NCBI RefSeq assembly: GCF_014200495.1
Contig: NZ_JACHBY010000007.1
Location: 248,001-312,000 of the forward strand
Direction of reading: 5' to 3'
Origin: Mucilaginibacter geliditolerans
GTDB lineage: Bacteria; Bacteroidota; Bacteroidia; Sphingobacteriales; Sphingobacteriaceae
Length of the DNA stretch: 64,000 nucleotides
The position numbers were made by a program, and so were the translations under genes. Position 1 is the first letter of the stretch. Each line of letters begins with the position of its first letter. Shown in pieces: positions 1 to 64,000 of this stretch. Below the pieces are notes generated by a model. That model did not search any database and was not told the DNA's origin. It worked only from the letters and a program-made list of their open reading frames with translations.

Positions 1-93
1 TCTAAAAAAGATGTGAAACAACTAACCGTAACGTTGGATTACGCGCATGAGAAATTCGAGAAATCAGACTTGAAGAAGTTGAAGGTTGCTTAA
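1..93 (+). CDS. 3' end of an unidentified protein (partial)
   Basis: An open frame enters from the left edge and ends at a TAA at 91-93, giving 30 residues rich in lysine (it ends KKLKVA). It is followed within 25 bases by a rho-independent terminator, as expected for a real gene end. Too little is visible to name the protein. Confidence 0.6.
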   Translation, partial: SKKDVKQLTVTLDYAHEKFEKSDLKKLKVA

Positions 94-115
94 TAAGAAA
101 AACCTCTTAAATATT

Positions 116-143
116 AAAGCCCGGTTTATACCGGGCTTTTTTT
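116..143 (+). terminator. Rho-independent terminator
   Basis: The inverted repeat AAAGCCCGG / CCGGGCTTT with a TTTATA loop runs into a T tract. It closes the partial gene that enters from the left edge. Confidence 0.85.
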
Positions 144-267
144 ATGTTTTTGTTGTTAAAGCTGGAAGCTTTAACAATGCCGTACCACGAGTTACGCTGC
201 GCTAAACTCGCGGCAGCAAAGCTAAACTTACTGTAGCGGGTATGAACTATGATCTATCAGCCATAAA

Positions 268-900
268 CTACACTAGCTTCTCCCGTTCAAAAAACTTTTG
301 GATAGTATCTGGAGCAGTCATTAAAAAAGTTTGCAAGCCCAATTTCTTTGCTGTTTCCAAATGTTGCGGACTATCATCAATAAACAGCGTTTCGGCAGGG
401 TTAAGGTTATTCTCGTTTAATACCTGCTCAAATATCTCCGGTTCGGGTTTGCGCTTGCCGGTAAGGTGCGAGTAATAGGTTTTTTCAAATAGCCCGTCAT
501 TATTGTTCATGCCAAATTCATCTTTTAAATAGCGGTGGACATAGTCGTAATGGATAGCATTGATATTACTCAATAAAAACGTGCGGTATTTATCTTTTAG
601 TTTTAACAATAATTCATGATTACCCTGTGGTATACCAACAAATATGGCATTCCATGCATCATCGATCTGCTCATCAGTAAGCTCAAGCTTGTTGGTTAGC
701 TCCCTTATGCGCGCCCTGAAGCCTTCAGGGCTTATTTCGCCGCGCTCAAGCAGGTTAAATACAGGATCCTGATGCCGGTGCCCATAAAAGTCATCTGCGT
801 TGTTAATGCCCAGCTTTTTCCACGCATCCTGCACCTGTGCAAAATTGATGTTAAAAATTACATTGCCGTAATCAAATATGATGTTTTTGATGTTTTGCAT
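268..900 (-). CDS. HAD-superfamily phosphatase, YihX-like
   Basis: The 210-residue protein has the order and spacing of the YihX-type haloacid-dehalogenase fold. Motif I is FDYGNVIF near residue 9, where the second acidic residue is replaced by glycine as in YihX. Motif II is LLSN near residue 117, the lysine of motif III lies in GKRKPEPEIF, and motif IV is LFIDDS. The cap segment (LLERGEISPEGFR) also resembles YihX. E. coli YihX dephosphorylates alpha-D-glucose 1-phosphate; substrate assignment here is only by family. It is divergent from the methyltransferase gene, with a 58-bp shared upstream region. The length is normal and the start is an ATG. Confidence 0.8.
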   Translation of the reverse strand: MQNIKNIIFDYGNVIFNINFAQVQDAWKKLGINNADDFYGHRHQDPVFNLLERGEISPEGFRARIRELTNKLELTDEQIDDAWNAIFVGIPQGNHELLLKLKDKYRTFLLSNINAIHYDYVHRYLKDEFGMNNNDGLFEKTYYSHLTGKRKPEPEIFEQVLNENNLNPAETLFIDDSPQHLETAKKLGLQTFLMTAPDTIQKFFEREKLV

Positions 901-958
901 TGGTAGAAATTTAATAGTTTTATACCAACAATTCTACGAAAATTAGCTTACAGATAGC

Positions 959-1840
959 ATGGAAATTGAGACAAATTCAGCAAACCGTGATTATAGTAGC
1001 ATAAGTCCGTCGGCAAAGGCATTGCTGTTGCTTAAAGGGCTAACATCCATTCCATTTGCCAGGGAAGCTGCCGGATTGATGGTATCGCCAGAGATATACA
1101 AACCTGACTATGAAAATACAGAAATTGGCTTTTGGGCAAGGCTATTACATTTTGAAAGCCGGTATCAAAGCATTGATCAGTTACTGAGCGACCTGCCAGC
1201 CAAAAATATCCTGGAGCTGTCATCAGGTTTTTCATTTCGTGGTTTGGCCGCTGTGCAGGAACGTGATGTGCATTACATAGATACCGATCTGGATAATGTG
1301 ATCAAACTAAAAGAAGGCTTTACAAATGCCTTAAAGCAGGCCGGAAAGCCATTAAAAGGCAAACTGGAAATATTACCATTGAATGCCCTTAACAAAGATG
1401 CATTCAGAGAAATTACAGATCGCTTTGATGAAGGGGAAATAGTAATTGTAAACGAAGGCCTGCTGGTATACCTGGGGGTGAAAGAGAAAAAGGAATTATT
1501 AAAGATCATTCACGATATATTAGAGCAGCATGGGGGATACTGGATAACCGCTGATATATACATAAAATCAGAAAAATTAAATACGGGACTTACGATGAAT
1601 GATGAGTTGACCCAATTTTTTGAGCAGCACCGCATTGAGGAAAATAAGTTTGATAGTTTTGAGGCGGCAGAAGAGTTTTTTAATGATGCAGGGTTTGTAA
1701 TTGATAAAGTGGCCGTAGTTGATTACACAAAATCGACTGCTTTAAGTTATCTCCTGAAAAATTCAACTCCTGATCAGCGGACTAAAGTGTCAGCCGCAGG
1801 GCGCATACGGGCAACCTGGCGATTGAAAATTAGAGAATAA
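959..1840 (+). CDS. Class I SAM-dependent methyltransferase (leucine carboxyl methyltransferase-like)
   Basis: The 293-residue protein carries a Rossmann methyltransferase core: glycine-poor motif I is NILELSSGFSFRG near residue 81, followed by an acidic YIDTDLD strand end and VIVNEGLLVYL as motif IV. The EGLLVYL segment is typical of the leucine carboxyl methyltransferase/PPM1-like group of bacterial O-methyltransferases. Its substrate cannot be read from the sequence. It is the last gene before the tRNA and is divergent from the HAD phosphatase. It probably belongs to the ancestral chromosome rather than the island. Confidence 0.65.
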   Translation: MEIETNSANRDYSSISPSAKALLLLKGLTSIPFAREAAGLMVSPEIYKPDYENTEIGFWARLLHFESRYQSIDQLLSDLPAKNILELSSGFSFRGLAAVQERDVHYIDTDLDNVIKLKEGFTNALKQAGKPLKGKLEILPLNALNKDAFREITDRFDEGEIVIVNEGLLVYLGVKEKKELLKIIHDILEQHGGYWITADIYIKSEKLNTGLTMNDELTQFFEQHRIEENKFDSFEAAEEFFNDAGFVIDKVAVVDYTKSTALSYLLKNSTPDQRTKVSAAGRIRATWRLKIRE

Positions 1841-1873
1841 TAATGGGATCGATATTAAAAATTTCAAATTTCA

Positions 1874-1904
1874 TTTCTGTATAAAAAGAAAATTTCTACA
1901 TTTG
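1874..1904 (+). promoter_or_regulatory. Candidate promoter of the tRNA-Met gene
   Basis: TACATTTG at 1897-1904 fits the Bacteroidota -7 element TAnnTTTG exactly. A weak -33-like TTTCTG lies 17-19 bases upstream. It is about 72 bases upstream of the tRNA 5' end, so a short leader would be processed off. Confidence 0.45.
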
Positions 1905-1976
1905 CAGCCTGAATGGTGGTAAGCACTGTTTTAAACATAAATACCACCGTTTAGTAGTTTATTCGATAAACTATTT

Positions 1977-2050
1977 GCGCCTATAGCTCAGTTGGTTAGA
2001 GTAGAAGACTCATAATCTTTTGGTCCCTGGTTCGAGCCCAGGTGGGCGCA
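1977..2050 (+). tRNA. tRNA-Met (anticodon CAT)
   Basis: A full cloverleaf is visible: acceptor stem GCGCCTA paired with TGGGCGC (one G-T pair), D-stem GCTC/GAGT, anticodon stem GAAGA/TCTTT around loop CTCATAA, and T-arm CCTGG-TTCGAGC-CCAGG. The discriminator base is A at 2050 and CCA is not encoded. CAT could also be a lysidine-modified tRNA-Ile, which sequence alone does not settle; the first pair G-C excludes an initiator with a mismatch there. The last 16 bases are the left copy of the island's direct repeat, so this gene is the integration target. Confidence 0.9.
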
Positions 2051-2052
2051 CA
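2035..2052 (+). repeat. Left attachment-site repeat (attL) inside tRNA-Met
   Basis: This is the left copy of the perfect 18-bp direct repeat AGCCCAGGTGGGCGCACA. It overlaps the T-stem and acceptor 3' strand of tRNA-Met. Confidence 0.8.
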
Positions 2053-2073
2053 AAACGGCATTTTTGCCGATCT

Positions 2074-2110
2074 AAAAACCCTCTAAGTCGTTGATTTAGA
2101 GGGTTTTTTA
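2074..2110 (+). terminator. Rho-independent terminator after tRNA-Met
   Basis: AAAAACCCTCTAA and TTAGAGGGTTTTT form a long stem with a T tract. Being inside the left repeat boundary, it would have been brought by the island; the copy at 22785-22820 would be the tRNA's original terminator. Confidence 0.8.
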
Positions 2111-2160
2111 TTTTATTCCAATCCTTTTCAGTCCTTACGAATACACACTTTGGAACACCA

Positions 2161-2306
2161 ATCCGGCGACCAGAAATAAGTTTTTATTTTTGGTCGCTAA
2201 AAAGCGCTAATGAATTGTATTACAGTTAATTAAGTATATAAAAAAAGACTAAAAAGCACTCAGAAAGACTGTAAAAATAAATTTATCCGGCGACCATTGA
2301 GCGACC
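2161..2306. repeat. Cluster of GCGACC(A) boxes, probable integrase arm-type sites
   Basis: The 12-mer ATCCGGCGACCA occurs at 2161-2172 and again at 2285-2296. The core also appears inverted as TGGTCGC at 2191-2197 and as GCGACC at 2301-2306. Four copies within 146 bp between the tRNA repeat and the integrase gene is the usual place for recombinase arm-binding or excisionase sites. The rest of 2111-2363 shows no gene. Confidence 0.5.
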
Positions 2307-2363
2307 TGAAAAATGACGATTTCGGGTGTAATTAATCATTTATTCAATAAAATCTGTTAAAAG

Positions 2364-3194
2364 ATGAGAACATCGCAGTCATTTGGTGTGCATTTCACCA
2401 TTAAAAAGGACAGGGCTAAGGACGGTACTACCAATGTCTATGCAGCCATTACGATCAACAAGGAAAAAACGCTTTTTGCCTTAAAGCACTATGTAAAGGT
2501 GGAGAACTGGGACAAAGGCCGTGGCAGCCTGAAAGTGAAGGTCCCGGAAGCAAAAGAAACAAACGCTTACCTGGAAAAGGTTAAGTTTACGATCACCACT
2601 TATTATCAGCAATTGCAGATTGCCGGCAAAGAGGTCACCCCGTTATTACTAAAAGCCATGTTCCTCGGCGAGGAAACAGAGGAAACCTGCTCGCTGAGCA
2701 AACTCATGGATTATCATCATGAGGTCGCCTCAGCCTCTTTGACCTGGAGTACACTCAAACATTATGCGGTGACCCGCCGCTACCTGGAAAAATTCCTGAA
2801 GGAAAAGCGTAACACGACCGAGGTCCGTATCAATGATATCGACTACAAGTTTATTATTGACTTTGAAACCTTTCTCCGTAACCATAAGCCAAAGGATCAT
2901 CAAAAGCCGCTGAATAATAACGGGGTTATGAAACACCTGATCCGCCTGCGCAAAATGACCACGCTGGCATTAAAGCTTACCTGGGTATCTAAAGACCCCT
3001 TTAAGAATTACAAGTTCCGTTATAAGAAAGTAGAGACTGCTTTTCTTAACCAGACAGAACTGAACACTATTCAAAACAAAGCGTTTTCGGCGGAGCGGCT
3101 GAACGTGGTACGCGACCTATTTGTATTCAGCTGTTATACCGGTCTTTCCTTTATCGATCTGATGAATTTAAAGGAAATCGGAATGGTAAAGTAA
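2364..3194 (+). pseudogene. Truncated tyrosine recombinase (integrase)
   Basis: The N-terminal arm-binding domain (about residues 5-95), the SAM-like core-binding domain (about 105-210) and the first part of the catalytic domain (FLNQTELNTIQ and DLFVFSCYTGLSFIDLMNL, about 228-272) are clear and typical of Bacteroidota integrases of about 400 residues. The frame ends at residue 276, so the catalytic histidine, second arginine and nucleophilic tyrosine are all missing. The end lies in sequence that belongs to a truncated AraC gene on the other strand, which indicates a deletion join. The protein would be inactive. It sits 312 bp after the tRNA repeat, the expected place for the island's integrase. 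Confidence 0.85.
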
Positions 3195-3914
3195 ACGTTT
3201 GGCCTCGAGGATTACCCGCTGCTGGATGTGATAAGACACCGGTTGGCCGGTTGTGATTTTGACGCATTCGTTCATATAAGCGGTAGACAAATGCAGTTTT
3301 TCCGAATAATCAGACGGCCGTTTGAGTTGGGTAAAATGCTGCGCCAGTTCATCCCGGAATGCTTTAGTCACGAGTTCTGACCGGGATAATTTATCCGCCG
3401 GTTTAATTTGGGCGGCATAAGTAGCAATGATCAGCCCAACCAGGCCATTAATATGGTCGTGGAGAGGGGAGCGGTAAAGGAGGTCTCTTTTCCGTTCGGC
3501 AATTTTGATGCAGAAGGCCGCCGCTTCGGATAAAAACCCAAACGTTTCCGGGTTAAGCGGAACCGGGGCAGCAGGGCTAATGTCTTCCAGTAATTTCAGG
3601 TATTCCGGGTTGAGTGTTTCGTTATTGATGGCCCAGGCACTGACAGTCACATTGTCAAATCCGATGATCCGGTGGATTTGGTCTGGATGCATAAAAATGG
3701 CAGCCGGGGAATAGATTTGATATTCCTGAAAGTCGATTTCAATATTCACGCTACCTGTTTCGAGCAGGAAAAAGGAATGACGGTCATGGCGCTCCGGCTG
3801 TTCCCATTCTCCTAGAGCCGGCAGGTTTTCAAAAGAAAACCGTTCAATGCTGATACCTGTGCCGGATTCGTCTCCGAATTGATTTACAGGTATGGACTGG
3901 GTTTTTCTTGGCAT
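3168..3914 (-). pseudogene. AraC-family regulator with cupin-type N-terminus, 3'-truncated
   Basis: The first 170 residues look like an AraC ligand-binding cupin (HDRHSFFLLETGSVNIEID, FMHPDQIHRI). The C-terminus begins the AraC DNA-binding domain (STAYMNECVKITTGQPVSYHIQQRV is split here only for length) and reaches EAKRLLYHSDFL, then stops at residue 248. Full members continue with the second helix-turn-helix (VKEIAxxLGF) for another 40-50 residues. The missing part begins exactly where the opposing integrase remnant starts, so both genes were cut by the same deletion. With only the first DNA-binding helix pair, function is doubtful. It lies inside the island, so it may regulate nothing now. 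Confidence 0.75.
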
Positions 3915-4014
3915 CGTTGCTGGTTTACGAAGTAAAAGTAGTTTTTTGTTTTAAAACAGGCGAACAGCATACATTGCCAGGCAGCATTGCAGCATTATTT
4001 TTGGTAATTAGAAT

Positions 4015-4048
4015 TTTTGTCACAAAATCATATAAAAATGTGACAAAA
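4015..4048. promoter_or_regulatory. Dyad TTTTGTCACA / TGTGACAAAA, possible operator
   Basis: Two perfect 10-bp inverted arms (4015-4024 and 4039-4048) are separated by 14 bases. The position is upstream of the truncated AraC gene (minus strand, start 3914) and 300 bp upstream of lacI. It may be a regulator-binding site; no T tract follows that would favour a terminator. Confidence 0.35.
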
Positions 4049-4273
4049 TCTTAGTGTTAGAGCTTCGGTTGGTTTTGGAAACAGATTATCAAATAGCAAA
4101 CACTGATGATGCTCCTGGTCGGCGCATAATTGCTATGGCAACTGTTTCGTGAGGGAATGCTGTTTAACCGAGGTTTCTTTCTGAACTTGAAAGATTTCAG
4201 ACACTACAGTCATCGAAATTGTGCCGTCAATAATTGAACTTGCGGCATACAATTAGAGAAAAAATGAAAAATA

Positions 4274-4305
4274 TTTGCTTTAACCGTTTAAAGTGCCTAT
4301 AATTG
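4274..4305 (+). promoter_or_regulatory. lacI promoter with LacI-type operator in its spacer
   Basis: TTTG at 4274-4277 and TATAATTG at 4298-4305 match the Bacteroidota -33 and -7 elements with a 20-base spacer. The near-palindrome CTTTAACCGTTTAAAG at 4278-4293 fills the spacer and has the central CG usual for LacI-family operators. Binding would block RNA polymerase, so lacI is probably autoregulated. Confidence 0.7.
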
Positions 4306-4347
4306 ATCCTATAAACCAATTTAACCAAATTCTTTCAACAATTAACA

Positions 4348-5361
4348 ATGAAAAAGTTAGTCCTTAAGGATGTCGCTAAGCATGTGGGTGTATCAACTGC
4401 CCTTGTTTCTTATGTGCTAAACGGCCAGGCAGAGGAAAAACAAGTCAATAAGGAAACTGCTAAGCGGATCTTGAAAGCTGTTGAAGAGCTTAATTACCGG
4501 CCCAACCAAATTGCTAAAAGTTTGAAAATGCAAAAAACTTTTACGATCGGCCTTGTAGTAGCAGATATAAATTATAGATTTAGTACGGGTATTACCAGGG
4601 CTATCGAATCGGAGGCTAAAAAGAATAAGTATACGGTAATCTACGGCAGTTCAAATGAAAGTAAGGAAAAGTTTGTAGAGTTAATTAATGTTTTCGTAAA
4701 CCGGCGGGTGGATGGCCTTATACTTGTTGCTGCTGAAAATTCTCAGGATCAGATCAAACTTTTACAGAAATCGGGAACGCCTTTTGTGTTGATAGACAGG
4801 ATTTTTCCGGAAATAAAAACCAATTATATCGCACTTGATAATTATCAGGCCGCGTATGCATCTACTGAATATTTGATTAAAAAGGGGCATAAAAGGATTG
4901 CCCTGATCAACTATGAAACTTCACTGTTTCATCTCCATGAACGGGACCGTGGTTACTTTGAAGCTTTAAAAGATAATAATATAACCTTTAAAAAGGAATG
5001 GCATCAAAAGGTAAGTAACGAAAATGTTGTTAAAGATGTTCAATCGGGCATCGTTAATATATTAGGCCTAAAACAACCTTGCGATGCCGTGTTTTTTGCC
5101 ACAGATACACTTACATTACATGGTTTAAAATACCTGATTGACAAAAAAATAAATGTACCCAATGATATTTCTGTATTGAGCTTTGATGGCTCGGATGTGT
5201 TTGATTTATTTTATTGCCCTATTACGCATTCTAAACAGCCGCTGGAGGAAATGGGAAAGCTTGCCGTAAATACGGTTATTGAATTAGTTAATCAGGGCAA
5301 AATAAATAAGCAGATCAGTTTGGAAGCCGACATCATTGTTGGCAAGTCTTGTAAAGAGTAA
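4348..5361 (+). CDS. LacI-family transcriptional regulator of the fructan-type locus
   Basis: The 337-residue protein begins with a LacI helix-turn-helix (LKDVAKHVGVSTALVSYVLNG, about residues 5-25) and hinge helix (YRPNQIAKSLK), followed by a periplasmic-binding-protein-like sugar sensor (TIGLVVADI onward, ending with DISVLSFDGSD and SKQPLEEMGKLA). It is the first gene of the cargo and is followed by the symporter after 63 bp. Near-identical CG-centred palindromes before lacI, the transporter and susC are the natural binding sites. A fructose-type effector is inferred from the GH32 neighbours and not visible in the protein. Confidence 0.88.
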   Translation: MKKLVLKDVAKHVGVSTALVSYVLNGQAEEKQVNKETAKRILKAVEELNYRPNQIAKSLKMQKTFTIGLVVADINYRFSTGITRAIESEAKKNKYTVIYGSSNESKEKFVELINVFVNRRVDGLILVAAENSQDQIKLLQKSGTPFVLIDRIFPEIKTNYIALDNYQAAYASTEYLIKKGHKRIALINYETSLFHLHERDRGYFEALKDNNITFKKEWHQKVSNENVVKDVQSGIVNILGLKQPCDAVFFATDTLTLHGLKYLIDKKINVPNDISVLSFDGSDVFDLFYCPITHSKQPLEEMGKLAVNTVIELVNQGKINKQISLEADIIVGKSCKE

Positions 5362-5377
5362 TTTTTTTGATTAATAA

Positions 5378-5391
5378 TTTAAACGATTAAA
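5378..5391. promoter_or_regulatory. LacI-type operator before the sugar transporter
   Basis: TTTAAACGATTAAA lies 33 bp upstream of the transporter start. It is identical to the site at 10651-10664 before susC, which supports one shared regulator. Confidence 0.65.
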
Positions 5392-5424
5392 CCATTATAT
5401 TATACAATATAACAACCAAATGAT

Positions 5425-6798
5425 ATGCCAATAAAAAGTAATGTATTGTTAATAGCGGTCATAGCTGCAACCGGGGGCCTGCTATTTGGATTTGACACGG
5501 GGGTAATTTCCGGCGCACTTCCATTTCTTAAAGACTATTGGAAATTGAATGATACCGATCTGGAATTACTTACCACAGCCGTTTTAATAGGGGCTGTATT
5601 GGGTGCGATATCCAGTGGTAAGCTATCTGATTATTTAGGTCGGAAAAAAATGATCATTATTAATGCTATTATTTTCACTGTTGGCGCCATGGGCTGCGGT
5701 TATGCGCAATCTTTTAATCTGCTATTGATTATGCGTATAATAGTGGGCGTGGCAATTGGCATTACTTCTTATGTAGTACCTATGTATATTTCGGAAATCT
5801 CCCCGGCTGCCAAAAGGGGAGCGCTGGTTACCCTTAATCAGTTAATGATCACCATTGGTTTATTAGCTTCGTATATAGCTGATTATGATTTTTCCGATAA
5901 TAATAATCCTGAATCATGGCGGTGGATGTTTATAGTTGGTTTATTCCCTGCTTTAATATTATTGATAGGTATGTTCTTTCTACCTGAAACCCCCAGGTGG
6001 TTGATCTCTAAGAACAGGCTGCAGGAGGGGAAAAAAATCCTGATGAGTGTTGAAGATCCGCTTTTGATAAATGATATTTATAAGGAGCTAATTAAAGATA
6101 ATGAATTGGCAAGTGGCCAGCAATCTGAAGTAAAAGAAATTTTAAAGCCCTGGTTAAGGCCTGCACTTATTATCACTATCGGCATCTTCTTTTTTCAACA
6201 ATTTTCTGGCGTTAATACTATTATTTATTACTCCCCAATCATCTTTAAAATGGCTGGCATTACCGGAAATTCAACCTCTATTATTCCATCCATCATAATA
6301 GGCATAGTGAATGTGTTCGCTTGTGTGGTTTCAATTGTGTTTTTAGATAGAATAGGCAGGCGAAAATTATATATAATAGGTATTATGGGGATGATCCCCT
6401 CACTAGCTATAGCGGGCATTTGCTTTATTTTTAAAGCGGAGCTAGGCAGCAGCCTAATCTACCTTTCGGTTTTGAGTATTGTTTCCTTTATCATTTTTAT
6501 CAATATCAGCCTGTCACCCCTGGGCTGGCTGCTCATTAGCGAGGTTTTTCCGGTAAAAGTGCGGGGGTTAGGTATGAGTATAGGTTCATTATCTCACTGG
6601 GGGTTTAATGCCATTATAGCGTTTACTTTTTTAACCCTTGCTAATGGAATAGGCATAGGCGGCACGTTTTGTTTGTATGCAGCAGTTTGTGTTGTGGGGC
6701 TGATATGGGGATATTATTATATACCCGAAACTAAAGGAAAAACGCTCGAACAAATAGAAGAACATTGGCGGCAGGGGAAAAGCCCCAGGAGCCTTTAG
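5425..6798 (+). CDS. Sugar:H+ symporter, MFS sugar porter family
   Basis: The 457-residue inner-membrane protein has the sugar-porter signatures in order: GGLLFGFDTGVISGALPF in helix 1, GRKKM after helix 2, PETPRWLI before the central loop, QQFSGVNTIIYYSP in helix 7, DRIGRRKLY and the closing PETKGKTLEQIE. About 12 membrane segments are present and the length matches XylE/GalP-type carriers. It would import the monosaccharide released by the locus, by context fructose. It follows lacI and leads an operon with the three oxidoreductases. An operator lies just upstream. Confidence 0.88.
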   Translation: MPIKSNVLLIAVIAATGGLLFGFDTGVISGALPFLKDYWKLNDTDLELLTTAVLIGAVLGAISSGKLSDYLGRKKMIIINAIIFTVGAMGCGYAQSFNLLLIMRIIVGVAIGITSYVVPMYISEISPAAKRGALVTLNQLMITIGLLASYIADYDFSDNNNPESWRWMFIVGLFPALILLIGMFFLPETPRWLISKNRLQEGKKILMSVEDPLLINDIYKELIKDNELASGQQSEVKEILKPWLRPALIITIGIFFFQQFSGVNTIIYYSPIIFKMAGITGNSTSIIPSIIIGIVNVFACVVSIVFLDRIGRRKLYIIGIMGMIPSLAIAGICFIFKAELGSSLIYLSVLSIVSFIIFINISLSPLGWLLISEVFPVKVRGLGMSIGSLSHWGFNAIIAFTFLTLANGIGIGGTFCLYAAVCVVGLIWGYYYIPETKGKTLEQIEEHWRQGKSPRSL

Positions 6799-6830
6799 GA
6801 TATGTAACCAATAAATCAATATAAATTATT

Positions 6831-7868
6831 ATGAAACAAGCAGTATTAGAAACGCCGGGGAAAATCGGGTTCAGAGATATTCCTATGCCTGGGCCATTAA
6901 AACCAAATGAGATTTTACTCCGCATTAAAAAAATTGGGGTTTGTGGTTCGGATATCCATGTATTTCATGGAAAACATCCATTTGTAACCAGGTACCCGGT
7001 TATCCAGGGCCATGAATATAGTGGCGAAGTAGCAGAAATAGGATTAGCAGTTACTGCTGTGAAGCCGGGCATGAAAGTCACAGCAAGGCCGCAGGTAGTT
7101 TGCGGGCATTGTTCACCATGTTTGCGTGGGCAATATAATGTGTGCCAAAACCTTACCGTTCAGGGTTTTGTAGCCAATGGTTCAGCACAGGAGTATTTTG
7201 TGGTGACTGAAGACAGGATAGTAGTAGTACCCGATAACGTTTCCTACGAACAGGCTGCTTTAATTGAACCCGCGGCAGTAGGCGCGCACTCTACAATAAG
7301 AGCCGGTAAACTTGAAGGGAAAAATGTAGTGGTAGCTGGTGCCGGTACAATAGGTAACCTTATTGCCCAGTTTGCTATTGCACGTGGCGCTAAAAAAGTA
7401 TTATTGACTACCGCTAAAAGCGATTTTCGGTTAGGTATTGCCAAAGAATGCGGTATAAAAGAAACGGCGAACCTGTCAAAAGAAAGTTTTCCGGATGCGG
7501 TAAAACGGGTATTTGGCAGTGAGGGTTTCCAGGTGGGGTTTGAAGCTGCAGGGGCGCAAGGTGCTGTTACCGATCTGGTAGCAGGGGTTGAAAATGGAGG
7601 TACGGTTATCATCGTAGGTGTTTTTGAAGAAAACCCGGTGGTTAATATGGGCTTTTTAGGGGAACATGAATTGAACGTATTAGGTAGCATGATGTACCGG
7701 CACGAAGATTATGAAGAAGCCGTACAATTCATAGCTGATGAAAAACTGATTACCGCACCGCTGATCACTAGCAGGTTCCCTTTTAGTGAATACCTTGAAG
7801 CTTACCATTTTATTGAAAAACAAGGTGATAAATCATTAAAAGTGATGATTGATGTAGCAGGAAATTAA
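6831..7868 (+). CDS. Zinc-dependent medium-chain dehydrogenase (sorbitol dehydrogenase-like), copy 1
   Basis: The 345-residue protein is an MDR-family alcohol dehydrogenase. Catalytic zinc ligands are expected in CGSDIHVFHGKHPF and GHEYSGEV; the structural zinc site CGHCSPCLRGQYNVC has four cysteines; the nucleotide fold is VVVAGAGTIGNLIAQFA. Relatives oxidise polyols or secondary hydroxyls of sugars with NAD(P). It lies 32 bp after the symporter and 24 bp before a close paralogue, in the same operon. The exact substrate is unknown; sorbitol/mannitol to fructose is plausible from the fructan context. Confidence 0.82.
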   Translation: MKQAVLETPGKIGFRDIPMPGPLKPNEILLRIKKIGVCGSDIHVFHGKHPFVTRYPVIQGHEYSGEVAEIGLAVTAVKPGMKVTARPQVVCGHCSPCLRGQYNVCQNLTVQGFVANGSAQEYFVVTEDRIVVVPDNVSYEQAALIEPAAVGAHSTIRAGKLEGKNVVVAGAGTIGNLIAQFAIARGAKKVLLTTAKSDFRLGIAKECGIKETANLSKESFPDAVKRVFGSEGFQVGFEAAGAQGAVTDLVAGVENGGTVIIVGVFEENPVVNMGFLGEHELNVLGSMMYRHEDYEEAVQFIADEKLITAPLITSRFPFSEYLEAYHFIEKQGDKSLKVMIDVAGN

Positions 7869-7892
7869 TAAAAACAAATAAAACCAAAAGTT

Positions 7893-8927
7893 ATGAAACA
7901 GGCAGTGTTACAAAGGCCGGGCTTAGTTGAGATAAGAGATGTTCCGCTTCCGCGGGAGATTAAAGCCAATGAAATTTTATTGAAAATACACCGGGTGGGT
8001 GTATGTGGGTCAGATGTACATATGTATTATGGCAAACACCCTTTTGCCAATACTTATCCAATGGTCCAGGGGCATGAATATGGCGGTGAAGTGACTGCTG
8101 TAGGTAAAGATGTAACCTTACTTAAGCCCGGTATGAAGGCTACAGCAAGGCCTCATCTGGTATGCGGACATTGCCCGGCGTGTTTACGGGGGCAGTATAA
8201 TGTATGCCAAAATCTTAAAGTTGAAGGATGTGCGGGGCCTGAAGGGGCTGCACAAGAGTATTTTATTATACCCGAGGACCGTGCAGTAGTTATTCCGGAT
8301 ACACTTAGCTATGAGCAGGCAGCTATGATTGAGCCGATAGCCGTTGGCGCACATGCAACAAAAAGAGTTGGCGACCTTACCGGCAAAAATGTAGTGGTGA
8401 CCGGAGCTGGTACCATAGGAAATTTGGTAGCCCAATTTGCTGTTGCAAGGGGTGCTAAAAAAGTGATGATAACTGATCTGGTTGATCATAAACTAGAGAT
8501 TGCACGCGAGTGCGGCATTTCAGCAACTGCCAATCTTAAAAAAGAGGCTTTCAGCGATGCTGTGAAACGTGTATTTGGCGATGAAGGTTTTCAGGTTGCA
8601 TTTGAAGCTGTGGGTGTTCAATCAGCATTAACTGAATTAATTGGCGGGGTTGAAAACGGCGGCACTGTTGTCATTATCGGGGTTTATGTGCAAAACCCGG
8701 TGGTAAATATGGGTTTTTTGGGTGAACATGAATTAAATGTTTTAGGCAGCATGATGTACAGGCATGAAGACTATCTTGAGGCTGTTGATTGGGTTTCACA
8801 AGGGAAAATAAAGACAAGTCCCTTAATTACGCACTACTTTTCATTGGACGAGTATCATGACGCTTATAAGTTCATCGAATCAAATGCCGACCAGGCGGTT
8901 AAAGTTATGATTGAAGTTACAGAATAA
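7893..8927 (+). CDS. Zinc-dependent medium-chain dehydrogenase, tandem paralogue (copy 2)
   Basis: At 344 residues this aligns with copy 1 throughout, keeping CGSDVHMYYGKHPF, GHEYGGEV, the four-cysteine structural site CGHCPACLRGQYNVC and VVVTGAGTIGNLVAQFA. Long blocks such as GFLGEHELNVLGSMMYRHEDY are the same in both apart from nothing visible, while the substrate-side loops differ (FVANG versus CAGPEG). Retention of two diverged copies side by side suggests two related substrates or a two-step conversion. It is 14 bp from the UxaB-like gene downstream. Confidence 0.82.
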   Translation: MKQAVLQRPGLVEIRDVPLPREIKANEILLKIHRVGVCGSDVHMYYGKHPFANTYPMVQGHEYGGEVTAVGKDVTLLKPGMKATARPHLVCGHCPACLRGQYNVCQNLKVEGCAGPEGAAQEYFIIPEDRAVVIPDTLSYEQAAMIEPIAVGAHATKRVGDLTGKNVVVTGAGTIGNLVAQFAVARGAKKVMITDLVDHKLEIARECGISATANLKKEAFSDAVKRVFGDEGFQVAFEAVGVQSALTELIGGVENGGTVVIIGVYVQNPVVNMGFLGEHELNVLGSMMYRHEDYLEAVDWVSQGKIKTSPLITHYFSLDEYHDAYKFIESNADQAVKVMIEVTE

Positions 8928-8941
8928 TAAAACGACAATAA

Positions 8942-10468
8942 ATGATACTTTCTAAAAATAATTTGCCCGGTCTGTCTGGTGCTCCAGGTGTTAAATTTCC
9001 GGATCAAAAGGTATTTTCTTTACCTGAAAAGGTTTTGCAATTCGGCACAGGTGTTTTTGTAAGAGGGTTGATAGATTATTACATCAATAAAGCCAACCAC
9101 GCGGGAATTTTCAACGGAAGAGCAGTTCTGATTAAGTCAACGGAAGCCGGCGATATCAATTCCTTCAATGTACAGGATAACCTGTTTACACAAATTATGA
9201 AAAGCACAAATGATGGTGTAGAGATTGAAGAAACTATTGTAAACGCAGCTATCAGCAGGGTAATAAATGCCAAAGATTGGGCACAGGTACTGGCTTGTGC
9301 AGCCAACCCGGGAATAAAAATTATCATTTCTAACACAACTGAAATTGGTATAATACTGGATGAAACGGATTCCATTAGCTTTCGTCCGCCGGTGTCTTTT
9401 CCTGCTAAATTACTAAGTTTCCTTTATGCCCGATACCATGCTTTTAAAGGAACTGGCGATAGTGGAATGGTCATCATACCAACAGAGCTTATCCCCGACA
9501 ATGCAAGCAAGCTTAAAGCAATATTAAACGTACTGGCTGCTAATGAAAATTTGCCGGTCGGTTTTATTGACTGGCTAAATAACAGTAATGATTTCTGCAA
9601 TTCGCTGGTTGACAGAATTGTGCCAGGAAGACTTCCACTAAATGAGCATCTGGAAAAACAAAAAGAGCTGGGTTATGAGGATGAACTCATGATTATGAGC
9701 GAAACATTTGGTTTATGGGCGATTGAAACCAGTAATGAGCAAACTAAAGCTATTCTATCCTTTAGTAAAGCTGATTCAGGGATACATATTGTGCCCAATA
9801 TTGATAAATTCAGGGAATTGAAATTGCGGTTGCTGAATGGTTCACATAACCTTTCCTGTGCTGTCGGATTTCTTGCCGGGTTTAAAACCGTTAAAGAAGC
9901 CATGGCCAATCCTGTTTTTGATAGGCTGATGCAGCAACTGATCAACACGGAAATAGCGGCAGCTATTGTTTCGCCTGCTATAACAATAGAAGATGCCAGG
10001 GAATTTGGGACTGAAGTGTTAAAACGATACCGGAATCCTTATATAGAGTTTGATTGGCTAAGTATTTGTGTTCAGGATACTTCTAAAATTAAGATCAGGG
10101 CGGTCCCGATCGTTCAGCAGCATTTTCGGAAATATGGATTTGTTCCGGATGCTATTTGCCTTGGTTTCGCTGCCTACATCTTATTTATGCATGCTAAAAC
10201 TGAAATTGACGGCGATCGCTACGGTATTTCGGACGGACAGAAATATAAAATTATAGATGATTTTGCCGGATTGTTATCACAAAAATGGCATTCCTATCAG
10301 GGATTAGATCTTGTTCGGTCTGTGCTTGGCGATAAGGCCTTATGGGACCAGGATTTAAGTGTATTTACAGATTTTGCTGAAAGAGTGCTTTTTTTTATGA
10401 TCAATATGCAAGTTTCAGGCTTTTACGAGACCGTCAAACTAATTGATGATCAGCAATATGGTACCTGA
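8942..10468 (+). CDS. Tagaturonate/fructuronate reductase-like protein (mannitol dehydrogenase family)
   Basis: The 508-residue protein has the polyol-dehydrogenase family fold. The N-terminal KVLQFGTGVFVRGLIDYYINK resembles UxaB (altronate oxidoreductase) more than mannitol 2-dehydrogenase. IIISNTTEIGI and the C-terminal KLRLLNGSHNLSCAVGFLAG (conserved Lys, Asn and His region) complete it. UxaB reduces tagaturonate to altronate, but no uronate isomerase or dehydratase is present here. In a GH32 locus the substrate may instead be a neutral ketose such as fructose. It ends the transporter operon; a new promoter follows. Confidence 0.7.
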   Translation: MILSKNNLPGLSGAPGVKFPDQKVFSLPEKVLQFGTGVFVRGLIDYYINKANHAGIFNGRAVLIKSTEAGDINSFNVQDNLFTQIMKSTNDGVEIEETIVNAAISRVINAKDWAQVLACAANPGIKIIISNTTEIGIILDETDSISFRPPVSFPAKLLSFLYARYHAFKGTGDSGMVIIPTELIPDNASKLKAILNVLAANENLPVGFIDWLNNSNDFCNSLVDRIVPGRLPLNEHLEKQKELGYEDELMIMSETFGLWAIETSNEQTKAILSFSKADSGIHIVPNIDKFRELKLRLLNGSHNLSCAVGFLAGFKTVKEAMANPVFDRLMQQLINTEIAAAIVSPAITIEDAREFGTEVLKRYRNPYIEFDWLSICVQDTSKIKIRAVPIVQQHFRKYGFVPDAICLGFAAYILFMHAKTEIDGDRYGISDGQKYKIIDDFAGLLSQKWHSYQGLDLVRSVLGDKALWDQDLSVFTDFAERVLFFMINMQVSGFYETVKLIDDQQYGT

Positions 10469-10540
10469 TATAAATTTATATTCAAACCGATTGATATACG
10501 CACGTATGGTCAAATAATATTTCACTTTTATAAATAAAAA

Positions 10541-10571
10541 TTTGCTTTAACCGTTTAAGGTAATATATTTG
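10541..10571 (+). promoter_or_regulatory. susC promoter with LacI-type operator in its spacer
   Basis: TTTG at 10541-10544 and TATATTTG at 10564-10571 match the Bacteroidota consensus exactly with a 19-base spacer. CTTTAACCGTTTAAGG at 10545-10560 occupies the spacer and repeats the lacI operator with one base changed at the edge. Transcription would begin near 10578. Confidence 0.75.
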
Positions 10572-10650
10572 CTATTATAAACCGATAATACCAGCCCATT
10601 CCAGAAGAATCATTGTTGCTCAGTACAGGGGCTATTTTTGTCTTATTTAA

Positions 10651-10664
10651 TTTAAACGATTAAA
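10651..10664. promoter_or_regulatory. Second LacI-type operator in the susC leader
   Basis: TTTAAACGATTAAA is identical to the site at 5378-5391. It lies about 100 bp downstream of the first operator (centre to centre), so looping or roadblock repression is possible. Confidence 0.6.
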
Positions 10665-10855
10665 GTAATATTCTAACGGAATATACTAATGGCGATTAAA
10701 AAATTATACAAATACAATAAGAATAAAAGATGTATAAAAATTCATTAAAAGAGCTGATGGCAACACAAATAAGCTGCCTTATATCTGTTAGGCCACCTTA
10801 GTGTCACGCTGTCTAATAATTAACCAATTATCTAATCAATAAAAACCGATTTTAA

Positions 10856-13800
10856 ATGAAAATAATTTTAACAATGTTAGCTATGCTTTTTTGTTCGGTA
10901 TTATTTGCCCAGCAAAAAACGGTGACAGGTATTGTCACAGGCAAAGACCTTGGTGCGCCTCTAATTGGTGTAACCGTTAAGTCGAATCAAGAAACAGTAA
11001 TTACTGACAAAAATGGGAAGTTCAGTATTGCTGTTCAATTAAATGGAAATATCAGGTTTTCATTTGTAGGCATGAAGACTGTCACTATTCAATATAAAGG
11101 TGATAGCAATCCAATTGCTGTTTCACTGGAATATAGTTCAGGGGATCTAAATGAAGTTGTAGTAACCGGTTATCAGACGCAGAAGAAAGCTGATCTCACA
11201 GGAGCCGTTTCTGTAGTAAACGTTAGTGATATAAAAGATATTCCTGAAGGTAGTGCAACTAAGGCCTTACAAGGAAGGGTACCCGGCGTATACATCACTA
11301 CCGATGGGTCAACCGAAGGAGGAACAACAGTAAGAATTCGCGGGGTCGGCACAATAAATGGTGCTGGAAATGATCCCTTATATGTTATTGATGGAGTACC
11401 TACACAGCGTGGGTTGGAAGAAATAAACCAAGCCGACATTGAATCAATTCAAGTATTGAAAGATGCGTCATCTGCATCAATATACGGATCAAGGGCGGCG
11501 AGTGGTGTAATCATTGTGACCACAAAAAAAGGCAAAAAAGGGGTAAGCCACATTGATTTTAACGCATCTACGTCATTGCAATACTATAATTCCAAGCTTT
11601 CCATGTTAAATACCGAACAGCATGGCCAAGCCTATTTTAATGCATCTATTAATGATGGGACAAATCCAAACAATAACGAAATATACCAATACGATTGGAA
11701 CGGAAATTTCAACAATCCGGTACTGAATAAAATAATTATTCCAACCTATATCGATGCTGCGCATACGATGTTATCTGCCAATACAAACTGGTTTAATGAG
11801 ATCGGTCAGACATCGATTTTGCAAAATTATAATCTAGCTGTTTCCAACGGAAGCGATAGGGGGAATAGCTTTTTTTCTGTCAGCTATTACGATAACGAAG
11901 GGATAGTTAAAGATACACATACTGATAAAATTACGCTGAGGCTTAATACTGATTATAACTTTTTTAATAACCACTTAAAAGTAGGAGAAAACTTTGATCT
12001 AACCTTTATTAAAGATAAACTTATACCTGCAACTGATGTTTTATTCGCTGCACTGGTACAAAATCCTATCGTACCGGTACATACGATTGATGGCGGTTGG
12101 GGGGGGCCTGCGCCGGGTATGACTGACAGGCAAAACCCAGTTAGATTAATTGACGATAATAATCAAAATAACAGTTATTTTGGTCGAATAACCGGCAATG
12201 CATTTGCTGATCTGACCATTATCCCCGGCCTGCATTTCAAAACTACTTATGGCGTGGATTATGACGGATTATACGAACGGACATTGCAGAAATCTTACGT
12301 ATCCGGCTTCTTATCTGATCCTACAAACCTGGTAAGCAATTCGCAAAACTACGATGGAAATCTAATTTGGCAGAATCAATTTACTTATGATTTAAACATA
12401 AACAAAAGCAAATTCAATTTTTTGTTAGGACAGGAATCCATTAATTATATAAATCAAAATTTTTCTGCCAGCCGCCAGGGTTATGCTATTGAAGATATTA
12501 ATTATGCATACCTGAATGCAGGCACCACAAACATAAATAATAGTGGAATCGGAAGCGCGCATAATTTACTTTCCTATTTCGCTAAGGCTGATTATGCGTA
12601 CGACAACAAATATTTGGCTTCCGTAACTATAAGACGTGACGGTTCTTCCACATTTGGGTCAGATAATGTTTACGGAACATTCCCGGCGGGATCAGTGGCA
12701 TGGCGTTTAAGCCAGGAGGATTTCATTAAAAAACTAAGCTTTATTTCTGATTTGAAACTTCGTTTTGGCTATGGTGAAGTCGGAAACCAAACCGCACCTA
12801 ATTACGCATCCTATTCTTTGTACTCTGCTATATATGGAACAGACCGAACTTTTGGTGATGATGGTGGAACGGCTTATGATATCTCGGGCGCAGGAAGCGG
12901 AACATTGCCATCAGGCTACGTCAAAACGCAGCAAGGGAACTCTAATTTGAAATGGGAAACCACCAAAGAAGCAAATTATGGTATAGACTTCGGATTATTC
13001 AATCAAAAGCTATCAGGTTCTGTTGATTATTTTGTTAAAAACACATCCGGCATATTGGTTACTCCAGGATATCTTGGCGTAATTGGCGAGGGTGGATATC
13101 AGACCTATAACGGTGGCTCAATGCAGAACAAAGGTATTGAGGCGTTGTTAAATTACGCGGGTCAGATTAATAAAGACCTGAGTTATTCTGTGAGCGCCAA
13201 TATTGCCACTTATAGAAATAAAGTAACCTATTTGCCGCCGGATGTGGTAACTGCCTATCCGGGCAACGGAACCACGAAAACCATCGTCGGTCATTCTATT
13301 AATTCAATATATGGTTATGTTACTCAAGGCTTGTTTACCTCTCAATCAGAACTCGCTAGTGCTGCTAGCCAGCCGGGTGACGGTCTGGGAAGAATCAGAT
13401 ATAAAGATTTAAATGGAGACGGTGTTATTAACAGCGATGATCAAACCTTTATCGCTTCAGGGGATCCCGATTACACCTACGGTTTGAATATAAATATAAG
13501 ATATAAAGATTTTGATCTGGCAGCATTTTTTCAGGGAGTACAAGGTATTGAGGTTTATAATTCTTATAAAACATATACTGACTTTACTTCTCTATGGCCG
13601 GGGACAAATTGGGGGACACGAACCCTAAATGCCTGGACACCGCAGAACTCAAAATCAACTATTCCTGCGCTCACATTGGTTGATAATAACAACGAGGGTC
13701 GTACGTCTACTTACTTTTTGGAGAACGGCTCCTATATGAAACTTAGGAACTTGCAAATCGGATACAGTTTGAAAAATGTACTGAAGAGATTTAAAGTTCA

Positions 13801-13939
13801 AAATGCGAGAATATATCTTCAGGGGAATAATTTATTTACAGTTAAAAGTAAATCTTATACCGGTTCCGATCCGGAAAACCCAAGTGGCGCTTACCCGATA
13901 CCGGCCATTACTTCACTTGGTTTAGACTTATCATTTTAA
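10856..13939 (+). CDS. SusC-like TonB-dependent outer-membrane transporter
   Basis: The 1027-residue protein has a signal peptide (ends LFAQQ, residue 20), a carboxypeptidase-regulatory-like domain (VTGIVTGKDLGAPLIGVTV), the TonB box region and plug (LNEVVVTGYQTQKKADLTGAVSVV, VRIRGVGTINGAGNDPLYVIDGVP) and a C-terminal beta-barrel ending in LDLSF. It would import oligosaccharides across the outer membrane with the SusD lipoprotein 17 bp downstream. Fructan oligomers are the likely substrate from the two GH32 genes in the same operon. Expression should follow the LacI operators upstream. Confidence 0.93.
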   Translation: MKIILTMLAMLFCSVLFAQQKTVTGIVTGKDLGAPLIGVTVKSNQETVITDKNGKFSIAVQLNGNIRFSFVGMKTVTIQYKGDSNPIAVSLEYSSGDLNEVVVTGYQTQKKADLTGAVSVVNVSDIKDIPEGSATKALQGRVPGVYITTDGSTEGGTTVRIRGVGTINGAGNDPLYVIDGVPTQRGLEEINQADIESIQVLKDASSASIYGSRAASGVIIVTTKKGKKGVSHIDFNASTSLQYYNSKLSMLNTEQHGQAYFNASINDGTNPNNNEIYQYDWNGNFNNPVLNKIIIPTYIDAAHTMLSANTNWFNEIGQTSILQNYNLAVSNGSDRGNSFFSVSYYDNEGIVKDTHTDKITLRLNTDYNFFNNHLKVGENFDLTFIKDKLIPATDVLFAALVQNPIVPVHTIDGGWGGPAPGMTDRQNPVRLIDDNNQNNSYFGRITGNAFADLTIIPGLHFKTTYGVDYDGLYERTLQKSYVSGFLSDPTNLVSNSQNYDGNLIWQNQFTYDLNINKSKFNFLLGQESINYINQNFSASRQGYAIEDINYAYLNAGTTNINNSGIGSAHNLLSYFAKADYAYDNKYLASVTIRRDGSSTFGSDNVYGTFPAGSVAWRLSQEDFIKKLSFISDLKLRFGYGEVGNQTAPNYASYSLYSAIYGTDRTFGDDGGTAYDISGAGSGTLPSGYVKTQQGNSNLKWETTKEANYGIDFGLFNQKLSGSVDYFVKNTSGILVTPGYLGVIGEGGYQTYNGGSMQNKGIEALLNYAGQINKDLSYSVSANIATYRNKVTYLPPDVVTAYPGNGTTKTIVGHSINSIYGYVTQGLFTSQSELASAASQPGDGLGRIRYKDLNGDGVINSDDQTFIASGDPDYTYGLNINIRYKDFDLAAFFQGVQGIEVYNSYKTYTDFTSLWPGTNWGTRTLNAWTPQNSKSTIPALTLVDNNNEGRTSTYFLENGSYMKLRNLQIGYSLKNVLKRFKVQNARIYLQGNNLFTVKSKSYTGSDPENPSGAYPIPAITSLGLDLSF

Positions 13940-13956
13940 TTCTAAAATTTAAAAAG

Positions 13957-15675
13957 ATGAAAAAATACTTACTAATAGCGGCTTGCCTGTACATCGTATT
14001 ACCTTCCTGTAAAAAGGATTTGGTTTCAGTGCCGCAAGGTTCAATTGACAGTGCCGAACTGAATACACCCGCTAACATTGATAAAATGGTCATCGCGGCT
14101 TATTCCTCATTAGGGAATGATGACATCGTAACCTCCAACAGCCTGTGGCCGGAGGGTGACCTTCGGTCAGGAGATTCGCACAAAGGCGGAGATGGATTAG
14201 GAGATAATAGCGGTTGGAATGATTATGAACAATTTGTCACAAATCGTAATGATAATACCTATACCGACCAGATGTGGTATCAGCTTTATTCAGGCATAGC
14301 GAGAGCCAATGATGCCTTAGCCAGGGTAAACGGCATAAGTGCTGCTGCCTATCCCAATAAACCTTCCAGACAGGGTGAATTACACTTTTTAAGAGCATGG
14401 TGGTACTTCAAATTAAAAATCCTTTACAACCGGATTCCTTATATTGACGAGACCATGGCGAAGAGTTCGTATATCAACATATCCAATGTACAGTATACCA
14501 GTGATCAGTTATGGACTAAAATTGCAGCTGATTTCAGACTTGCGGCGAATATCTTACCTGCAACACAAACCGATATTGGCAGGCCAAATAAGTTTACTGC
14601 AATGGCCTATTTAGCAAAAACACTACTATATCAGGCATATACCCAGGATGGCACCTATACGGTAACCGGCATCGATGCAGCTAAGCTTACCGAGGTAAAT
14701 ACACTTTGTGACAGCGTATCTGCTTCAGGGCAATATTCGTTAGATCCGGATTTCGGCTATAACTTTTTAACGGAACACAACAACAGCCCCGAATCGGTAT
14801 TTTCCATCCAATATTCTATAAACGATGGAACAGCAAAAGGCAGAATAGACATGGGGCACGCATTAGGTTATACCATGAATGCTGCCTATGGCTGCTGTGG
14901 TTTTCATGTGCCCAGCCAGGATATGGTAAACGCTTTTAAAACAGATGCAAATGGTTTACCAATGTTTACCGGCTATAATACAGGTGATCCTAAACAAGGG
15001 ACGGACTTTTTGAATTATAATTTTGATCCCAGGCTCGAACATACGGTTGGCATACCCGGTAATCATCCCTTCAAATATGAACCAAACCTAAACATGGATG
15101 CGTCTTGGGCAAGGGATCCGGCTGTTTATGGTGTATTCGCCAGCCTAAAGGATCTGGTTGCTCCTGATGATCCATCATTTCAAAAGATACCCCCTTTTAT
15201 GTCCAGTTCCAAAAACTGGGAGGATATGCGTTATGCGGATGTATTGCTTATTAAAGCAGAAGCCTTAATTGAGTTAAACCGTGAGACTGAGGCATTGCCC
15301 TTAATCAATGCTTTGCGTACCAGGGCAGGAAATAGCCTGGGTATGTTAAAAAATATGCAAGGTGGATATTCTACAAATTATAAGATTACCACTTATCAGC
15401 CGGGTGTAAATTGTACCTGGACACAGGACTATGCGCGGCAGGCATTAAGGTGGGAAAGAAGACTCGAATTGGCGGAAGAAGGAAACAGATTTTTCGATTT
15501 GGTACGGTGGGGAATAGCCGATACTTATATCAATGCTTATATTGCTGTTGAATCAACTAAATGGCCATACTTGAAATCAGCTCATTTTACAAAAGGAAGG
15601 GATGAATACTTACCCATATCGTTAAATCAGATGAATTTCAGCAAGGGCTTATATAAACAAAACCCAGGATATTAA
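13957..15675 (+). CDS. SusD-like surface glycan-binding lipoprotein
   Basis: The 572-residue protein begins with a lipoprotein signal (lipobox LPSC, Cys18) followed by KKDLVSVPQG. The SusD tetratricopeptide-like alpha-helical frame is recognisable (GELHFLRAWWYFKLKILYNRIPY, FTAMAYLAKTLLYQAY, ADVLLIKAEALIELNRETEALPLINALRTRAG, LRWERRLELAEEGNRFFDLVRWG). It pairs with the adjacent SusC as lid of the import complex on the cell surface. It is followed by a strong stem-loop before the first GH32. Confidence 0.93.
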   Translation: MKKYLLIAACLYIVLPSCKKDLVSVPQGSIDSAELNTPANIDKMVIAAYSSLGNDDIVTSNSLWPEGDLRSGDSHKGGDGLGDNSGWNDYEQFVTNRNDNTYTDQMWYQLYSGIARANDALARVNGISAAAYPNKPSRQGELHFLRAWWYFKLKILYNRIPYIDETMAKSSYINISNVQYTSDQLWTKIAADFRLAANILPATQTDIGRPNKFTAMAYLAKTLLYQAYTQDGTYTVTGIDAAKLTEVNTLCDSVSASGQYSLDPDFGYNFLTEHNNSPESVFSIQYSINDGTAKGRIDMGHALGYTMNAAYGCCGFHVPSQDMVNAFKTDANGLPMFTGYNTGDPKQGTDFLNYNFDPRLEHTVGIPGNHPFKYEPNLNMDASWARDPAVYGVFASLKDLVAPDDPSFQKIPPFMSSSKNWEDMRYADVLLIKAEALIELNRETEALPLINALRTRAGNSLGMLKNMQGGYSTNYKITTYQPGVNCTWTQDYARQALRWERRLELAEEGNRFFDLVRWGIADTYINAYIAVESTKWPYLKSAHFTKGRDEYLPISLNQMNFSKGLYKQNPGY

Positions 15676-15690
15676 TGAACTAACATGATC

Positions 15691-15728
15691 GATAGATCAA
15701 GGCAATAGTAATATTGTCTTGATCTATC
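15691..15728 (+). promoter_or_regulatory. Strong intercistronic stem-loop between susD and GH32
   Basis: Arms at 15691-15707 and 15712-15728 form a 17-bp stem (16 Watson-Crick pairs and one G-U) closed by the GNRA tetraloop GUAA. No T tract follows, so it is not a normal terminator. Its place after susCD suggests mRNA 3'-end protection or processing that keeps susCD levels above the downstream enzymes. Confidence 0.7.
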
Positions 15729-15749
15729 AATTACAATACCGAACATTGA

Positions 15750-17249
15750 ATGTATCTATCTAATTTTATAAATGTGAAAAAGCTAATTCTTACCGGCTTG
15801 CTTGCCATTTTAGCCACCTTTACAAATGCCCAAATAGGTGTAAAGTATGATCCTGCTATACAACCTGCTAAAAATATGCAGTACTTTAAACCGGTTGGGA
15901 ACTTATCAGTCGGCGACTGTATGCCTTTTTATCACGACGGCGTTTTCTCGAACTATTGGTTACTGGATTCGTTACATGGTGAAAATTTACATGGGCTTGG
16001 TGGTCACCAATGGGTTATCAGTTCAACCACCGATTTAAAAACGTGGAAACAAGGCCCAATAGTGCTGGGGATTGATGAAGCTTGGGAAAAATCAATTTGT
16101 ACGGGTTCAATTGCCTTTTACAAAGGTAAGTACTATGCGTTTTATGCAACGAGATTAATTGATAAGGGACAAGTAAACGAACAATTGAGTTATGCGGTAA
16201 GTAATGATGGCGTTCATTTTGATAAGCAAAAGCCAAATCCTTTTTATAAATCGGCCCCGGGCTATAGTAAAAGGGATTTTAGGGACCCTAAAGTATTTAT
16301 TGATGAAAATGGAGAGTTTCATTTATTTGTAGCCAGTGACCAGGAGACTCCGGTTTTAAACCATGCTTCCGGTTGTTTGGTTCATTTATCATCAAAGGAT
16401 CTTAAAACTTGGACTGTGCACGACCCTATATTGACAGGTCAGCCATCAACGCCCGAATGTCCTGATTACTTTTATTGGAAAGGCTGGTATTATTTGGTTT
16501 ATAGTGATAACAGCAATACGCATTATGTAAAATCTAAAAAACCTTATGGGCCGTGGGAGCAACCACGTTATCAGGCTTTGAATGAGGATTGGGCAAACGT
16601 GGAAAAAACAGCCGAATTTCATGATGATAGGAGGCTTTCTGTAGCATGGATACCAGACAGGCGCGAAAGTAAAGATAACAATAATGAAATTTTTGGCGGC
16701 AACATGATCTTTAGGGAAGTAAGCCAGGAAGCGGATGGTACACTTGATACACGTTTCCCAGCTGAAATGATACCTGAAACCGGGCTAGCATTATACAATA
16801 GGATTATAACAGATCTGTTATCTGCTTCAATTGATGCGAATAGTGTTGCTATTGATGCTCCGGGAGGTGTAGGTGCTGCGCATATTGAAGGGATTCCAGC
16901 TAATTGCAGAATAACAATGCTGATAGAACCATCGGGCGCTGATGAGGAATATGGTTTGAGCTTATTATCCAATGAACATGCGGAAAATGGTTACCGGCTT
17001 AACTTTTCTCCTGATAGTAAAATTGTAAGTCTCGGTAATACAAAAATTGAGGCAGTAGACGGTTTGTACAAGCCAATTACGCTGGATGTAGTTATAAAAA
17101 ATGGGATCATAGATGTAAGTATTGATAACAGGAGAACCGTTATTAACCGCACTTATGAACAGAAAGGAAGTTTCCTTTGGTTGTATGCCAAACATGGCAA
17201 AGTAAATTTCAAATCAATAAAAGTTAGTCCTTTAGTAGAAAACAATTAA
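15750..17249 (+). CDS. Glycoside hydrolase family 32-like enzyme, exported
   Basis: The protein of 499 residues has a signal peptide (about residues 9-28, ending FTNAQ) and a five-bladed beta-propeller. GH32 motifs are seen in variant form: VGDCMPFYHDG takes the place of the usual WMNDPNG, RDFRDPKVF holds the RDP transition-state motif, and TPECPDYFYW holds the EC acid/base motif. A C-terminal beta-sandwich follows from about residue 370. It would release fructose from fructans or sucrose-type sugars. A GTG at 15774 is an alternative start and gives a better-proportioned signal peptide. The GDxMPFYHDG form is a recognised divergent GH32 subgroup, so bond specificity is open. Confidence 0.78.
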   Translation: MYLSNFINVKKLILTGLLAILATFTNAQIGVKYDPAIQPAKNMQYFKPVGNLSVGDCMPFYHDGVFSNYWLLDSLHGENLHGLGGHQWVISSTTDLKTWKQGPIVLGIDEAWEKSICTGSIAFYKGKYYAFYATRLIDKGQVNEQLSYAVSNDGVHFDKQKPNPFYKSAPGYSKRDFRDPKVFIDENGEFHLFVASDQETPVLNHASGCLVHLSSKDLKTWTVHDPILTGQPSTPECPDYFYWKGWYYLVYSDNSNTHYVKSKKPYGPWEQPRYQALNEDWANVEKTAEFHDDRRLSVAWIPDRRESKDNNNEIFGGNMIFREVSQEADGTLDTRFPAEMIPETGLALYNRIITDLLSASIDANSVAIDAPGGVGAAHIEGIPANCRITMLIEPSGADEEYGLSLLSNEHAENGYRLNFSPDSKIVSLGNTKIEAVDGLYKPITLDVVIKNGIIDVSIDNRRTVINRTYEQKGSFLWLYAKHGKVNFKSIKVSPLVENN

Positions 17250-17262
17250 ATCATTCGGTAAT

Positions 17263-18237
17263 ATGTTATTAGGTTTTGATATTGGAGGAACAAAATGCGC
17301 GGTTATTATAGGCAAACAAAATGCTGACAATGAAATTGCTATTATAGCAAAAGAGTCTATGCCTACTAATCTTCCGGTATATGAAATGATTGATTTGTTA
17401 TTTGCCACCGCTGAGAAATTACTTTTGAATCATCATGTGGATATAGAACAGGTTAAAGGCATAGGTATCAGCTGTGGCGGTCCCTTAAGTAGTAAAAAAG
17501 GCCTTATTTTATCACCGCCAAACCTGCCTGGCTGGGATAATATTCCAATAGTTGAGCTGGCCGAGAAGCGTTTTAAAACAAAAGTGCTTTTACAAAATGA
17601 TGCCAACGCCTGTGCTATTGCCGAATGGAAGTATGGTGCGGGAAAGGGGTATGATAACCTGCTATTTTTAACTTTCGGCACAGGTATGGGAGCAGGATTA
17701 ATTCTTAATGGCAAACTTTACTCGGGTATTTCTGATCTGGCGGGTGAGGTTGGTCATATCCGGCTGGCAGACAATGGCCCCGTTGGTTTTGGTAAGTCCG
17801 GCTCATTTGAAGGATTTTGCAGTGGGGGTGGAATCGCGCAGCTTGGCCAAATAAAGGCGCGCGAACAACTACAGATGGGCATACCCGTATCATTTTGTGA
17901 TAATTTGACAAACCTTCCGCTAATTACTGCAAAATTAGTTGCTGAAGCTGCTTATAAAGGAGATGAGGTTGCGATAGAGGTATACCGTATCTGCGGTGAA
18001 TATCTGGGAAAAGCATTGTCGCTATTTATTGATATACTTAATCCGGAGCTCATTATTTTAGGAAGCATATATGGACGGGCCAAAGCATTGCTTGAACCGG
18101 CAATGAATAAAGTAATTCAACGAGAAGTTTATATCGATTCAAAAGAAGCATGCCGCATAGTTTCCGCCGGATTGTCTGAAAATATAGGTGATATGGCTGC
18201 TCTTTCACTGGCATTAATGTGTAATGAACAGAATTAA
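17263..18237 (+). CDS. ROK-family sugar kinase, probable fructokinase
   Basis: The 324-residue cytoplasmic protein has the ROK phosphate-binding start (LGFDIGGTKCAV), LLQNDANACAIAEW with the catalytic Asp, and LTFGTGMGAGLILNG. The metal-site histidine is kept (GEVGHIRL), but the usual CxCGxxGC zinc cysteines are replaced by a PVGFGKSGSFEGFCSGGG segment. Phosphorylation of fructose is inferred from the GH32 genes on both sides. It is 13 bp after the first GH32. Glucokinase or another hexokinase role is the alternative. Confidence 0.78.
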   Translation: MLLGFDIGGTKCAVIIGKQNADNEIAIIAKESMPTNLPVYEMIDLLFATAEKLLLNHHVDIEQVKGIGISCGGPLSSKKGLILSPPNLPGWDNIPIVELAEKRFKTKVLLQNDANACAIAEWKYGAGKGYDNLLFLTFGTGMGAGLILNGKLYSGISDLAGEVGHIRLADNGPVGFGKSGSFEGFCSGGGIAQLGQIKAREQLQMGIPVSFCDNLTNLPLITAKLVAEAAYKGDEVAIEVYRICGEYLGKALSLFIDILNPELIILGSIYGRAKALLEPAMNKVIQREVYIDSKEACRIVSAGLSENIGDMAALSLALMCNEQN

Positions 18238-18317
18238 TCCGGTCCATTGGACATAAAAAGAGAATAGCCATAATAGATACATCATTAAACCCGAAAATCA
18301 ATAGTTTAAAATAGAAT

Positions 18318-20336
18318 ATGAAAATAATCCTTAGCTATATATTAGCAGCTTTTCTTTTGTTATACGGTTCAGCTTTTGCCCAGGAACGTAAAGCGCCTGC
18401 GTACCCGCTTATTACGCATAACCCTTACTTTAGCATCTGGTCAACGTCAGACAGCCTAAACACCGCCACAACCACACACTGGACGGGTAAAAATCAACCC
18501 TTACTTGGTTTTATTAAGGTTGATGATCAAATTTATCGATTTATGGGTAAAGGAGACGAGGTGCATAAAACTATTAAGTTGGCCGAACAAAGAGACGTTG
18601 AGATAAACGCTACTCAAACCATTTATAAGTTTGTGTGTGGTAGTGCCGATCTGCAGCTGACGTTCACATCACCATTATTAATTTCCGATTTAGCTTTACT
18701 ATCAAGGCCGGTAAGTTATATTACTTACGACGTAAAATCAAATGATGGTAAACCACACAAGATAAAAGTATTATTCAGCGCATCGGCAGATGTAGCGCGC
18801 AATAAGCCATCGCAACCAGTAATGGCGCAAAAGGTCGCATCAGCTACATTATCAGTATTAAAGGCAGGGACCGTTGAGCAGCCTATCCTGCAAAAAAAAG
18901 GGGACGACCTGCGCATTGATTGGGGATATGTATATATAGCTACATTAAAAAATACGAATGCTGTACAATATATAACTACCAGTACCGAAGCGGTCAGCTC
19001 TTTTATAAATAATGATTACAAGATAACCGTTAAACAAGATACTGATATAGTTTTAAACACTGTAATACCGTTTGGCGTGGTTGGCAATACCCCGGTAGAA
19101 AAATTTATAGAGATGGGTTATGATGATATTACCCCAATCCAATATTTTCATACCAACTTAAAACCATGGTGGCAAAATACCGGCTTTATCAATTTTGGCC
19201 AGGTTTTAGCAAAATCGGCTGTAGAGTATCCCGGAATAATTAAAAGATGCCAGGCCTTTAATACTTCTCTCTATAAAGATGCTGTTACTGCCGGTGGTGA
19301 AAAATATGCTAAGTTATGTGTGTTGGCCTACCGCCAAAGCATTGCGGCACATACGCTGGTAAAAAGCCCGCAGGGAGAGATCTTGTGGTTATCAAAAGAG
19401 AATTTTAGCAATGGGTCAATCAATACAGTTGATGTTACCTATCCGTCAGCTCCTTTATACCTGATCTACAATCCAAAGTTAATGGAGGGGATGCTGAACG
19501 GCATATTCTATTTCAGCGAAAGCGGAAAATTTAAAGATAATTTTGCAGCACATGACCTGGGTACCTATCCTTTAGCAAACGGCCAAACCTACGGTGAAGG
19601 TATGCCGGTGGAGGAGTCAGGCAATATGATTATTTTAGTTGAGGCTATTGCAAAAGCTGAAGGTAATGCAGAATATGCGCGTCCGCACTGGAAGACCTTG
19701 AGTCGTTGGGTTAACTACCTGGTGAATGAAGGCTTCGACCCTAAAAACCAATTATGCACAGATGATTTTGCCGGCCACCTGGCCCGTAATGCCAATTTAT
19801 CAGTAAAAGCGATTGTCGGTATTGCCTGCTATGCACAGCTGGCTGATCGGTTGGGCGAGAAGCAAACCGCTGCAAAATATCGTGAAATAGCCAAAGGTAT
19901 GGTGGGCGAATGGATCCGGTTATCGGGGGATGCCGATCATTCAACCTTAACATTTGAAAACCCAGGAACCTGGAGCCAAAAGTATAATATGGTTTGGGAT
20001 AAGGTTTTAGGTCTTGACCTGTTTCCACAGGAAGTTTATAACAAGGAGATCAAATTCTATCTCTCTAAACAAAATACCTATGGTTTACCATTGGATAGCC
20101 GGAAGACCTACACAAAATCCGACTGGATATTATGGACTGCTACACTGGCCGTCAACCAAAAGGATTTTGAGGCGCTGATAGACCCGGTATATAAATATGC
20201 CTTAGAAACCCCGACCCGTGTACCCCTGAGCGACTGGCATGAAACAACTGACGGCAAGCAGGTAGGTTTCCAGGCAAGGAGCGTAGTAGGAGGGTATTTT
20301 ATGAAGATGTTGTATGAAAAATTTAATGCCAGATAG
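18318..20336 (+). CDS. GtaA-like DUF4964/DUF5127/DUF4965 protein, exported
   Basis: The 672-residue protein has a signal peptide (ends SAFAQE) and then the domain series found in proteins annotated as glutaminase family: an N-terminal beta-sandwich (APAYPLITHNPYFSIWS, residues 25-280) and an alpha/alpha toroid (DLGTYPLANGQTYGEGMPVEESGNM, LSVKAIVGIACYAQLA, WSQKYNMVWDKVLGLDLFP). Fungal GtaA gives the family name, but many Bacteroidota members sit in polysaccharide loci and their reaction is not known. Its place between the kinase and a GH32 suggests a glycan role. It is somewhat shorter than the 680-850 residues usual for the family. Confidence 0.75.
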   Translation: MKIILSYILAAFLLLYGSAFAQERKAPAYPLITHNPYFSIWSTSDSLNTATTTHWTGKNQPLLGFIKVDDQIYRFMGKGDEVHKTIKLAEQRDVEINATQTIYKFVCGSADLQLTFTSPLLISDLALLSRPVSYITYDVKSNDGKPHKIKVLFSASADVARNKPSQPVMAQKVASATLSVLKAGTVEQPILQKKGDDLRIDWGYVYIATLKNTNAVQYITTSTEAVSSFINNDYKITVKQDTDIVLNTVIPFGVVGNTPVEKFIEMGYDDITPIQYFHTNLKPWWQNTGFINFGQVLAKSAVEYPGIIKRCQAFNTSLYKDAVTAGGEKYAKLCVLAYRQSIAAHTLVKSPQGEILWLSKENFSNGSINTVDVTYPSAPLYLIYNPKLMEGMLNGIFYFSESGKFKDNFAAHDLGTYPLANGQTYGEGMPVEESGNMIILVEAIAKAEGNAEYARPHWKTLSRWVNYLVNEGFDPKNQLCTDDFAGHLARNANLSVKAIVGIACYAQLADRLGEKQTAAKYREIAKGMVGEWIRLSGDADHSTLTFENPGTWSQKYNMVWDKVLGLDLFPQEVYNKEIKFYLSKQNTYGLPLDSRKTYTKSDWILWTATLAVNQKDFEALIDPVYKYALETPTRVPLSDWHETTDGKQVGFQARSVVGGYFMKMLYEKFNAR

Positions 20337-20355
20337 AAATCTATTAAACAAAAAA

Positions 20356-22563
20356 ATGAAAAGAATTTTGATATTACCGGCAGTCTGCTTGTTACTTGCA
20401 AGCACGACCTGGCCGCCTCTCAATAGTTTTAAAGATGCGGTTGCGGCCTGGAATTTTGCTGATATTAATGACCTGACACCTGAAAACAGCCAATTGAATA
20501 TTCACGGAGATGTGAAGTTTATAAAGCTTGAAGGTGCAGAAGCAGAAGCCTCGAAGGCAAGGGGGGGCGATGGCATTGCCGCGCAATTTAATGGTGGCTG
20601 GCTTGACGCAGGACAGGGAATAAATGAAGAGCTGAATTTAACAGGTAAAAACGTATCTGTTCTAGTGAGACTAAAACCAACTGGAGTGAACGGTCTTACG
20701 CCTATTTTAGGTAAAACGGGTAATGATCAGACTATAGCTTACAGTATTTATTTTGATAAAATTGGAGAAGATACCTATGTCGAGTCTAAAATGGGTAGTG
20801 ATGATATAGCCGGTGCGCATGTATTAAAGTATAAAATTCCGAAGGATGAAATTAGCCGGTGGCATGATATTGTGCTCCGTTTTAATGGTCGGCTATCCCA
20901 GCTATTTGTTGATGGTTCACTCCGTGATGATGAAGTTACGGTTGGCGAGATACGGAACTGGAACCATAGCCCTTTCCTTATCGGTGCGCAATATAACAGT
21001 GCGGATGCAGCTAAGGCTGAGGGGCCTGAACAAAATCGTTTCAAGGGTCTGATAGATCATATTGTACTATGGAACCGTTACCTAACAGATGCAGAGGTAA
21101 AAGCGGTATCAGGTGTTACAGAATTAAGGGACGGGAAACCTATATATTATAACGAAAAATATCGGCCGCAATTCCATTTCTCGGCAAAAAAGAATTGGTT
21201 GAACGATCCTAACGGGCTTGTTTATTATAATGGTGTTTATCATCTTTTTTTTCAGTATATGCCGCCAAACCGCCCTGGCGCTTATAAAGACTGGGGCCAT
21301 GCTATCAGTAAAGATCTTGTACATTGGGAACAAATACCTTATCATATTACACCCCACAAGGTATGGTCCGGGTGCTGGTCGGGGTCTGCAGTGGTGGATG
21401 TTAATAATTCAGCAGGATTTCAGTCGGGAAAAGAAAAAACAATAGTTGCCATGTTAACAAACGGCGGTGATCCAGAAGCCGGACTTGGCCCGATGTGCAC
21501 ACAATGTATAGCCTATAGTACTGATGGGGGAACAACGTTTAGTTATTATGACGGGAACCCGGTAATTCACAATATCTATAAAAGCAACCGGGACCCTAAA
21601 GTAGTATGGGACGACGTGTCAAAAAAGTGGATCATGTCATTGTATATGGATAAGGATTATGATTTTGGGATTTTTTCCTCATCGGATCTTAAAGATTGGA
21701 AACAACTTAGTACGGTTTCGATCGAAGGCGTGAGAGAATGCCCGGGATTCGAGCCTTTACCTGTAGATGGTAATCCGGCCAATAAGAAATGGATATTTTC
21801 AGGCGCAAATGGTGATTACGTAATAGGATCATTTGACGGAATAAATTTTAAGCCGGAAACAAAAGTGTTAAGAGGAGATTATGGAATGAATTATTATGCT
21901 GCGCAAATGTGGAGCGATAATCCTGACGGGCGAAGCATCTCGATCGCCTGGATGCCGACCCAGCATTACCCCGGAATGCCTTTTGAGCAGCAAATGACTT
22001 TCCCAACAACTGTAAGCCTTCGTAGCACTACGGATGGTCTAAAAGCTTTCAGAATGCCTGTAGATGAAATTAGTAAATTATATACTACTGCATACGTATG
22101 GAGAAATGCAAAGCCCAAAAGAGGAAATAATTTATTTAACAAGCTTAATGGCGAATTGTATGATATGAATTTATCCATCGATGTGAAAAAAGCCTCTTCT
22201 TTTAAATTAAAGCTCCGAAATGTGTCGGTGTCGTATAATGCGGCAACAGGTATACTTTCATGCGGGGGAGATGCAGTAAAAAATGGTATTGTACCTGATA
22301 GTCGCATATCATTGGATAAATCGAAGATCAACGTTGAAAATAACATGGGAATGGCCCCGTTAAAACCTTTGAATGGAAAGATCAAACTACGTATATTGCT
22401 TGATCGTACTACGATTGAAGTTTTCGCTAATGATGGTGAAGTAGTTTTATCCTCCTGTTTCATGCCGGAAGATGGTAATAAATTGTGTTCGTTTAGCGCT
22501 AGCGATGACGTTTCTATATCCCAAGCACAAATTTATATGCTAAAATCAGCCTGGATTAAGTAA
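20356..22563 (+). CDS. GH32 levanase/inulinase-like enzyme with N-terminal LamG-like domain
   Basis: From the ATG at 20356 the protein has 735 residues with a signal peptide (MKRILILPAVCLLLAS). A concanavalin-like LamG domain (about 25-255, ending IDHIVLWNRYLTDAEVKAV) precedes a classic GH32 catalytic domain with WLNDPNG (nucleophile Asp), RDPKVVW and ECPGFEP (acid/base Glu), then the C-terminal beta-sandwich (LLDRTTIEVFANDGEVV). It should be an exo- or endo-acting levanase/inulinase. An upstream ATG at 20314 would overlap the previous gene and spoil the signal peptide. It is the last cargo gene. Confidence 0.9.
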   Translation: MKRILILPAVCLLLASTTWPPLNSFKDAVAAWNFADINDLTPENSQLNIHGDVKFIKLEGAEAEASKARGGDGIAAQFNGGWLDAGQGINEELNLTGKNVSVLVRLKPTGVNGLTPILGKTGNDQTIAYSIYFDKIGEDTYVESKMGSDDIAGAHVLKYKIPKDEISRWHDIVLRFNGRLSQLFVDGSLRDDEVTVGEIRNWNHSPFLIGAQYNSADAAKAEGPEQNRFKGLIDHIVLWNRYLTDAEVKAVSGVTELRDGKPIYYNEKYRPQFHFSAKKNWLNDPNGLVYYNGVYHLFFQYMPPNRPGAYKDWGHAISKDLVHWEQIPYHITPHKVWSGCWSGSAVVDVNNSAGFQSGKEKTIVAMLTNGGDPEAGLGPMCTQCIAYSTDGGTTFSYYDGNPVIHNIYKSNRDPKVVWDDVSKKWIMSLYMDKDYDFGIFSSSDLKDWKQLSTVSIEGVRECPGFEPLPVDGNPANKKWIFSGANGDYVIGSFDGINFKPETKVLRGDYGMNYYAAQMWSDNPDGRSISIAWMPTQHYPGMPFEQQMTFPTTVSLRSTTDGLKAFRMPVDEISKLYTTAYVWRNAKPKRGNNLFNKLNGELYDMNLSIDVKKASSFKLKLRNVSVSYNAATGILSCGGDAVKNGIVPDSRISLDKSKINVENNMGMAPLKPLNGKIKLRILLDRTTIEVFANDGEVVLSSCFMPEDGNKLCSFSASDDVSISQAQIYMLKSAWIK

Positions 22564-22590
22564 GTTAATCGAAATCGCACCAAAACGTAG

Positions 22591-22616
22591 CCCTAGTCGG
22601 GCTCGAACCAGGGACC
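22591..22616 (-). other. Inverted tRNA-T-arm-like remnant
   Basis: On the minus strand, 22616-22599 reads GGTCCCTGGTTCGAGCCC, identical for 18 bases to tRNA-Met 2022-2039, and continues GACTAGGGCTAC as if from another tRNA 3' end. No cloverleaf can be completed. It is followed by ATATTTTTGA (22621-22630), the same ten bases that flank the tRNA remnant at 32310. It is probably a leftover attachment site of a related element. Confidence 0.5.
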
Positions 22617-22633
22617 CGCTATATTTTTGATCA

Positions 22634-22665
22634 TTTTTTGGTATTTTTGGTGCTTTTCGGTACTT
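22634..22665. repeat. Three ~10-bp imperfect tandem repeats near the island right end
   Basis: The unit TTTTTGGTAT / TTTTTGGTGC / TTTTCGGTAC is repeated just inside the right attachment repeat. Such iterated boxes at an element end are plausible recombinase arm sites. The remainder of 22666-22762 shows nothing recognisable. Confidence 0.4.
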
Positions 22666-22762
22666 TTGTCATGCCGGAGAGGTGAAGCCCCAAAGCGGCT
22701 ACCAAGCCCTTGTTGAACCTCGTAAGTAGTTGAAAATCAATTGATAATAGAGTCAGGTATAT

Positions 22763-22780
22763 AGCCCAGGTGGGCGCACA
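22763..22780 (+). repeat. Right attachment-site repeat (attR)
   Basis: AGCCCAGGTGGGCGCACA matches 2035-2052 base for base. No tRNA 5' portion precedes it, so it is the displaced 3' end of tRNA-Met. Confidence 0.8.
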
Positions 22781-22784
22781 TCGT

Positions 22785-22820
22785 AAAAAGGCCGTTTCTG
22801 CATCAGAAATGGCCTTTTTT
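22785..22820 (+). terminator. Rho-independent terminator downstream of attR
   Basis: AAAAAGGCC...TTTCTG pairs with CAGAAA.GGCCTTTTTT around the loop. Its position right after the tRNA 3' fragment suggests it was the original terminator of tRNA-Met before the island entered. Confidence 0.8.
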
Positions 22821-22823
22821 GTT

Positions 22824-22964
22824 TTAAACGCAGTGTTTTGACCAAATAGCCGCCTGGCTTGGCTCATCTTCGCTACATCGCCAAACACCGCCCATTTTCT
22901 TAGCTAACTGCTGTTTGGTTGCAAGTGGATAGCTTTTGGTTACTTCGAGTTGTAAATAAGGCAT
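22824..22964 (-). pseudogene. Remnant of a small tautomerase-like gene
   Basis: The minus strand from an ATG at 22964 encodes MPYLQLEVTKSYPLATKQQL followed by AKKMGGVWR, the start of the 4-oxalocrotonate tautomerase/MIF-like family with the catalytic Pro2. After about 25 residues the similarity is lost and the frame stops at 46 residues, against roughly 60-130 for family members. A neighbouring frame keeps GDVAKMSQARRL, which looks like the continuation, so an indel near 22870-22890 is likely. It ends against the attR terminator. Confidence 0.5.
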
Positions 22965-23027
22965 ATTTAAATCTTTTATCTTGTTTATAGAAAGTTATTT
23001 ATGCCTTGTTTGTTTTTCGCATTATTA

Positions 23028-23771
23028 TTACTTTAACAATAATGCTTTGTTATATTCATAGTTCATACGGGCAATATGCAAAACTGATATGGCCTGCGGG
23101 CATTCTACTTCACAAGCTTCGGTGTTGGAGCAATGACCGAAGCCTTCGGCATCCATTTGATCAACCATGTTTATTACCCTGTCAGCCGCTTCCAGTTTGC
23201 CCTGTGGTAGTAATGCCAGGTGACTTATTTTGGCTGAAGTAAATAATGCAGCGCTTGAGTTTTTACAGGTAGCTACACATGCGCCACAGCCGATACAGGC
23301 AGCCGCGTCAAACGCAGCCTCTGCTGTTTTATGTGAGATCAGGATACTATCTGCTTCGGGTGGCTGCCCGGTGGATACAGTAATGAACCCACCAGCCTGA
23401 ATAATATGATCAAAGCCTTTACGGTCCACCTTCAGGTCGCGAATAATGGGGAATGCTGTAGCCCTGAATGGCTCAATGTAAATGGTATCGCCATCCTTAA
23501 AACTGCGCATATGCAACTGGCATGTGGTGGTATTGGCTAATGGGCCATGGGCGCGCCCGTTTATCATCATGCCGCATTGCCCGCAAATACCCTCACGGCA
23601 ATCATGGTCAAACTCAATAACACGCTCACCTTTTTGTACCAGTGTCTCGTTAAGCAGGTCCATCATTTCCAAAAACGACATATGTTCTGATACATCATCC
23701 AATGGATAATTTACCATTGCACCCTTTGCCTCAAAACTATCCTGCCGCCATATCTTTAAATTCAGTTTCAT
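23028..23771 (-). CDS. sdhB: Succinate dehydrogenase/fumarate reductase iron-sulfur subunit
   Basis: The 247-residue protein carries the cysteine sets of SdhB: the [2Fe-2S] ligands in [20 protein letters not shown] and a following TTTCQLH, and the [4Fe-4S]/[3Fe-4S] ligands in [16 protein letters not shown] and [11 protein letters not shown]. It passes electrons from SdhA flavin to the quinone site. It is the last gene of the sdhCAB operon, 21 bp after sdhA. Length is normal for the Bacteroidota type. Confidence 0.95.
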
Positions 23772-23792
23772 TTGAATAAGTTTAAATGTGAT

Positions 23793-25706
23793 CTATTTAT
23801 AACTCCTCACTGTAAGCTCTACATTCTCAAACACTAATGGTTCTTTATGCAGCTCTTGCGTTATATCTTTACCTTTCCATTCCCAGGCAGATACAAAGCA
23901 AAAGTCCTTATCATTGCGTACCGCCTCGCCATCTGCGGTCTGGTACTCTTCCCTAAAATGGGCCCCGCATGATTCTTCCCTTGTTAAGGCATCGTAGCAC
24001 ATCAGTTCGCCCAGTTCAAGGTAATCGGCTACACGGCCTGCTTTTTCCAGCTCGCTGTTTACCTTATCATCACCGGTAATTTTCAGGTCTTTATAAAATG
24101 ATGCTCTTAATTGCTTTATTTCTTCAATTGCTTCCTCCAAGCTTTTTTTGCTGCGCGATAGTCCGCATTTATCATAAAGCAGTTTACCCAGCATTTTATG
24201 ATAATGATCGGCAGACAGATGCCCGCCTATCTTTAAAAACTGCTCTAATTGTGCCTTAACTTCATTTTCAGCTGCCGCAAATGCAGGATGATCAGTAGTT
24301 ATTTTATCCGCCTTAATTTCATCTGCCAGATAGTTCGGAATTGTATACGGCGCTATAAAATAGCCATCAACGCAGGCTTGTAATAAAGAATTAGCACCCA
24401 ATCTGTTAGCGCCATGGTCGGCAAAATTAGCTTCGCCCAATGCAAATAAACCGGGGATGGTCGTCATCAGCTGATAATCTACCCATAAGCCGCCCATAGT
24501 AAAATGCGCGGCAGGCGAGATCAACATAGGCTGTTCATAAGCGTTTATCCCGTTTATTTTTTCATACATGCTAAACAGGTTGCTGTATTTCTCCTTAATC
24601 TTGTCTTTTCCCTGCTCTTTAATAGCTTTTGAAAAGTCAAGACAAACCGCATTTTTCATCGGTCCAACGCCACAACCTGCATCTATACGTTCCTTAGCAG
24701 CGCGCGACGAAATATCCCTTGGTGAAAGATTACCAAATGCGGGATAACGGCGTTCCAAATAATAATCGCGTTCTTCTTCGGGTATATCTTTCGGAACACG
24801 CTCATCACCGGGTTTCTTCGGCACCCAGATCCGGCCATCGTTGCGTAAGGATTCAGACATCAATGTTAATTTGGATTGATGTTCGCCCGATTGCGGTAAA
24901 CAGGTAGGGTGGAACTGTATCCAACTTACCCCCGACATGAATGCCCCTTTTTTATGCGCACGCCATATAGCCGAGCTGTTACAGCCCATAGCCAGGGTTG
25001 ACAGGTAATACACCTTGCCATAACCACCGGTAGCCAACACAACCGCGTTCGCAGCATGCCGTTCTATTTGCCCGGAAACTAAATCACGGGTAATAATGCC
25101 TTTTGCCTTGCCATCAATAACTACCAGTTCAAGCATTTCGTGCCGGGTATAGGTTTTTACTTTACCCAGGCTTTCCTGCCGCATTAGGGCTTGGTAGGCG
25201 CCCAATAATAATTGCTGTCCGGTTTGTCCCCGTGCATAAAATGTACGTGATACCTGCACCCCGCCAAACGACCTGTTATTTAAGTATCCGCCATACTCGC
25301 GTGCAAATGGCACTCCCTGGGCAACTGCCTGATCAATCAATTCTGCTGAACACTCTGCCAATCGGTATACATTTGCTTCGCGCGAACGAAAATCACCGCC
25401 TTTAATGGTATCATAGAACATCCGGTACACATTATCGCCATCATTTTTATAATTTTTAGCAGCATTTACACCGCCCTGGGCCGCAACGGAATGTGCACGC
25501 CGTGCGGTATCCTGAAAGCAAAATGATTTTACACTATAGCCTTGCTCCGCCAGCGAAGCTGCACATGATGCGCCTGCCAGTCCTGTACCTACCACAATAA
25601 TATCAAGCTTTTTGCGGTTAGCCGGGTTAACAAGCTTGGCGTGTTCCTTATAATTGTCCCATTTTTCGGCAAGTTTACCTGCGGGGATCTTTGCATCTAA
25701 CATCAT
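23793..25706 (-). CDS. sdhA: Succinate dehydrogenase/fumarate reductase flavoprotein subunit
   Basis: The 637-residue protein has the FAD-binding start ([19 protein letters not shown]), the covalent-flavin segment [17 protein letters not shown], the substrate-site [11 protein letters not shown], and [20 protein letters not shown]. It oxidises succinate to fumarate or runs in reverse on the cytoplasmic face of the membrane. Its ATG overlaps the sdhC stop, so the two are translationally coupled. Residue length fits the B-type enzymes of Bacteroidota. Confidence 0.95.
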
Positions 25707-26368
25707 GATAAACTATTTAAGTATATATAAACAGGCATTGCCATAAACCCGAGTGTAACGACAGTGGTATACACCCAACCCAATACTTTTACCCATTTTA
25801 CATATTTGGGGTGAAATAAACCCAGTGTACGTGCCGCGCTGTAAAACCCATGCAGCAAATGAAAGCCTAAGGCAATTAATGCCACTTCGTATATCAATAC
25901 ATACCATAATTGCTGGTATGCTTTTACCACAATGGTATACAGGTCCTTATTGCCTTTTGCATCAAGCGGTAGGTTAGTGAATTTATACTGGTACCAAAAA
26001 TCTTTAAAATGGATGATCAGGAACAAAAAGATAATGGTGCCTAGCAAACCCATATTTCGACTATACCATACACTTGCTTCGCCACGTTTATCATACTCAT
26101 ATTTGCTTCCGTTGGCTTCAGTATTTTTGCTGGTTATTAATATTGCGTGAACGGTGTGGGTTATAATAGAAGCATATAGCACGTAGGCAATAATCTCGAT
26201 AATAATATTGCCTGCCAGTAAATGGGAGTACCAGCTAAACTTTTCCCTTGCCTCGGCGGCAGGTAAAAACAGTTGTAGGTTCCCTAACAGGTGGATGACC
26301 AAAAAGAAACAGAGAAAAAGCCCTGTTGCCGACATCCATAATTTATGCTGAAGTGTAGTGGTTTTCAT
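25703..26368 (-). CDS. sdhC: Succinate dehydrogenase cytochrome b subunit
   Basis: The 221-residue protein has five hydrophobic helices and histidines placed for two b-type hemes ([44 protein letters not shown]). This is the single-anchor type of Complex II seen in Bacteroidota. It is the first gene of sdhCAB and overlaps sdhA by four bases. A 53-bp gap separates it from the upstream dicarboxylate transporter on the same strand. Confidence 0.93.
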
Positions 26369-26421
26369 AAAGAAAGGTATATCATTTTAATAGCTATTAT
26401 TCTTATAATCTGTATATAATA

Positions 26422-27852
26422 CTACCACAGACCAATCACTTTCCACCATATCCCGCCCACTACAAACCATATCAGCAGGAACATGGTACTTGTAAAAAAG
26501 CCATGTTTCCACCAGTCTTTCATATCAACATAAGTACTCCCGAAAAATATTGGTGCGGGCCCATGCCCGTAATGTGTTAACGCACCCATAAGTGTGGCGC
26601 AAGCCCCTAAAAATATGGCCAGCATAGTACCCGGCACACCTACCGATATGCCTACGGCTAAAAATACCGAATACATAGCCGCGGCCTGTGCCGTTGCACT
26701 GGCAAACATATAATGGCAATAGGAATAAACCAGGATAATGATAGGGAAAGCCATTTGCCAGCTGAGGTGTTCCATTTTAGCGCCAACCAGGTGGCCAAAC
26801 CAGCCCACAAAACCCAGCGAGTTTAGATAGGAACCGATCATTACCAATGAAGAGAACCATACGATCGTATCCCAGGCACCTTTCTCAGCTTTTACATCTT
26901 CCCAGGTTAATACACCGCAGAGTAATAGAATACACAAGCCTATTAACGCGCCCGTTGTGGCGTCAATAGCAAATAAATTTCCGAAGATCCATAATACCAG
27001 CAGTATAATAAAGGTGATCACCATCAGCCATTCCTGTAAGGTAACTGCGCCCATTTCCTTGAGCTTTACAGCAGCCATTGCCGGCGCGTCACCGGTTTTT
27101 TTAAGTTCAGGTGGGTAGAATTTATAGAGGAATAACGGGGCCAGTAAAAAACATACTAATCCCGGCACTGATGCCGCCACAAACCAACTGCTCCAGGTAA
27201 TGGTTATCCCCAAATCTTTGGCAAATTTTTGCGCCATGGGGTTACTTGCTGTTGCTGTTAGAAATATTACCGAGGTGATCATATTTGCATTATAGCTGCT
27301 CAAGGTTAAAAAAGCGCCTATTTTACGATGGGTTTCGGGTTTATCAGGCTCCGACCCCATATTAACCGCGATGGATTTCATGATCGGGAATATTACGCCG
27401 CCAGCCCTTGCGGTATTACTGGGTATGGCAGGTGCCAGTATAAGATCGGCAGTATTTAAGCCATAAGCCAGCCCGAGCGAGCTTTTACCGAAGATCCGTA
27501 TAAAATTATAGGCGAGCCGGGTGCCTAAGCCTGTTTTTATAAATCCCCGGGCAATAAAAAATGCAAGTCCGATAAGCCATATGGTTGAATTGCCAAAGCC
27601 ACTCAGTGCGTTGGTAATGGATTTAACCGGATCGCCAGGGGCCAGTACTTCGGTAGCGGCACACAGTGTGATCCCCAGCATGGCCATAGTGCCCATAGGC
27701 GCGGCTTTTAATATAATGCCTATAATAGTTGCCGCGAAAATGGCCAGCAAGTGCCAGGCATTGGGTTTAACACCATCCGGAACGGGTATAAACCAAATAA
27801 CCAAACCAATTACAATTGTTATAATCAGTGATTTTAGATTGATTTCTTTCAT
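26422..27852 (-). CDS. Divalent anion:Na+ symporter (DASS/SLC13 family)
   Basis: The 476-residue membrane protein has two inverted halves each with a Ser-Asn-Thr type motif: IPSNTARAGGVIFPIMKS near residue 148 and the ATAQAAAMYSVFLAVG region in the second half, plus TATASNPMAQKFA. Members carry succinate, malate, fumarate, 2-oxoglutarate or citrate into the cell. It lies directly upstream of sdhCAB on the same strand and 16 bp after a porin gene, which supports C4-dicarboxylate uptake feeding succinate dehydrogenase. Confidence 0.88.
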   Translation of the reverse strand: MKEINLKSLIITIVIGLVIWFIPVPDGVKPNAWHLLAIFAATIIGIILKAAPMGTMAMLGITLCAATEVLAPGDPVKSITNALSGFGNSTIWLIGLAFFIARGFIKTGLGTRLAYNFIRIFGKSSLGLAYGLNTADLILAPAIPSNTARAGGVIFPIMKSIAVNMGSEPDKPETHRKIGAFLTLSSYNANMITSVIFLTATASNPMAQKFAKDLGITITWSSWFVAASVPGLVCFLLAPLFLYKFYPPELKKTGDAPAMAAVKLKEMGAVTLQEWLMVITFIILLVLWIFGNLFAIDATTGALIGLCILLLCGVLTWEDVKAEKGAWDTIVWFSSLVMIGSYLNSLGFVGWFGHLVGAKMEHLSWQMAFPIIILVYSYCHYMFASATAQAAAMYSVFLAVGISVGVPGTMLAIFLGACATLMGALTHYGHGPAPIFFGSTYVDMKDWWKHGFFTSTMFLLIWFVVGGIWWKVIGLW

Positions 27853-27868
27853 GATAAATGATTAGGTA

Positions 27869-29025
27869 TTAAAATCGTACTTGTAATTGAATATATGCCA
27901 GGTTATGTGAGTAGTCGGTAGTTAAAGGGACATTTGTTTTATATAAATCTATTGCAACACCGAACTGTACGGCTGCGTAAAAATCGTCAGCAAAAATTAA
28001 GGATACATTGGGGATGATGGTTTGCCTCGGATCGCTGTCGAGCTTGTAATTTTCATCAAAATATTCATAGCGCGACGAAAACTCTATAGCTCTTACCCTG
28101 GGTAAGTTATACGCATAACGCAGGATAGGGAAAACATAAAAACCATGCATCCGCACCTGCGATAATGCCGGTGGATTCACAGTATAGCTATTAAAGAGCG
28201 CAAAGTTAGTTCCGGATTTGTATTCGCCGCTTACAGATAATTGCCAATCATCAGAAAGTTTCATGGTTCCTAATATATCGCCCCCCCCCAGGCATTCCCG
28301 GTACCTGTACCCTGACTGCCCGATGCCGCGTTTATGCCGATGATCAGGTTTTTTGTTAAGCTAGCCTCAAGCCTTCCGTAAGTATTTTTTGCATTATCGT
28401 TATCGGTAGGCTGGTTTCGGTTGTTTCCATTATATACACCGGCATAATATCTAACCGGGAGCTGGCCATCTTTAGTTACGCTACCAAATATTGATACCCC
28501 ATCCTGAAAACTTTGCCAGCCGCTGGCTCCAAAGGCATAATATTGGTTTGAATAATCGAGTGTACGGATAATATCCACAGGTAGGGCATCCTCAATACCG
28601 AAAAAAGGCCGGAACTGGCCGGCCTGTAAATTAAAATATCTGCTTAAAGTATATTTAACATAAGCGTTCTCCAATACTTTATTACTGGGATTGCTACTAA
28701 ACTCGGCAAAATTAACCATCAGGTTAGCCGAAAAGTGATCGTTAACCGTGCCCTTTACCTGCAGGCGTACCCGCTTTAAAATAAAAGTATTGGTTATTTT
28801 GCTGGTAGATTCATCGTTGAAATTTTGACCATTAACATCAACATTATTTGTTAGCGATGTAACATACCTGGTTTGTAAAAGGCCGGCAAAACTTATAGAG
28901 CGTTTGTAAGCGGAGTAATTGGAAATAGTATCCTGATCAAAACCCGCAATATCAGTTTGTTGCGCCAAAGCTGATAAAGAGAACATAAACATACAACTGA
29001 ATATTAACAGGGCATGATTTTTCAT
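27869..29025 (-). pseudogene. OprP/OprO-type porin interrupted at a run of nine G
   Basis: The first part (28270-29025) encodes a signal peptide (ends LSALAQQ) and the N-terminal two thirds of a phosphate-selective-porin-like barrel (FILKRVRLQVKGTVNDHFSANLMVNFAE, NLQAGQFRPFFGIED). It stops just after AWGG, at nine G on the minus strand (C run 28281-28289). The second part (27869-28264 and upstream) continues in another frame with GTMKLSDDWQLSVSGEYKSG and a C-terminal strand ending VRF. Ten or seven G would give one protein of about 385 residues. This is either slippage-based switching or a sequence error. It heads the transporter-sdhCAB block. Confidence 0.85.
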
Positions 29026-29200
29026 AAGGATAGGGTTGGTATTATATAAAGATATACGGTAAATATTTAATATTCAATAAACTTCTGAAAGAAAAAACAC
29101 CTGAACTCTATTCATAGAATTATTATTCAGGGTTTTTCATTGGAATTCCCGCATTGAAATTTCCCCAATATTTATTTACATTTTATTGTACCGGGCTTTC

Positions 29201-30787
29201 TTATTTTCGATGTAACATTTTCAATGCTGCAAAAAGTATCGAAGGGTCATATTGCCCTTTGAAAAATGGAGAAACTTTCTTATCCAGGTTTAATAAGCCA
29301 AATACTGCTGTCTGAGCAGTACGCACAGAGTATTCTACTGTAAATACCACATCGTCATCTATTTCTGCGTATTGTCCTATAAAAGCTAAATTTCTGGCAC
29401 CGGAAGGGATAACTTTGGGTCGATCAGTACCTGTCCTCGGCATAAATTGACTGGTTATATAAGGCATCATAACTGGAATAGTAATTGATGTTGCTAATAA
29501 ATGATCTACATGCTCGGTAAAACGTAAATGCGATAAAACTTCCGTTAGAATTTCATCGCCTGTACATTCGGACATTTTCTTTTTTACGAAATTCCCAACT
29601 TTATCTGGAAAAAGACCATATCCCCACCATACCCATACATCTTTGGGTTGTTCATAATAATGCGGTTGATGATTTAATACTACTGTTAGAAGCCAATTGG
29701 AATCTTTGATTGTTATTAGTCCACCCTTACCTGCTTCGCTTCCGGAAAAGGCTTCCAGTAGGTTGAAGAAAGCAGGATCTTTCGCAGTAACGGTAAATGA
29801 CTCCCATTTCGTTTTAGAAATATCACTACAGAAAGGTGCAGGGTTTCCGAAATCAACTGTTTTTGCCGCCAGCTTTTGCCATAGTTTCCATGTGCTTCCA
29901 AGTTTGTGAGTTTCTAAAACAGGGGCAGTGTTTTTAGACCCTGTAGTTGAATTGGCAGTCATAGTACCATTGGTTACAAACAAAAGGTCATTTGGGTCCA
30001 ATATTATTTCTAAATCGGCACCGTTCTTGGTGTAAATTATTTTTTCCGCTACCTTCTCTTTATCGGTTATTTTAACCGAAATATCTTTTACTTCGGCGCC
30101 CATTTCCAGTTTCACACCCTTTTCCTTTAACCATTTAACAACCGGCCGGACAATTGAATCGAATTGATTATACTGGGTCCGATAAATTCCCGCCATTGTA
30201 TCGATAGTGCTAAACAAATGCGTAAAACGCAGGCAATAGCGTTTAAATTCTATGGCGCTGTGCCAAGGCTCGAATGCAAATGTTGTACACCAGATAAACC
30301 AAAAATTACTTTCAAAAAAATGAGGGTGAAAACAATCGGTTATGGTTTTATTTTCCAGTAATTTTTCAGGTGTTATACACAGTTTAACCAAATCCAACCT
30401 GTCTTTTTCCTGAAACCCCAGGTTAGCTACGTCTACAATTTCTCCGCCGGCGACCAATCGCGCCTTGTCGTTCCAGAAAAATTCCTGGTGAAATTCCATT
30501 AGCTCTTCCTTAGCAGATTTATTCGGGTTACTTATGGAAGGAATAAAAGAAAGCAGATCGTATGTACAATTAAATTTCTCTTCAAACATCCGGCCGCCAC
30601 GCATTGAATACCCATCTTTTGGATTCCCTCCGGCATCCAGGCTCCCTCCGAACTTTTCGGATTCATCAAAAATAATAATGTTTTCACCCTTTAAACCGCC
30701 GTCACGGATAAGGTAACAGGCCGCAGATAATGAAGCAATACCGCTGCCAACCAAATAAGCCTTAATTTCACTCTTGTTTTCAGACAT
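29201..30787 (-). CDS. ohyA: Oleate hydratase (MCRA family)
   Basis: The 528-residue FAD protein has the family's N-terminal dinucleotide fold (YLVGSGIASLSAACYLIRDGGLKG), the signature GGSLDAGGNPKDGYSMRGGR and the catalytic glutamate in RMFE, followed by WFIWCTTFAFEPWHSAIEFKRY and GTDRPKVIPSGARNLAFIGQ. It adds water to the cis-9 double bond of oleic or linoleic acid, giving 10-hydroxy acids, often for detoxification of free fatty acids. It stands alone, divergent from the Crp-type gene. The length is slightly under the usual 560-640, consistent with the shorter subgroup. Confidence 0.92.
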   Translation of the reverse strand: MSENKSEIKAYLVGSGIASLSAACYLIRDGGLKGENIIIFDESEKFGGSLDAGGNPKDGYSMRGGRMFEEKFNCTYDLLSFIPSISNPNKSAKEELMEFHQEFFWNDKARLVAGGEIVDVANLGFQEKDRLDLVKLCITPEKLLENKTITDCFHPHFFESNFWFIWCTTFAFEPWHSAIEFKRYCLRFTHLFSTIDTMAGIYRTQYNQFDSIVRPVVKWLKEKGVKLEMGAEVKDISVKITDKEKVAEKIIYTKNGADLEIILDPNDLLFVTNGTMTANSTTGSKNTAPVLETHKLGSTWKLWQKLAAKTVDFGNPAPFCSDISKTKWESFTVTAKDPAFFNLLEAFSGSEAGKGGLITIKDSNWLLTVVLNHQPHYYEQPKDVWVWWGYGLFPDKVGNFVKKKMSECTGDEILTEVLSHLRFTEHVDHLLATSITIPVMMPYITSQFMPRTGTDRPKVIPSGARNLAFIGQYAEIDDDVVFTVEYSVRTAQTAVFGLLNLDKKVSPFFKGQYDPSILFAALKMLHRK

Positions 30788-31217
30788 TTTCGTAGATTTT
30801 AGGTTTATAATAAATTCAGTATAATAAGAAGGTATTTATATATAACTGTGTTGCGATTCTGTAAGTACCTCGTAATATTTCCCTCAAGTTTATTGTTAAC
30901 GTACAATAAATCATATTCCAAATTGTTCAAAATGGTGATGTAGATGGTGAAGCATTTGATCTACAGACATTATACCCATTTTGGTTCAGCAATTGGCTTT
31001 AACGAACATAGCGGCTGAATTAATGACTCGTAAACTTTCGGTTAAAGAAATCATTTTGCTTCATAGGTATTTATTCAGGTATTATATCAAATATATATGA
31101 AGTATTATTACCATTCATTAACATTTGGTAATGAATAACTTTTTCTCACAATTGCCTATTAGTTGATAAAGCACAGAACTTTGGTTACGTTTATAATTCA
31201 TAATTATAAACCAGGGT
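30788..31217. other. 430-bp divergent intergenic region
   Basis: The region separates oleate hydratase (minus) from the Crp/Fnr gene (plus). ATTACCA at 31107-31113 and TGGTAAT at 31126-31132 form an inverted repeat 86 bp before the regulator start and may be its operator. No gene is seen in the rest. Confidence 0.4.
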
Positions 31218-31820
31218 ATGTTAAATTTTAAGGCGTATTTAAAAACACTTTTTGATTTTACTGATGAAGAATTTAATTTTTTTTCCAGTAGATTAAAAGT
31301 CAAGGAATATAAAAAGGGAGATATTATATATCGTGATGGCGATATTAACCATTATTCCATGTTCATCAATAAAGGGTTAGTTCGTTCATACTTTCTAACT
31401 TCTGGTGGTAAGGAATATACATGGTATATTCATTTCTTCCATAAAAATGCCTCTATCAAAAACCTTTTTGTGGTTGACTACCCAAGCTTCATATTTAGCC
31501 TACCGGGCAAACTTTTTTTCGAGGTTTTAGAAGATGCGCAATTATTTGCAATAGATATTAAAGGCTTAACCGAATCCATTGAACAAAATAATAATTGGCA
31601 ACTGTTTGGAAGATTAATCAGTAATCTGGCGTATAAACATACCTACAACCGCACATTATCCTTACTGACAGAGACCGCAGCTGAAAGATATCAAAGATTA
31701 TTAAACGAAACTCCTGAGTTATTTGACTTAGTTCCACACTATTACATTGCTTCATTTCTAAGTATTACGCCACAATCTTTGAGTCGGTTAAGAAAAAATG
31801 CACAGCGGAATAGTACTTAG
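31218..31820 (+). CDS. Crp/Fnr-family transcriptional regulator
   Basis: The 200-residue protein has a cyclic-nucleotide-binding-like beta-roll (VKEYKKGDIIYRDGDINHYSMFINKGLVRSYF is shown by its core EYKKGDIIYRDGD) and a C-terminal helix-turn-helix (PHYYIASFLSITPQSLSRLRKN). This is the common Bacteroidota Crp group that usually lacks the cAMP-contact residues, so the effector is unknown. Its divergent neighbour, oleate hydratase, is the obvious candidate target. It is followed by 575 bp without genes. Confidence 0.85.
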   Translation: MLNFKAYLKTLFDFTDEEFNFFSSRLKVKEYKKGDIIYRDGDINHYSMFINKGLVRSYFLTSGGKEYTWYIHFFHKNASIKNLFVVDYPSFIFSLPGKLFFEVLEDAQLFAIDIKGLTESIEQNNNWQLFGRLISNLAYKHTYNRTLSLLTETAAERYQRLLNETPELFDLVPHYYIASFLSITPQSLSRLRKNAQRNST

Positions 31821-32258
31821 TGACAGAATTTAGGAATAGCTGTTGTTAGGTAGACAAGCCAAGACTGACATCAAACTGAAATGATTTTTCAAATGCCAAT
31901 TATAAAAAACGGTTTAACTGGAATATTCCGGAGGCTTGACCATATCATTCCGTGCCAGATGTTCATTCATTAGTGTAAAACAAAATGTCAAACACATTTG
32001 GGACTCAAATATTAAGCGTAGTTAAAGTTTTTCAGAACAGTTTGATCAACGTAATGAAATCAGGTGGCCTATGAATCCATTTCAACTTGGCATCAGTGTT
32101 ATTTTGGATGTCAATGATGGTGAACAATACTTTTGCACCTAATAAAAGAGTAAAACTAGCTAATGGCCAGCTTCTCGTATTACAGGAATAGTGTACCGAT
32201 TAAGTAAGAGTAGTGTACCAAATTAGATACCTATTCACTTTAGGGAGAATTGGGTACT

Positions 32259-32300
32259 AAACAAAAAAGGCCTTTAGAATTTAATCTAAAAGCCTTCTTA
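32259..32300 (-). terminator. Terminator downstream of the tRNA remnant (minus strand)
   Basis: Read on the minus strand, AGAAGGCTTTTAGA pairs with TCTAAAGGCC and runs into TTTTTT. It lies directly after the tRNA-3'-like fragment, as the original terminator of that tRNA would. Confidence 0.6.
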
Positions 32301-32309
32301 ATTTACTTT

Positions 32310-32332
32310 GTAGCGGGAGTAGGGCTCGAACC
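32310..32332 (-). other. tRNA 3'-end remnant, probable attachment site
   Basis: On the minus strand the sequence reads GGTTCGAGCCCTACTCCCGC followed by TAC: T-loop TTCGAGC, T-stem 3' side and acceptor 3' strand of a tRNA starting about GTAGCGGGA. No 5' part is present to its right. The same ten bases, ATATTTTTGA, flank it (32333-32342) as flank the remnant at 22591-22616. It looks like the displaced end of a tRNA into which an element, extending to the right, was inserted. Confidence 0.55.
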
Positions 32333-32395
32333 ATATTTTTGAATATTTGCAGCACCTGGCAAATAGTTTACTATTCAATTAGTTTTAATTGATTG

Positions 32396-32761
32396 CTAAT
32401 AAAAAAAGGTTTCGGATATTATCTTATCATCCTTTACACCAAAAACTGCAATTTCTGCCAACTGTAGCCGCTGGCCATTTTTTAAGGTCATGTCCCTGCC
32501 CATGGCCACGCTAAAATAGTCGCCGCCAACCACCGGTTCGCTACAAAAGAAGCTGTGTACTTCTGCTATAATTTCCTGCCTGGCTTTCGACTTTGCTAAA
32601 ACTGCTTCAATGCCCCTGGTTATGGTAGGCACACCCATTGCCAAAGCATGTTCTGGTTCGATACAAATAATATCGGCACTATAAAATTGTTGATAAATTT
32701 CTGCCACCTGCCTTTGTTGAAAAAGATCATAGTAGCGATTGGCTAATTCCTGAGTTGTCAT
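32396..32761 (-). CDS. NTF2/SnoaL-like small protein
   Basis: The 121-residue protein has the start and end of the SnoaL-like fold: an N-terminal helix (TTQELANRYYDLFQQRQVAEIYQQFY), a central ADIICIEPEHA strand-turn and a C-terminal beta hairpin (LQLAEIAVFGVKDDKIISETFFY). Such proteins are small isomerases, cyclases or of unknown role. It is divergent from the AraC gene with a 98-bp gap and could be its target. No specific reaction can be given. Confidence 0.7.
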   Translation of the reverse strand: MTTQELANRYYDLFQQRQVAEIYQQFYSADIICIEPEHALAMGVPTITRGIEAVLAKSKARQEIIAEVHSFFCSEPVVGGDYFSVAMGRDMTLKNGQRLQLAEIAVFGVKDDKIISETFFY

Positions 32762-32827
32762 TTTTTCGATTATTTAATAACACAAAGCTATCCTGTTGTT
32801 AAATACTTAAAGCATTAAAAAGTGTTG

Positions 32828-32835
32828 TATATTTG
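32828..32835 (+). promoter_or_regulatory. Candidate -7 element for the AraC gene
   Basis: TATATTTG matches TAnnTTTG and lies 25 bp before the start codon. No good TTTG is found at the right spacing upstream, so an activator may be needed. Confidence 0.4.
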
Positions 32836-32859
32836 CTTAATCGTATCAATTTATAAAAG

Positions 32860-33774
32860 ATGGACGCTTTAAGTACCGTATTAGAGGCAACCAGACTCAG
32901 AAGTGTTGTTTATAGCAAGTTTCCTCTTGCGGCCCCATGGGGACTGGATGTTGTTAAGGACGAAAATTCGCAATTCTGGCGATTGGTGAGCGGCAGTTGT
33001 ACTGTTGGCTCACCTGATGGCAGTGTCATCGAATTGGCGGAGGGTGATCTGGTATTTGTGCCTCACGGAAGCGCCCACTGGATAGCAGATAAATCTACCA
33101 GTTTACGCATGCCCTCGCCCGAATTTGTTAAGGCTCGCAGAGCGGGGATTCCTGTTTTTAACAGCGGTGGCGATGTAACTACCCTTATAGCGGGCCATTT
33201 TGAATTTGATTATCAGCCTCTGCATCCTTTTCTAAAGGATTTGCCCCCAATTATTCATATCAGGCAATATGTGACAGAGAACCAGCTATTATTAAAGCAG
33301 GTTACGCAATTAATGCTGGAAGAACTCAATAACGAAAAACCGGGAAGCAGTGTAATGCTGAAAAACCTATCGGAAATTATGTTTATTAATATCATAAGGG
33401 CATATTTAGAGCAGACTGCTCCCGACAGTGGTTTTCTTTCCGCATTAAACGACCCAAGGATTAGCAAGGCACTCAAACTGATGCAGGACTCACCCCAAAA
33501 CGATTGGACGCTGGAATCTCTTGCATCCGAGATTGGCATGTCACGTTCTGTTTTCTTTAACCGGTTTAAAAAATTAGTGCATGAAACGCCGTTGAGCTAC
33601 CTTACCAACTGGCGCATCAGACAAGCCCAAAAGCTATTAACAACGAATAGTAGCAATATATCAGAAATTGCAGCAAGCGTCGGTTATCAATCGGAATCGG
33701 CTTTTAACCGGATCTTTAAATCAAAAACGGGACAGACTCCCGCAGCGTATAGAAGAAGTAAGATTATCGAATAA
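32860..33774 (+). CDS. AraC-family regulator with cupin domain
   Basis: The 304-residue protein has an N-terminal AraC-type cupin (FWRLVSGSCTVGSPDGSVIELAEGDLVFVPHGSAHW by its core EGDLVFVPHGSAHW) and a complete C-terminal AraC domain with two helix-turn-helix units (WTLESLASEIGMSRSVFFNRFKK; NISEIAASVGYQSESAFNRIFK) ending QTPAAYRR. This arrangement is common in regulators of neighbouring oxidoreductases. The SDR gene starts 242 bp downstream, and the NTF2-like gene is divergent. Confidence 0.88.
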   Translation: MDALSTVLEATRLRSVVYSKFPLAAPWGLDVVKDENSQFWRLVSGSCTVGSPDGSVIELAEGDLVFVPHGSAHWIADKSTSLRMPSPEFVKARRAGIPVFNSGGDVTTLIAGHFEFDYQPLHPFLKDLPPIIHIRQYVTENQLLLKQVTQLMLEELNNEKPGSSVMLKNLSEIMFINIIRAYLEQTAPDSGFLSALNDPRISKALKLMQDSPQNDWTLESLASEIGMSRSVFFNRFKKLVHETPLSYLTNWRIRQAQKLLTTNSSNISEIAASVGYQSESAFNRIFKSKTGQTPAAYRRSKIIE

Positions 33775-34016
33775 TTTTTCGCATGTGCCCGCACTCCGGG
33801 TCCTATTTTTTAACGTCAGCGGATTGAACTACCGCGGATTACTAGGTAGTTCCTTCTACAATGAGTTCACCTTCCTTTTAAAAGTCGCCTGCAGACAAAC
33901 ACAGACTATAGATGTTTATATTGTTTTTTTGCGGTTTTGGCTAAACCAAACGCAGATTTGGATAAATCGTGACAGTCAAAGCACCCCATCTTTGTATAAA
34001 CAAAAGAAAGTCAATT

Positions 34017-34892
34017 ATGCGCGTATTTGTTACCGGAGCCACAGGCTTCATTGGTACTGCCATTGTGCAGGAATTAATAAATGCCGGCCACGAGGTATTG
34101 GGGCTGGCCCGTTCAGATGCATCAGCCCAAAAACTAATCGATGCGGGGGCAGAAGTTCACCGGGGCGATCTGGAAGACCTCGACAGCCTGCGCAGGGGTG
34201 CGGCGCAAGTAGGCGGCGTGATACACGCCGGGTTCATCCATGATTTTACTCGCTTCGCGGAAGTTTGCCAGGTAGATAAAATCGCTATCGAAACTATCGG
34301 CCAGATATTGGCCGGTTCTGACCGCCCGTTTATTGTTACCTCGGGCACAGCATTGGTTAGCCCGGGAAAGCTGGCCACCGAAGATATTAAGCCATCGGTT
34401 AACCCGGGATGGCCGCGGGCTTCGGAACAATCAGGAGATTCGGTAGGTGCCGCGTCAGTGCGTTTGTCGCCTTCGGTGCATGGAGATGACGATAAGCATG
34501 GCTTCATACCCATACTGGTTAATATCGCAAAAGAAAAAGGTTTTTCGGCTTATATTGGGGAAGGGCTGAACCGCTGGAACGCGGTGCATCGTTTAGATGC
34601 TGTGCATCTATTTCGTTTGGCTTTGGAAAATGCCGCACCCGGCGCCCGTTATCATGCTTCGGCTGAAGAAGCAATTACAGTCAAGTCTATTGCCGAGGCT
34701 ATTGGCAAACAACTGAATCTCCCGGTAAGATCAGTTACGCCCGAAGCAGCGGCAGAGCATTTTGGCTGGTTTGCGCATATGGCCGCGATCGACTGTCCGT
34801 CTTCGAGCAAGTGGACACAGGAAACTTTAAACTGGCACCCATCGCATTCAACCTTGCTTGCCGATATTGAAAACGGCGTTTACACCCAATAA
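34017..34892 (+). CDS. NAD(P)-dependent SDR (atypical/extended short-chain dehydrogenase)
   Basis: From the ATG at 34017 the 291-residue protein starts with the Rossmann motif VTGATGFIGTAIV. The middle has FIVTSGTAL and a later RWNAVHRLDAVHLFRLALE, as in the SDR group often annotated as NAD-dependent epimerase. The classical YxxxK catalytic pair is not evident, which fits an atypical SDR. Its TAA is one base from the ATG of the next SDR gene, so the two are an operon. A start 16 codons upstream is possible but would put residues before the nucleotide fold. Confidence 0.75.
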   Translation: MRVFVTGATGFIGTAIVQELINAGHEVLGLARSDASAQKLIDAGAEVHRGDLEDLDSLRRGAAQVGGVIHAGFIHDFTRFAEVCQVDKIAIETIGQILAGSDRPFIVTSGTALVSPGKLATEDIKPSVNPGWPRASEQSGDSVGAASVRLSPSVHGDDDKHGFIPILVNIAKEKGFSAYIGEGLNRWNAVHRLDAVHLFRLALENAAPGARYHASAEEAITVKSIAEAIGKQLNLPVRSVTPEAAAEHFGWFAHMAAIDCPSSSKWTQETLNWHPSHSTLLADIENGVYTQ

Positions 34893-34893
34893 A

Positions 34894-35820
34894 ATGAAGA
34901 TTATTGTAACGGGTTCTTTAGGGAACATCAGCCAACCGCTGACAAAAACATTGATAGCCCAGGGACATCAAGTAACTGTGATTAGCAGCGATTCTAAAAA
35001 ACAAACTGCTATTGAAGCTTTGGGCGCGGCAGCAGCTATTGGGTCGATAGCCGATGTCAATTTTTTGAAGAATATTTTTAAAGGTGCAGACGTAGTTTAC
35101 GCTATGATCCCGCTGAGTTTTACAGAGCCGGATTTGGGAGCCTATATGTACCGGATGGCACAGAATTATGCAGAGGCTTTAAAGGAAGCGGATATCAAAC
35201 GGATCGTGGTTATGAGCGGTTGGGCAGCCGACTTGGTCAAAGGGGAAAACGTAGAGCATGTTTTCAATGATTTGGATGCTTCGATCACCATTATGCGGCC
35301 CGGTTCGTTTTATACCAATTTCTACCAGTCTATCGACCTGATCAAAGGCAAAGGCTTTATCGGCAAATTCCTGACGTTACGTTATTCCGGCCTTTGGGCC
35401 TTGCTGACCGGCAAGACCGGCCTCCTAATGGGGAATTATGGCGGAGATGACCGAATCGTTTTCGTATCGCCGAAAGACATCGCTGATGCGGTAGCGGAGG
35501 AGCTGCTATTGCAACCCAAAGAGAGAACCATACGTTACGTAGGCAGCGAGGAAATGACCTGTAATGAAGCGGCAAGGATAATTGGCAGCGCGGTGGGTAA
35601 GCCCTGGTTAAAATGGGTGCTACTCTCGGATAAGGAAATGTTGCAGGGATTGAAGATGGCCAAATTGCCTGAAAAACTGGCGGAGACATTGGTAGAAATG
35701 CAGGCAGCCATGCATAGCGGTAAAACATTGGAGAACTTTCATCAAAATAAACCCAAAATGGGCAAAGTTAAACTGTCTGGTTTCGCTAAGGAGTTCGCAG
35801 CAGTCTATCATCAAAAATAA
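34894..35820 (+). CDS. NmrA-like NAD(P)-binding protein
   Basis: The 308-residue protein begins VTGSLGNISQPLTKTLIAQG, a Rossmann motif of the NmrA/azoreductase-like atypical SDRs. It keeps DVVYAMIPLSF, IVVMSGWAADL, MRPGSFYTNFY and RIVFVSPKDIADAVAEEL, the usual blocks of NmrA-like redox or sensor proteins. Translation is coupled to the SDR just upstream. An AraC regulator follows 12 bp later in the same direction. Confidence 0.78.
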   Translation: MKIIVTGSLGNISQPLTKTLIAQGHQVTVISSDSKKQTAIEALGAAAAIGSIADVNFLKNIFKGADVVYAMIPLSFTEPDLGAYMYRMAQNYAEALKEADIKRIVVMSGWAADLVKGENVEHVFNDLDASITIMRPGSFYTNFYQSIDLIKGKGFIGKFLTLRYSGLWALLTGKTGLLMGNYGGDDRIVFVSPKDIADAVAEELLLQPKERTIRYVGSEEMTCNEAARIIGSAVGKPWLKWVLLSDKEMLQGLKMAKLPEKLAETLVEMQAAMHSGKTLENFHQNKPKMGKVKLSGFAKEFAAVYHQK

Positions 35821-35832
35821 GTATCTTGTGTT

Positions 35833-36756
35833 ATGAATAACCACCAGCTATTCCGTTTCCATACGATCACCGAATATCACCGCGCCGCGGGCCTGCCTAA
35901 ACCGGCACACCCGCTGATCAGCCTGGTGCATATGAACGACCTGAACAGGCCCCTGGCAGAAAGCTCATTCAGTTTAACCTATGATTTTTATTCGATCTCA
36001 CTCAAAAGGATGAAGAACGCCAAATTTAAATATGGCCAGCAGGCCAGCGATTTTGATGAAGGTGTGCTTTTCTTTATGTCGCCCGGCCAGGTCTTTGGCA
36101 TGGACATCGAAAAGGGCAGCGTAATGCACCGGCCGGAAGGCTGGATCATCCTGATCCATCCGGATTTTTTGTGGAACACCCCGCTGGCTAAAACCATTAA
36201 ACAATATGAGTTCTTCAGCTACTCGGTTTATGAGGCACTGTACTTGTCCGATAAGGAAGAAACGATGCTTACCACCATTGCGCAAAATATCGAGCAGGAG
36301 TACCATGCCAATATTGACCGGTTTAGTCAAAGCGTGATCATTGCTCAGTTAGAACTTCTACTGACCTATTCCGAAAGGTTCTATCAGCGCCAGTTCATCA
36401 CCCGCAAGATCGCCAATCATGAATTGCTTACCAGGATGGAAGACTTGCTTACTGCTTATTTTAACAGCGGTGCTCTTGTTCAAAAAGGATTACCCAGCGT
36501 TACTTACATTGCCGAAAACTTAAATATTTCACCAGGTTACCTGAGCGGACTGCTTAAATCCCTAACCGGACAGAATACCCAGCAGCATTTGCATAATAAA
36601 CTAATCGACCTGGCTAAGGAAAAACTGTCAACAACGAATCTTAGCATCAGCGAGATCGCTTATGAGTTGGGTTTTGAACACCTGCAATCCTTCAGTAAAC
36701 TCTTCAAGACAAAGACCAGCCTCTCGCCAATGGAGTTCAGGCATTCCTTCAATTAG
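35833..36756 (+). CDS. AraC-family transcriptional regulator
   Basis: The 307-residue protein has an N-terminal effector region (YGQQASDFDEGVLFFMSPGQVF) and a C-terminal AraC domain with both helix-turn-helix units (VTYIAENLNISPGYLSGLLK; SISEIAYELGFEHLQSFSKLFK) ending SPMEFRH. It lies 12 bp after the NmrA-like gene, which together with the SDR would form its operon and probable target set. Confidence 0.87.
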   Translation: MNNHQLFRFHTITEYHRAAGLPKPAHPLISLVHMNDLNRPLAESSFSLTYDFYSISLKRMKNAKFKYGQQASDFDEGVLFFMSPGQVFGMDIEKGSVMHRPEGWIILIHPDFLWNTPLAKTIKQYEFFSYSVYEALYLSDKEETMLTTIAQNIEQEYHANIDRFSQSVIIAQLELLLTYSERFYQRQFITRKIANHELLTRMEDLLTAYFNSGALVQKGLPSVTYIAENLNISPGYLSGLLKSLTGQNTQQHLHNKLIDLAKEKLSTTNLSISEIAYELGFEHLQSFSKLFKTKTSLSPMEFRHSFN

Positions 36757-36769
36757 CCTATACTAAAAG

Positions 36770-37273
36770 CTATTTTTCGATCAATGCACAATACATATTC
36801 CCTGAACGATAAGCAGAGGGTCTTTCACTGACTTTAACGATCTTATGATAACCAAGCGTCCCGAATAAAGTCTGCAATTGCTTAAAAGTGATAGGAAAGG
36901 GTACCCATGGATTGGCCCTGTCGATATCATATTCGATCATGATAAAACGGGGCGAGCCTGTAAACATCGGTTCCAGCTTCCTGATCAAAGCCGCTTTTTC
37001 CGCCACATAATGGATCGCATTGGCCATCAAAATACCATTCAGTCCTGAAAGCTTCAAATCATCCCACTCGAAATTTGCCCGCATGAAATCAACATTTGGT
37101 AAATCTAATTGCTGCTTTTCCCGGTCAACTGCGATGATATGGCTTCCAGTCGGCAGTAAAGAATTTAAAGCTTTAGTAAAAGTTCCGCTGCCGCAACCCA
37201 GATCCGCCCAGACTTGTAGTTCGTGGCCGCTTATCGCCTTTTCGATCAATGAAATAGCATCCTCATCTCTCAT
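36770..37273 (-). CDS. Class I SAM-dependent methyltransferase, short
   Basis: The 167-residue protein has motif I VWADLGCGSGTFTKALNSLL near residue 22, an acidic second strand (IIAVDREKQQL) and motif IV GILMANAIHYV. It begins very close to motif I, so it lacks the N-terminal helices of larger relatives, but the ATG is the only start in reach. The substrate is unknown. It is convergent with the AraC gene and shares the strand with the next epimerase. Confidence 0.72.
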   Translation of the reverse strand: MRDEDAISLIEKAISGHELQVWADLGCGSGTFTKALNSLLPTGSHIIAVDREKQQLDLPNVDFMRANFEWDDLKLSGLNGILMANAIHYVAEKAALIRKLEPMFTGSPRFIMIEYDIDRANPWVPFPITFKQLQTLFGTLGYHKIVKVSERPSAYRSGNMYCALIEK

Positions 37274-37295
37274 GTAAACAAGTTAACAACTTATT

Positions 37296-38156
37296 TTACA
37301 AAATATCCAAATTACGCGCCACATAATAGCTTGGTACCAATGGCCTGAAGCCGGTCCTGCTCCTGAGTTTTGAAACATCCAGTATTCCTTCAAACGGATC
37401 AGCTAATGGTCCTTCTGTTGGGTCAAAGGTATCAGCCGCCTTCCCTACAGAATCGGCAAGTTCGTATAATGTTATGGGGGCATCGTCTACCACATTGAAT
37501 ATCTCTCCGTTCAGTCCGTTGGTATTGAGAAGTAAAATTAATGCCTGGGCAACATCCAGGTGATGGACCATGTGCATTCTTGACCCGGAGTGACGTTTCA
37601 TTTTCTTCAGCAGCGGTATGATCTCTTCTATATGTGGATCTTTATCGCCATAAACAAAACCTAAACGCAGTACACGTACATCAAAGCCTGTGTTTTTATG
37701 AAGCGAAAGGAGCTCCTGCTCCGCTGCAATTTTACTGGACGAGTATGCCCTGGGGTCATTAATGTTTACTGCATCATCTTCCTTCGCAGGATGCTGGTAA
37801 CCTGAACTGTATACATTGCCGGTACTCACAAAAATAAACCTTTTTACACCTGCTGCTATTGATGCATTTGCAAGCGCTACAGTTCCCGCATGATTTGTCT
37901 TTATAATTCCTTCATTATCAGTAAAGGTCCGGAAAAGTGCAGCCAAGTGTATCACTGCATTTATACCTTCAACTGCGGGTTGCAAAGTATCTGCATTAAA
38001 TAAATCTCCAATAACAACCCTGGCGCCTAGCTCAGCCAGTGTCGATGCTTTCGCGGCATCACGCACCAGGATACTAACGTCATGGCCTTTTGCTAAAAGG
38101 CGTGGAACAAATCTGCTGCCTACCTTTCCGGTGGCACCTGTAACTAATATTTTCAT
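37296..38156 (-). CDS. NAD-dependent epimerase/dehydratase (extended SDR)
   Basis: The 286-residue protein has the extended-SDR Rossmann start [49 protein letters not shown] and the catalytic pair in [10 protein letters not shown]. It may act on a nucleotide sugar or small carbonyl substrate. It sits 22 bp upstream of the small methyltransferase on the minus strand, with an AraC gene just before it, so the three may be one unit. Confidence 0.78.
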
Positions 38157-38228
38157 AGAGCAAAGTTCTCGTTAAAACCTGCATGCTGCTAACGATAATC
38201 AAACCAATAAGTATGATTTTCGAACTTT

Positions 38229-39101
38229 TTATTTTCGAAGAGATTTTGGGTTAGTGCCAGTAATCCGTTTGAAATAGTTGTTGAAATAGGTGGGATATCC
38301 GAAGCCGAGGGCATAGGCAATATCTGCCACGCTCCAGTCGGTGTGCTGCAAAAGGGCTTTTGCTTCAGCGGTAATACGCTCTGCAATGTGCACGGATGTA
38401 GGCTTGCCGGTAATTTCCTTTATGGAGCGATTAAGATAATTTACATGTACCGAAAGTCCTGCGGCAAAGTCCTGTGCGGTTCTTAGCCTGAGAGGTTCAG
38501 CACTGCGCTCTATGGGGAACTGTCTTTCCAGCAGATCCATAAATAAATGGGTGATCCTGGTGGCTGCGTTTTTGAATTGCGATACGTTTTGCGACGGCTG
38601 GATCCTCAATGCTTCGTGGATGATCAGTTCTATGCAGTTCCTGATCAGTTCGCCCTTGTAAGGATAATCACCGTTGTATACAGCCAGCATCTTTTGAAAA
38701 ATGCCGGTCATAAAGGCGGCCTGTTCACTATTGAGCGGAATTACAGGTGTGTCGCCCGTGTGGAATAAGGGAGAGTTTTTCAATACCTCTGTCCGTTCCC
38801 TTCCTGTGATAAAAGTGTCGGTAAAAATACAGGCATAGCCGGTGGTGTTTGTAGAACGGCGAACAACAGAACGAGGTACGTTGGGGTTCACGAAAAAGAG
38901 GACCGTATCATTGAGTTCTAAAATTTGATCGCCGTAACCAACAGTCATTTCACCAGTGATCAGGCCCATTTTATAAAAATCACGCCTGCCACGGGAAACT
39001 GGGATATCTACAGATACGGGCAGTTCATGCACCTTAAAACCTTTCAGTCTCAGGTCTTCCATATTTACCCCGGGGATTTCAGCTAACACATCGACGGCCA
39101 T
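38229..39101 (-). CDS. AraC-family transcriptional regulator
   Basis: The 290-residue protein has an N-terminal cupin-like segment (MTVGYGDQILELNDTVLFFVNPNVPRS by its core LNDTVLFFVNPNVP) and an AraC domain (TAQDFAAGLSVHVNYLNRSIKE; WSVADIAYALGFGYPTYFNNYFK, ending TGTNPKSLRK). It is divergent from the glycan locus at 39331, and a 27-bp palindrome lies between them. Its target could be the downstream epimerase gene or that locus. Confidence 0.87.
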   Translation of the reverse strand: MAVDVLAEIPGVNMEDLRLKGFKVHELPVSVDIPVSRGRRDFYKMGLITGEMTVGYGDQILELNDTVLFFVNPNVPRSVVRRSTNTTGYACIFTDTFITGRERTEVLKNSPLFHTGDTPVIPLNSEQAAFMTGIFQKMLAVYNGDYPYKGELIRNCIELIIHEALRIQPSQNVSQFKNAATRITHLFMDLLERQFPIERSAEPLRLRTAQDFAAGLSVHVNYLNRSIKEITGKPTSVHIAERITAEAKALLQHTDWSVADIAYALGFGYPTYFNNYFKRITGTNPKSLRK

Positions 39102-39200
39102 ACCACAAAACTAATGAAATCAAACTTTTAAAAGAATTGAATTATAACCAAAATGCTTTTTGAAGGTAAAACTATTTCGTCAATTTTATCGCACATTCCC

Positions 39201-39227
39201 AATTGCGAATACACTGTATTCGCAATT
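39201..39227. promoter_or_regulatory. 27-bp perfect palindrome in the divergent region before the GH110 gene
   Basis: Arms AATTGCGAATACA (39201-39213) and TGTATTCGCAATT (39215-39227) are exact complements around a single C. A one-base centre does not suit a terminator, so a dimeric repressor or activator site is more likely. It is 104 bp before the GH110 start. Confidence 0.55.
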
Positions 39228-39330
39228 TATTTTTGAAGATGGGGAAGTAAATAATGAGTATTTTCCCCATCCATTTTAAAGGCCTTATAAGCAAATAAGG
39301 TACCTTTAAAGTTTTTAAACAAATAAATTT

Positions 39331-41151
39331 ATGTATAAAACGATGCGGTTGAAATGCTTGTTCATTGCAGCCAGTCTTCAAGTAATGGCTATAATTCCTG
39401 CTTTTGGGCAGGAAATTATTCGGGCGGCAAACTATGGTGTGCATGCCAACAGCTTTGAAAATGCCGCCCCTGGTATCAGAAAAGCCATAGATGCCTGCAG
39501 CCGCAAACCTGGTTCGGTCTTATTGCTCCCTGGTGGCCGTATTGATATTTGGCCAGAGGATTGTGCCAGGCGCGAATTATTCATTTCTAACTGTACAGAA
39601 AATGATACCATTTCCAAAGTAAAGCACATTGCTTTTCTGCTGGAAAATTGTAACGATCTGACGATTGAAGGAAATAACACCGAGATCATACTGCATGGTA
39701 AAATGATTTCGCTGGCTATCATTAATTGTAGTAATATTAAGGTGCGGCATATCAGCTTTGATTATGAGCGGCCAACTATTTCGGAATTGACAGTGAAATC
39801 CGTAACAGCCGATGCTATTGAAACTGTTATCAATCCCAATTCTAAGTATAATATTGACAAAGGCCAGATCAGTTTTTATGGCGAGGGCTGGAAAATTAAT
39901 GCATTCCATACCGTTGTTTTCGACCCTGTAAGTGGAATGATGCGCTACGGCTCATTTCAACCCTTTCTGCAAAGCAAAGCTATAGAACAAAGCCCCTTTA
40001 ATGTGCGCTTCGAAGGGGATTTTAAGGGCAGTACTTTACATCCCGGCGATGTAATTACAGTGAGAGACCCTTATCGGGATAACTGCGGCGCTTTTATTCA
40101 TTTGAGCAAAGATGTTCAGCTTGAAGATTTAAAAATGTATTTTATGCACGGATTGGGCATTGTTTCCCAGTTTTCTCAAAATATCTCCTTGTATAAAGTA
40201 ATCGTTGCACCAAAGAAAAATAGTGGAAGGGTAATTGCCTCCTTTGCAGATTGTTTCCATTTTTCAGGTTGCAGGGGATTAATAAAGATTGATAGTTGTT
40301 TTACCTCTGGCGCTCATGACGATGCTGTTAATATACACGGCACTCATTTACAAATTATAGCTGTCAGCTCGCGTAAAATCAAAGTTCGTTTCATGCATCC
40401 GCAGACCTATGGCTTCAAGGCTTTTTTTGCAGGCGACAGCATTGCTTTTGTCAACCCCAAAACATTATTGCCCCTGGGATATGCAAAATTAACAATGGCA
40501 AAACTTATTAACCGCCGGGAGATGGAAATTAAGGTGGATAAACCCCTGCCTGCCTTTGTTACCGACAGCCTCTGCATCGAGAACCTGACATGGACGCCGG
40601 AGGTACTTATCCAAAATAGCCATTTTGAAAGAACAAATACCAGAGGGCTGCTTCTTACTACCCGCCGGAAGGTGATCGTTGAAAACAATGTGTTTTATAA
40701 AACAGGCATGAGCCCGATATTAATTGCTGATGACGCATTGAGCTGGTTTGAATCGGGATCTGTACACGATGTAACTATCCGCAATAACACTTTTGACGAA
40801 TGCGGCTACAACGATGGCAGAGGCGGAATAGTTATTGATCCTGATAATCATGAATTGCTGCCAGGTAAAATGGTTCACAGCAATATCCGTATCAACCACA
40901 ATGTTTTCAAGATGATTAACCCGTCGGTGCTTAACGCGCGTAGTGTTGACGGATTGGAATTTACAAGCAACCATATCGTTTATGCCGATTTAATCAAAAC
41001 TGAAAAAAACAAGGTTATAATAGATTTAGCGGATTGTAAAAATGTGCTGATTGAAAAAAATGATACTGATTTAGCTGAATCGCCGGTGATCAACACAAAA
41101 GGGATCGCCAAGTCAGCTATAAAAATAGATTTGAAAGTAAACCCTAAATAA
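39331..41151 (+). CDS. GH110-type alpha-1,3-galactosidase (right-handed beta-helix)
   Basis: The 606-residue protein has a signal peptide (ends IPAFGQ) and a pectate-lyase-like start (AANYGVHANSFENAAPGIRKAIDACS), followed by IDIWPEDCARRELFISN and many beta-helix turns with NVLIEKNDT-like rungs. The order and the WPEDC/ARRELFISN block fit GH110, whose members cleave terminal alpha-1,3-linked galactose, as in B-type and linear alpha-Gal epitopes. It is the first gene of the right-hand locus, 15 bp before GH95. A second ATG at 39343 is also possible. Confidence 0.75.
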   Translation: MYKTMRLKCLFIAASLQVMAIIPAFGQEIIRAANYGVHANSFENAAPGIRKAIDACSRKPGSVLLLPGGRIDIWPEDCARRELFISNCTENDTISKVKHIAFLLENCNDLTIEGNNTEIILHGKMISLAIINCSNIKVRHISFDYERPTISELTVKSVTADAIETVINPNSKYNIDKGQISFYGEGWKINAFHTVVFDPVSGMMRYGSFQPFLQSKAIEQSPFNVRFEGDFKGSTLHPGDVITVRDPYRDNCGAFIHLSKDVQLEDLKMYFMHGLGIVSQFSQNISLYKVIVAPKKNSGRVIASFADCFHFSGCRGLIKIDSCFTSGAHDDAVNIHGTHLQIIAVSSRKIKVRFMHPQTYGFKAFFAGDSIAFVNPKTLLPLGYAKLTMAKLINRREMEIKVDKPLPAFVTDSLCIENLTWTPEVLIQNSHFERTNTRGLLLTTRRKVIVENNVFYKTGMSPILIADDALSWFESGSVHDVTIRNNTFDECGYNDGRGGIVIDPDNHELLPGKMVHSNIRINHNVFKMINPSVLNARSVDGLEFTSNHIVYADLIKTEKNKVIIDLADCKNVLIEKNDTDLAESPVINTKGIAKSAIKIDLKVNPK

Positions 41152-41166
41152 TCTTATTAACCCGTA

Positions 41167-43380
41167 ATGATCAAAGTAAAATCAATATTTATAATGTGTG
41201 CGTTGCTGGCAACAACTACAGCATATGCCACAGATAGTAAACCTATTAAATTATGGTATAACCGCCCTGCCGAAAAATGGGATGCAGAAGCTTTGCCCAT
41301 AGGCAATGGCCGCATGGGGGCTATGCTGTTTGGCGGCATTAAGACTGAGCATATTCAATTTAATGAACAAAGTCTTTGGAGTGGCGACAATAATTGGGAT
41401 GGTGAATATGAAACCGGGGATCATGGCTTTGGTTCGTACCGCAATTTTGGCGAGTTTATTATAGATTTTGATCATGTTGATGTTGCTACACAATATGAGC
41501 GGTCTTTAAATATCACCACAGGTATTCATACTACTTCGTTTAAAATAGATGGGGTCAGGTTTTTTCGTGAGGCATTTGCCAGTCATCCCGACCAGATGAT
41601 TGTTTTTAAATATACCGCGAGTCAAAAAGCTGCACTATCCGGGAGCATTTCAATGACTTCTGCGCAGGGAGCAATCAGCGTAACAAATAAGAATGGGATA
41701 AGCTTTGCAGGTGAGATGCCAAATAAACTAAAGTACGCTGCAAAGTTGAACTTTGAACATGAGGGCGGTGAGGTTTCTGTTGAAGGTGATAGGTTGGTGT
41801 TTAAAAACTGTAATACGCTTATTATATACTTAGATGCACGTACTAATTATAAACCTGATTATAATGCAGGATGGCGCGGTGCTGACCCGATGCCAATAAT
41901 TGAAAAAGAAGTGCGCAATGCACAACAATTAGGGTTCCAGCAGCTGAAAACACGGCATATTAATGATATTACCCGCCTTACTGCAGCTGCCACTATTGAT
42001 ATCGGAAAAACAGCTGCTGATATAAGTGCAATGCCTACAGATGTTCGTTTAAAAAAATATGCAGCCGGTGGTAAAGATCCGGATCTGGAAGAAACCATGT
42101 TTCAGTATGGACGTTATCTCCTGGTAAGCTCGTCCCGACCGGGAGGGCTGCCCGCCAATTTACAGGGCTTATGGAATAATAGCGACACGCCGGCATGGGC
42201 CAGTGATTATCACAACAATATCAATATTCAAATGAATTATTGGGCTGCAGAGTCTACTAACTTATCTGAGTGCCATATTCCTTTGATTGATTTTATAGTT
42301 GCGGCGGAAGAGCCTTGCCGGATAGCAACACGTAAAGCATTCGGAGAAAAGACCCGGGGTTGGACGGCCCGTACCAGTCAAAGTATTTTTGGCGGAAATG
42401 GTTGGGAGTGGAATATACCAGCCAGTGCATGGTACGCGCATCATGTTTTTGAACATTGGGCCTTTACAAATGATACGGTTTATTTAAAGCGAACGGCTTA
42501 TCCAATATTAAAAGAAATTTGCCAATACTGGGAAGACAGGTTGAAACAAATGCCCGATGGAACATTGATGGTACCTAATGGATGGTCGCCCGAACATGGT
42601 CCAAGGGAAGACGGGGTTATGCACGACCAGCAACTGGTATGGGATCTCTTTCAAAATTATCTTGACGCGTCGGCAGCATTGAATATTGATCGGGATTATC
42701 AAGTGAAAGTGGCAACCATGCAAGCCCATCTTGCTCCAAATAAGATTGGCAAATGGGGGCAATTACAAGAGTGGCAGGAAGATAGAGATGATCCGGATGA
42801 TCAGCACCGTCATACATCGCACCTCTTCGCGGTTTATCCTGGTCGTCAAATCAATATGATCAAAACACCGGAGCTGGCAAAGGCTGCTATCATCTCATTG
42901 AGGAGCCGAAGTGGTAATTATGGAAAAAATATAAACACTCCTTTTACAGTAGAATCAACCGTTGGAGACAGTCGCCGTTCATGGACATGGCCATGGCGAT
43001 GCGCGCTTTGGGCCCGATTAGGAGAAGGCGAAAAAGCAGGTATGATGATCAGAGGATTACTCACCTATAATACATTGTCAAACCTTTTCACAAATCATCC
43101 TCCATTTCAGATGGATGGAAACTTTGGCATTAGCGGTGCCATGGCAGAGATGCTTTTGCAGAGTCAAAATGATGAAATACAATTATTGCCTGCTATTCCT
43201 CAAAGTTGGGCTGCTGAAGGGGCCTTTTATGGGCTTAAAGCTCGCGGGGGATTTACGGTTAATTGTAAATGGCTTAATGGCAAAGTAATCTCTTATCAAA
43301 TTTATTCAGAAAATCCCGTAAAGGTTAAGCTCCGGGTAAATGGCCAGGTTAAGGAGATTGTATCTTCTCGTTTTAAATGA
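41167..43380 (+). CDS. GH95 alpha-L-fucosidase/alpha-L-galactosidase
   Basis: The 737-residue protein has a signal peptide (ends ATTTAYA) and the GH95 start LWYNRPAEKWDAEALPIGNGRMGAM. The catalytic toroid shows WASDYHNNINIQMNYWAAE (the asparagines that activate water), the acid region GWSPEHGP, and FQMDGNFGISGAMAEMLLQS. GH95 removes alpha-1,2-linked L-fucose or L-galactose. With GH110 next to it, the two could strip a branched galactose/fucose cap. It is shorter than the usual 780-800 residues but appears complete. Confidence 0.87.
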   Translation: MIKVKSIFIMCALLATTTAYATDSKPIKLWYNRPAEKWDAEALPIGNGRMGAMLFGGIKTEHIQFNEQSLWSGDNNWDGEYETGDHGFGSYRNFGEFIIDFDHVDVATQYERSLNITTGIHTTSFKIDGVRFFREAFASHPDQMIVFKYTASQKAALSGSISMTSAQGAISVTNKNGISFAGEMPNKLKYAAKLNFEHEGGEVSVEGDRLVFKNCNTLIIYLDARTNYKPDYNAGWRGADPMPIIEKEVRNAQQLGFQQLKTRHINDITRLTAAATIDIGKTAADISAMPTDVRLKKYAAGGKDPDLEETMFQYGRYLLVSSSRPGGLPANLQGLWNNSDTPAWASDYHNNINIQMNYWAAESTNLSECHIPLIDFIVAAEEPCRIATRKAFGEKTRGWTARTSQSIFGGNGWEWNIPASAWYAHHVFEHWAFTNDTVYLKRTAYPILKEICQYWEDRLKQMPDGTLMVPNGWSPEHGPREDGVMHDQQLVWDLFQNYLDASAALNIDRDYQVKVATMQAHLAPNKIGKWGQLQEWQEDRDDPDDQHRHTSHLFAVYPGRQINMIKTPELAKAAIISLRSRSGNYGKNINTPFTVESTVGDSRRSWTWPWRCALWARLGEGEKAGMMIRGLLTYNTLSNLFTNHPPFQMDGNFGISGAMAEMLLQSQNDEIQLLPAIPQSWAAEGAFYGLKARGGFTVNCKWLNGKVISYQIYSENPVKVKLRVNGQVKEIVSSRFK

Positions 43381-43596
43381 ACATTATGAGCGGGTTGTCT
43401 TTTGAGTATAACAATATCAGGCCCTTGTACATGTTTGTGTTTAACCTATATAAATATACTAAAATATAATGAATAGAGTTTTTCTGCTTTTACCGATCAC
43501 AGGCAACGAAAGCCGGATAATAAAATGGCGATTGAGATCAAATAAATAGGTTTATATAAAACTTTCATATTAAACATACTTCGGAGGATAAATATT

Positions 43597-45309
43597 ATGA
43601 CGCATAAATATTGGGCACTCATCTTTGGAATATTCGGTGCGATAACTTGTTCATCGGCAATTGCTCAGCAGGCAAGTCAAAGTTTCTGCAATCCGCTTAA
43701 CCTGAATTACCGGTTTAGTTATGACCAGTCATCTTCCTACCGGGAGGCGGCGGATCCGGTAATACACCTGTTTAAAAACAAATATTTTCTATACGCATCT
43801 AAGTCAGGCGGCTATTGGTATTCTGATGACATGGTTAAATGGACTTTCAGATCTTCTGTAACGCTGCCAGTAGAAGATTACGCGCCCACTGTTGAAACCA
43901 TTCATGATACTGTATTTTTTATTGCCTCAACAGGGGTGTCGAAAATATTTTATAATACCGATCCTTTAATTGATAACTGGAAGGTGTATAATTCCCGGTT
44001 TCCTATTCATATGACAGATCCGGCCTTATTTAAGGATGATGATGGTCGCGTTTATTTTTACTATGGGTGTTCCGATAAGGATCCAATTCAGGGCATAGAA
44101 CTTAACCCTAAGAAGTTTCTTGATACTATAGGTAAACCAAAGATACTCATCGGGCACCATTTCAAAGACTATGGATGGGAGGAGTCTGGGGAAAAGAATG
44201 ATGGCGGAAAGGATGGATGGAATGAAGGTGCCTGGATGACAAAACATAATGGTAAATATTACCTCCAGTATGCATCGCCCGGTACTGAGGTTAAGGTATA
44301 TGGAGATGGTGTGTACGTTTCTGAAAAACCATTGGGCCCGTTTACTTATATGCCGAACAGTCCGTTTTCATCCAAGCCGGGAGGGTTTATCAATGGTGCG
44401 GGCCATGGCTGTACTTTTCAGGATAAATATGGTAATTACTGGCATGTAGCCACTATGACAATATCCGTACGGCATATGTTTGAACGCCGTATTGGGTTAT
44501 TTCCAGCTTTTTTTGATGACAAAGGCCAATTGCATTGCCTAACCAGTTTTGGTGATTACCCCATGCTGATGCCTAACCGTAAAATGAATTATGAAAAGGA
44601 AAGTCTTTTTGCCAACTGGATGTTGCTTTCTTATCATAAACCCGTAACAGCGTCTTCTGAATTGCCCGGGCACCCGGCTTCTATGGCTTGTAATGAGGAA
44701 GTTCGCAATTGGTGGAGTGCCACCACCGGGAATAGCGGCGAGTGGTTACAAATTGATTTACAAAAGTTATGTACGGTTAATGCATTACAAGTGAATTTTG
44801 CCGACGAAGCTTCCCGCTTAAAAGCCGGTAATACGGTGCGGCCTTATCAATACAGCATTTCAGCTTCGGATGATGGCATACACTGGCGTAGTATTGTTAA
44901 TAAATCAAAAAATACAGCTGACGTTACGCATGATTATATCGTATTGCCGCAAGCTGTAAAAGCCCGTTATATAAAAATCAGTAATTTGCAGGTGCCCGAC
45001 GGTGATTTTTCATTATCAGGGTTTAGAATATTTGGTAAAGGAACGGGTAAATTACCAAAAGCAGTTGCTGGCCTTTCTGTGCAAAGAGAGTCCGCCGATA
45101 CCCGCAGGGCCCGACTTGAATGGGCGCTTGTGAAAGATGCGACAGGATATATAGTTTATTACGGTATCGAAAAAAATAAGCTGTATCACTCGGTAATGGT
45201 ATATGGTGAAAACTCACTGGACTTATCTGGATTAAATAAAGATGTCCCTTACTTTTTTAGGATCGATTCGTTTAACGAAAATGGGATCGCGAAAGGGATG
45301 CAGAAGTAG
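43597..45309 (+). CDS. GH43-like enzyme with F5/8 type C and FN3 domains
   Basis: The 570-residue exported protein (signal ends SAIAQQ) has a five-bladed propeller whose three acidic positions are visible: EAADPVIH (base), MTDPALFKDDDG and WNEGAWM (acid). From about residue 345 comes a discoidin/F5-8C carbohydrate-binding domain (NWWSATTGNSGEWLQIDLQK), then a fibronectin type III-like end (TRRARLEWALVKDATGYIVYYG). GH43 relatives act on arabinose, xylose or galactose linkages, so the target is uncertain. It follows GH95 after a 216-bp gap that includes a weak GntR-like site near 43425. Confidence 0.8.
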   Translation: MTHKYWALIFGIFGAITCSSAIAQQASQSFCNPLNLNYRFSYDQSSSYREAADPVIHLFKNKYFLYASKSGGYWYSDDMVKWTFRSSVTLPVEDYAPTVETIHDTVFFIASTGVSKIFYNTDPLIDNWKVYNSRFPIHMTDPALFKDDDGRVYFYYGCSDKDPIQGIELNPKKFLDTIGKPKILIGHHFKDYGWEESGEKNDGGKDGWNEGAWMTKHNGKYYLQYASPGTEVKVYGDGVYVSEKPLGPFTYMPNSPFSSKPGGFINGAGHGCTFQDKYGNYWHVATMTISVRHMFERRIGLFPAFFDDKGQLHCLTSFGDYPMLMPNRKMNYEKESLFANWMLLSYHKPVTASSELPGHPASMACNEEVRNWWSATTGNSGEWLQIDLQKLCTVNALQVNFADEASRLKAGNTVRPYQYSISASDDGIHWRSIVNKSKNTADVTHDYIVLPQAVKARYIKISNLQVPDGDFSLSGFRIFGKGTGKLPKAVAGLSVQRESADTRRARLEWALVKDATGYIVYYGIEKNKLYHSVMVYGENSLDLSGLNKDVPYFFRIDSFNENGIAKGMQK

Positions 45310-45489
45310 GGGCATGCTCCAATTGGTCAAGACAGATCGAGCAACATAGCCTTTTCGATTTATCCATCATATATGAAAGCATTTGGCCTCCCAACAGCGC
45401 TAATGTTGTAAAAGCTTGCAATAAGGCTCAAAAGTTTATTACTAAAAAACCATGTTTAATTTAAATTTTGATTTTAAATTTATGTTATT

Positions 45490-45501
45490 ATGTTTGTACA
45501 T
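45490..45501. promoter_or_regulatory. GntR-type operator before the first GH38 gene
   Basis: ATGTTTGTACAT is an inverted repeat ATGT...ACAT, inside a wider dyad TATGTTA (45481-45487) / TAACATA (45504-45510). The same 12-mer recurs at 56623-56634 beside the gntR gene. It is 50 bp before the GH38 start codon. Confidence 0.6.
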
Positions 45502-45550
45502 ACTAACATAAAATAGCCAATCCATAAATGGTATTTAAACCTAATACACC

Positions 45551-48454
45551 ATGAGAATTTTTAAGCCTTTATTAATAATGATATTTATTAATAATATTTT
45601 TATCAGTAAAACTTTTACCCAGGCTTTAGTTCGCTCGTTGCCTAACTCATTTGAATGCAAAGTTGAGCCGTATTATAAGCATAGGAAAGATGGGAAGCCA
45701 GGCCGCGAAATTCTGCTTATTTTTAAAGGTTCAAAACTTTATGGCGCAGCAACCATTAATGTAGAATGTAATTCCACTACAGAGGAAACAGCCATTGATA
45801 ATCCGTCTGGGGTTGATTCGTTATCGGTGTTGTTACCTGATGGGGCTGGTGTTGATAAGATGTGCCAGGCTCGCATATCAGTTATTACTCCAACAAACCA
45901 ATTATATCAGTCTGTGTTGGTTCCGGCCAAACGTCAGTGGACTGTTTATATATATCCTCACTCACATGTTGATATAGGCTATACGCAAACACAGGATTTT
46001 GTTCAAAAACTGCATGCCCGTAACATAGATGTCGCTATTGATATTGCAAAAAAGACACAAAATTACCCGGAAGGTTCCCGGTTTGTATGGAATCCTGAAG
46101 CAAGCTGGGTAACAGAGAATTACTTAAAAACGGCTACGCCCGAAAAAAGAAAAGCTTTCATTGAAGCTGTCAGAAAAGGCTGGATATGTCTGGATGGCAG
46201 TTACGCCAATACAAATACAAGTGCTTGTTCTGATGAGGAATTGCTCAGGTTATTCCATACTTCCAATGAAATTCAAAATATTACGGGTGTTCCGATAAAA
46301 ACAATGGTGCAGATGGATGTGCCGGGTGCAGCATGGGGAATAACCCAGGCTGCCTTTCAAAATGGTATTCGGGGATTTTTTAGTTTTCCTAATCATGTAG
46401 CCCGGATAGGAACTATCAGACAGGCATGGGAGCATAAACCGTTTTATTGGATTTCACCCGACGGAAAGTCTAAAATTTTATTCTACCAGGCTTACCCTTA
46501 TGGATATGGATATGTTTTAAAAGGATCGAAACTTGATGGTGACCAGATAAGGGGACTTGTGCCGGGACCTGATAGGATATCCACAAAAGATCCATCAGCA
46601 AATTTTATAGATCCATTTATTTTTGATGAAACAGCAAAATTAGAGGCTGAACATTCGCCGTATAATATTTATGTGATGACCTGGTCATTAGCTGATAATA
46701 CTTTAATTGATGCCGATTTGCCTGACGCTGTCCGCTTATGGAACGAAAAATATGCCTATCCAAAAGTAATCATAGCCGGAGCCCAACGGATCTTAAATGA
46801 TTTTGAAAGCCGTTATAGTGCTATCATTCCCGAAATAAAGGGAGATTATACAGAATACTGGACAGATGGATTGGGTTCGGATGCGCTACGGGTAGGTATG
46901 AACCGGCGTGCAACTGAAAACCTGGTGCAAATGGAGACAGCATGGTCAATGCTTGACTATAAAAAGCCGTCACCTAAAAAGCAAATTAACGATTCGTGGG
47001 AAAATTGTTTATTAGGCTCCGAACATACGTGGGGGTATTTTGACCCTGCGGCGCCCCTTGCCAAACAAATTGAGCAAACCAAAGCTGCATATTTTGAAAA
47101 TGGACTTAAAACAAGCAACGACCTTTTGGCAGAAACATTTCAGTCAATAAAAAAAACTGAAAGTAATAAGATAGCTGTTTTCAATACGCTTTCCTGGCAG
47201 AGGGATGGTCTTGTCACCCTCTCAAAAGATCAAAGTAAAAATGGCGACCGGGTAGTAAATGAACAAGGAGAAGAAATGTTATCGCAAAGACTTTCAACTG
47301 GCGAACTGGTTTTTCTGGCTAAGAAAATCCCTGCACTTGGTTCAACCCTGTTTACTATTGAGAAGGGCGAGCCGGGAAACAGTGGCGAGTGTACAGTAAA
47401 TGCAAACACCCTTTCAAATGGCACGTTGTCTGTTGCTATTGATCCTCAAACAGGGAATATTTCAAGTTTGATAAATCTGGTTACCAAGCAAGAATATGTA
47501 GATAAGAAATCGAGCTATGGTTTAAATAGCTATCGCTATTTGCTGGGGGCCGATAGCTCAGACAGAGCGATAGAACCTTACAACATTGTTCTGAAGGTTA
47601 AGGAAAATGGGCCTCTGGTAGCATCAATTTTAGTTGAATCAAATGCACAGGGTTGCAAATGGCTTACAAGGGAAATAAGAGTTGTTCAGGGCCAGCCATG
47701 GGTAGATTTGACCAATTCATTTGATAAAATAAGCACACGTGTTAAGGAGGGTATCCATTTTGGCTTTGCCTTTAATATTCCCGATGGTACCACACGCATG
47801 GATATACCCTGGGGGATTATGATTCCTGAATTTGATCAGCTTCCGGGCGGTAACCGCAATTGGTTAGCCTTTCAGCATTGGGTTGATATTTCAAATGATC
47901 ATACAGGTGTAACCTGGACTGCTATTGAATGCCCCCTAATTGAGCTTGGAGATTTGACAGCCAATATACCTGGCGATGGTTTCAGCAGTAAATGGTTAAA
48001 ATCAATTCCTAAAACCCAAACCATTTTTTCATGGGCCTTGAACAATCATTGGTTCACCAATTTCCCTTTGCAGCAGGGAGGGGTTTTAAATTTACATTAT
48101 GGGATTTTCCCCCACGGCTCTTACGATGCTGTAGCAGCAAATCGTTTTGGAATGGAACAAAATCGCCCCTTAATTGCTGTCCCGGTTGAAGAAAAGCCAG
48201 TCACTAAAAGTTGGGTTAATATTGGTAACCCGCGCGTCTTTATTACCATGTTAAAACAAAGCGATGATGGAAAAGGCATGGTCCTGAGGCTCCGTTCCGT
48301 TTCAGATAAACCAGAACGTGTGGGATTGCATTGGCCAAATGGGGTTCCCGGAAAATTATATTCGTGTTTGGCAAACGAAAAGCCCGGCACTGAAATAAAG
48401 GATGATCAAACAATATTACCGTTTGGAACTATTAGCTATTATTTTGAAATGTGA
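45551..48454 (+). CDS. GH38-type alpha-mannosidase, exported
   Basis: The 967-residue protein has a signal peptide and an immunoglobulin-like N-terminal domain, then the GH38 catalytic domain: zinc-site HSHVDIGYTQTQ near residue 137, WNPEASW, the nucleophile segment QMDVPGAAWG near 255 and a distal GSEHTWGYFDP. The C-terminal beta domains include FNIPDGTTRMDIPWGIM and HYGIFPHGSYDAVAANRFG. GH38 cleaves alpha-mannose residues with retention. It is preceded by a GntR-type operator and followed by GH92. The 51140-54114 gene is its paralogue. Confidence 0.82.
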   Translation: MRIFKPLLIMIFINNIFISKTFTQALVRSLPNSFECKVEPYYKHRKDGKPGREILLIFKGSKLYGAATINVECNSTTEETAIDNPSGVDSLSVLLPDGAGVDKMCQARISVITPTNQLYQSVLVPAKRQWTVYIYPHSHVDIGYTQTQDFVQKLHARNIDVAIDIAKKTQNYPEGSRFVWNPEASWVTENYLKTATPEKRKAFIEAVRKGWICLDGSYANTNTSACSDEELLRLFHTSNEIQNITGVPIKTMVQMDVPGAAWGITQAAFQNGIRGFFSFPNHVARIGTIRQAWEHKPFYWISPDGKSKILFYQAYPYGYGYVLKGSKLDGDQIRGLVPGPDRISTKDPSANFIDPFIFDETAKLEAEHSPYNIYVMTWSLADNTLIDADLPDAVRLWNEKYAYPKVIIAGAQRILNDFESRYSAIIPEIKGDYTEYWTDGLGSDALRVGMNRRATENLVQMETAWSMLDYKKPSPKKQINDSWENCLLGSEHTWGYFDPAAPLAKQIEQTKAAYFENGLKTSNDLLAETFQSIKKTESNKIAVFNTLSWQRDGLVTLSKDQSKNGDRVVNEQGEEMLSQRLSTGELVFLAKKIPALGSTLFTIEKGEPGNSGECTVNANTLSNGTLSVAIDPQTGNISSLINLVTKQEYVDKKSSYGLNSYRYLLGADSSDRAIEPYNIVLKVKENGPLVASILVESNAQGCKWLTREIRVVQGQPWVDLTNSFDKISTRVKEGIHFGFAFNIPDGTTRMDIPWGIMIPEFDQLPGGNRNWLAFQHWVDISNDHTGVTWTAIECPLIELGDLTANIPGDGFSSKWLKSIPKTQTIFSWALNNHWFTNFPLQQGGVLNLHYGIFPHGSYDAVAANRFGMEQNRPLIAVPVEEKPVTKSWVNIGNPRVFITMLKQSDDGKGMVLRLRSVSDKPERVGLHWPNGVPGKLYSCLANEKPGTEIKDDQTILPFGTISYYFEM

Positions 48455-48572
48455 TATCAAGGACGAATTGTAACCGCTTTAATAGGCGATTTCAGTTGTA
48501 TGGCCTTTAGTGGAGTCAATATATCTGTGAAGATAATTTGGGGGCCTGAGTTTTTTATTTAACATTCTATAT

Positions 48573-48584
48573 ATGTTAATACAT
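48573..48584. promoter_or_regulatory. GntR-type operator before GH92
   Basis: ATGTTAATACAT fits the same ATGTTnnTACAT pattern as the sites at 45490 and 56623. It lies 15 bp before the GH92 start. Confidence 0.5.
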
Positions 48585-48598
48585 TATTAAATATAAAA

Positions 48599-50998
48599 AT
48601 GATGAAGATTGCTAATCATAATATTAAAACATACCACTTAAAAAACGTTCGTGCAATTTTAACCAGCACGCTGCTTCTGTGTTCATGTGTGGTTAATGGG
48701 CAAAGTGTGTTAAAATATGTTGATCCTGATATTGGTACTGCGCATAGCCGGTGGTTCTTTTATACACCGGGGGCCGTACCGGGCGGTATGGCTAAGTTGG
48801 CTCCATCAACCAACGGGCATTACGGAAATGCATCAGGGTGGGAAGCGGTAGGTTATGATACCCGCCAGAATTCTATCGAAGGCTTTGTCCATTTTCATGA
48901 ATGGCAGGTTGGTGGGGTAAGCTTTATGCCTACTACCGGAGAATTAAAAGTAAAACCCGGTGGTTTGGATACCCCTAACAGTGGCTACCGGTCACACTTC
49001 GACCGTAAGAATCAAATTGCCGAACCGGGTTATTATAAAGTTTTATTAGATGATTATAACATCACCGCCGAACTGACGGCCACAAAACGGGTTGGTTTTC
49101 ACCGGTACACTTTCCCCAAAAATGACCAATCGCATATAATACTTGACATCGGAAATGTTCAGGGTGAAAGCGGGCCCGTTATTGACGCAGGGATCAAAAT
49201 GCTGGACGATACCCATTTTGAGGGATTTGTATATACCTATCCCAAATACGTTAAAACATATGATCCTGATGGTATGGTAAATATGTATTTCTACGGCGAG
49301 GTCAATAAAAGACCGGATAATGTAGGTTCGTTCACAGCCAATGGAATTACGCAAACATCCCGGTCAGCTAATGGGAAAGGTGCGGGTTTGTTCCTGGATT
49401 ATAAAACAACTGAAAATGAAACCATCGAAATCAAAGTCGGATTATCTTACACTTCAACCGCCAATGCTAAATTGAATTTGGAAACAGAGGCAAACGGTAT
49501 CTCATTTGATCAGGCTAAGGCAAAAGCACAGCAAACCTGGCAGCAGGAACTAAGCAAAATTTATGTTGAGGGAAAGAATGATACAGATAAGGTTAAATTT
49601 TATACCGGGCTTTTTCACGCCCTTTTAGGTCGTGGTATAGCCAGCGATGTAAATGGGGCTTATCCCAAACACGGCGGGGCTATTGGTCAATTACAAACCG
49701 ATGCGCAAGGAAAACCAGGTCATGATTTTATTAATACCGATGCTATATGGGGTGCCTTTTGGGATCTGACGCAATTATGGTCTTTATCCTATCCGGATAG
49801 TTATGAGGATTTTGTTCATACACAACTACAGCTATATAAAGACAAGGGCTGGTTTGGGGATGGTATTGCCAACAGCGAATATATATCGGGAGTGGGGACT
49901 AATTTTGTGGGTTTAACCATAGCTGCGGCTTACCAGGCTGGGATACGGGATTATGATGTGAATTTAGCTTACAAAGCAATTAGAGCAAATGAGCTCGGCT
50001 GGAAAGACAGAAAACCTGGTTCAGGTAAAATGGATGTTAAGCCATTTACTGAATATGGTTACGTCCCATTTTTAGAAGGTGACGGAAAAAATTATATAGC
50101 GGATTCCACTGGTGCTGTTTTTTCCGCATCACACACATTGGAGTATAGCTTTAGCGCCTTTGCAGCAGCTCAAATGGCGAAGGCATTAGGGAAGGAGGAT
50201 GATTATCAAAAGTTGATCAAATACTCAAACGGCTGGCGATATCTGTATAATCCGGCTAACAAACTTATACAGCCCAAAAAAGCAGATGGCACATTCATAG
50301 ATAAATTTGATCCGTACGCACCATGGAGAGGGTACCAGGAGGGTAATGCCATGCAATATACTTTTTACGTGCCGCAAAACCCGGAAGCATTAATTGCAAT
50401 CCAGGGTAAAGATTATTTCAATAATAATCTGGACGAGATATTTCAAAAATCCGAAAAAGATGGGTTCGGCGGCGGCAAAACCATCAATGCTTTTGCCGGC
50501 ATCACGTCAATTTATAACCATGGGAACGAACCAAGCCTGCACATCAGTTGGTTGTTTAATTTTTCGGGTAAGCCATGGCTTACTCAAAAATGGACCAGGC
50601 GGATTTGTGACGAATTTTACGGGGTTGAGCCTATTCATGGCTATGGTTATGGACAGGATGAGGATCAGGGACAATTAGGATCATGGTATGTGATAACTGC
50701 GCTCGGTTTGTTTGATGTGAAAGGCTTTACCGACGCAAAACCCATTGTTGAATTGAGCAGCCCTATATTTGATAAGGCTACGATAGCATTGGGTAATCAC
50801 AAACAATTGATTATCGAGACAAAAAACAATTCAAAAGAAAATGTTTACATACAATCGGTAAAGTTTAACGGTAAACTGCTAAATAATTGCTGGTTGTACC
50901 GCGACGAATTGATGCAAGGTGGTAAAATGGTATTTACCATGGGTAACCAACCTAATAAGGCATGGGGCAGCAAATTTCCGCCTCCATCAGTGCAATAA
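48599..50998 (+). CDS. GH92 alpha-1,2-mannosidase
   Basis: The 799-residue protein has a signal sequence with a possible lipobox (LLLCSC) and the GH92 start YVDPDIGTAHSRWFFYTPGAVPGGMAKLAPS. The toroid holds DAIWGAFWDLTQLWSL, HGNEPSLHISWLFNFSGKPW (acid Glu in NEPS) and YGYGQDEDQGQLGSWYVITALGLF, the calcium/base segment. GH92 enzymes are calcium-dependent exo-alpha-mannosidases acting on N-glycans and mannans. It lies between two GH38 genes, and a hairpin (51089-51113) separates it from the next. Confidence 0.9.
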   Translation: MMKIANHNIKTYHLKNVRAILTSTLLLCSCVVNGQSVLKYVDPDIGTAHSRWFFYTPGAVPGGMAKLAPSTNGHYGNASGWEAVGYDTRQNSIEGFVHFHEWQVGGVSFMPTTGELKVKPGGLDTPNSGYRSHFDRKNQIAEPGYYKVLLDDYNITAELTATKRVGFHRYTFPKNDQSHIILDIGNVQGESGPVIDAGIKMLDDTHFEGFVYTYPKYVKTYDPDGMVNMYFYGEVNKRPDNVGSFTANGITQTSRSANGKGAGLFLDYKTTENETIEIKVGLSYTSTANAKLNLETEANGISFDQAKAKAQQTWQQELSKIYVEGKNDTDKVKFYTGLFHALLGRGIASDVNGAYPKHGGAIGQLQTDAQGKPGHDFINTDAIWGAFWDLTQLWSLSYPDSYEDFVHTQLQLYKDKGWFGDGIANSEYISGVGTNFVGLTIAAAYQAGIRDYDVNLAYKAIRANELGWKDRKPGSGKMDVKPFTEYGYVPFLEGDGKNYIADSTGAVFSASHTLEYSFSAFAAAQMAKALGKEDDYQKLIKYSNGWRYLYNPANKLIQPKKADGTFIDKFDPYAPWRGYQEGNAMQYTFYVPQNPEALIAIQGKDYFNNNLDEIFQKSEKDGFGGGKTINAFAGITSIYNHGNEPSLHISWLFNFSGKPWLTQKWTRRICDEFYGVEPIHGYGYGQDEDQGQLGSWYVITALGLFDVKGFTDAKPIVELSSPIFDKATIALGNHKQLIIETKNNSKENVYIQSVKFNGKLLNNCWLYRDELMQGGKMVFTMGNQPNKAWGSKFPPPSVQ

Positions 50999-51139
50999 AA
51001 TAAATACTCTTTTTTAATAAGAGATGAATATGATATATAGGGGCAGCTTTAACCCGTAAAATATCGGGGGCGAAGAATTTACTCCTTACTGACTGCGGTT
51101 GGGCTGCGGTCAGAACCGATAATAATAAAAACCTAAATT

Positions 51140-54114
51140 ATGAAAGTGATAAAATGCATAGTTATTACAATTTTGTTTTTTTCTTCAAGCTTACCCTGTG
51201 AGGTCAGCGCCATGAAAATCATTGGCAATCGAAAATCTGCTGTTCCCGCGCAGGTATCAAAAAATGACACGATCTTTCCTGGTGGTATGGTTTGTACGGT
51301 ACAACCTTTCTATCGCTATCGTAAAGACGGTAAACCAGGCAGGGAAGTGACCATCGACTTTAAAAATGGAAAACTCTATAATAATGCACAAATAGAAGTA
51401 AGTGTTTTGGGTAACAAAGAGATCACTACACTGGCAGCCCAAAAGGAGGGATACACGCATTGCAGTGTGCTGTTACCAACGGATATTGGTGTGGATAAGG
51501 CGTCAAAAGTTCGTGTTACGCTGCGCCAGGGAGATGAAAAATTAATAAAAACAGTATTGGTTTCACCAATGCGGCATTGGAATGTTTATCTATACAATCA
51601 TTCACATGTAGATATAGGCTATACTAACATCCAGAAGCAAGTTGAACTTCTTCATAAAACAAATGTACTTGAAGGGATTAAGTTAGCCGAAGAAACTAAA
51701 GATTTTCCTGAAGGAGCCCGTTTTCGGTGGAATCCGGAAATAACATGGCCGTTGGAGCGCTTATCGAAAACAATGCCCGGGCAATGGGACGGTGTTTTAA
51801 AGGCCATTAAGGATGGCTATTTGTGCGTTGATGCGAGTTATTTAAACTTGAATACCAGTGCGTGTTCTGATGAAGAACTCTTTCATGCATTTAGTTTTAG
51901 TCGCAAATTGCAGGAACTAACAGGTAAACCGATAGACGTATTTCAGCAAATGGATGTGCCGGGTATGTCCTGGGGTTTGGTTCCGGTGCTGGCCCAGGAA
52001 GGCGTGCGTTATATTATGGCATGGCCTAACACCGATAGGTCGGGCTTAGCCCATAAAGATATCGATCAGCGCCCATTTTGGTGGGTGGGACCCGATGGTA
52101 AATCAAAAATACTTTTTCTTCAGCCTGGCGGATACGGGAATAGTGGCAGTTTTGACAAAGGTGGAAAAACCGGTCGACCATGGTTTGGCCAGCGTAACCC
52201 GGACAAAATGCCCACAGTTATCCGGACCGGAAGCGCTAACGTGAATTTCATAAGTAATGTAACCAGTATGGAGAAAGCGGATTATCCTTTTGATTTTATT
52301 GTACTGTCATGGAGTTTATGGGATAATTCACCAATAGATGCAGATATTCCTGACGCTGTAAAAGAATGGAACAAAGAATATGCCTACCCTCATATCATTA
52401 TTTCAGGCGGGCATGAGATCATGGAAATGATCGAGAAAAAATATGGTGATAAACTACCTGTTGTTAAAGGCGACTATACCGAATATTGGACTGATGGCCT
52501 GGGATCTGCCGCCCGGTATACAGCACTAAACCGCAATGCAAAAGAACGTCTGCTGCAGGCAGAAACACTCTGGTCGATGCTTCGCCCCGGTAAACCTGCA
52601 CCCCGCAATGATTTTGATGAAGCATGGCGCTATATTTCCCTGGGTTCTGAACATACATGGGGCAGTGAAAATCCGTTCGAGCCTTACTTCTTCAATGCTA
52701 TCTGGAAAGAAAAACAACATTACTTTCAGGAAGCTGACGACCGTTCACAGGAAATGTTTGATGAAGCACTGGCTCCTGCGACCGGGAAATCAGAAGGAGC
52801 TTTAGGGCCTGAGGATGGCCCCGCCAAAGGTGGAATCGCTGTATTTAACAATCATTCATGGAAACATGGAGGGTTGGTAACCCTTAGCCCGGCTGAAAGC
52901 ACTAAAGGCGACCGTGTTATTGACGAAAATGGCAACGAGGTTTAGCTCAGCGCCTGTCAACGGGCGAGTTGGTCTTTATGGCATCTGATGTACCGGCCCT
53001 TGGGTCACGTCATTACCGGGTTGTTCCCGGAAAGTGCACATTGGCCGGCGATTGCAAAATAGACCGGACGGTGATGGAAAATAGTCAGGTTCGCGTGGAA
53101 ATTAACCCCAGGTCTGGCGATATTACTCAGCTTGTATGTCTTTCAACCGGTAATAATTTGGCCGATATAAATGTAAACGGAGGCCTAAACGCATTTCGCT
53201 GGATACCTGCCAATGTATATCATCCAAAGGCCGATAGTGACATTGTTATTTCGCAAGTTGAATCCGGGCCATTGGTGGTGGAACTTAATGTAAAATCCAG
53301 GGGGGAAGGCTGCCGTTCTATAAACAGAAGTGTTCGGCTCATTGCCGGGCAGCCATCTGTTGAGATTGCAAATACTGTTGACAAACTTCCTTTATTAGCC
53401 AAAGATGGTATCCACTTTGGGTTTGGGTTCAATGTGCCAAAAAGCAAAACACGCGTTGATATTCCATGGGGGATAATGGAAGTGGAAAAAGATCAGTGGC
53501 CGCAAGGTAACAGAAATTGGATTGCCATGCAGCGATGGCTTGATGTTTCTAACGATAAACAAGGGGTTACATGGTGTTCGCTTGATGCTCCGGTTTTTGA
53601 ATACGGCAGCATGTCCGCAAATATTTCACTCAGTTTTGGTGCCAAAGGGCCATGGATCAGTAAACTGGAGCCAAGCTCAACTATTTATTCATGGGCGATG
53701 AATAACCACTGGCATACAAATTTCCCCTTAACGCAAGATGGGCCGGTAACATTCCGGTATAGTATCCTTCCGCATGGGGCCTATGATGCGGTTGCTGCCA
53801 ATCATTTTGGGATGGAACAAGCACAACCATTAGCCCATGTGGCCACAAATGATGATCCCAAAGTTAAACCATTTATTGCCATTGATAACGAGAAAGTATA
53901 TTTGACGATAATGAAATCTTTGGCTGACAGTAAAGATATTATTGTCCGTCTTCGTTCTTTATCTGATAAACCGGAAAATGTGAAACTAACCTTCCCGGGT
54001 GGCGCGCCAAAATCAGTACATATTTGTAAGGTGGAAGAGAAAGCGGGAGATGAAATTAACGGGAATGTGGCTGTATTGCCATACGGCTTTGTTACACTAC
54101 GGGTAGAACTATAA
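51140..54114 (+). pseudogene. GH38-type alpha-mannosidase, frameshifted
   Basis: The first frame (51140-52945) gives a signal peptide, the HSHVDIGYTNIQ zinc motif near residue 154, WNPEITWP, QMDVPGMSWG and GSEHTWGSENP, then stops after DENGNEV. The second frame (from 52969, and readable back to 52945) gives LSTGELVFMASDVPALGS and the C-terminal domains, matching the 45551 paralogue (MLSQRLSTGELVFLAKKIPALGS) without a gap. One extra T at GTTTAGC (52941-52943) would give EVLAQRLSTG and restore about 990 residues. It could be a recent mutation or a base-calling error. Confidence 0.85.
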
Positions 54115-54185
54115 TTTATGATTTTGTAAAATCAGACAAACTGCTGTGAGCACGTTAATATACCATCTCTGCTATGGCTTTGGTC

Positions 54186-54224
54186 ATGTGGTCAAAAAAG
54201 GCTGGCAACTATTTTTGACCACAT
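54186..54224. terminator. Bidirectional terminator between convergent genes
   Basis: ATGTGGTCAAAAA (54186-54198) and TTTTTGACCACAT (54212-54224) form a perfect 13-bp stem with a 13-base loop. It lies between the plus-strand GH38 and the minus-strand six-hairpin gene, whose ends converge here. Confidence 0.6.
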
Positions 54225-54268
54225 TGTCATGTAAATTGTGATTATCGGATTATTTACCTGAGCGGTAA

Positions 54269-55564
54269 TTAATTATTTTTTGCCCATTCTTTCAATTGGT
54301 CTATAGCTTTTGCCAATACCCCGGCCGAGCCTTTGAACGCTGCCGAACCGTTCGGTTTACCATCAACGCCATACCACTCATAAAAACCATTATCTTTAAT
54401 TGTTCTGGTGAGCATGGGTTGTAATTCTTCATAAGCTTCTTTAACAAAGCCATAACGTATAAGCTGCTGAATCATTCTTGCACCAAACCAGGTCCAGTCT
54501 CCGCCGTTTTGGTATATAAAAGGTTTTGATGAAGATGAGTTTTTATAAATACCTTCCGGGTATATTGGGTAAAGTGTTAAGCCAATAGAAGGAGCGCCGG
54601 ATAGTTTAACATTCCGTAGCATGTCCTGATTAACAAGTCTGACTTCATTTTTTGACAAAATGCCCGCTTCAATAGCAACAGCTGTTCCCCCATGAAAGTA
54701 GATTTTGTTTTCATCAAAACTCGCCGGGAAAGGTGATTTATCAAGATACAAATGTGGAATGAATTTATGTTTTTTTGCATCCCAAAGATGTTTTCTGATC
54801 GAGCTGATAGTGGTCGTTTTTAGCTGTAGCCACTTCTGCCGGTCTGTTCCGGTTTTATAAAAACCAGCCATATCATTGAGCGCTATAACAAACATGGCGT
54901 TATCATATATGTCAATAGCCCAATGGGTGTTTTCATCAACATCAACTACCGCGCCGCCTTCAATCTGTACGTCTCCCCAATCTTGTGTAGTAGCGCCGGT
55001 TAAAAGATGATATTTTTTTGAGTAACGGTTCTTTAGTAAATAGGAAATGGATATCTCCAGGTGTTGTAATGCAGTTTTCCCTGCAATCATTTCCTGCAAA
55101 ATTGATTTGTCGCCGGTTACGTGAATGTATTTGGCAATTGCCTGTATCAGCGATGTTTCCTGATCTGTTTCTACTGTATTCTTAAAACCCACATGGGATT
55201 TGTCATTCGGAGAAGTGTAAATATTAGGATCGTTCCAGGTTACGTGACCTTTTAATACATAGCCATCCACAATTTCACCGTTGGGCTGTTGAAGCCTGAT
55301 GAAGGTAAGTAAATTGGTTCTGATGCTGTCACGGCTATAAACTTTGCATGAAGTTTCAATAAAAGTATTAAAATCACGTATCCAAACCTGGGGATAGCCA
55401 TCGCCTGCATTAAAGCCTTTGCTTAAAAGGGCTGTAGCTTTTGTGTAAACAGTATCGAGCTGTTTATCTGCCATAATTTGTGCAGCCAATTCATGGCTTT
55501 GTTGGGCCAGTCCTTTGGTAGAAATGCTAATTATTAAGACTATAATTAGAAGGATGTTTTTCAT
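54269..55564 (-). CDS. Six-hairpin glycosidase-like protein, family not recognised
   Basis: The 431-residue protein (ATG at 55564) has a signal peptide ending KGLAQQ and an alpha/alpha toroid. WIRDFNTFIETS, LQQPNGEIVDGYV, VETDQETSLIQAIAKYIHVTGD, ENTHWAIDIYDNAMFVIALNDMA and GGDWTWFGARMIQQLIRYG resemble the catalytic half of GH63/GH37/amylo-glucosidase-like enzymes. I cannot place it in a CAZy family. It is the only enzyme of the locus on the minus strand, next to gntR, which suggests shared control. A hydrolase releasing glucose or mannose is a guess. Confidence 0.6.
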   Translation of the reverse strand: MKNILLIIVLIISISTKGLAQQSHELAAQIMADKQLDTVYTKATALLSKGFNAGDGYPQVWIRDFNTFIETSCKVYSRDSIRTNLLTFIRLQQPNGEIVDGYVLKGHVTWNDPNIYTSPNDKSHVGFKNTVETDQETSLIQAIAKYIHVTGDKSILQEMIAGKTALQHLEISISYLLKNRYSKKYHLLTGATTQDWGDVQIEGGAVVDVDENTHWAIDIYDNAMFVIALNDMAGFYKTGTDRQKWLQLKTTTISSIRKHLWDAKKHKFIPHLYLDKSPFPASFDENKIYFHGGTAVAIEAGILSKNEVRLVNQDMLRNVKLSGAPSIGLTLYPIYPEGIYKNSSSSKPFIYQNGGDWTWFGARMIQQLIRYGFVKEAYEELQPMLTRTIKDNGFYEWYGVDGKPNGSAAFKGSAGVLAKAIDQLKEWAKNN

Positions 55565-55764
55565 GTTTGGTTTCAAGATATATAATAATATGCGGTATAA
55601 AATGATCTTCTATTTATCTCTGATATTTTACTTGATAAATGAATCAGGTGCCAGTGAGAAGTGCGCTTTTTAATAATGCCATTGGTGATCGATCTATATT
55701 ACTGAACGCTCAACCGGATGGCTAACAAACCACAAAAATAAAAATTGCCAATGTGCTAATTTTC

Positions 55765-56493
55765 TTATCGTGAGCTTTCTACGGTATATACAAAACTATC
55801 CCCCTTGTAATATCCAAGGTTGTATTCAATTTGCCGGTCTGCCTGATCGAAGACCAATCGTTTTCTGAAGAGAACGGGGCTGCCAACCTCCATCTTAAGC
55901 TTATTGGCAATAAATTCATCAGCGGCTATAGCAGTTATTTCTTCCTTCGATAGGGTAGCAATTATGGAGTGATCGTTTTCCAATATTTCGTACAGCGGTC
56001 TTTTAAAATCCTCATCGCCGGTTAGGCTCACACGCGGATGAAAATAAGAAACGAAGTAAACGAATGGCTCATGAGGTTTCCCTCTAACCCGTTCCATCTT
56101 CAATATTTTGCGATCTGTTTTTATTTCAAAGAAATTTGCAAGGGTTTCGTCAGGGTACACCCAGGTTACATGAAGTTCGAAATTCTTTATAGTAACACCT
56201 CTCAATTTCATTTCCTGCGAAAAGCTTAGCCAGTTATTTGATCGGGAACTAACTGCTCCGTTTGCAACCTTGGTCCCGAACCTTTTCTTACGGACCAAAA
56301 GCCCTTCAAATACTAATTTGTTAATGGCCTGCCTTAAAGTGGTGCGCGATATAGCTAATTGTTTGGCTAATTCAACCTCATTTGGAATGGTCTTTCCATT
56401 TTGATATTCTTCATCTTCAATTATTTTTCTTAAAAGCATTTCTGCCTGTACATGCAGTGGAACCGGGCTTTTGTGATCGATTGAGTATTTCAT
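55765..56493 (-). CDS. GntR-family (HutC/FarR type, UTRA domain) regulator
   Basis: The 242-residue protein (ATG at 56493) has an N-terminal winged helix (IPNEVELAKQLAISRTTLRQAINKLVFEGLLVRKKRFGTKV by its core AISRTTLRQAINKLVFEG) and a C-terminal UTRA ligand domain (ILKMERVRGKPHEPFVYFVSYFHP; FRKRLVFDQADRQIEYNLGYY). UTRA regulators of this kind commonly sense phosphorylated sugars; mannose 6-phosphate is a natural candidate given the divergent manA gene. Palindromes with the HutC-type ATGT...ACAT pattern lie on both sides of it. A TTG start 21 bp upstream is less likely. Confidence 0.85.
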   Translation of the reverse strand: MKYSIDHKSPVPLHVQAEMLLRKIIEDEEYQNGKTIPNEVELAKQLAISRTTLRQAINKLVFEGLLVRKKRFGTKVANGAVSSRSNNWLSFSQEMKLRGVTIKNFELHVTWVYPDETLANFFEIKTDRKILKMERVRGKPHEPFVYFVSYFHPRVSLTGDEDFKRPLYEILENDHSIIATLSKEEITAIAADEFIANKLKMEVGSPVLFRKRLVFDQADRQIEYNLGYYKGDSFVYTVESSR

Positions 56494-56538
56494 TTTTTGG
56501 GTAAGAATATACAATTATAAGCAAAAATTGGGCGTTTG

Positions 56539-56550
56539 TTTGTACATAAA
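56539..56550. promoter_or_regulatory. GntR-type operator next to gntR
   Basis: TTTGTACATAAA, preceded by TTG, is a one-mismatch version of ATGTTTGTACAT and lies 46 bp before the gntR ATG, indicating self-control. Confidence 0.5.
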
Positions 56551-56622
56551 ATAGCGTAATCAGCTATACCTGTGTAAAAGAAAAATTTTTCATAATAATT
56601 TGCATTAATTATAAATGTTTAT

Positions 56623-56634
56623 ATGTTTGTACAT
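56623..56634. promoter_or_regulatory. GntR-type operator upstream of manA
   Basis: ATGTTTGTACAT is identical to the site at 45490. It lies between gntR and manA, 94 bp before the manA ATG. A related palindrome, TATGTACATA, is at 56711-56720, 8 bp before that ATG. Confidence 0.65.
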
Positions 56635-56727
56635 AATTATAAAATCTAAAACAAACCACCTTATTGTGAATAATGTTCCTTCATATAAGGATTGTTTTTG
56701 TTTATTATAATATGTACATACATTACT

Positions 56728-58548
56728 ATGGATAAAATGAATTCAAATAACACTACTGATCAAGGCAATAATTACATGTCCAAAGGAGTGCCTCTTCGCA
56801 AATCGTCACAAACGCTGATGCCTGTCATTTTAAATCAAGATGATACGGAAAAGGCTTATAATATTTACCCGGTTTGTTCACTTGGCAGTAAAAAAAACTT
56901 TAATGGTTATAACTCATTAGTCCAATGGATTATTAAACAAAAAACGATTGTTATTGATGGTTATGGGGGAGTTTTTTGGGATGAGATTAAGTGGGCGATA
57001 GATCAGCAAATTACAAACGCTGGATTAACAATCAATTGGATTGAAACCGCAGCCTATTTAAAACCGGTAGCTGAAATTGATGCCATGGTAACCCCCTTTT
57101 TAGGTGAAAAGGAATCAGTTTGGGGGACAAAATGTTTACTGACGCTTAAAGATTTTTATCAGGATGAGTTTGGTGCCCAATCCCCTGATAAAGCGTTTGA
57201 TATTAATATAGTAGTGGGTACAGGTGCGGCATTGATAAACTGGAATGCCCCGGTAATCTATATCGATCTGCCAAAAAATGAATTACAATACCGGATGCGG
57301 GCTGGCTCCATCACCAATTTGGGTAGCAACCAGTTATCTGAACCTTTTTTGATGTATAAGAGGTTTTATTTTGTGGATTGGGTTTTATTAAACCAGCATA
57401 AAAAAGCAATCCTCGATAAAATTACTGTTATAGCTGATGGGCAATGGATTGATGATATAAACTGGATGTTTAGATCGGATTTTATTGAGGGTTTAAATAA
57501 GCTTAGTAGTTCTATTATCCGTGTAAGGCCATGGTTTGAACCTGGAGTATGGGGAGGGCAGTGGATAAAGCAACATATCCCTAAGGTAAATGAAGATGTT
57601 GAAAATTACGCATGGTCATTTGAACTAATAGTTCCTGAGAATGGGTTGGTATTTGAAAGCGATGGCTATTTGCTGGAAGTATCCTTCGACTTTTTGATGT
57701 TCCATAATAAGGATCAGGTGCTTGGTAAACATGCCGCGCAATTTGGCGACGAATTTCCGATAAGGTTTGATTTTCTGGATACTTATGATGGTGCTAATTT
57801 ATCTATACAGTGTCATCCTCGCCTGAAATATATTCAGGAAGTTTTTGGCGAAAATATTACACAAGACGAGACTTATTATATTCTTGATTGTAAGGATGAT
57901 GCCCAGGTATTTCTTGGCTTTCAGGAGGATATTGATGCAGCTTTATTTAAGAATGCCTTAATAGAAAGTCAGAATAAAAATGTCGAAATAAACATTACTG
58001 ACTTTGTGCAGTCGCTTCCGGCTAAAAAACACGACCTATTTTTAATCCCAAACGGAACTATTCATAGTGCGGGGGCAAATAATATGGTGCTTGAAATAAG
58101 CGCTACCCCATACATATTTACCTTTAAAATGTATGATTGGCTTAGACTCGATATGGACGGTAACCCGCGGCCAATCAACATCGACCACGCATTTAACAAC
58201 CTCAATTTTGAACGAAAAGGGGGCCATGTATCACGGGAGCTTATTTCAAAACCCCGTATTATTGAGGCCGGCGAAGATTGGCAGCTGGTTCACCTGCCAA
58301 CACATCAGGAACATTTTTATGATGTACATAGAATTGAGTTCGACAAAGAAATAAATATAGAGACCAATAATGACTGCCATGTGATGATGCTGGTTGAAGG
58401 GGAATCTGTTTTTGTGGAAACAGCTGATGGAGCAAAACAGGCTTTTGCCTATGCTGAAACCTTTGTTATTCCAGCTGCTGCAAAAAATTATAAGCTCACT
58501 AACCTGGGTAAGGGACGGGCAAAAGTTATCAAAGCATTTTTAAAGTAA
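56728..58548 (+). CDS. manA: Class I mannose-6-phosphate isomerase with N-terminal extension
   Basis: The 606-residue protein has a C-terminal phosphomannose isomerase domain from about residue 275: VRPWFEPGVWGGQWIKQHIP, WSFELIVPENGLVF, LSIQCHPRLKYIQEVFGE (zinc His), YYILDCKDDAQVFLGFQ and PNGTIHSAGANNMVLEISAT. The first 270 residues form another domain (TIVIDGYGGVFWDEIKWAIDQQ, INIVVGTGAALINWNAPVIYIDLP) that resembles nucleotide-handling kinases without a normal P-loop. It converts mannose 6-phosphate to fructose 6-phosphate. A TTG start at 56692 would place the palindrome at 56711 inside the gene, so the ATG at 56728 is preferred. Confidence 0.88.
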   Translation: MDKMNSNNTTDQGNNYMSKGVPLRKSSQTLMPVILNQDDTEKAYNIYPVCSLGSKKNFNGYNSLVQWIIKQKTIVIDGYGGVFWDEIKWAIDQQITNAGLTINWIETAAYLKPVAEIDAMVTPFLGEKESVWGTKCLLTLKDFYQDEFGAQSPDKAFDINIVVGTGAALINWNAPVIYIDLPKNELQYRMRAGSITNLGSNQLSEPFLMYKRFYFVDWVLLNQHKKAILDKITVIADGQWIDDINWMFRSDFIEGLNKLSSSIIRVRPWFEPGVWGGQWIKQHIPKVNEDVENYAWSFELIVPENGLVFESDGYLLEVSFDFLMFHNKDQVLGKHAAQFGDEFPIRFDFLDTYDGANLSIQCHPRLKYIQEVFGENITQDETYYILDCKDDAQVFLGFQEDIDAALFKNALIESQNKNVEINITDFVQSLPAKKHDLFLIPNGTIHSAGANNMVLEISATPYIFTFKMYDWLRLDMDGNPRPINIDHAFNNLNFERKGGHVSRELISKPRIIEAGEDWQLVHLPTHQEHFYDVHRIEFDKEINIETNNDCHVMMLVEGESVFVETADGAKQAFAYAETFVIPAAAKNYKLTNLGKGRAKVIKAFLK

Positions 58549-58582
58549 AATAACATGACTAGAACTTGATCATTGATGAGTA

Positions 58583-58608
58583 ATCCCGGTATTGCCGGGA
58601 TACTTTTT
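58583..58608 (+). terminator. Rho-independent terminator after manA
   Basis: ATCCCGG and CCGGGAT pair around TATTG and are followed by CTTTTTG. It separates manA from the downstream three-gene group. Confidence 0.75.
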
Positions 58609-58653
58609 GAAGCGGAAATTGGCTAATAGCAAACTAATGGTTAAACATAAACG

Positions 58654-60822
58654 ATGAAAAGACAAATTTATACGGCTTATTTTATTTTTGCATTTTCTGT
58701 TCTTAGCTCACTTTCGGGCTTCGCTTTCCAAAATCTGCCTAATAAAATAATTGCAGATTCTGCCTCAAGGCGTGCACGGGTATTAGGTATTCCAACCCTT
58801 GATGATCTGGCGGGCGACTGGATTCCGATGGATCAGGTTGAAAATATGCCTGCTGTTCATAACTTCCATCATATGCTCGTGGTTAACCGTGATTTGACCT
58901 CCTACTTTTATTATCCCGGAGGTCTGTATCCCTGGAAAAAAGGGCACCCGATGACAACGCTGACTGTAGATGGGCAGGAATATCCAGCAACGGAAACACG
59001 CTGTTTCCCTTATAAAGCTCTCCGTCGTAATCGGTATTGCAATGGCACATCGGTAGAAACTGATACACGAATGATTAATGAGGCAAGAAATGTAATGTGC
59101 CGTATTACAGCAACAAATACAACTATATTACCACGTCGCATTACCCTTGCTCTCCGTGTTCCGGGCAAACTCATGGCTGATGGCATTGGTGTTTCTAATG
59201 ACACCCAACGTCCCGGTGTAATTTCTATTGTACGCCCGGCACGCAAACCAGATGCTGTATCAGTAGAAAAGGATACTGTTGTTTGGCGTTGGATAGTGGA
59301 GCTCCCTACGCGGGGTTCAGTGAATATTGAATTTGCTGTAGGGGATGAAGCTTCAGCAAAAAGTGCCCAAACCGATGCCAACGTCACCAAATGGGCATCG
59401 AAGTTCAATACCTATTTTGATGGTTGTAAAACGAACTGGGAGAATCGCTGGGCTGATGCATTCACACCGGGGAATAAGCATTTTTCCGGGCATTTACCCA
59501 CTTTAAAGAGTAATGACACCGCATTGATGCGCAACTATTATGTAGGCGTATGGACAATGTTAGCTTTAGAACGTACACAGTTCCCGGTCCATAAACGTTC
59601 GTTCATTACCAGCGGTGAGCGCGAAGATGGGACACAATTTTACTGGGATGCATCTATGCAGGCAACTGCATGGGCGCTCCTTGAACCTGCAGGTATGAAG
59701 GCAACTTTGCGCCGCTGGTTGGTGCAAAACCCGCGGAGTGGGCAGGCCAGCGGATATGCGCTTGATTTAAGGACCGTCAAAGGATTTGATACAACCCATT
59801 ACAATCATATCAATGGCTATGCCTTCAACGCGTGCACTATTTTTAAGACCACAGACGAATACCTGCGCGTGACAAATGATCGCGCTTTCCTCGATGAAAA
59901 ACTGGAAAATGGGAAGACTGTTTTAGAAACTTTGGATGCGCTTGCTGCCGACTGGGAAACCCTTCCCAAGGGGCATGATGGATTGACTGACTATGGAGAG
60001 AATAACAATCTGCTTGAATGTGCGCCGGCTTATATCAATTGTGTAGCTTCTTGCAATGCGCAGGATATTTGGATGATGAGACAGACCGCGAAGTGGTATA
60101 CCCTGCATGGGAATGGTGTACGTGCGAAGGGGTTAGATGCAAAAGCTGCTGCCTTGCTTCCGAAGGTGATGTCACTTTACAAATCAGGTGATGGCGTATG
60201 GAATGCCTGGCAGTTAAATGGTAAGCGTGTTGAACTGCGTCACTGTGTAGACTTTATTTATGCTGGCAACGCTTTAAAAAGAGATCTCTCTGCAACGCAA
60301 AAGTCAGAGATGGTCTCCTTTGTTAAAAAAGAACTACTTACCCGTGATTGGATGCGCGCCATGAGCCTAAAGGATTCCGCAGCAAGGAATTCAGACCGGC
60401 CGGATCATGGCCCAATGGGTGCCTATGATGGCTGGATTCCACTCACAGTGAATACCATGTGGAACCTGGGTGATCCGGTAGATGCCTATGAGTTTTATTG
60501 CCGTACCGCAGTGGTTACACGTGAAGGCCCTTTTGCCCAGGCGCGCGAGTTTTATGGCGCTAACCGCACCGGATATGATGCGTCCGTGCGTATTGCAGCA
60601 AGGCAGGGTTGTATGAAAGAATGTATCAGTGGTGTGGCCTTTAGCGATATTGTGATAACTACTTTCTTCGGTTTTGCTCCCGAAGCTGGTGATGCTCGTA
60701 TGCTTACCGATCCATCTACGCCACGCCCATTTTCAGGAAAGTTACTTAATATTCATTATGCAGGCAAGGAACTCATGCTTCAAGCAGGGCCTAATGGTGT
60801 TAAGGTGACCTCAAAATATTGA
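58654..60822 (+). CDS. Six-hairpin glycosidase-like protein, family not recognised
   Basis: The 722-residue protein has a signal peptide (ends SGFAFQ) and an N-terminal beta-rich domain (residues 35-240). An alpha/alpha toroid follows (REDGTQFYWDASMQATAWALLEPAG, GFDTTHYNHINGYAFNACTIFK, GLTDYGENNNLLECAPAYIN, MGAYDGWIPLTVNTMWNLGD). The toroid resembles clans with GH63/GH65/GH78-type enzymes, but I cannot assign a family. The Asp of FYWDAS and the Glu of DYGENNNLLE are candidate catalytic acids by position only. It lies 27 bp before the DUF5054 gene in one operon. Confidence 0.55.
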   Translation: MKRQIYTAYFIFAFSVLSSLSGFAFQNLPNKIIADSASRRARVLGIPTLDDLAGDWIPMDQVENMPAVHNFHHMLVVNRDLTSYFYYPGGLYPWKKGHPMTTLTVDGQEYPATETRCFPYKALRRNRYCNGTSVETDTRMINEARNVMCRITATNTTILPRRITLALRVPGKLMADGIGVSNDTQRPGVISIVRPARKPDAVSVEKDTVVWRWIVELPTRGSVNIEFAVGDEASAKSAQTDANVTKWASKFNTYFDGCKTNWENRWADAFTPGNKHFSGHLPTLKSNDTALMRNYYVGVWTMLALERTQFPVHKRSFITSGEREDGTQFYWDASMQATAWALLEPAGMKATLRRWLVQNPRSGQASGYALDLRTVKGFDTTHYNHINGYAFNACTIFKTTDEYLRVTNDRAFLDEKLENGKTVLETLDALAADWETLPKGHDGLTDYGENNNLLECAPAYINCVASCNAQDIWMMRQTAKWYTLHGNGVRAKGLDAKAAALLPKVMSLYKSGDGVWNAWQLNGKRVELRHCVDFIYAGNALKRDLSATQKSEMVSFVKKELLTRDWMRAMSLKDSAARNSDRPDHGPMGAYDGWIPLTVNTMWNLGDPVDAYEFYCRTAVVTREGPFAQAREFYGANRTGYDASVRIAARQGCMKECISGVAFSDIVITTFFGFAPEAGDARMLTDPSTPRPFSGKLLNIHYAGKELMLQAGPNGVKVTSKY

Positions 60823-60849
60823 ATTTATATTATAGAAATAATAAACTCT

Positions 60850-63537
60850 ATGCAAAAAAGAATCAGGATTTTGTTTTTTGTTATGTTGATATTACCAACA
60901 GGAACATATGCACAGCAACAGAAAGCAAATAGCGCCGGTGTTTCAAAAGTAACGGATATATGGGTGGTATTTAAAACGCACTTTGACCTGGGTTTTACCG
61001 ACTTACCAGAGAATGTATTTGCGCGCTACCGGGGCGAGATGATGGATAATGCATTAAGTGTCATCAATGAAAACTCCACATTACCCAAGGACGAACATTT
61101 TGTATGGACAGTGCCGGGATGGCCGCTTTATGCCCAAATATTAGGGCCGTTGCAAACCCCCGAACGTAAAGCAAGGATAGAGAAAGCGATAAGAGATGGC
61201 TCAATAGTGGCCCATGGGTTGCCGTTTACGATGCATACAGAGTCGCTGGATTATGAAGATCTGGTTCGCGGACTGGATTATTCATCAAATATTTCACGCA
61301 AGTATGGGCTGCCTTTGACGATAAGCGCAAAGATGACCGATGTGCCAAGTCATTCCTGGGTTCTGCCGACTTTATTGAATAATGCAGGGATAAAGTTTCT
61401 GCAATTGGGTTGTAATCCGGCAAGCCAGTATCCTCGCGTTCCTCCGATTTTTTGGTGGGAAGGTGCCGATGGTTCGAAAATCTTGTGCCAATATACGCCA
61501 CTTTACGGTTCAGATATAAAACCCCCATCAAACTGGCCATGCAAAAACTACTTGGCCATGATTATGACTGGCGACAACCATGGGCCGCCGAATAAAAAAG
61601 AAATTGAAGCCTTACTGGCAACAATCGCGAAAGATTTGCCCGGTGTAAAGGTGCATTTTGGGATCCTTGATGATTTTGCAAAAGCAATATTCGCGGAAAA
61701 GCCTGCTTTGTCAACTATTAAAGGCGATATGCCAGATACCTGGATTCACGGCCTACTTTCAAACCCCCAGGAAACAAAGCTTGCGCGGAATATCCGTCCA
61801 TTAGAATCAGCGCTTGATGGATTAAATACGCAGATGAGAATTTGGGGCATACCTGTCGGATCTGTTTCGGCACAACTGGCCAAAGCTTATGAGCAAAGCC
61901 TTTTATATGCAGAACATACCTGGGGCATGAATGCAGAATATGGCCCGCGTTTCAGCTATGGCGATGACTGGAAGAAATGGATGGCAGAAGCTGAAGCTGA
62001 GCTTGTTCCTGAAAATGGCGATTATTCAAAACTTAAAAATAGCGACGCTATCAACACCAACGAAGGAAGCAAAAGAAAATGGCTGCATTCCTATGATGTA
62101 AAACGCCAATACATCCGCAATACAAATGACATTGTAAGTACAGCATTAAAAACTCATTTGGATCTACTTGCAAAGTCAGTAAATGTAGCTGGGAAGCGTT
62201 TGGTAGTTTATAATCCGCTGCCATGGAAAAGATCCGGAATAGTAGAAAATCCATGGGAAAAAGGTAAGTCGATTTATGTTAAAGAAATTGAGCCATCAGG
62301 TTACGTTACCTATTCTCAAAATGATATCAAAGAATCAACCATTAGCAATGATGAGCAATCTGTATTCAGCACTCCTTATTTTAAAGTGGTTTTTGATTTA
62401 AAGCGAGGCGGAATAGCTTCATTAACAGAAAAAACAACAGGTCGGGAGTTAGTTGATAAATCCTCCAAATATGTTATCGGCCAGTTTCTGCATGAGCGGT
62501 TCAGCACTAATGAAGTTGACAAATGGTGGAATGCCTATAGCCGGATAAAAGAGGGCTGGGGGCTGAATGATTTGGGGAAACCCGGAATGATGAATGCAGA
62601 AAAGGCACCATATCTGGCATTTACCCCTAAAGAATGGACAATCTCGGTTTCACATTCACCGATAGCTGATGTCGCTACCCTGACCTCACTTGCAACAGAG
62701 GGTTTTGCAAAGAAATATAAGTTAACATTTACCTTCCCGCGAAACGCTGCTTACGTTGATGTTGAATGGTTTGTAGATACTAAAACCGCCGACAAACAGC
62801 CGGAAGGAGGGTGGCTTTGTTTCCCTTTTGCAGTTAAGGATCCTCATTTTACAGTTGGCCGTTTGGGTGGTCCGATAAATCCTGTAACAGATATCATTTC
62901 GGGTACTAACAGGTATCTAATGGCTGTAAATTCTGGTGTTTCCATAACGCAGGCAGATCAATCCGGAATGGGGCTATCGCCAATGGATTCTCCTTTGATC
63001 GGCTTGGGTGAACCGGGGTTATGGAAGTTTGCATTGGAGCATACCCCTACAATACCTTCGGTATTTGTAAATATCTATAACAATATGTGGAATACGAATT
63101 TCCCATTATGGCAGGACGGATCATGGAGCGAAAGAGTTAGGATATGGCCTATCGATAAAAATACGCCAACAGCCCCCAACCTGATTGAAAAATCATGGGA
63201 GGCGCGTGTGCCTTTATTAACCGGGACAGCGGAAGGTGCTGCCGGGGAATTGCCGACAACAAATAAGGGCTTATCTCTATCGGAAACCGGGGTATTGGTG
63301 ACCGCTTTTGGTGAAAATCCTGATGGTAAAGGAACGATTTTACGTTTATGGGAACAGGGTGGTATTTCGGGTAATGTTACGGTTACATTATCCAAGGGTG
63401 CAAATTATGTTGAAGCAACTCCTGTAAACCTACGAGGCGAAGTAATGGGAAAGCCAATTAAAATCATTTCAGGAAAATTGATTTTCCCGCTTAAAGCGTA
63501 TGCTCCGGCAAGCTTTGTATTGGATACCGGTAAGTAG
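60850..63537 (+). CDS. DUF5054 protein, GH38-like, exported
   Basis: The 895-residue protein has a signal peptide (ends GTYAQQ) and a GH38-like N-terminus: KTHFDLGFTDLPENV near residue 40 takes the place of HxDxGW, and HSWVLPTLLNNAGIKFLQLGCNP plus WWEGADGSKILCQY follow the same fold. An EHTWGMNAEYGP segment near 357 corresponds to the EHTWG of the other two GH38 genes. C-terminal beta domains (GGIASLTEKTTGRELVDKSS) complete it. DUF5054 enzymes have no agreed activity; alpha-mannosidase is likely but unproven. It precedes a sugar symporter. Confidence 0.75.
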   Translation: MQKRIRILFFVMLILPTGTYAQQQKANSAGVSKVTDIWVVFKTHFDLGFTDLPENVFARYRGEMMDNALSVINENSTLPKDEHFVWTVPGWPLYAQILGPLQTPERKARIEKAIRDGSIVAHGLPFTMHTESLDYEDLVRGLDYSSNISRKYGLPLTISAKMTDVPSHSWVLPTLLNNAGIKFLQLGCNPASQYPRVPPIFWWEGADGSKILCQYTPLYGSDIKPPSNWPCKNYLAMIMTGDNHGPPNKKEIEALLATIAKDLPGVKVHFGILDDFAKAIFAEKPALSTIKGDMPDTWIHGLLSNPQETKLARNIRPLESALDGLNTQMRIWGIPVGSVSAQLAKAYEQSLLYAEHTWGMNAEYGPRFSYGDDWKKWMAEAEAELVPENGDYSKLKNSDAINTNEGSKRKWLHSYDVKRQYIRNTNDIVSTALKTHLDLLAKSVNVAGKRLVVYNPLPWKRSGIVENPWEKGKSIYVKEIEPSGYVTYSQNDIKESTISNDEQSVFSTPYFKVVFDLKRGGIASLTEKTTGRELVDKSSKYVIGQFLHERFSTNEVDKWWNAYSRIKEGWGLNDLGKPGMMNAEKAPYLAFTPKEWTISVSHSPIADVATLTSLATEGFAKKYKLTFTFPRNAAYVDVEWFVDTKTADKQPEGGWLCFPFAVKDPHFTVGRLGGPINPVTDIISGTNRYLMAVNSGVSITQADQSGMGLSPMDSPLIGLGEPGLWKFALEHTPTIPSVFVNIYNNMWNTNFPLWQDGSWSERVRIWPIDKNTPTAPNLIEKSWEARVPLLTGTAEGAAGELPTTNKGLSLSETGVLVTAFGENPDGKGTILRLWEQGGISGNVTVTLSKGANYVEATPVNLRGEVMGKPIKIISGKLIFPLKAYAPASFVLDTGK

Positions 63538-63791
63538 CCGAAAATAGAACTTGAAAAATAAATTTTTGAAATATGAATTTCAACATATAAATATGTATCA
63601 ACAATTATAAACAATGTGACGATGTTACCAGGGAGATGCCATCTTTTGATGCCCTGTAGTTGCTGCATTTTGTAAATAACAAACCTTTATATTTTTTAAT
63701 GCGACCGGTAGATCTTTAAGTAATAAGGGCAATTCCTATGATTTCGGAAAAGGGAAAATTGCTTGTTCGCACATATAAAACTTATGTAAAT

Positions 63792-64000
63792 ATGAAACAC
63801 TCAAATTATGTATACCGGTGTACTTTTGTGGCAGCTATAGGCGGCTTGCTGTTTGGTTATGATACAGCTGTTATTGCCGGGGCAATAGGATTTATCCAGC
63901 AAAAATATCAATTATCGCCGGGCATGATGGGCTGGATCGCTTCCTGCGCACTGATCGGCTGCGTTATAGGGGCTGCGGCTGGTGGGGTCATGTCTGATTG
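63792..64000 (+). CDS. MFS sugar porter (5' part only)
   Basis: The first 69 residues are visible: CTFVAAIGGLLFGYDTAVIAG and the start of helix 2 (GWIASCALIGCVIGAAAGG, ending in VMSD) are the sugar-porter signature. It would import the sugar released by the right-hand locus, probably mannose or a galactose/fucose-type sugar. It is preceded by 254 bp without a gene. The frame runs off the right edge. Confidence 0.88.
   Translation, partial: MKHSNYVYRCTFVAAIGGLLFGYDTAVIAGAIGFIQQKYQLSPGMMGWIASCALIGCVIGAAAGGVMSD

Follow-up and report, generated by a model that had tools for sequence, protein, structure and literature searches.

How did a complete sugar-utilization locus come to lie behind a tRNA gene in Mucilaginibacter geliditolerans? 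We analysed a 64,000-nucleotide stretch of its contig NZ_JACHBY010000007.1 (here C7), which we call the window. A preliminary description of the same DNA had proposed that 20.7 kb of it, bracketed by copies of a tRNA-Met 3′ end, is an island that carried the whole locus in by tRNA-targeted integration.

Insertion of a 20.7-kb island at tRNA-Met

Among 149 genomes of the genus, its own included, 135 hold a match to the intact tRNA-Met of the window, a few of these matches being partial. The final 17 nucleotides of this tRNA and one further base form the 18-mer AGCCCAGGTGGGCGCACA, which recurs exactly and in direct orientation at the far end of the 20.7 kb, as the preliminary description had it (Table 1). 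In the 6.5-Mb genome, exact copies number two, both at the island borders, and the exact repeat is not common; the chance expectation, calculated from base composition only, is ~3e-5. Allowing one mismatch brings the copies to four, the two additional ones (C1:763036 and C14:25452) being orphan tRNA-Met 3′ halves at which ARAGORN calls no tRNA. These two further positions lend something to the idea of a chance or dispersed repeat. Chance was rejected on the uniqueness of the exact pair and the low expectation, and dispersal on the nature of the one-mismatch copies, both orphan tRNA-Met 3′ halves and one preceding another integrase; the empty site described below also speaks against either, and we regard this explanation as having a negligible probability.

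Table 1 Features of the island and its attachment site, in window positions
Feature	Position	Strand	Basis or remark
tRNA-Met (CAT), intact	1977–2051	+	ARAGORN; 3′ end is the attachment site
attL core, left 18-bp repeat copy	2035–2052	+	Exact pair only with 22763
Terminator, replacement brought by the element	2074–2108	+	Hairpin, z −7.5; also beside the intact integrase in G131
12-bp direct repeat ATCCGGCGACCA, possible integrase arm sites	2161–2296 (2161–2172, 2285–2296)	+	Repeat search; candidate role
Tyrosine integrase remnant, 276-aa ORF	2364–3194	+	Pfam; homology stops at 3177, catalytic half missing
AraC-type regulator, 3′ end cut at about the integrase junction	3168–3914	−	AraC_binding only, just below Pfam cut-off
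LacI-family regulator	4348–5361	+	Domain search
MFS sugar porter	5425–6798	+	Domain and NCBIfam search
Zn-dependent polyol/threonine-dehydrogenase-like enzyme 1	6831–7868	+	Domains; no NCBIfam cut-off passed
Zn-dependent polyol/threonine-dehydrogenase-like enzyme 2	7893–8927	+	Domains; no NCBIfam cut-off passed
Mannitol-dehydrogenase family, tagaturonate reductase subfamily	8942–10468	+	NF002969, 488.7 bits (cut-off 359)
SusC-type TonB-dependent transporter	10856–13939	+	TIGR04056, 842 bits (cut-off 368)
SusD-type lipoprotein	13957–15675	+	SusD_RagB, SusD-like_3
GH32-family hydrolase a	15750–17249	+	Domain; RDP and EC motifs by eye
ROK-family sugar kinase	17263–18237	+	Domain; no NCBIfam cut-off passed
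Glutaminase A-like protein	18318–20336	+	GtaA hairpin, DUF5127, DUF4964
LamG and GH32 hydrolase b	20314–22563	+	Domains; WLNDPNG, RDP and EC motifs by eye
Non-coding right end	22564–22762		No recognisable element gene
attR core, right 18-bp repeat copy, displaced tRNA 3′ end	22763–22780	+	Exact pair with 2035–2052
Terminator behind the tRNA before insertion	22785–22819	+	Directly behind tRNA-Met in G026; hairpin z −6.6

The closest relative found by the left flank, G026 (~92% DNA identity in this region), shares the tRNA-Met and the flank to its left but has no island there; the tRNA-Met of G026 leads directly into the terminator that stands to the right of the island in the window. With the window flanks joined at the repeat (1900–2052 and 22781–22849), 207 of 230 positions align with G026. 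A gain in M. geliditolerans and a precise excision in G026 cannot be told apart from one relative. The best G026 match to the SusC of the island reaches at most 62%, as a paralogue in the window's own genome also does. An empty tRNA-Met with the terminator (22785–22820) directly downstream was the check that the preliminary description had proposed, and the refuting case it had named, relatives with the SusCD locus at this tRNA in all strains and no empty site, was not encountered, the closest relative being without the locus at this site. Three marks of a tRNA-integrated genomic island are found here: the tRNA 3′ end is directly repeated at either border, a relative has an empty site, and an integrase gene, present but truncated, lies beside the tRNA. 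Because of the empty site in G026 and because integrases of this family lie at tRNA-Met (below), the proposed insertion stands: the 20.7-kb island is a real insertion into tRNA-Met, of a known general kind.

A truncated integrase and exchanged terminators

The left end does hold an integrase remnant, as first described. Its only Pfam domains are Arm-DNA-bind_5 and Phage_int_SAM_5; the C-terminal half was not found elsewhere on the island, and no second match to the remnant was found in its own genome at E 1e-30. From the tRNA through the arm region to 3177, the window shares 98% DNA identity with G131, in which an intact integrase of 429 aa lies at tRNA-Met. The left terminator sequence also stands beside this intact integrase (98% over 162 bp), and similar terminators adjoin other integrases of the same lineage. 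Near 3177, the truncated integrase is joined tail-to-tail to an AraC gene that is also truncated, which ends within its HTH region (by eye). The left part is a patchwork, because the AraC piece has a G+C content of 48.2% versus about 40% around it.

An active integrative and conjugative element (ICE) has a complete integrase and conjugation genes. Here the integrase is cut at 3177, and matches to the TraG family (TIGR03783) in this genome lie on C1 and C12 only, with none on C7. Since the integrase is cut before its catalytic half and the contig is without a TraG match, the element has no means of its own to move. Given the absence of TraG and the tail-to-tail junction of the two truncated genes, the best interpretation of the island is that a larger element once stood here, of which a remnant with a LacI–MFS–dehydrogenase–SusCD–GH32–ROK locus survives. 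A plasmid or phage origin was rejected, as 72,556 plasmid records held no near match to the island and 50,697 phage records no distant match to its left end.

At the right end, the preliminary description had seen the tRNA's original terminator. The terminator did stand there before the insertion, as in G026, but is perhaps not ancestral, for its sequence is similar to an arm that belongs to a second integrase lineage; from this resemblance, the site was probably occupied before the present island. The non-coding right end contains an inverted 18-nt tRNA-Met fragment (22599–22616, minus strand), and the 19-mer around it has no other genome copy at up to two mismatches. Nine other loci were compared with the window at their right ends, the shared core left out, and only this tRNA piece matched. 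We rejected the right end as a conserved element arm: the 58-nt match in G071 (22723–22780) rests on the 18-bp core, and without the core the match vanishes in G071 and eight other loci, the inverted tRNA piece excepted.

An uninterrupted locus for a putative fructose-containing glycan

Eleven open genes run from LacI to LamG–GH32 without interruption, which bears out the earlier claim of a complete LacI–SusCD–GH32 locus. As in polysaccharide utilization loci (PULs), SusC and SusD are adjacent and linked to glycan-degrading enzymes (two GH32) and a regulator (LacI). By sequence, GH32b is nearest to exo-inulinase and invertase chains, and the predicted substrate is a fructan-type or other fructose-containing glycan. 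Judged by the protein families, SusCD would import the glycan across the outer membrane, the two GH32 enzymes would cleave it, the MFS porter would take up the products across the inner membrane and the ROK kinase would phosphorylate them under LacI control, while the three dehydrogenases may interconvert sugars and polyols. The G+C content of the locus is 40.1%, versus 39.0 and 40.8% in the flanks.

The fructan PUL of Bacteroides thetaiotaomicron combines SusCD, GH32 enzymes, a sugar kinase and an inner-membrane transporter with a hybrid two-component sensor; the window locus has LacI instead of that sensor, and in addition the dehydrogenases and the glutaminase-like gene. Within the genus, a locus of M. 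pineti (G094:C7, NZ_FNAI01000020.1) has the same order (LacI, MFS, ADH, ADH, MDH, SusC, SusD, GH32, ROK, GH32) at 64–91% identity, and covers 10 of the 11 island genes to at least 98%. It differs in a second LacI, in having no repeat copy on its contig and in lacking the glutaminase-like gene, which has no counterpart in any of the seven congener loci read. A donor was not found: the best relative of GH32b is 90% identical and lies on a 3.7-kb contig, and the next is 73% identical.

tRNA-Met as an integration site across Mucilaginibacter

We fetched 29 relatives of the integrase from the genus (30 loci, less the window itself), and all adjoin tRNA-Met, either the full gene (23) or an orphan 3′ end (6). 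A common position of the tRNA was rejected, as the HAD gene to the left of the window's tRNA lies at most 1.5 kb upstream in only 12 of 30 loci checked. We surveyed repeat copies in 43 genomes, chosen mostly for an integrase at tRNA-Met: in 24 (G026 not counted) another copy follows downstream on that contig and strand, in 10 all further copies lie elsewhere, and 8 hold one copy each. TraG is present in 16 of the 22 first repeat-to-repeat segments tested among those 24 genomes, unlike in the island.

Of the 14 other first segments that were read, five hold SusC together with SusD (G084, G108, G170, G066 and G091), and in nine the pair was not found (G092, G061, G027, G036, G099, G081, G060, G001 and G011), the reads being short by ~10 kb in G108, 5 kb in G091, 4 kb in G066, 3 kb in G011 and 2 kb in G036. 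No SusCD was found in the second segments of G071 and G153, or in the parts read of G095 (78 kb) and G131 (39 kb), which have no known right copy. G027 has one weak SusC-like match, with no SusD, beyond its first segment. With pairs in five of the 14 segments, a rule that tRNA-Met collects sugar islands is unsupported, and these counts therefore point to a general dock. On the fuller form of that reading we are close to evenly divided, leaning towards it: the tRNA-Met 3′ end would be a genus-wide dock at which two integrase lineages insert conjugative elements repeatedly, sometimes in tandem, each swapping the terminator; loss of the backbone would then fix the cargo, so that one tRNA may record layers, here an older second-lineage element and then the present island.

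Origin and mobility of the island

We consider it highly probable that a tRNA-Met integrase inserted an element that a later deletion reduced to a stranded fructan-type locus. By its family, the Arm-DNA-bind_5/SAM_5 tyrosine integrase would act at the tRNA-Met 3′ end. The element integrated at the last 17 bp, rebuilt the tRNA 3′ end and brought a terminator of its own, and the 3′ end that it displaced now stands 20.7 kb to the right together with the earlier terminator. It was probably conjugative, like elements at this site in other Mucilaginibacter. The junction of mid-integrase and mid-AraC suggests a later deletion, which would have taken the catalytic half together with whatever transfer genes there were and left an island immobile by itself, with its locus for a fructose-containing glycan uninterrupted. 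Several observations count against this account: the right end has no recognisable element gene and, its core aside, does not match right ends of other elements; the locus resembles the flanks in G+C content; the empty site comes from one relative; and among the 43 surveyed genomes are the 10 with further copies only in other places and the 8 with one copy. The original proposal that a whole sugar locus moved by tRNA-targeted integration thus holds for the insertion, through the empty site and the repeats; that the locus came in together with the integrase is a step we infer, because no other tRNA-Met island read has this locus.

The locus might instead never have been cargo, having recombined later into an element remnant at the tRNA; the integrase/AraC junction would then mark the left edge of the locus. 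In six of the seven congener loci read, LacI–SusC–SusD–MFS–GH32–ROK lies elsewhere in the chromosome, and the seventh, in M. pineti, has the long form, with no integrase relative in the flanks read. Five of these genomes (G094, G099, G061, G016 and G025) were in the repeat survey, and none has a repeat copy close to the locus; the patchwork left part and a right arm unlike other arms fit late recombination as well. The locus, however, stops 200 bp before the right repeat, so a later insertion must have fallen between the ends of the old element or replaced its cargo, and we hold this course to be possible but the less probable one. The island might also be a cis-mobilisable element that kept its att cores and may move in trans with an integrase from another element. 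Exact core repeats at both ends would suit this, as would the integrase gene on C14 beside a 46-bp orphan tRNA-Met 3′ half; that integrase, however, comes from another lineage, whose left arm differs, and no second match to the remnant was found in the genome at E 1e-30, which makes such mobility unlikely.

Relation to known elements and significance

As described in PMC6316836, CTnDOT-like ICEs and genomic islands of Mucilaginibacter carry TraG-type conjugation modules, many near IntDOT-related tyrosine recombinase genes, and adaptive cargo. They belong to the same genus but carry heavy-metal resistance, whereas the window island lies at tRNA-Met, has no TraG and holds a sugar locus; in the main text of that paper, the word 'tRNA' is absent. 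A search of open-licence papers gave no title on this locus or on integration at tRNA-Met in Mucilaginibacter. Gut Bacteroides PULs on ICEs, such as that for porphyran, link a SusCD-type locus to an integrative element (PMC8845570 and PMC5849685). Genus and cargo differ there, and the window island still shows an integrase remnant and both core repeats.

The island is a clean case of a whole SusCD locus at a tRNA-integrated island without its own mobility: filled and empty sites are both known and the integrase break is mapped. It lies outside the gut Bacteroides in which PULs on integrative elements are described. The locus looks like a tRNA-targeting ICE after the loss of mobile DNA that may follow integration, a state that PMC8845570 considers, and here the two core repeats can still be read. 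Across the genomes of the genus, the exchange of terminators and the layering of elements at a single tRNA would be testable.

Insertion at tRNA-Met

The 18-bp repeat consists of the last 17 bases of tRNA-Met plus one base. As the preliminary description had proposed, its two exact copies bracket 20.7 kb, and no further exact copy exists in the 6.5-Mb genome (26 contigs), where the chance expectation for such an 18-mer is ~3e-5. Both one-mismatch copies in this genome are orphan 3' halves of tRNA-Met. The window covers positions 248001-312000 of contig C7.

Features at the island borders and on the island (window coordinates)
Feature	Position	Remark
tRNA-Met	1977-2051	
Left repeat copy	2035-2052	exact
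Left hairpin terminator	2074-2108	type seen beside the integrase lineage of the window remnant
GH32b	20314-22563	LamG plus GH32 hydrolase
Inverted tRNA-Met piece	22599-22616 (-)	18 nt, GGTCCCTGGTTCGAGCCC, in the right end
Right repeat copy	22763-22780	exact
Right terminator	22785-22819	the displaced one

Among 149 genomes of the genus Mucilaginibacter (Sphingobacteriaceae), own genome included, the nearest relative by a left-flank gene (94% protein identity) is G026, which shares 91.6% DNA identity with window positions 1-2051. Its tRNA-Met runs directly into a terminator matching window 22781-22849, and 207 of 230 positions align when the window flanks are joined at the repeat. The empty site suggested earlier as a check is thus present, and the insertion at tRNA-Met is real. 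A close copy of the sugar locus is absent from G026, whose best SusC is 62% identical, the same as a paralogue in the own genome. Support for the right border comes from the repeat and the empty site, because, core and inverted tRNA piece excepted, the 199 bp preceding the right copy match none of nine other loci tested.

Right of 22849, the window and G026 diverge up to 32169, from where homology resumes. A second succinate dehydrogenase operon, accompanied by transporter, porin and hydratase genes, occupies this part of the window (22850-32168), while G026 has 3.2 kb of other genes and no such operon at this place. Window 22846-23107 is retained in G026 at 4.23 Mb.

In G026, the sequence downstream of the tRNA resembles the left arm of a second-lineage integrase element in another congener (L133 in G018; 85% over 121 bp) and an arm on own contig C14 (70% over 157 bp). 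The window's right flank matches L133 (78% over 63 bp) and shows no match to the C14 and L160 arms. Given this likeness to second-lineage arms in sequence, tRNA-Met probably already bore the mark of an older element before the island arrived; alternatively, second-lineage elements may carry a terminator picked up from a host.

A truncated integrase

The two repeat copies enclose the remnant of an integrase, a cut AraC gene and then eleven same-strand genes from LacI to GH32. The remnant described earlier is indeed present beside tRNA-Met, with arm-binding and core-binding domains; no catalytic domain was found in it, and the island has lost its own integrase function. Across tRNA, arm and integrase gene, G131 shares 98% DNA identity with the window as far as 3177; there homology ends, and the G131 gene continues to 429 aa. 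No piece of the missing half was found on the island, and the AraC gene, on the opposite strand, is cut near the same place (~3177).

Integrase relatives fetched as loci (n = 29) adjoin a whole tRNA-Met in 23 cases and an orphan 3' end in 6. Among the 30 best-scoring tRNA-Met loci, mostly from smaller genomes and two ending early at contig ends, an integrase of one or the other lineage lies within 700 bp in 12.

Occupants of the site in congeners

Repeat copies were counted in 43 genomes, most chosen for having an integrase at tRNA-Met. A further same-strand copy lies downstream on the same contig in 24 (leaving out G026, with its next copy 446 kb off), nine genomes having two or more; ten have further copies only elsewhere, and eight have a single copy. 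We searched for the conjugation protein TraG in 22 genomes that have a downstream copy and also in G095 and G131, 24 in all. In the 22, the first segments, from the tRNA-Met copy to the next, span 13.6 to 234 kb, the long ones possibly containing more than one element, and 16 of these 22 segments hold TraG. At 20.7 kb and without TraG, the window island is small beside these segments, and its simplest reading is a conjugative element shortened by deletion.

Cargo varies, and 9 of 14 first segments read lack a SusCD pair. One tRNA-Met island carries SusCD with GH92 and fucosidase genes (G084), another SusCD with GH20 and a rhamnosidase-like gene (G066), and a third, by eye, defence-like genes (G131). 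In G095, whose genome yielded no second repeat copy, a xylan-like cluster adjoins the integrase (by eye). Its tRNA-Met element (L111, C1:3140000-3159999) holds, also by eye, GH43, mannonate-dehydratase-like, LacI, xylose isomerase, xylulokinase, GH115-like and GH10-like genes.

Elsewhere in the own genome, partial tRNA-Met copies at C14:25423 (L052, nt 30-75) and C14:49956 (L055, nt 18-49) stand 24.5 kb apart, with an integrase gene starting shortly after each (for the second, judged by eye); neither place has a tRNA gene, and a SusCD-GH2-like locus lies left of the former. At C1:1172585 (L062), where no tRNA gene was found, an apparent integrase 3' end is followed by a tRNA-Asn-resembling 3' fragment (by eye), likely another att remnant.

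The sugar locus

The core locus (LacI, SusC, SusD, MFS, GH32, ROK) recurs, at other genomic places, in 6 of 7 congener loci read; Mucilaginibacter pineti (G094) has the long form with both dehydrogenases and a tagaturonate-reductase-like gene. GH32b is similar to exo-inulinases and invertases, and the third dehydrogenase scores above the NCBI tagaturonate reductase cut-off; any substrate or pathway assigned to the locus is putative.

Earlier papers already describe PULs on integrative elements (PMC8845570, PMC5849685) and ICE-like islands in Mucilaginibacter (PMC6316836). The proposal that a tRNA-Met-integrated island carries the sugar locus is supported and the insertion stands, with the limits that the island's own integrase function is gone and that a joint transfer of integrase and sugar locus is inferred.
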